A stretch of DNA of 28,841 nt from Saccoglossus kowalevskii (taxonomy: Eukaryota; Hemichordata; Enteropneusta; Harrimaniidae), in contig NW_003116949.1 in assembly GCF_000003605.2 (NCBI RefSeq), forward strand, positions 449,218 to 478,058, written 5' to 3'. The notes below the pieces were generated by a model that worked only from the letters and a program-made list of their open reading frames with translations, was not told where the DNA came from and did not search any database. A program made the translations under genes and the position numbers. Shown here piece after piece: positions 1 to 28,841 of this stretch. Within the stretch, counting starts at the first letter, position 1. Each line of letters begins with the position of its first letter.

Positions 1-690
1 GGCGTCTGCTATTTATTTCAACCAACCAAACCATAATGGTGTTCAGCTAACGTTGTATAAAACAAGTCAACTTTAATTACCAATTAACACTAAATATAGT
101 GTCTGTTTATTACCAAATAATGTGGATTCATGTGTTTATGTAGCTATAATAAAACCACTCAAAAACTTATTTTTACCCTAATAAACAATACCGACATTTT
201 TTGTCAGTGTTTTATCTATTAGATCTTACCAATTCAAGATTGTTTATTAGATAATTAAAAGATTGAAAATTGATTGATTGATTTATAAATTGTAATTGTA
301 TGTGTAATATATAGAATCTGTTTTTTTATTAATATTATTGAACTATATTACAGATTTTGAAAACAAAAAAAAATCCATAAAATTAAAAGAAAACAAATCA
401 AAATCAACGTTATCTACTGAATAAACATACAAACTGTTTTCTTTTCATTGAAGATAATATTCAAATACTGACCAGGTCGACTAATAAACTTCATTATATA
501 AAAGATGTAGTCACACGGACAACAACCAAATAGAAGTGCAGAATGTTTTAGCTATGGTAATCTAAATAAGATATACAATGTCTTTAAGTAACGTCTTTCC
601 GTAAGTAAAACACATCAAAACAACGGTCATTACATATAACAACAGACATTTGGCATCTTTACCAAAAGGCTAACAATTTGATTAAAAAAA
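1..690. other. AT-rich non-coding stretch
   Basis: No convincing coding region, RNA gene or mobile element is visible. The sequence is strongly AT-rich with many A and T runs. A few local direct repeats (TTGATTGATTGATT near 270-285) look like simple-sequence slippage. Confidence 0.5.
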
Positions 691-694
691 AGTT

Positions 695-1290
695 TACCTC
701 TTTTGTCAATAATTTGTCAATGAGAATACCGTGCCGAATATAATCGAATGGTTTGGAAGCATCCACAAAAGTAACACACACCATGGCGTTACGTCGCTTA
801 TAATAATTTATTTAACGATTGAAAATTACTTGTCTGTGCCATATTAAAGCCAAATTGCCGGCTTATAGTAGTAAGAGAGTGATTCAGCAATCACAAATTC
901 CGCTCCTGGAATTGTTGGAATATTGACTAAAACGGTTTTCATGGGATAGCTTTATGGCGGGAATATGCCAGCCTAGCAGTAGAACAGATAGAAAACAAAA
1001 CACAGGCCCTAGAGGGCGCATAATTAAAATGAACGAAAGAAAACAGTTGTACATTCCAAATAAAGCACCTGATGTCAAACCATCAGTCAAAACTTCCTAA
1101 TCGACCATCATGTCTGTACTTAACGGCGGCTGTGAAGTAAACGCCTGTATGAATGTATTAGTGATAATACATTCATAGCGTTGTTGCCACATCTCAGCAA
1201 TCTTCACACCATCGGCACACCAACCAACTGCTACGGGCTCTGGTGATTTATTTTGATGTTTAGATATAATTTTTCCAGTTGAAATTCTGA
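695..1290 (-). mobile_element. LINE reverse-transcriptase relic (minus strand)
   Basis: Read on the minus strand, 700-775 encodes FVDASKPFDYIRHG followed by ILIDKLL. This matches the RT motif A block of non-LTR retrotransposons (F-x-D-x-S-K-A-F-D). Just upstream in the element (about 780-870), a peptide with NLALIWHRQ and YYKRRNAMV resembles the 'QFGFK-x-x-x-ST' and 'YY-x-x-RN' stretch before motif A. Farther upstream (about 1130-1240) KIAEMWQQRYE resembles the linker before the RT domain. Stops and frame changes interrupt it, so it is dead. The catalytic motif C and both ends were not found; the boundaries are approximate. Confidence 0.7.
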
Positions 1291-2288
1291 AATTCTGTCG
1301 GCTTTCTTACAAAGAACCAGTTATCTTTTTAACTTATCTCTAAAGACACTTATCATCTCGAAGAAAGTATGTGACCCATTGTTCTTCGAATGTACTAAAT
1401 TATTCCACACTGGCTTAACATATTTATTTGATGGCAAGTGCATGGAATAGACTTTTGAGCAGTACATATTAATGCAGATACAATGTCATTGCAAAATGTA
1501 TCGATTACTCAGTATGTAATTCACAGTTTTTACCCATGCAGACGATTGCATCTACTATACTGTATTTTTCTTTCAACAATAGTTTATTACATAATATTTC
1601 ATATTTTACCATAGCATGAACTATGTACCATTGTTTACAGTTCAATTTGAACTGAATAGAAAACATTATAGGAAAGGGATTGAATGTTAAGAAAATATAA
1701 TTAACAATAGTATACACAGAATCATAACAGGTAAAGATGGTAAAGCCAACTTAGTGCTAAGCAGAAATCACTGAAAGATATATAAGAAAGTAATCAGAGG
1801 TAGGAGTTCCATGTCTATTCAAACAAATTATTATTCCTTACAAAATGTTCCGTAAATAAATACTGCTCTTTTTTCACATCCGCGTTATATGCCGTTTGTC
1901 AGGTATTTCAAGACGTATAACTCTATTCCCACTATTGATAGCGATTGGTTATCCACCATTAAAATATTTATGATACCTGGTTACACCATAAGCAGGGAAA
2001 ACATTACGGGAACTGTTTTTTTGGGGAAATGCATTACCTTATATTATAACATTATAAATAATTAATATATACACATTTTAAATGCTTTTTTAGGACTATT
2101 ATACATATGATGTATTTTTAAGAAATATGATATATGTAACTATAGTCCTATTACATAAATTAAACTGTGTTCACCTGATATTAAGCTGGTAGAGCCACAT
2201 GTAGTGTGACTCTCAAACGAAAGATTAAACATAAATGATATTAAAACGATAAATTCTGCACACTCAAATATTCAAGTTTTCAGTCTAG
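1291..2288. other. 3' flank of gene 1, no gene seen
   Basis: This lies downstream of the minus-strand glycosyltransferase gene 1 and should contain its 3' UTR. I found no convincing polyadenylation hexamer close behind the stop and no protein similarity. The part nearest 1291-1430 could be more of the LINE relic (a short IISKHQNKSPEP-like peptide on the minus strand), but this is weak. Confidence 0.4.
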
Positions 2289-3791
2289 TTATTCATTGTT
2301 ATTTTTGGATAGAAGAAAAATCTTTTCCCAGGACTGAAAACATTGAAGGTTATTTTTAAATAATATGCGTTTTGCATATTTGTCTATACTTATAGTATCA
2401 TGTTTCATGTGCCTATAAACACTGTAACGATGGTCTGCCTCCCGTCTGTGCAGGATGATAACATCATCACATTGAGCGATTCGTAAATATCCGAGAGCAT
2501 CTACAAAAAACTCTCGATGAGCAAATCTTTCAAACGTTAAATCAAACCCGACCTTTCGAACTGCCTCAGTCTTTGCCATGAAGAAGTTTGTAACCATGTC
2601 TTTCAGTTTACAATTTGGAAATTCCTTGAGTGTTTTAATTGTTGTAGTTCTTTTCATGATACATCCACTGTCTTTTCCTTTGGCGTACTCAACATGAGAC
2701 CATGCGTCCTTTGTTATAGTCTCAGTGACTACTCCTTTATGTAGTATGAGTCCAGCCACTAGGTCTAGCTCAGCTGTAGGGGATTCCAGTTTCTCTACAA
2801 AACGTTCTAGGATGGTGTCACTGGTAAAAACGTAATCATCATCAACCCATAGAAAGTACTTTGTGCGCACCTGACTGACCAATAAATTCTTTCCTGCATT
2901 ATAACCTTCTAAAAACGGCATCAGAAAATGTTTAACATTGTTTCCATCAAGTTTTTGTTTCTTACAAGAATCATCGGCTATTATTATTTTTATGTTGGGA
3001 TAGAATGTTCTGACACTTGAAATAAGGCGCTTAACACACTCATATCGTTCAAATGTCTTGGATACAATAGTGACTTTGCCACTGATGTTATTATAAGGTC
3101 CTGGATCATAAAGTCTGGGTACATGACTTCTCTGGATCACAATATTAATGACGATATGAAAATTATGCATGGAAACGTCAATGTAATCTCTCTGCCTTAT
3201 ATGGTGTTGCTGACCTGTGTATATTAAGTGTGAGAGGGCGCTATTTATTTGGTCAATATTTTCTGTCTGCATTGAAATCTGACCACTGTTATTGCCTTCT
3301 ATATGCAGTAAATCTGTCATTGTGAAAGGCTCTACATAAATGTGTCCTAATGAATTTCTGGAAGTTAGTGTTATTCTCAAGTGTTTACTTGCTTTCAGCA
3401 CAGAGTCTACTTCGATACCAACAACACGAACGGAGCTTAGAGGCTCGACAGTTATTCCAGATCCCAGGTATCGTATAGGGGACATAGCTGGACACAGTGT
3501 CATTGGTTCAGCCATTTTGTTTTCTTGTCTCTCCCATTCCATATATTCTCTTTTCTGTCTGTGGCGAGTGTTCATGTCAAGAGACCTAATAGTTGGTTCT
3601 AGACATGAACATTTGCTGCCTTGCTCGAATTCCATATTCTGTTTTAGACTGTACATAGTTATATTTGATTTAAAGTTCTTCATCACTGGTAACATTTCTG
3701 GAATCGACACCGGTTTATATAAAATGATAAAATTCAATCCAGTCAGACAGAGTACAATTACACGTAAGTAATTACCCATGCGCATAGTCAT
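2289..3791 (-). CDS. B4GALNT1-like: Beta-1,4-N-acetylgalactosaminyltransferase-like (GT12), gene 1
   Basis: Predicted 500-residue Golgi type II membrane glycosyltransferase, likely transferring GalNAc from UDP-GalNAc to a glycan acceptor. Seen: a short N-terminal cytosolic tail, one hydrophobic anchor (about residues 8-26), then a charged stem (QKREYMEWERQENK, about 79-92). SPIRYLGSGITVEPL follows at about 104-118. The catalytic GT-A-like part starts near 238 (KVTIVSKTFERYECVKRLI), has ADDS at 273-276 and the metal-binding DDD in FLWVDDDYVF at 317-319. It ends with NFFMAKTEAVRKVGF and FAHREFFVDALG. Length fits B4GALNT1/2 (about 500-560 residues). The start is the first ATG after a splice acceptor (AG at 3807-3808), 15 nt away as in genes 2 and 3. 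It is the most diverged intact copy: it has DDDY where the others have DDDF, and differs most at residues 130-200. GT12 membership is firm by motif; the acceptor is unknown. Confidence 0.9.
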   Translation of the reverse strand: MTMRMGNYLRVIVLCLTGLNFIILYKPVSIPEMLPVMKNFKSNITMYSLKQNMEFEQGSKCSCLEPTIRSLDMNTRHRQKREYMEWERQENKMAEPMTLCPAMSPIRYLGSGITVEPLSSVRVVGIEVDSVLKASKHLRITLTSRNSLGHIYVEPFTMTDLLHIEGNNSGQISMQTENIDQINSALSHLIYTGQQHHIRQRDYIDVSMHNFHIVINIVIQRSHVPRLYDPGPYNNISGKVTIVSKTFERYECVKRLISSVRTFYPNIKIIIADDSCKKQKLDGNNVKHFLMPFLEGYNAGKNLLVSQVRTKYFLWVDDDYVFTSDTILERFVEKLESPTAELDLVAGLILHKGVVTETITKDAWSHVEYAKGKDSGCIMKRTTTIKTLKEFPNCKLKDMVTNFFMAKTEAVRKVGFDLTFERFAHREFFVDALGYLRIAQCDDVIILHRREADHRYSVYRHMKHDTISIDKYAKRILFKNNLQCFQSWEKIFLLSKNNNE

Positions 3792-3806
3792 GGTATTAGG
3801 AGAGGT

Positions 3807-4867
3807 CTGGAGAAATAGAAAAACTGATTAATGTCAAAATATGGCAACAAGTATACACTACATCTTTGTTGTATATTGTTTATTTCTATCTATCAATAAT
3901 AACATGTGTTTTTATTATAACCCCATCGGTGTTAGTATTTATTCACATGGAGAGTTTGAAACACTTTAAGAACTATCGTGATCTTCAACCTAAGTTCAGT
4001 CAATATTGTGTTTGATTCATTGACGTTGGAACAGGTTTATAAGCTTTTGTTTGACTTTGACCTTATTATATACAAAAATACAATACGCACCATACTACTG
4101 CATTCTTTGTTTATGATTAAATAAATTTATATTAAATAATATATTAGCATATCATGGTTTTCTTTCAAAAATTTACCAATGCCTGTGTATTTTGAGTTGT
4201 TTAAATATGAAAATGAATGATACATGCGACGCAGTATTTTGGAAAGTGTGGGACATTTTGTCATCATATTTTGAAAGCTTAATTTGCAGCATTGCTAGTG
4301 TACCACAAAACTCATATAGACGCATGGAGACAAGTACGAAATAGATATTTAAAATCGGTTCTTTAAACACCAGTACGTAGATCATTTAGATCAAAACTGC
4401 ATTTTATGCACTAAATTATTCCCATCGATGCCTGAGACATTTACATTGATCGACCAGTCATATAATACCAGTTCGTGGATTACGTAAATTCGCATTGACG
4501 ATTAATTGGTACGCAATGACAGTGGGGCTAACGCAATCAAGAACGGACAGTTAACCAAGTATGCTGCATTTGATTTCAAATTTCTGATCAACTCGAAGGT
4601 ACCATTCTTTGTTCTATTTCTAGTACTGTTTCGTTGGATGGAGTTGTTATATATAAAATACAAATACCGTTGAGTGACAGATATGAAATCAACTGCCAGG
4701 ACAAGGTTTTATGTAAGCTGGGAATTAAATATAGCTAAAATTATCTCTTCCTTGGTTTCCACTGTATAATCACAAAACGTAGGCACCAGAAACCGATTCG
4801 ATTTTTTCACTTTGTATGTTTAGAACGATTTAAAATCGTTTTGCTAAAATATCACAAAAGGCCTTAC
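3807..4867 (-). other. Predicted 5'-UTR intron of gene 1
   Basis: On the minus strand a donor reads ATACCAG|GTAAGG (GT at 4867-4866) and the acceptor reads TTCTATTTCTCCAG (AG at 3808-3807), giving about 1061 bp. The exon after it has 15 nt of leader (3806-3792) and then the start codon. The donor context TTTTCATTC...ACCAG|GTAAGG is nearly the same as in the gene 2 locus. Intron sequence from about 4190 to 4867 is recognisably homologous to 26082-26640 in inverted orientation. No transcript evidence is available. Confidence 0.65.
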
Positions 4868-5490
4868 CTGGTATACTGAATGAAAACTCTATTTCTTTAA
4901 CCAGTTATGCACGTTGTTGACGTGTTTCAAAATACTACAATTACAGGCAACATCGATCGTCACGCTGATCACTTTCTAGTTCACGAAATATAATCCTCGT
5001 ACAGTTGTGATTCAATCAATTGCTAGGTAATGCGCACAGCGCGGTAATGCGTTCAATTGTGACAGAAACTCCAGTGAACTTTGCTTCACACTCTGTATAC
5101 TGTATACTATTAGTGAATATACAGTTCTAGGACGTGTGTTTTTGGTCGCACCCTGTCCCTGTTTTGATTGAAACAGTATAGGAAAGACAATGGGTAAGCC
5201 AACAATCACACCTTGCAAAGTTGCAAAAAGCGTGTCCAAAATGTTTAAATTATGACACAACATGGCACAGAAAGCAAACGGTAGTTGAGATATCGTTGAA
5301 AACTCTGCCACGCTGTTTTCTCCGTCTAATTGAGTAATGCAAGAAAGTATATGATACAATGGACGCAATTATATAATGCGTCGTCCCGTTTTTCCGATGT
5401 TGCGTTCTTTAGTTCTACGAAGAACTTGAAATACAAGCATATGGACGCTTCTCAGCAAATACAATTCACAAAGCCTTTAATATATTTCTG
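4868..5490 (-). other. Presumed first-exon and promoter region of gene 1, with membrane-protein-like ORF
   Basis: On the minus strand this block ends at the gene 1 donor and should hold its non-coding first exon. It is homologous to 12012-12636 (plus) and, more weakly, to the regions upstream of genes 2 and 3. An open frame of about 118 codons (5368-5012) carries a hydrophobic stretch (GVIVGLPIVFPILF) and TKNTRPRTVYSLIVYS. The same frame in the 12 kb copy keeps FSTIS, TFAFY and KNTRPRTVYSLI with an apparent 9-nt indel and several silent changes, which hints that the block was once coding. I do not recognise the protein. The ORF has no ATG supported by context, and its relation to gene 1 transcription is unknown. 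Confidence 0.4.
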
Positions 5491-6067
5491 GGATTAACTT
5501 CGAATTACGTAATGTTTGCATAATTAATGGTAGTAGTGGGTAGTACATCACCTCGGCCACAATTTTCACATTTCTCCGTTCTAGTATTACGCAATAAAAT
5601 ATGGTTGTACCGAGAACACACCAAAATACGCATGAAGGCAGTACAGCTGTCAAATCGAGCGAGGCGTACCATACTGCTTGAGTGCATATTTTGCGGCATT
5701 CTTTTGATAACCTTTGATATGCTTGCAATAATAATTTAATGAGAGATGTCGTCCTGAAATGGCATTGAAAAACTGTTTGCGCTGTGCATATGTTTGCGTT
5801 CTGTGACAAGATTATATTGTCGTCACCCTATGGCGATTCTTTGAACGATTTAGGCAAAAGTAATTTTTCGAATACTACGTTAACAAGCCGCGTTAATATT
5901 AATGGACGAGTAGCGGAGGTCGATGCCATTTCATACTGCTTGATTGCACACTGTCCGGTATTGTTATACATCTCTGGTCGTAGCAGCAAACCAATTAGAG
6001 ATAACATTGAGCTAAAGAAAACTATTTCCAGCCACATTGATCTCGCGTTGTATTTTATACTTTTCAA
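5477..6067 (-). pseudogene. Broken multi-pass membrane-protein-like ORF upstream of gene 1
   Basis: Reading minus from 6067 to 5477 gives about 197 codons in one frame, interrupted by a single TAG near 5828. Before the stop there is a hydrophobic segment (MWLEIVFFSSMLSLIGLLL) and a basic loop. After it come an amphipathic stretch (SLIKLLLQAYQRLSKE), a second hydrophobic segment (VLPSCVFWCVLGTTIFYC), and PLLPLIM. The frame ends at LIPEIY-stop. This layout resembles part of a multi-pass receptor or channel, and an invertebrate gustatory-receptor-like protein is one guess, but no diagnostic motif is seen. No good ATG precedes the first hydrophobic segment. It could be the 5' part of the gene whose 3' part lies at 5368-5012, or chance open sequence. 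Confidence 0.3.
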
Positions 6068-6434
6068 TATTGCATTTTAAATCAATATTTTGGTTGAACA
6101 TCCCACAGTTTGTAAAAAAAATAGTTTTATATGTCAATATAACACAAGATTAAAACTTCAATTTACATAAAATTAAAACAACAACCCTTATACAAATTGG
6201 ATTATAGAATTATTCCCAAAAGAAAGTTTTTTTTCCTCTTGATCTACCTAAAAAATGGTCTGCAATAAGGAGTATGTTTTTTCTGGAATCAATGTATTGT
6301 TAAGAATTTGCATTCTTTGGATGTCTAATAAATATCTAAAATTTGCCAAGGAAGTGGGATGGCATGGTGCTTTATAGAAACATATAATCGATACGATACA
6401 ACATCAGTTGCATTATGTGTGTGTTGCTGGTTAT

Positions 6435-6604
6435 TTATTCAATTGAAAAAATTGTTTCCCAGGACTGAAAGCACTGAAGATTATTTTTAAATGATATACG
6501 TTTTGCATATTGTGCTATAATTTGTTTCATATGACCCATAACACTATACCAATGTGTATATTTTCGTCTATGCAGGGTGATGACATCGTCACATTGAGCG
6601 ATTC
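6435..6604 (-). pseudogene. C-terminal stub of a GT12 glycosyltransferase copy
   Basis: The minus strand encodes IAQCDDVITLHRRK, then YAKRISFKNNLQCFQSWE, and an in-frame TAA at 6437-6435. This matches about the last 55 residues of genes 1-3. The frame is intact and the stop sits near the family position, yet homology ends abruptly at about 6604. Sequence beyond it bears no relation to the enzyme and leads into a tandem repeat. It is therefore a truncated relic whose 5' nine-tenths were deleted or replaced. CDDV and the terminal SWE are kept, so decay is modest, but no catalytic core remains. Confidence 0.85.
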
Positions 6605-6660
6605 CAAAAAACAGCCCACAAGCAGCCTATCGGCTGATATAGCTCCGCTGTTAGCAATTC

Positions 6661-7050
6661 ACATTTCAATTAAATAACAGAAGATATCATTAGAAAATGA
6701 ACAATATGTAGATTTGCTGTTTTTAACAAGAATTCAAAAATATCACTTTTTACCAAAAATGACAAAAATTATCATCAAAATTAGATAATTGAAGATATCA
6801 CCACGAAATTAACAAATCTGGAGGTCCACATGTAGTACCTATAATATGTAATATAAAAGCAATCGGACTTGTAGTTTTTAACAAGAAGTCACAAAATATC
6901 ACATTTTACTAAAAATCACAAAAATATTCATCAAAACTAGAGAATTGAAGACATCATCACGAAATAACCACATCTGAGAGAGGTACACATGTAGTAACTA
7001 TATATGTAATATCAAAGCAATTGGCCTTGCAGCTTTTAACAAGAAGTATA
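6661..7050. repeat. ~150-160 bp imperfect tandem repeat, two full and two partial units
   Basis: Two neighbouring units (about 6713-6864 and 6865-7024) align along their length. Each has TTTTTAACAAGAA near the start, ATCATCAAAA or ATCAAAACTAG, GAAGA-ATCA-CACGAAAT, a CACATGTAGTA block and AAGCAAT at the end. Partial units flank them at 6661-6712 and 7025-7050. Units differ by many substitutions and small indels, so the array is old. It starts close to the breakpoint of the truncated glycosyltransferase stub. It could be the body of a SINE- or MITE-like element. Confidence 0.65.
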
Positions 7051-7227
7051 GGAATTATCTTTGCCTGGCATCAACAAATTTTAGTTCCATTGGGGCATAA
7101 GAAATCTGATAGATTCATTTCAAAAAAGTTAATTGTTAGCAACAATGGCAATCAACTTAGAAACATGGAAAAACGTGTCATTTTTTTACGGGGACTATGG
7201 AATCTAAGGAAATTAATAAACTGATTA

Positions 7228-7758
7228 CACGACGTGCTTGTAATATGCCCTCGTAATTTGTCTGCAGTAGTATTTAATGCTATTACATGGAACTTTGTAA
7301 TATACGTAGGTTTCACTGTGTAATATTCACAAAAAAATGCAACAGGGGCGTATAAATTGAATTTGTAAATTTCGGTATTAGCACAGATCACCATGTGACA
7401 GAAGAAAACCACGACAATGAAATGGATGCTTCCAAATGCAACCATGGAAACCAGGTCCATGAATGTATGTGAGGCATATAAATTATCTGCAAATGTTACT
7501 GTGCAGATTAAACAGCCATTCCACAATGAGCGTGAAATAAAGCTCAGTGGAATCTCCACATTCCTGCAATATTTAAACCTCTGTGAAAGCAACACCTGGA
7601 TATTGCATGTATCACAACTGACACAGTAAGGATTATATCTACTGCAGTGAAAGCTAATGTGATTTTTTTCGATTGTCATGTTTAATACAAATTTTGAAGC
7701 ACGTCGTCTAAAACGGGATTGCAGTAGATAATCAAACCGTTTTCATTCAAATTACCAG
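7228..7758 (+). other. Presumed promoter and non-coding first exon of gene 2
   Basis: The stretch ends at ATTACCAG|GTAAGG, a strong donor, and is homologous to two other blocks: 15640-16365 upstream of gene 3 and, inverted, 4868-5200 upstream of gene 1. Matching landmarks are CACTGTGTAATATTCAC, CACAATGAGCGTGAAATAAAG, GGATTATATCTACT, TTTCGATTGTCATG and GTTTTCATTC. The gene-sense strand is full of stops, so it is not coding in that sense. The opposite strand holds an open frame of 175 codons (7679-7152). The transcription start cannot be placed. Confidence 0.5.
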
Positions 7759-9146
7759 GTAAGGTCATATTATACTATATAAATGTAGTAGGTAATCACA
7801 TGCAATTAATCAGACGTTTCGTAACTTATCTTCATGATAAATATTAATAGAAAGAATGAGAGATGGTGGAAAAATATACAAAATTGTAATCATAGTAAAT
7901 GACGTTCTTTCCAAATCAGAAAATATTTTGATTTATATGCATCTATATTCGCATTTGATTTATATGCAACAACACAAACCCAAGAAATAGTATTATGCAA
8001 CCTAGAGTATTGTGGCCTGATAAAATGGTAAATTGCAAATGTTCAGTAAAGCGATCCACTAGCTGATGCAGTGTCAAATCAATACAAAATATCCCGCATT
8101 TACTACATGTAATATACTAAACCACAATATTGACGAGACAGCTGATTCTACTATCGCTTGCAACAGTAACGTTATGACCAGAAACACAAGTGGAATCCAC
8201 AATAAAGGGCATGTGTCACACCTCAGAGGATCACAAGGAATAGAGCCATACATTTTACATAAATTACACAACCAATTATGAAATTATCTTAGAATATCCT
8301 TAGAGTTGCTTACCAGTCATTTACATTATACTGGACGTCAAAACATTTATCACAGAAAATGGCACAACGTTGCAAATGATCAATGCAGCAAAACCACTAT
8401 TCATCTATTAATATGCAAATTAGTTAGCATTATTGTTCTAATTCAGGCATCACAAATCATCAATAAAATAAGTACTACTCAGTGAGCACTCTTCAGATTC
8501 CTCCACTTTTTGTGGAGATTTTAGAAATAATATATATGAACTCAAAATTAACATTTGTGCTACACATTCTGACGAACTGAACCGAATGTTAAAATGAACA
8601 ACATATTTCGGTGAAAATACTATTGGTGAAAATATTTAAAAAAAAGTGAAGCAAAATCACTGAGATTATTATATGTCCCATGTTTGATTTATGTTGCATG
8701 TTACACTGTACCATCTACAAGGCAATGGTGGAACCAGTATTATATTTAATCCCCTGGTATTCACCAATTTTAAAGGTAAAATTGTAACTTTGTGATATTT
8801 TAACAATACTGTCAAATAATTCTAAAAGTTAAAATATTAAAGTTGGCACGCCGGCAATGTTACATACAAGGGAATCTCACCTATAGCCATTTATCAGCTA
8901 ATATAAATCTCTATAATATATTTCTTGATAGTCCCACAAGTATAAATAACAGAATATTTGTTATCTCTTAGCGAATTTTAATTTAATAATTATATATAAG
9001 ATACAGTTTTATGCTATTGTTTGATAATTTCTTACAGTTAATACTTGCAAGAAATAACAAAATATTTCTTTTGCATTTGAGCATATTTATAAAATAAGAA
9101 TTCAATATTGTGCATTTTGACATGATACAGTTTGTTTTATTTCCAG
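7759..9146 (+). other. Predicted 5'-UTR intron of gene 2
   Basis: Donor ACCAG|GTAAGG at 7759 and acceptor TTTGTTTTATTTCCAG (AG 9145-9146) bound an intron of about 1388 bp. The acceptor is nearly identical to that of gene 3. Parts of the intron (for example 8031-8056, TTGCAAATGTTCAGTAAAGCG) match the gene 3 intron near 16690-16712. A minus-strand frame at 8271-8074 has a hydrophobic run (PLLWIPLVFLVITLLLQ) but nothing else supports it as a gene. Confidence 0.65.
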
Positions 9147-9161
9147 TCATATGGTATTGCC

Positions 9162-10661
9162 ATGCATATGAGAAATGTCTGTGTGTTTGGCCTCTGCTTG
9201 AGTGGCATTTATTTGGTCATACTATTTAAACCGTTAACCTTCTCATCGGAAAATATACCAGTGTTGAAAATCTTTAAATCAAGCTTAACCTTGAACGATC
9301 TAAAGAAGAAGATGGAATTCGATCAAAGTAGGAAATGTTCATGTCCGGAGCCAGTCATTGGGCCCCTTGACATGGACACTCGTCAGAGACAGAAAAGAGA
9401 ATATTTGGAATGGGAAAGACAAGAAAACAAAATGGCCGCAGAACCAATAACACTATGTCCAGCTATGTCTCCGATACGATACCTGGGATCCGGAATAACT
9501 GTGGAGCCTCTACACGCTGTTCGCCTTGTGGGAATTGAGGTAGATTCTACGTTACAAATGAATGAAGAGGTTAGAGTAACGCTTACTTCCAGACATTCTC
9601 TAGGTCACATTTATATCGAACTTTGCAAAATAACAGATTCACTGCACATAGAGGGCAATAAAAGCGGTCACGTTTCAATACAAACAGGAAATATGGACGA
9701 TATGAATAGCGCCCTCTCACATCTAATCTACAATAGTAAATATCATCATATAAGGCAGAGAGATTACATTGACGTTTCCATGCATAATTTTCATATCGTC
9801 ATTAATATTCTGATCCAGAGAAGTCATGTACCCAGACTTTATGATCCAGGACCTTATAATGACATCAGTGGCAAAGTCACTGTTGTATCCAAGACATTTG
9901 AACGATATGAATGTGTTAAGAGACTTATTTCAAGTGTCAACACATTCTATCCGAACATAAACATAATAATTGCAGATGATTCTCGGAAAAAACAAAAACT
10001 TGATGGAAACAATTTGAAACATTTTCTGATGCCTTTTTTAGAAGGTTATAATGCAGGAAAGAATTTATTGGTCAGTCAGGTGCGCACAAAGTACTTCCTA
10101 TGGGTTGATGACGATTTTGTTTTTACCAATGATACCATCTCGGAACGCTTTGTAGAGAAGCTGGAATCCTCTACAGCTGAGTTAGACTTAGTGGCTGGAC
10201 TCATACTACATAAAGAAAAAGTTGTTGAAGATACAATTGAAGACCCATGGACTGAAGCTCATTATGCCAAAGGAAACGGTAGTGGTTGTCTCATTAGAAG
10301 AAGAACTCCAGTTGTAACACTCAAAGAATTTCCGAATTGTAAACTGAAAGACATGGTTATAAACTTCTTCATGGCAAAGACTGAGGCAGTTCGAAAGGTG
10401 GGGTTTGATTTAACGTTTGAAAGATTTGCCCATCGAGAGTTTTTTGTAGATGCCCTGGGCTATTTACGAATCGCTCAATGTGACGATGTCATCATCCTGC
10501 ACAGACGAGAAAATACACATTCGTATAGTGTCACTAGGCATATGAAACACGACAGGGAAGGTGTAGCACGTTATGCAAAAAGTATATTATTTAAAAATAA
10601 TCTCCAGTGCTTTCAGTCCTGGGAAAAGATTTTTGTTCGATCGATGGATAATACTGAATAA
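9162..10661 (+). CDS. B4GALNT1-like: Beta-1,4-N-acetylgalactosaminyltransferase-like (GT12), gene 2
   Basis: Predicted 499-residue type II Golgi glycosyltransferase. Seen: a short tail, an anchor at about residues 6-22 (VCVFGLCLSGIYLVILF), and a stem with the cysteine pair KCSC (C59, C61) and QKREYLEWERQENK (77-90). SPIRYLGSGITVEPL is at 103-117 and the catalytic domain begins about 238. ADDS is at 271-274, the metal-binding DDD of FLWVDDDFVF at 316-318, NFFMAKTEAVRKVGF at 401-415 and FAHREFF at 422-428. The ATG at 9162 was chosen because the intron acceptor ends at 9146; upstream in-frame codons (TTG at 9132) are intronic. Compared with gene 3 it is almost identical over residues 128-263 but different at 351-370. 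The family transfers GalNAc from UDP-GalNAc; the acceptor here is unknown. Confidence 0.92.
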   Translation: MHMRNVCVFGLCLSGIYLVILFKPLTFSSENIPVLKIFKSSLTLNDLKKKMEFDQSRKCSCPEPVIGPLDMDTRQRQKREYLEWERQENKMAAEPITLCPAMSPIRYLGSGITVEPLHAVRLVGIEVDSTLQMNEEVRVTLTSRHSLGHIYIELCKITDSLHIEGNKSGHVSIQTGNMDDMNSALSHLIYNSKYHHIRQRDYIDVSMHNFHIVINILIQRSHVPRLYDPGPYNDISGKVTVVSKTFERYECVKRLISSVNTFYPNINIIIADDSRKKQKLDGNNLKHFLMPFLEGYNAGKNLLVSQVRTKYFLWVDDDFVFTNDTISERFVEKLESSTAELDLVAGLILHKEKVVEDTIEDPWTEAHYAKGNGSGCLIRRRTPVVTLKEFPNCKLKDMVINFFMAKTEAVRKVGFDLTFERFAHREFFVDALGYLRIAQCDDVIILHRRENTHSYSVTRHMKHDREGVARYAKSILFKNNLQCFQSWEKIFVRSMDNTE

Positions 10662-12011
10662 CCAGCACCACATACAAAATGCATTGAATGTCTAATTGTG
10701 TCGTATAGACTCCTTGTGTATAGTTTGCTCAATCATGTTAATTGTTGATTCACTCAACCTGAGGGTCAAACACTTAACCACTTAAACCAAGTTCAAGGCA
10801 CCCTAGCCTCGTAAATGCTAGATATAATAATACAGACACGTATTGTGTTCGAAGATCATCGAATCCATCTGTGGTCACATGTCAGACTTCAGTCTACAAT
10901 TGTACATTTTTGACCTTACCCTTCGAATTGGTGATACTGAATTGATTCCATAAATGACAGGATAATCATCTTAGTGTTGCCCGACCTCTTAAGTAGATCA
11001 AGAGGAATGCGTCATATTAAGAATAGTTCTATAATCCCAGTTTTATAAGGGTAGTGTATTGCTTATTTGTTTCAATTTTACGTAAATTGGTGGTATGTTT
11101 TTTGTTATATTTGTAACAATATTTATGCACATATTCTGGGATGTACTACCGAATGGAGACATAAACTGGGTAAAACTATTGATATATTTACAATTTTATA
11201 TCGTTTTGTATATTTCTTCAAGCCGATATTTTCCAATCGTCTACCCCGACGTTTGCTGTCAGTTGGCCAGTCGGTTAATTTGAACGATCACGTGTACATC
11301 TGTAATACTTTAAATCGCACACAAACAAGAGTACATGGTGATGTGTTATTGTAATTGGCCATTTCATTAAAACTGTACATGCAATCGATAGTCGTTACGG
11401 TGCTGCCGCACAGAACTGCATTATATTTGAAAAATCTACTTAGTATATTACAATACCCCGTAAATAATTGCATCCAGTTAAAATGGTTTAGAGAAATTGT
11501 TGTATATTTGTCAAATACGGTAAGCTCTTAGCTACTAAACCGGGAGATACGCGACAACGTTAGTATATAATGTGCGACTCCGCCCGCGTCAGAACATTTA
11601 GTTTCAAAGTTAGTAAAATAGTACCATCATTTATTCAATCAAATACAAACAATTCCTACTAGAAAATAATCACCCGGTATTTTTTTTTTGGGGGGGGGGG
11701 AGGATTTGTACAAGAAGGGACAAGTAGTAGAACTATATAAAACAGCTGAGACATCTGGATTAATGGTTGAGGAAAATAAGTTGAAAATTAACTGAAACGC
11801 ACGTGTTCAGCTGCTGCATAAATATGAGCGTGACAATAAATACAAATATATATATATAAACAAAATGTGTATGTTCAAAGGTAGGCACGTGTAACACTTG
11901 TATTTGAGGGAATTGTTTAATCTAATATCAGAGAAGTGTAAAAACGGAGAAGCGTACAAATTATGGTCGAGATGCTGTCCTTTCCATTAATTAGTTAAAT
12001 TCAGATATGTA
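10662..12011 (+). other. 3' flank of gene 2, duplicated behind gene 3
   Basis: No gene is supported. Several stretches match the sequence behind gene 3: 11098-11150 versus 19203-19275 (TTTTTGTTAT... AACAATATTTATGCA), 11370-11425 versus 19355-19405 (ACATGCA... CGGTGCTGCCGCACAGAACTG), and CAATTCCTACTAGAAA near 11650 versus 19613. The tandem duplication of genes 2 and 3 therefore included at least 1 kb of 3' flank. A T-run followed by a G-run (about 11681-11701) is a simple-sequence tract. No clear AATAAA lies close behind the stop. Confidence 0.55.
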
Positions 12012-12636
12012 TCCAGAATATTATGGGCAGTGCTAGAAAATAGTTTTGTGTGAAGCATCCATACGCTTGCATTGTAAATTACTCTTCGAACATTAACATT
12101 AAGTAACATCGGGAAAACAAGAAAATGAAAAGGTTAAACACTTAATATGCGAATAGATTGAGATCTCATTGAGAGTCACAAAACTATTTTGTTCCCCTGA
12201 AATTGCGCATAATATAATGTTCATTTCGAATTTCATAATTCGTTACATAGCTCATTTGAACAGTAAATGGAGAAAAATAAGTATCGCGGCGCGGTTTTCA
12301 ACGATATCTCGGTTGACATTTGCTTTCTACAGCATATTGCCTCATATTTTTGATTGTTTGAAAATGTTCTAGGTCAATGCGATTGTTAGGGTACTTAGTT
12401 TCTTGTCTATATTGTTTCGATCAAAGCTGGGACAGTACTTGACTAAAAACACTCGTCCTAGAACTGTATATTCACTGATATTATACAGTCACAATTATTC
12501 ACGACATTTTGGGTTTGAAGCAAAGTTCATTGGAATTGCCTTCACAGCAAACCACCTACGCGCATTACCTAGCAATAGATTGAACCACAACTGTTCAGTC
12601 AGGATTATATCAAGTGAAGTGAACGCAACAATTTGA
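12012..12636 (+). pseudogene. Orphan copy of the glycosyltransferase upstream block
   Basis: This block aligns by eye with the minus strand of 5490-4990 upstream of gene 1. Shared landmarks in order are CATCCATA-GCTTG, ACATCGG-AAAAC, TTTTCAACGATATCTC, TTTGCTTTC, CACTCGTCCTAGAACTG, TATATTCACT and GCGCATTACCTAGCAAT. The gene 1 frame continues here with conserved FSTIS and KNTRPRTVYSLI but is broken by TAG near 12370. No donor site and no glycosyltransferase exon follow in this orientation before the gene 3 locus. It is best read as the head of a further gene copy whose body has been lost. Confidence 0.6.
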
Positions 12637-14565
12637 TGTAAAACCACTTGGTCGTTCGAGTGAAAAAAAATCATTTAAAAATAAAACTTATGATCCCACA
12701 ATCCTTATTGGTATCACTGACACTATTAAACACCCGGGAAAGCATGCTCTTTATTGCAGACCGCATTCATAGGTTATTCGAGGTGAACACGTCTGCCGTG
12801 GATTATCTCAATTGTTTCAGGTAGAATGCTAATCGCGAGTGTTAATCGAAACAACGGCCTACACGAGTTCAGGGCCTCCACACCATTTCATTTGTATTGT
12901 TATAATTCTCGCAGTGAGGAACATTTAGAGAAATACTGCAAAGTGTTTACTAATCCTTTCTTGTATTTGTCACAGTTCTAGAATACAAGTGTCGTTCACA
13001 TTCACGTAATTGCGGCAACTCATCAGATCGGTATAACTCTGGCCACTATAATCATGATTTAAACTACCAGCGCCAAGACCAAAATTAGGACTGACATCTC
13101 GCGATAACAAAAATGAATAAATTTCAATAAATTAATTAATTGAATTAAAAATAATGGGACATACGATACTGTGTGTTTGGATTCTGGGACTGCTATTTCA
13201 TATATAAATGACTCACTTTTTACTCAAATGTCAACATCAAACAACGTCATCGTTAACATCACAATATTTTACTGCAAATGGCGGCGGCTTAACAGTCCAT
13301 GGTGTAGTACATCTGGCTACGTACACAGGAAACTAGAAAGTCAAGCTTAATCTGCATATTAACCCAAAATTAAAAATAAACTGTCATAGACTTCTTGGTA
13401 AAAATGATTAAATTGGATTCTGGCGATTTTTTTTGTCGGTCACTGAATATTTTATTATTTCATTTGCACTGTTACCCTGGAATCTAAACTGCGAAACAAT
13501 TTATTAAGAATTACATTTCCACTTGATAACTCTGATCAGCCCATTTTTGTAAGACGTAAAACCTAACTAGAGAAATGTTACTATCGTCATTCGATGCCAA
13601 ATAGTCAATTTAAATTTACCACTAGATAATTGTAATTTTATGGCACAATCACGGTGAAAAAATACCCAACAACAACACTTTTTGTTCCAAATCAACTTAT
13701 TTGATTTGTAGCTTAACACTACTCAAAAAGACCGATTAGAACTTTTAGATACTATCCTGAATATTATCGACGCATCTATAGAATGGTTATCGTGATTTAT
13801 TCCATCATTGAATTCAAGCTGATACCAAGCAAGTAACATGCAGCAATATCGTATCAGTCCCGATTCGAGAGAAATATTGAAAACACAAATCCACGAAATG
13901 TTCGTTCATCCAATCATCAGTGAATAAGTGGGTCTAATCCAATTTTTAATGCACCTACCAACACAATGTACAAATATCGATGCACATTTTCCCAAAATAG
14001 CCTTAATTGTCGTCACTGGTCCAACCCCTAATCATCTCTTCCAAAATGTCAGTTGTATTCTAGTGAGATGGATATATTACCTGAATCAATTGAAAGTATA
14101 ACGTGTTGCTAATTACCCCAATTTTCTGCTTAAACCTAACAAAATGAGCATCGCCCTATTTGGCTGGTTCGGCATATTATGATTTGCCTTGGCCCACGTG
14201 TTTATAGTAGCTAACGTCTCTTTCTCAAATACGTTTTAATTATAGAATAGCATAGTTGAAAAGATAGTGTGCTGTGAACGCTTTTATCTATTTTGGCAGC
14301 GGTGTCTAATTATTGATTATTCATTGTTAACAAATTCAATGAATAAACACTGTTTAATGTACATGCAATAAACAAGCGTTAGTACCGAATTATTTGTGAA
14401 TTTCACCCACTCAATATCATACTTTTTGTGCAAAATGTTCTATCCTTTCACACAGTTATTTCTATAATTTATTTGTTTTGAACCAAATAAACATAAATTT
14501 CCAATTGTCTACAGATCTTGATCATGTTTTAAAATAAATGAAAACAATTATGCAGAATTATATTC
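12637..14565. other. Intergenic stretch without recognised features
   Basis: AT-rich sequence with no open frame above about 60 codons and no recognisable element. Isolated bits (AATTAATTAATTGAATTAA near 13128) are simple. Nothing here matches the glycosyltransferase exons. Confidence 0.5.
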
Positions 14566-14850
14566 ATGAAAGGTGACAATTTGACATTTGTGTCCAAAGA
14601 GTTAAGGATAACTTCGTGTTTGGGACTACATGACACGGCTGTGTGGCCATCTCTCTATCAAATGCAATTTAAAGTGCAATTCTGGCGTCAACCAGGCTCG
14701 GTTGAACACAAGCATCTGCGAACCTTAACCAAGAATCCCCCAAAATCACAGTCGTTAGTGAATGAATCTGGACATAGTCGAATTGAACTTTTCATTGCTT
14801 CTGTGGCACACTCCAACAGGGTAAGGCTCGACCTTTTTAGGTGATTAGCG

Positions 14851-14920
14851 TAAAGTAGGATTTGAGCTTGGGACCATCGACCATGAGTCTGGTGCAGCAA
14901 CTACTATACTACCAGTGACA
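14851..14920 (-). mobile_element. tRNA-like sequence, probable SINE head
   Basis: The minus strand reads GTCACTGGTAGTATAGTAG, then TTGCTGCACCAGACTCATG, and TGGTCCCAAGCTCAAATCC. This resembles a tRNA D-arm with A box (TRGYNNARNNG-like) followed by a T-arm with B box (GGTTCRANTCC-like, here with substitutions). The acceptor ends do not pair, so it is not a working tRNA. Spacing fits a pol III type-2 promoter, as in tRNA-derived SINEs. The element body would lie at lower coordinates, perhaps across 14566-14850, where a frame of 92 codons on the plus strand has no recognised similarity. Confidence 0.4.
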
Positions 14921-15639
14921 GGCAGAAGATGTATTGCATCTGGCAAAACACTGGAATTGTCGTACATTCCAGTTGGTTAGCTGCAATGGGAAATGGACTC
15001 AGCAAAATAAATGCTCCATGATGCATTTTGGGAAATAGCTAAACATAGCCGTCTGCATGTTTACTTACGAACCATGAATTGAAGGATGGGGTAGATGAGA
15101 AAGGCCATACTAAAAGTATGCAAAAGCAAATGATAAAAATCTGTGCCATTGGAAGATGTAGACCGATATGGGAAAATTAAACGCTTGCTAATAATCAACG
15201 GTTACAAGCAGATTTGTGAGACTTGTATGCGGGAAAAACCGACATATCCCTGATAAATTAGATCAGTGCTAGTGTATTTGAGAGGGGCTTATATTGTTAT
15301 TTCATTCTGATCTCTCTGAAAACACATATTTTAAGGATTATATGCACATGGGTGTTCTATCTTAGTAATACATGTTTCGTACCACACACAATTCAACCTT
15401 GGGTATCAAATAAAATTGCCAAATACAGAAATCTAACACACACACACAAATAGTGACAACCATATAAACAGGCTTTAAGGTAGAATCTCTTCCTGGATTG
15501 TAAAACACATATTACGTATTACAGCACACTACGTGTTTCAAAATGGCGGTAGTAACAGTGTAATACACTTCACTCTGAATAAACAAATCATTACTGAGCA
15601 TAGGATAACAAAATAGATCATGCTTTGCAATTACACATA
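14921..15639. other. Intergenic stretch upstream of gene 3 locus
   Basis: No coding region was recognised. It contains a short (CA)n run near 15437-15448. Sequence from about 15480 on may belong to the duplicated upstream region of gene 3, but homology with the gene 2 side is clear only from about 15640. Confidence 0.4.
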
Positions 15640-16365
15640 ACGAACGTTTTACTGTGTAATATTCACAACAAATCAGATTTAACTTGTAAATACCATTTTA
15701 TTTGCACATATCGCACCATGACACCATGATCTATGGTTGTACATGTGCCATATAAACCATCTGCACATATCAATGTGCAGAGTATATAGCCATACCACAA
15801 TAAGTGTGAAATAAAGTTCAGAACAATAAGTGTGAAATAAAGTTCAGAACAATAAGTGTGAAATAAAGTTCAGAACAATAAGTGTGAAATAAAAATCAGA
15901 ACAATAAGTGTGAAATAAATTTCAGAACAATAAGTGTGAAATAAAGTTCAGAACAATAAGTGTGAAATAAAGTTCAGAACAATAAGTGTGAAACAAAGTT
16001 CAGAACAATTAGTGTGAAATAAAGTTCAGAACAATAAGTGTGAAATAAAGTTCAGAACAATAAGTGTGAAATAAAGTTCAGAACAATAAGTGTGAAATAA
16101 AGTGCAGAACAATAAATGTGAAATAAAGTGCAGAACAATAAGTGTGAAATAAAGTTCAGAACAATAAGTGTGAAATAAAGTTGAGAGGTATATATATATA
16201 TTGTATGACAGCTGATACAGTACGGATTATATCTATTATAGTGAAAACTGATGTGATCAGTATCGTTTTTTTTCTGTTACTCTCGATTGTCATGCTTAAT
16301 AAAAATTGTGAAGCACATCATCGAAAACGAGATTGCAGTTCATAATCACACTGTTTTCATATCAG
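15640..16365 (+). other. Presumed promoter and non-coding first exon of gene 3, enlarged by a minisatellite
   Basis: Homologous to 7228-7758 upstream of gene 2: ACTGTGTAATATTCACAA, CATATAAA-CATCTGCA, GGATTATATCTA, CGATTGTCATG, TTGTGAAGCAC and GTTTTCAT match in order. It ends at ATATCAG|GTAAGG (GT 16366-16367). It is about 200 bp longer than its counterpart because one short segment has become the 26-bp tandem array at 15799-16186. No long open frame on the gene strand. Confidence 0.5.
15799..16186. repeat. 26-bp minisatellite, 15 head-to-tail units
   Basis: Fourteen full units and one partial unit repeat with a strict 26-bp period and no indels. Unit starts run 15799, 15825, 15851 and so on to 16163. 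Each unit begins AATAAGTGTGAAATAAAG. Variants are single-base changes: unit 4 (AAATCAG), unit 5 (ATTTCAG), unit 8 (AACAAAG), unit 9 (AATTAGTG), units 12 and 13 (GTGCAG). Nearly every unit carries the hexamer AATAAA. A single-copy counterpart (ACAATGAGCGTGAAATAAAG) lies at about 7522-7541 in the gene 2 locus, so the array arose after the gene 2/gene 3 duplication. Confidence 0.97.
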
Positions 16366-17326
16366 GTAAGGTAAACTATAATTTTAAGAATATTGTAATC
16401 ATTCAATATAATGAGACATTTTCGACAAAGTAGTTTTTCTCAATAATAGATATGAATAGAGTGAGATATGGTGGGAATATAGAACAAACGACTAGAATAA
16501 TAGAATATGACAAATGCATTTATTAATTTCATTAAGTTTTCCTAGTTCTAAGTCTGAATATAATTTGTTCTTCTACGTGTCTACATTGCGTCTTGCTGCC
16601 GCTAACAACTCAACCCAAAGAAATGGGTATTTCTGAAACGCTATGCCCCTACAATTAAACGTATTGTTGCTGGGTAAATTCTGTGCCTAGTATATTGCAA
16701 ATGTTCAGCAAAGCGCCCCCCCCCCAAGCCGACGCACCGTGGATCAGCGTGACAATTACATACTAGGGAAGTTAGATTGTTCACACCTGACCAAATATTA
16801 GCAAAAGTACAAGGTATTTCAGTTCCAAAATAATACATATATATATTTCTATATTGCCATCACGTGTTAATACCACATAAGACACAGTTTTTATGGTATT
16901 GTTTTACAATAATACTTGCAAAACAGGTTGTTTCTTTTACATTTAGGTATAACTATTTAACAAGTCTCCCATTTTGTTCAAAAATTTACACATAAGAAAA
17001 TACTATGAAATTAATTTCAATTAAATTCAATTTATTCAATTAAATTAAATTCAATTCAATTCAATTAAATTCAATTAAATTCAGATAATGAACTATTAAA
17101 CTCGGGTAATAGTTAAATTAAGCTCAAATCAGAAATGTATGACAGGTATACACTAAATATGTTACGAATATATGCAATTCATATAAATCTACACATATAT
17201 GATCGATTTCAATATGTCCATACATTGGAATATACAAAGGAACAAGGTATTCAGCAATTATGTGAAAATATATTGTGATATTGTGATGCATGAAGTTTGA
17301 CATTATGCAGTCTTTTTTATTTCCAG
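16366..17326 (+). other. Predicted 5'-UTR intron of gene 3
   Basis: Donor TATCAG|GTAAGG at 16366 and acceptor TCTTTTTTATTTCCAG (AG 17325-17326) give about 961 bp. It aligns in part with the gene 2 intron but is shorter. It contains a C-run (about 16707-16716) and the ATTCA-type microsatellite near the acceptor side. Confidence 0.65.
17006..17086. repeat. AT-rich microsatellite (ATTCA/ATTAA)n
   Basis: Runs of TTCAATTAAATTCAATT-type sequence with imperfect 5-bp and 10-bp periodicity, inside the predicted intron of gene 3. It has no counterpart in the gene 2 intron, so it expanded after duplication. Confidence 0.85.
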
Positions 17327-17341
17327 TCATATCATATTGCC

Positions 17342-18850
17342 ATGCATATACGTACAAGAGATGTCATACTCTGTGTGGTTGGCCTCTTTTTGAGTAGCAT
17401 TCATTTGGTCATACTATTTAAACCGTTCACCTCCTCGTCGCCAAATATACCAGTTTTGAAAAACTTTAAATCAATCTTAACCATGAACGATCTAAAGGAG
17501 AAGATGGAATTCGATCAAAGTAGGAAATGTTCATGTCCGGAGCCAGTCATTGGGCCCCTTGACATGAACAATCGTCAGAGACAGAAAAGGGAATATTTGG
17601 AATGGGAAAGACAAGAAAACAAAATGGCGGAACCAATAACACTGTGTTCAGCTATGTCCCCAATACGATACCTGGGATCTGGAATAACTGTGGAGCCTCT
17701 ACACGTTGTTCGCCTTGTGGGAATTGAGGTAGATTCTACGTTACAAATGAATAAAGAGGTTAGAGTAACGCTTACTTCCAGACATTCTCTAGGTCACATT
17801 TATATCGAACTTTGCAAAATAACAGATTCACTGCACATAGAGGGCAATAAAAGTGGTCACGTTTCAATACAAACAGGAAATATGGACGATATGAATAGCG
17901 CCCTCTCACATCTAATCTACAATAGTAAATATCATCATATAAGGCAGAGAGATTACATTGACGTTTCCATGCATAATTTTCATATCGTCATTAATATTCT
18001 GATCCAGAGAAGTCATGTACCCAGACTTTATGATCCAGGACCTTATAATGACATCAGTGGGAAAGTCACTGTTGTATCCAAGACATTTGAACGGTATGAA
18101 TGTGTTAAGAGACTTATTTCAAGTGTCAACACATTCTATCCCAACGTAACAATACTAGTTGCAGATGATTCTCGGGAAAAACAAAAACTTGATGGAAACA
18201 ATTTGAAACATTTTCTGATGCCTTTTTTAGAAGGTTATAATGCAGGAAAGAATTTATTGGTCAGTCAGGTGCGCACAAAGTACTTCCTATGGGTTGATGA
18301 CGATTTTGTTTTTACCAATGATACCATCTTGGAACGCTTTGTAGAGAAGCTGGAATCCTCTACAGCTGAGTTAGACTTAGTGGCTGGACTCATATTACAT
18401 CACGGTAATGTTGTTGAAGACTTTAGTGAAAAAGCATGGACCGACGTTGCGTATGCTAGAGGAAACGGCAGTGGGTGTCTCATTAGAAGAAGAACTCCAG
18501 TTGTAACACTCAAAGAATTTCCGAATTGTAAACTGAAAGACATGGTTATAAATTTCTTCATGGCAAAGACAGAGGCAGTTCGAAAGGTCGGGTTTGATTT
18601 AACGTTTGAAAGATTTGCTCATCGAGAGTTTTTTGTAGATGCTCTCGGTTTTTTACGAATCGCTCAATGTGATGATGTCATCATCCTGCACAGACGAGAA
18701 AATTCACATCGGTATAGTGTTACTAGGTATATGAAACGTGACAGACAAGGTGTTACACGATATGCAAAACGTATACTGTTTAAAAATAATCTTCAGTGCT
18801 TTCAGTCCTGGGAAAAGATTTTTGTTCAAGCCAAGAACAATATTAAATAA
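17342..18850 (+). CDS. B4GALNT1-like: Beta-1,4-N-acetylgalactosaminyltransferase-like (GT12), gene 3
   Basis: Predicted 502-residue type II Golgi glycosyltransferase and the closest relative of gene 2. Seen: a basic N-terminal tail (MHIRTRD), an anchor at about residues 8-26, and a stem with KCSC (C63, C65 region) and QKREYLEWERQENK. SPIRYLGSGITVEPL is conserved. ADDS is at 274-277 and the metal-binding DDD in FLWVDDDFVF at 319-321; NFFMAKTEAVRKVGF and FAHREFFVDALGF follow. The ATG at 17342 lies 15 nt after the acceptor; upstream in-frame codons are intronic. Differences from gene 2 cluster in the N-terminal 50 residues, in the loop LHHGNVVEDFSEKAW (about 353-367), and near the C-terminus. 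No frameshift or lost catalytic residue is seen. GT12 membership is firm; donor and acceptor are inferred from the family. Confidence 0.92.
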   Translation: MHIRTRDVILCVVGLFLSSIHLVILFKPFTSSSPNIPVLKNFKSILTMNDLKEKMEFDQSRKCSCPEPVIGPLDMNNRQRQKREYLEWERQENKMAEPITLCSAMSPIRYLGSGITVEPLHVVRLVGIEVDSTLQMNKEVRVTLTSRHSLGHIYIELCKITDSLHIEGNKSGHVSIQTGNMDDMNSALSHLIYNSKYHHIRQRDYIDVSMHNFHIVINILIQRSHVPRLYDPGPYNDISGKVTVVSKTFERYECVKRLISSVNTFYPNVTILVADDSREKQKLDGNNLKHFLMPFLEGYNAGKNLLVSQVRTKYFLWVDDDFVFTNDTILERFVEKLESSTAELDLVAGLILHHGNVVEDFSEKAWTDVAYARGNGSGCLIRRRTPVVTLKEFPNCKLKDMVINFFMAKTEAVRKVGFDLTFERFAHREFFVDALGFLRIAQCDDVIILHRRENSHRYSVTRYMKRDRQGVTRYAKRILFKNNLQCFQSWEKIFVQAKNNIK

Positions 18851-19740
18851 CAAGTAACACAACAGATTTATTCGACCTGAAGGTCAACATATTTATTTGA
18901 GTGCTGCGGAACCAAGTTCAATATATATATTACAATTTTAGATATTTACTATTCTAATTATACAGATGGGTAATGTCAAATCAAATTTATATATGGTCTC
19001 ATGCAGAACCTTAATATAGAGTTTTGACTTCACGTTTTCTAATTAGTAACAATAAATTGATTCCAGAAAAGTCTGATAAATCACACACCTTATTGTAGAC
19101 CGCCCTCTTAGGTAGACCGAGGAAAGCGTAGGCTGTCTTTTGGGAATAATCTTACTTGTATAAGGGGTGTATACATGTTTTTTATCTTTTAATGTTAGGT
19201 GAATTGATGTTTTTATCTTTGTTTTTAATTTAATCGAATGTATAACAGTATTTATGCAAACATGTGGAACGAACTACAAAATGTAGATATGTACCGGGTT
19301 ACATTATCGATGTAATAATGACAAACAGGATTACATGTGCTATTGTAGATATCTGTAAACCTATACATGCATTCGGTGCGGTGCTACCTAACAGAACTGT
19401 GATCAATTTAAAATAATTGCACAATTATACTTTATAGATAAATGCATCAAGTTTAAATGCTGAACACATACATTCTCTTAAATTGGGGTAAATATTAATA
19501 AACAACTCTCACATTCTGATCTACTCTGCCAGGAAATTTGTGACAGCGTTTGAGTATATATTGTTCCAAACTTAGTATAACCGTTACATCCCTGATTCGA
19601 TGAAAAATATAATAATTCCTACTAGAAATTATGCTCGGGACCCATTGTCTTCTCACTTCTGTATTCCCTTTCTTTTGTGCCTCAGAAGCATACAATTGCT
19701 TATACAAGTCACCCATTCTCTATAATTTCATACTCATTCG
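18851..19740 (+). other. 3' flank of gene 3
   Basis: Homologous in patches to the 3' flank of gene 2. It includes AATAAA at 19051-19056, 200 bp behind the stop, which is a plausible polyadenylation signal. No further gene is supported; a minus-strand frame of 73 codons (19716-19495) has no recognised features. Confidence 0.45.
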
Positions 19741-19978
19741 AAATACCTAAGGATTATGAAGTTAGTAGTGAAATAATGCCATGTATCATTTTTCAATTTT
19801 AGTCTTGGTCAAGCTACATCTAATACGTATATAGAAATAGAAATCTTCATTCCTTTTAACTATATTATTACTCAGTATAGTACCCAGGAAGGTATAAATA
19901 CATACATACCAACCTAAATGGTTGTCATGTCGGAAATGACATAAACATTGACATTGAATACAATGATATTTTTGGCGC

Positions 19979-20148
19979 TTAGCCCGAGCTCAGCCTTAAC
20001 ACAGACGTATTGGCCCGTGTTAATGATCTAGACAGGGTCGTAAAAACGGATCAGATTTAGCTCGTGCTTATCGTTTTTTAACCCATGCTAATCATTCGCG
20101 CACGTTTTCTTTTCGGGCTAACGTTTTTCACCTCTTAGCTTGTGCTAA
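19979..20148. repeat. Cluster of five near-palindromic 14-mers (TTAGCYCGTGCTAA-like)
   Basis: Five copies lie at 19979 (TTAGCCCGAGCTCA), 20010 (TTGGCCCGTGTTAA), 20057 (TTAGCTCGTGCTTA), 20078 (TTAACCCATGCTAA) and 20135 (TTAGCTTGTGCTAA). A half copy (CGGGCTAAC) is near 20114. The consensus is close to its own reverse complement, TTAGCACGGGCTAA. Spacing is irregular (31, 47, 21 and 57 bp). This could be the eroded end of a transposable element or a small palindromic satellite. Confidence 0.6.
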
Positions 20149-20379
20149 GGAGCTGTGCGCGATTGCAATTGACACATACTCGGAGCACCAAACTAGATTG
20201 ATCTTTGCACGTAATTTGAAATTGTGACGAGTAAAACACACAAACATAGCTAACATTTTTTTTATTTACTATTTACTATTTAAGATATGATCAACCTGAG
20301 CGCTGGGAGTTGAAAACGTATAGGTCTTTGCGTTTTACACAATAGTATTTATGATATATGTAGCCTTCAATTTTGTGGT

Positions 20380-22560
20380 CAATCACCTCTCTAAACACAG
20401 TCGAATGTCTCGCATAACGTGAATACAATGTATGTGACAAACGAACTATTTAAACATGTCAGGCGTCGGTAAATTAACATAGATGAATTTCTGCATGTGC
20501 AATTATTAATTTCTCTCCCGAAATATCAGGCAATCTTGGGTAGACAGTTCAACTCGACAGTTGAGGTATAGTGTGACCAGTGCAAGGTGTTGGTGTTTTG
20601 TGACCATCCTCTGATGATTATTTTCTGCAGAAGTTGTAATATATCATAATTTTCTGTAGCATCACGAATCTGGGCCAGACGCCCTTCTCTGATGAGAAGG
20701 AAACTAATTATTAAAGATTTTTATTTGTACTTGCAGTTTTTGATTGGTGTGTATACTTTTTACTTTTGCAATATACAATATGAATTTCATAGTTCTGTTG
20801 TTGTATCATCTTACATTTCATTTACGTTGTTTAAGTGCTTTGTGGTGTAGCTTCATGGTTTATGATCACTATAAACAATGGTGTGGTCACCATTTCTGAT
20901 GAAAAACTATAGCAAACATTTCCTTCTTGATTTGAGCATTAACGCTTTACTGGCATGGACGACCTTCCTACATTGAAATAGTGTCAAGTCTAAGTCGACT
21001 ACTATCACACTGTATTGCAAGGTCTTTATTTGCATTGTAGTACGTTTTAGAATAGGCGCTAAATCAATCCTAGATATAAGTTCCATTCCCACGGGGTATT
21101 AGAATGTCAGCAGTCAAGTGGCTTCATTACATAAGTCATAAATTGACTGAGGTAGTTGCACATCTTCAGTAATTCAGTAGGCATTTATTGTATTGTCTTA
21201 AACTTAATCAGAGTCAACTTTGAGGCCTTCTGATGCACATCTCTAAAGCTTGATGTAATGCTTTCTGATTTATCTCAGACATATCTTTAGACATTGAAAC
21301 CAAAAGTGAGTCTGAGCCAACAGTATCTGCAATATGGAGTAATGGATGTAGTTAACAGACAGACTAGATTCTTCATCGAGGACTAAATGCCAGTATGCAG
21401 ATGACAGATCATTGTTTTTAAAAATGTTAGACTTTGCTAAAGCAGGTAAGGTTTAGGCCAGGTTTTGTCCATGGGGGTTACAGCTCCTAAATTCACAAGA
21501 CGGCCAAATTCAGCTTTAAGTTTACTTCAAAATGACACAGCTCTTGGTCGACACGGCAAAGTGACGGGGCTTGCTGCAGAGTTCACATTGATGTGTACTT
21601 CTCCCTCAAACTTTCTCAGGGCAGTATCATCAAACACGTCAGAGTAATTAGCAATTATATTATCTTTGCTCTTGCTTTTAACTGCGTTGTTTGAACTTTC
21701 CCTATGTAATGACAATAAGTTCATTTGTTCAGTAGTACGAAGACCAAGTAGTGGAGTAAGAATATCTCTTACTATGACGAATTCTACAGAAAACTTTCTC
21801 CCGGCGTAAGATTGTGAATATTGTGAATTAACAGACTTAAATTGCTTTGGTAGGCTTGATTTGTCTATCTCCAACGTATCTAGCAGTATCCACAATCCAA
21901 AAGAAATTTCAGAGGTCATTAGTGTTATAGTCGCAGCCAAGTACAGTAAGTGCCCCACTGGATTTTCTAGAAAAATTATGTCGTTCCTTACAGGCTGAGC
22001 AGGTTTTACACCATGTTGGATATTTAAATTTGTCAGGAACATGTTTATAACAACATACATTTACAGCCAATGTCTCTAGGTTTGCTTTAGGCTTTGAGTA
22101 TTTCTTTTTAGTCTTCTTTCTGGGATCACAGAACTTGACTTCACCTTGTGTACTTCATGTTGACCTCCCATTCCCTTCAATTGTGAAGCATTTGAGGCAG
22201 GGGATTCGTCGCCTTTGAGTTTTTAGCTTGCGTTGTTGTCGTTGCTTAGAACTCAATTCTCGCCCGTGCGCAGGTGACGATCCCCTAGCTTTAACTTCAG
22301 ACTAAAATATACATCAATATTTTCACAGGCGTCTTTGACAGGGGTTTCTTTTGTTGGATAGGTATCTCTTATAAATTTTATTGATTTTTTTCCAATGAAG
22401 TGCGTATTGAATTTCTTGATAACTGTACCAACTAAATTTATGTCTTCATCAGCGCCATAATCAAAATTGACTTTTTTTGTTGGCATATGATGTCGGGTAA
22501 AGACTTTCACTGTCGCTTCTCTGTTTCAAAATTTCCAATTTTGTCTGCCAATCTTTGAAT
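20380..22560 (-). mobile_element. Ty3/Gypsy-type LTR retrotransposon relic (gag-pol, minus strand)
   Basis: Reading the minus strand, decayed domains follow in Gypsy order. A gag-like frame (22510-22253) has VIKKFNTHFIGKKSIKF and ETPVKDACENIDVYF. A zinc-knuckle-like CKTCSACKERHNF lies near 22000. A protease-to-RT linker with YSDVFDDTALRKFEGEVHI and SPVTLPCR is near 21560-21640. RT pieces include DLSSAYWHLVLDEESS near 21360-21410. RNase H pieces include LAIQCDSSRL near 21000-21030, SKALMLKSRRKCLL near 20910-20950 and VYSDHKP near 20860. The integrase linker RLAQIRDATENYDILQLLQK is near 20620-20690. Stops and frameshifts occur throughout and no LTRs were found. RNase H before integrase supports Ty3/Gypsy over Copia. 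The element is inactive. Confidence 0.8.
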
Positions 22561-22984
22561 AGAATAGTTTTACTTATAAGACAAGTATTGAGATTGTGGA
22601 CCATAGGTGTATGTCTGGCAACAGGGAGATCACGTATTGATGTTTTCTCTGCCCGAAAAACTGGAAAATGTTCATCCTACACACCGCTCGCCAAATGTTT
22701 TTCTAGTAAAGAGCTATGTTACCGATTGACAGCTAGCTTCATTATACTTTATTTCACGGGAATTATATAGTGACAAATGCTGCTGATGGTTGAATGCATT
22801 TTCGTCCTTTACTAAAATTGAAGACGAAATCGGCTGGTTTTCGTAATTAACTCATGGATTTATGGTACCAGTGGTTAATAGTATGTAAATGGATTTAACA
22901 TAATGGCAGACAAATGTAAGTAATATTCCGTACATGTATAGAACTGATGGAAGCAAACTGTAAAGGCGAGCAATCTGTCTGAAG

Positions 22985-25045
22985 TGAAAACGAAACAAAG
23001 CGAGTTAAAATCATCGTGTGTAATTGATTATCTATCGGTCTCTACATCGTTATTTGATAAGTTGTTAAGTTTTTCCATCTCACTCAGAACCCAATCTATT
23101 GATTAAATGCATTTGGTCTTTTGATCGTGCTAGGGAATTTACAGATATATTCTAACTTGAACGAAACATAGCTGGTCTGGATATTATTATAGATGATCCA
23201 GTCTGTAAAATAAATTATGTTGTTAATCTTTTTAATGAAACATGTACAACTGCAGATAAATGCCGTATGTTGGGACGTGCAAGCAAACTGGCTTTAGACA
23301 ACCACCGTGATTTGACCATGTGTGATATTATACCCGGTACAACCGCCGAGTTAGACAACGACTTGTTGACTTGTCGACTTGTTGTGTGAATGAAAATTGC
23401 CGACGTATTACACAACTCAAAATGCGCAAAGCCGATAGTCCAGACGGCGTAACAGGTTATTTTTTCAAAGCACCTGGTGACTATATACCCCAGTATCTTT
23501 GTGACCTTTTCAAGGCTCAAGTCGGTTTGCAGAAAGGCTATTCTACAATTTTAGTGTGCCTTTGTGGATTTCTCACAAGCAGTTGACACCGTCAGCGTCA
23601 AAGTTTATGGTACTATTTGTTTGAAGAATGGCATCAAAGCGAGAATGTTCAGAATGCTATTTATCAGTTGTTCTAATGTCAAAGCACATGTCAAAACTAT
23701 GCATGATCACACCGGACATTTTTATTGCCCATCTTGGTGTAAGACAAGGGTGTATTTTAAGTTCTTTTCTTTCCTTGTTTTCACATACGCATTAATTTTT
23801 GCACTATAAACTCCAGGTCAAAAGTGGAAACAACTGTTACTGGACTTAGTTAAGATATTTTGTTTGTTGTTTTCAGACAATGTAGTTTTATTTTTAGATT
23901 ATGTGTTTGTTTCACAACGATTGTTAAATAGTTTGAGTTATTTTTGTAATTTGTGGAAGTTGAATGTCTATTAATCGAAGACTAAAGTTGTTTTTTTTAA
24001 AACGAGGGGCTGCATTTTAAGTGCACAAAAATGGGTTTATAAGGAGGACAAATGTAGTTTCATATTACATACAAGTAATTAGAGTGTTGTTTTCCACTCA
24101 GTTAAATTGGCCCTGTGCTACTAAATTGATCTATTCAAAAGCACAAGAAAATTGGGACCACTATCTTATAACCACTTCTTGAAAGTAGTTGACACACTAA
24201 ATGGTTCTACCAATATTAACTTATGGGTCTGCAATTCGGGGTTACCACGAATATAAATCAATTGAAAGAGCACAATAGCTTGCATTTATGTGTCTCTCAA
24301 AATGTACCAAACTGTGCAGTACTAGAATATTGTGGGCGTTACAAAATGTTTCTAATAACAGCTTAGAGATGCGCCAAATTATTACGCACTCCCAGGATAA
24401 GGCACCCCAATGAATGTTATTTATCATGTACCACTTGGAGTTGTCTCAGTCGAGAACTGGACCAAACTGAATCACTTATGTTAAACAACTATTATTATCG
24501 TGCTTTATTCCAGCGGATTAGGATGACATGGGTCTAAAATATTAAATTATTAAGAGCTTCGTTTATATTTGGATTGGCATGGTTATATTTCAACTATGGA
24601 TAAACTAGAAAACTATCGAAACGTTAAAATTCGTCTTGAATCCGAACAATATTTATTTTCTGTGTCTGTCTTCACTCACAGGTGTATATTATCGTGTTTT
24701 CTCAGCTCATGGTCTCAAGATAGAAACGGACAGAAAAAATGGTATTGAAAGTGGTGATTGAGTTTATCTTTTATGCAATTACTATGAAATTGATGATGAA
24801 TATCATTTATTATTTGTTCATTTTTTTAGTGAAAATTACATTCCAAGATACTATTTCACATTGCCTTCATATAATAAGTTTGTGGAATTGATGAAAACGT
24901 TTGACAGTAATATACTACTATCCATGGCAGCTTATTTGTATTATTTCTTAAAACTAAGAAAATGAAATTTACAAAAAAACAATATGTTATATTTATTTGT
25001 TTATGTAATCTGTATTTTTGGGCCAAAGGTCATAAACTCCAATAA
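22985..25045 (+). mobile_element. Degenerate LINE (endonuclease, RT and C-terminal remnants)
   Basis: On the plus strand, an endonuclease-end peptide (SSCVIDYLSVSTSLFDKLL) is near 23010-23070. An RT block (MRKADSPDGVTGYFFK) is near 23420-23470, and motif A (FVDFSQAVDTV) is near 23560. KNGIKARMFRMLF is near 23625, VRQGCIL near 23740, and motif C is decayed (LLFSDNVVLFL instead of F-A-D-D). MVLPILTYGSAIRGYHEY lies near 24200. A typical LINE C-terminus (DDEYHLLF, LPSYNKFVELMKTFDSN, MAAYLYYFLKLRK-stop) is near 24790-24965. A 3' tail with TTGGGCCAAAGGTCATAAA ends near 25045. About 10 frame changes and stops are present, with an internal deletion after the first RT block. It is dead. The clade was not determined. 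Confidence 0.85.
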
Positions 25046-25854
25046 CCCAAAAGAGATAATTACAACTGTAGTATACATTCAGAGCGTCGGGGTCAATAGC
25101 ATGTAAAAAACACGGGTAATTGGGAAGCATGAGTTTAGTTTTGAAGATTAGTAATTATGCTATAAGGCCAAAAAAAAAACTTATGTTGCCCTCAAGTCAG
25201 AAAATTGAAAAAAATGGATCGATCGGTCGGATTTTTGTTTTAAACTTAATTTAAAATTTAATAGTTGATCCAGCTTTTCCTGTCACACACACAGCAAACA
25301 TGTTCGCCGTGTTCGTATACAAGTTTTAATATTTGGGCCTATCAACAAAAAAAAAAAAAACGCGACCCGATATTTCATATTTTTCGGGCGGTCGCTGAGG
25401 ACAACAAAACATCTTTTTGGCCTAATTGCTCCACACTTGATTCTATATTTACCACTTTTCAACCTTTGTGGCGCCGTCACCCGTATCTAGGTTTGCAACG
25501 AGATTTATGGTGCAGTTGGCAGTAAAGCAGGTTTTAGTGCATTCTGATCAGATTGTTAAGCGATGACAGATGGGCCAGATATTGTAGAGATTTAGACTCA
25601 GGTGGATCACGTGATTGCTTAGTAGCGGGAAAGTTAAATTCACTCACTGTGTTAACTGATCAGAATTCAGTTCTATCGACAGTCTGTGGATTCTTTACTT
25701 TGTTCAAAAAATTCAGTCGCAACGCTGCCACCATATTTTGATATGTGTATTTTGATGTGTATATAAATAAACTCAATGGTGGTGTGGCGTCTTGCAAGTG
25801 CAACGTTTAACTGGCAGACATCTTAGTAACAACATAGCATTCGTGTAATGGTCA
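25046..25854. other. Intergenic stretch between LINE relic and duplicated gene 1 head
   Basis: No gene is supported. There is an A-run (about 25347-25360) and short open frames with no recognisable content. The part after about 25540 may be an eroded extension of the glycosyltransferase upstream block, but I could not align it with confidence. Confidence 0.4.
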
Positions 25855-26640
25855 CAAATGTCCTAAAACTGCATATTCACTGAAATTATACAACCAAATG
25901 AATTCACCGAAATTATTGTCACAGCTAACCGTCTGTGCGCAATTGTCAAATAAGGATGATACCTAGTAAAGTGGAAATGCATGATACCTGCTGTTACCTG
26001 CAATTGGTACATTTAGTAATTTGGAATACATCAACAAACACACATAAGTGGTTATAGACATTATTTCATTTAATATATCAGGTAAGGTTTTTTGCATTTT
26101 GTGATATTCTAACAACCAATTGTTAAGTCAAATGTTGAATCGGTTCTTGTTGCCTACGTTTAGCAATTATGCAGTGGAAACCGAGGAAGGAGTCATTTTA
26201 GCTATATCCAATTCAAAACCTGGCAGTTGATTTGATTTGATATCTGTCTTTCAATGGTGTTTGTGAAACCGGAGAAATACAACTAGAGATGGAACAAAGA
26301 ATGGCACATCCGAGTTGATCAGTAATCTGAAATCAAATGTAGCATACTTGGTTAACTGTCTGTTCTTGTTTGATTTAGTCCCACTATCATTGCTACCAAT
26401 TAATCATCAATGCGAATCTACGTGAATTCATGAGCTGGTATTATATGACTCATCGATCTATGTAAATGTCACAGGTATCGATATATGAGTTTTGTGAGAC
26501 AACACTAGCTGTAATGCTACATGTTCAGCTTTCTAAATATGGTGACGCAATGACTCACATTTTCAGAAATGCCGCGTCGCATGTATCATTCATTTACATA
26601 TTTAAACTAGTCAAAGTACACAGGGAAAACATTGTCTTAG
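25855..26640 (+). pseudogene. First-exon region and intron start of the broken fourth gene copy
   Basis: The sequence aligns on the plus strand with the minus strand of the gene 1 upstream region and intron. Upstream landmarks are TCCTAAAACTG, TATTCACTGAAATTATAC and CTGTGCGCAATTG. It has a retained donor ATATCAG|GTAAGG (GT 26082-26083). Intron landmarks are TGCCTACGTTT, CAGTGGAAACC-AGGAA, GGCAGTTGATTT, GGAACAAAGAATGG and GTATCATTCATTT (near 26580). This copy therefore derives from gene 1 rather than gene 2 or 3. Its exon 2 is the broken coding sequence at 27376-27960. Confidence 0.75.
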
Positions 26641-27375
26641 TATAGGTGATTTTGTAAAAGTTGGCAAAGAAATGTGACACGCTATTCCTTAATGCAATAT
26701 AAATTTATTGAAATTCATGAAGAATGAATGTAATTAATTGCCTTCTGTGTCTTTCACTGTCAATGTTTTTATGATATTAATAATATATGTCAAATTGTGC
26801 ATTTCTTTGCATATTATAAACTTAAATTAACCTTAGATAGGTAAATACACACGTAAATAATATTTGTATGTGCTATTGCATTTAGCTTAGTGTTGTGTCT
26901 TTTTGGAATTTGTTTGAACATGGTCAGATTATATGGTTACCATAGTGATAATCGCGAAATTTTCGAATTCGTATTTTACAGCTGGATGAATATCTGTACA
27001 TGTTAACCTCGTTTTAAAAACGCATTCACCCTAGCGATGGCACTGTGGAGTCGTGACATTCTGTGCATGGACAATTGAGAGTTCATGATGTCATTGTGTG
27101 GCATAATTATGTCTTTTTTTGAATGGGGGTAGCTAACCCGTACAGCTGGATAATGAAATCTGGGAAAATGCTCTGAGTGATCAACTGATCAAAGGCGACT
27201 GAATAATCTACTCTAATCAACGCCTGGTGACTGACACACATTGCCGGGGTTCCTTCTACTCTGTAATGACGGAGACTACATCAAATAATAACTCTCCATG
27301 CTACAACTGGGTTTACCAACTGTAAATAGCACTGATTTCCATCCATTATTTTATGCCACATATATGTAGAGCTAT
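26641..27375. other. Eroded intron and lost 5' part of the fourth gene copy
   Basis: Only weak resemblance to the gene 1 intron remains. The coding part equivalent to about residues 1-155 is missing. A minus-strand peptide near 27130-27230 (ALIRVDYSVAFDQL) resembles RT motif A of a LINE, so an insertion may have replaced it; this rests on one motif only. Confidence 0.35.
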
Positions 27376-27960
27376 TTACAATAACATATTCACCGCATAT
27401 AGAAGGAAATAACAGTGGCCACGTTTTAATGCAGACTCAAAAACTATTAACCAAATTAATAGCGTCCTCGTACACTACATTAGTTATAGCACAGACAGAT
27501 TATGTTGACGTTTCCATGCTTAATCTCCATATCATATTCCATATCATATTTTTAAAACTCGTGTGCCCACACTGATCAAAAAACTTATAACATCAGCGGG
27601 TAAAGTCCCTCTTATAGCTAAGACATTTGAACGGTATGAATGTGTTAAGAGACATATTCGAAGTGTCAGCACATTCTATCCGAACGCAGCAATAATAATT
27701 GCAGATGATTTTCGTAAAAAAACAAAATCTTGATGGAAACAATTTGAAATATTTCCTGATGCCGTTTTAGAAGATTATAATACTGGAAGGAATATATTGG
27801 TCAGTCAGGTGCGCACACTACTTATTGGTTGTTGATGACGATTTTGTTTTTACCAATGATACCATCTTGGAACGATTTGTAGAGAAGCTGGAGTCTCTGA
27901 CACCTGAGTTAGACCTAATGACTGGAATCATACTGCATATAGGAGTTGTTTCTCTAAACT
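27376..27960 (+). pseudogene. Frameshifted GT12 glycosyltransferase pseudogene (fourth copy)
   Basis: The DNA aligns with gene 1-3 codons for about residues 157-355. Matches include CATATAGAAGG, GACGTTTCCATGC, the exact stretch ACATTTGAACGGTATGAATG, GGTCAGTCAGGTGCGCACA, and the segment encoding VDDDFVFTNDTILERFVEKLES. It carries several frameshifts: a +1 in the A-run near 27716-27723, and a 2-nt loss just before the DDD codons. In-frame stops and deletions affect the part encoding RQRDYID and RSHVPRLYDPGP. The tryptophan before DDD is lost. Homology stops near 27955 and no C-terminus follows. Early residues follow gene 1 (MQTQK... INS), while the DDD segment is closer to gene 3. It is non-functional. 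Confidence 0.9.
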
Positions 27961-28238
27961 ATGAACACGTCTTTAAAACACAACAAACTACAAGGCTAAT
28001 GCTTTCAACATAAAAAATATCCCTATCTACCTATGTTGGATGACCAGAATGCTCGACAAGATGCTCCGTCCTCGGTCATGGCATGGTAGTAAAATATAAC
28101 CGCGTTGAGCATTGTTTGCTTATAAACAAACACTAAAATAGAAATACATATTTTGCACACATTTATAAAAAGTTTCGTTTTTGCATTTTGGCGTAAAGCT
28201 GTGATGCTATGTAGACGAATATATATAATTACTGGTAG

Positions 28239-28545
28239 TTAAAGCTCGGTAGTCGTCGCGCTGCGCATGTGCGAGATATATGGGTTTCATATAAATAAAG
28301 ATGGCCACTTTGACTGTTTCGCAGATCAACGAGTACGAACTGAGACGTTTCCAAGTTTTAATTAGGCAATTTTTATGTGATTGGAAGGTATCGAAGGAGT
28401 CACTGTCGGTAATCAATGCAAGTCGCGCCCAGGTCAAACCTCATACTTGTGTTTTCCATTTGAAGAACGCATTGGATTGTGGGAAAATCAATGTTTATCA
28501 ACACAAATGATACACATGCGCACTGCGACGACTACCGTGCTTTAA
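28239..28545. mobile_element. TTAA-flanked inverted-repeat element (MITE-like), 299 bp
   Basis: Two TTAA tetranucleotides (28239-28242 and 28542-28545) flank termini that are inverted repeats. The left end is AGCTCGGTAGTCGTCGCGC then TGCGCATGTG. The right end, read inward on the minus strand, is AGCACGGTAGTCGTCGCAG then TGCGCATGTG. About 29 bp pair with three mismatches. A TTAA target duplication is typical of piggyBac and Kolobok superfamilies; the AGC terminus is not the usual piggyBac end. Inside is an open frame of 69 codons (28301-28510), starting ATGGCC and ending at the right repeat; it resembles no transposase I know. Confidence 0.8.
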
Positions 28546-28841
28546 AAGATGGTTACGAGGATGTTATCGGCAGCTTATGGCCAGTTTGGAGTGGAACTTT
28601 GAATAAACGTTGGAATTTTGTAATGCTTTACGTTTTTTGTTGATGACAAGTTAATATCACATATGTTTAATTATCGATGAACAAAACCATTTGTTAAATA
28701 CGGATTTCGGTCATAGCTCAGCAGTTTACATACCATATCACATCATTATTTATATCAGCTATGAAATATCTACTAAGAACCGCAATATTTAAACAAGTTA
28801 TACTTGCCTCTAACACCCTTTTATTATATTATAGATAATCT
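28546..28841. other. Right-hand flank, no feature seen
   Basis: AT-rich sequence after the inverted-repeat element. No reading frame or repeat is recognised before the window ends. Confidence 0.4.

Follow-up and report, generated by a model that had tools for sequence, protein, structure and literature searches.

A local birth-and-death cluster of B4GALNT1-like GT12 genes in Saccoglossus kowalevskii

Three intact GT12 genes and three relics in both orientations

The window, by which we mean the whole analysed stretch of 28,841 nucleotides from the Saccoglossus kowalevskii contig NW_003116949.1 (positions 449,218 to 478,058 of the forward strand), contains three intact GT12 (B4GALNT1-like) genes, A, B, and C, together with three relics, D, E, and X, spread in both orientations over about 2.3-28 kb. 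The stop-to-stop open reading frames (ORFs) of A (2289-3827, - strand), B (9126-10661, + strand), and C (17294-18850, + strand) span 512, 511, and 518 codons, respectively, compared with 148 codons for the longest ORF among 50 mononucleotide shuffles of the window. The original prediction had counted three intact genes, one frameshifted copy, one C-terminal stub, and one orphan head in both orientations, and the ORFs, nhmmer, and self-comparison bore out this count. Its broader claim of local birth and death through duplication, with live and dead members in both orientations, is likewise supported by the intact ORFs of A, B, and C and by the relics D, E, and X.

We found D and E with an nhmmer DNA profile built from the coding exons of A, B, and C. 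The frameshifted coding relic of D (27295-27953, + strand; E = 1.6e-138) covers the middle of the protein only, with some 130-150 residues missing at the N-terminal end and about 145 at the C-terminal end. Nine indels within its aligned body have lengths that are not multiples of three, a count that leaves out the gaps at its two ragged ends. D also retains its own 5' region and intron at about 25860-26624, namely a 5' exon/promoter relic with a donor (25860-26081, + strand; donor at 26079), homologous to A and X, and an intron relic (26082-26624, + strand) resembling the A intron (26482-25992 at 71.6% and 26624-26482 at 81.1%). Copy E is a C-terminal stub (6439-6618, - strand; nhmmer E = 8.6e-40), corresponding by tblastn to residues 447-504 of the A ORF, and its 3' flank (6089-6308, - strand) resembles the 3' flanks of B and C (66.8% and 69.9%, respectively). 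Near the broken end of the stub lies a 156-bp tandem repeat of 2.1 copies (6714-7047). The orphan head of the original prediction is present as X (12285-12618, + strand), although we cannot be sure that X was the one meant, as it had been given without coordinates. X is not a protein head but a promoter/exon-1-like 5' segment without a donor. Its positions 12294-12618 (+ strand) are 69% identical to the 5' region of gene A at 4980-5303 (E = 5.4e-34), and the nhmmer profile detected no coding sequence at X.

A common predicted gene structure with a single coding exon

The sequence predicts the same architecture for every intact gene: a noncoding 5' exon ending in CAG/GTAAGG, an intron of 1.0-1.4 kb, and the entire coding region on a single exon. 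The sequence CAGGTAAGG occurs at five sites in the window compared with 0.09 expected, and four of the five are found at corresponding places 5' of A, B, C, and D, where the alignable 5' regions end. In the self-comparison, the fifth site (21443-21451) was not homologous to any of the gene units. The distance from the predicted acceptor to the ATG is 15 nt in all three genes, and none of them has an in-frame Met between the last upstream stop and the predicted ATG. This predicted 5' noncoding exon common to the genes goes beyond the original prediction, as do the signs of gene conversion described below.

In gene A (- strand), a predicted promoter region and noncoding 5' exon together occupy 4868-5303 (donor 4862-4870; homology to X and D), followed by a predicted intron of 1061 nt (3807-4867), partly alignable with the D intron, and by the predicted coding exon for a GT12 protein of 500 residues (2289-3806; ATG at 3791, stop at 2289). 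The corresponding predicted elements of gene B (+ strand) are the 5' exon and promoter region at 7441-7758 (donor at 7756; homology to C and A), an intron of 1388 nt (7759-9146), and a coding exon for 499 residues (9147-10661; ATG at 9162). For gene C (+ strand), they are placed at 15715-16365 (donor at 16363; homology to B), 16366-17326 (961 nt), and 17327-18850 (502 residues; ATG at 17342). All three predicted coding exons are based on the ORF, the match to 9h6j, and the spacing of acceptor and ATG.

The predicted 5' exon/promoter region of C contains a minisatellite at 15797-16186 with 15 copies of a 26-bp unit and 96% matches. Its counterpart in gene B (about 7523-7547) is a single copy, so the minisatellite seems to have grown from such a B-like sequence. 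Four ORFs of 82-196 codons at 5012-6076 and 7152-7742 (both - strand) either overlap the predicted 5' regions of genes A and B or lie a short way upstream of them. They are probably due to chance, and a Pfam scan of these ORFs gave no family above the cut-off.

The three proteins retain the donor-site residues of human B4GALNT1

With phmmer, all three proteins matched the human B4GALNT1 chain 9h6j_A over the luminal domain, with E-values of 1.1e-70 for A, 2.1e-67 for B, and 3.4e-67 for C, and this was the only GT12 chain returned by the structure search with the three proteins. We placed the human residue numbers by hand on the alignment of A with 9h6j_A. The roles of nine substrate and metal residues and six cysteines in human B4GALNT1 are described in the available part of PMC12217166. 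All nine donor/metal residues are kept in each of A, B, and C, comprising the five UDP-GalNAc residues K284, N437, R457, Y501, and R505, which the same part of that source calls conserved in GT12 only, and the four residues R288, D356 and D358 (DxD), and H483. Each protein also has all six disulphide cysteines (80, 82, 412, 429, 476, and 529), where the match of C80 and C82, which lie beyond the phmmer alignment, is by the CxC motif alone. An N-terminal hydrophobic segment is present in all three. The likeness to B4GALNT1 (GM2/GD2 synthase, CAZy GT12) thus extends over the luminal similarity, every donor/metal residue examined, the cysteine pattern, and the N-terminal segment. The 9h6j_A matches and the conserved donor/metal residues support the GT12/B4GALNT-like identity originally assigned to these genes. 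The live genes most likely encode Golgi type II membrane enzymes, each of which would use UDP-GalNAc and Mn2+ through a B4GALNT1-type donor site; both the membrane topology and the activity are predictions from the sequence.

In a Pfam scan of 16 proteins, A, B, and C passed the cut-off for Glycos_transf_2, and the other 13, one of them a piece of D, gave nothing above the cut-off. NCBIfam returned only below-cut-off matches for A, B, and C, the best being TIGR04440. A search for relatives in a virus contig collection with B gave no pattern match, and one in a prokaryote contig collection with alignment A1 gave 88 pattern matches and no relative; both scans say little about animals. Invertebrate B4GALNT1/2-like genes are represented by 32 sequences used in PMC9959560, according to its available part, and A, B, and C probably belong to this group of the same family. 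Among the matches listed in our literature search, as judged by titles and the starts of abstracts, no report described an invertebrate GT12 cluster, which is not proof of absence.

Vertebrate B4GALNT1 genes have many exons, unlike the genes here, with the coding region on one exon and several copies in a cluster. The original remark that vertebrates usually have one or a few GT12 enzymes provides a weak yardstick for this cluster.

Whole DNA units were duplicated

A and D have 5' exon and intron sequence in common. In B and C, the common sequence lies on both the upstream and the downstream side, spaced about 8.19 kb apart. Because flanking, intron, and 5' sequences were duplicated along with the coding exons, duplication copied units of DNA. 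Each unit would consist of a promoter, a noncoding 5' exon, an intron of about 1 kb, and one coding exon of about 1.5 kb, and repeated duplication of this unit at the DNA level, in direct and inverted orientation, probably left the three constrained genes and the three relics. We rejected retroposition as the copying route, as introns and 5' and 3' flanks were copied as well; at most, it may account for the founder having a coding exon free of introns.

Purifying selection and the age of the copies

A, B, and C are under purifying selection. The dN/dS ratios are 0.29 for A/B, 0.315 for A/C, and 0.37 for B/C, and Fisher tests gave p = 1.7e-18 for A/B and p = 3.2e-6 for B/C (gapped codons were dropped from all rate counts). 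The TM/stem part of B/C has a dN/dS of 1.17, a value resting on 3.5 silent and 16.5 nonsynonymous differences. The dS of A/B and A/C is near 0.47 and exceeds 1 in some 40-codon blocks, which places the divergence of A from the other two far back in time. The B/C dS of 0.14 calls for at least one later duplication or homogenisation. The depth of the A split and the degraded state of the relics fit an old cluster with equal copy number in all relatives rather than a lineage-specific expansion, whereas the closeness of B and C speaks against it; we give this alternative a serious chance, somewhat short of even.

Silent sites suggest patchy gene conversion

For silent-site runs, we considered degenerate codons specifying the same amino acid in both genes (365 for A/B, 359 for A/C, and 431 for B/C). 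A and B are silently identical over 50 successive codons of this set (residues 202-255), compared with 80 of 365 differing overall (p = 0.00015). The same test gave p = 0.005 for A/C and p = 0.042 for B/C (0.035 in a three-way version), of which the B/C value fails correction for three pairs. The silent divergence of B/C is also well below that of their flanks, which are only 64-76% identical. Furthermore, copy D is a mosaic. We used the 64 sites at which B and C agree with each other but not with A, and D agrees with one side; D is A-like at 20 of 27 of them in its left part, compared with 12 of 37 in its right part (p = 0.011). These patterns lend moderate support to the view that patchy gene conversion may have kept parts of the copies alike, inverted copies included.

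At least part of the silent patchiness could come from local constraint or uneven mutation. Taken to its full extent, this would mean plain birth and death without conversion, in which the copies diverged independently, the patches reflect constraint or uneven mutation, and the divergent loops described below are relaxed with acceptor choice unchanged. Surface loops commonly evolve fast, the dN/dS in the loops (0.42-0.58) does not exceed 1, and the B/C run is marginal, all of which would fit such a history. However, the long A/B run, the mosaic structure of D, and a B/C silent divergence far below that of the flanks argue against it, and we regard such a plain history as fairly unlikely.

Divergence concentrates in two loops of the catalytic domain

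The catalytic domains differ mainly in two loops, residues 352-386 and 452-472 of A (about 389-419 and 487-513 in human). A and B differ at 31 of 56 loop positions compared with 17 of 221 elsewhere in the catalytic domain (p = 3e-14), A and C at 32 of 56 compared with 20 of 221 (p = 8e-14), and B and C at 17 of 56 compared with 14 of 221 (p = 5e-6); these p values are too small because the loop boundaries were picked after viewing the alignment. We found no positive selection in the loops, in which dN/dS is 0.42-0.58, and silent differences are raised there as well (12 of 37 compared with 24 of 245 for B/C, p = 0.0006; p = 0.03 for A/B; p = 0.0009 for A/C). Since dN/dS stays below 1 and silent differences are raised, the loops may be relaxed or may have been missed by conversion.

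In human B4GALNT1, according to the available part of PMC12217166, residues 495-510 become a helix that covers the active site upon UDP-GalNAc binding, residues around S390 come into contact with the membrane in simulations, and the W491N mutation cuts the activity on lipid substrates without significantly affecting that on sialyllactose. Unlike the human enzyme, in which H483 and Y501 are 18 residues apart, A, B, and C have a spacing of 8, i.e. a stretch shorter by 10 residues and without the LPW membrane motif, so that the hydrophobic membrane-inserting W491 loop is absent. The second membrane loop of B4GALNT1, the hydrophobic F93 loop (LPLPF), falls outside the 9h6j_A alignment; by eye, A, B, and C show no LPLPF string. 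The two divergent loops lie close to where the acceptor side is expected and could make the copies differ in acceptor preference, and the missing W491 loop weakly favours glycoproteins or other non-lipid glycans as acceptors over membrane gangliosides.

The locus as a whole

We are fairly confident that the best explanation of the locus as a whole is a local birth-and-death cluster of GT12 genes with single coding exons, shaped by DNA-level duplication, probable patchy conversion, and loop divergence. As such, it is an ordinary birth-and-death GT12 cluster, in which the pattern of conversion and loop divergence is mildly interesting. The account joining conversion with acceptor diversification is plausible but unproven. 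In its strongest form, conversion between direct and inverted copies would hold the donor site and scaffold alike as the two loops escape, creating a small GalNAc-capping repertoire under one promoter type, which we consider rather doubtful. The role in surface-glycan diversity proposed originally is a guess that the divergence of the loops backs only indirectly. If the loops set acceptor choice, the copies would be a natural set of close enzymes for mapping GT12 acceptor specificity and, if the whole account is true, also a compact example of inverted glycosyltransferase genes converting one another; failing that, the locus is one more local gene family.

Two further alternatives fare worse. 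At least one of the three intact genes could be an unexpressed, recent pseudogene whose frame is still open: the relics D, E, and X are evidence of copies dying at this locus, and the 5' region of C carries a minisatellite. This is unlikely, given that dN/dS is below 0.4 for all three pairs, that the donor residues and cysteines are complete in A, B, and C, and that splice signals are found in all three genes. An assembly artefact from unresolved haplotypes, named as a refuter in the original prediction, or from misjoined copies can yield several similar copies within one short window but is highly improbable here, because haplotypes would be alike throughout, whereas B and C, with coding exons of 92% identity, match at only 213 of 280 and 281 of 441 flank positions (76% and 64%, i.e. 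24-36% different) and hardly align in the intron (forcing an alignment gives matches at 369 of 776 positions, 48%), A and B match at 240 of 500 positions of the 3' flank (48%), and the relics D, E, and X differ in content. A, B, and C are thus not unresolved haplotypes.

The vertebrate UGT1/UGT2 clusters are comparable in the birth and death of clustered glycosyltransferases and in their hypervariable acceptor-side regions, as described in the available part of PMC1885805. According to the same part, conversion is not predominant in those clusters and positively selected sites occur, unlike in the cluster here, where silent sites hint at conversion and positive selection was not found. Beside the GT12 units, two stretches of the window, at 21527-22525 (- strand) and 23215-23809, whose scanned ORF pieces gave no Pfam match above the cut-off, look by eye like retroelement remnants (gypsy-like and LINE-like).
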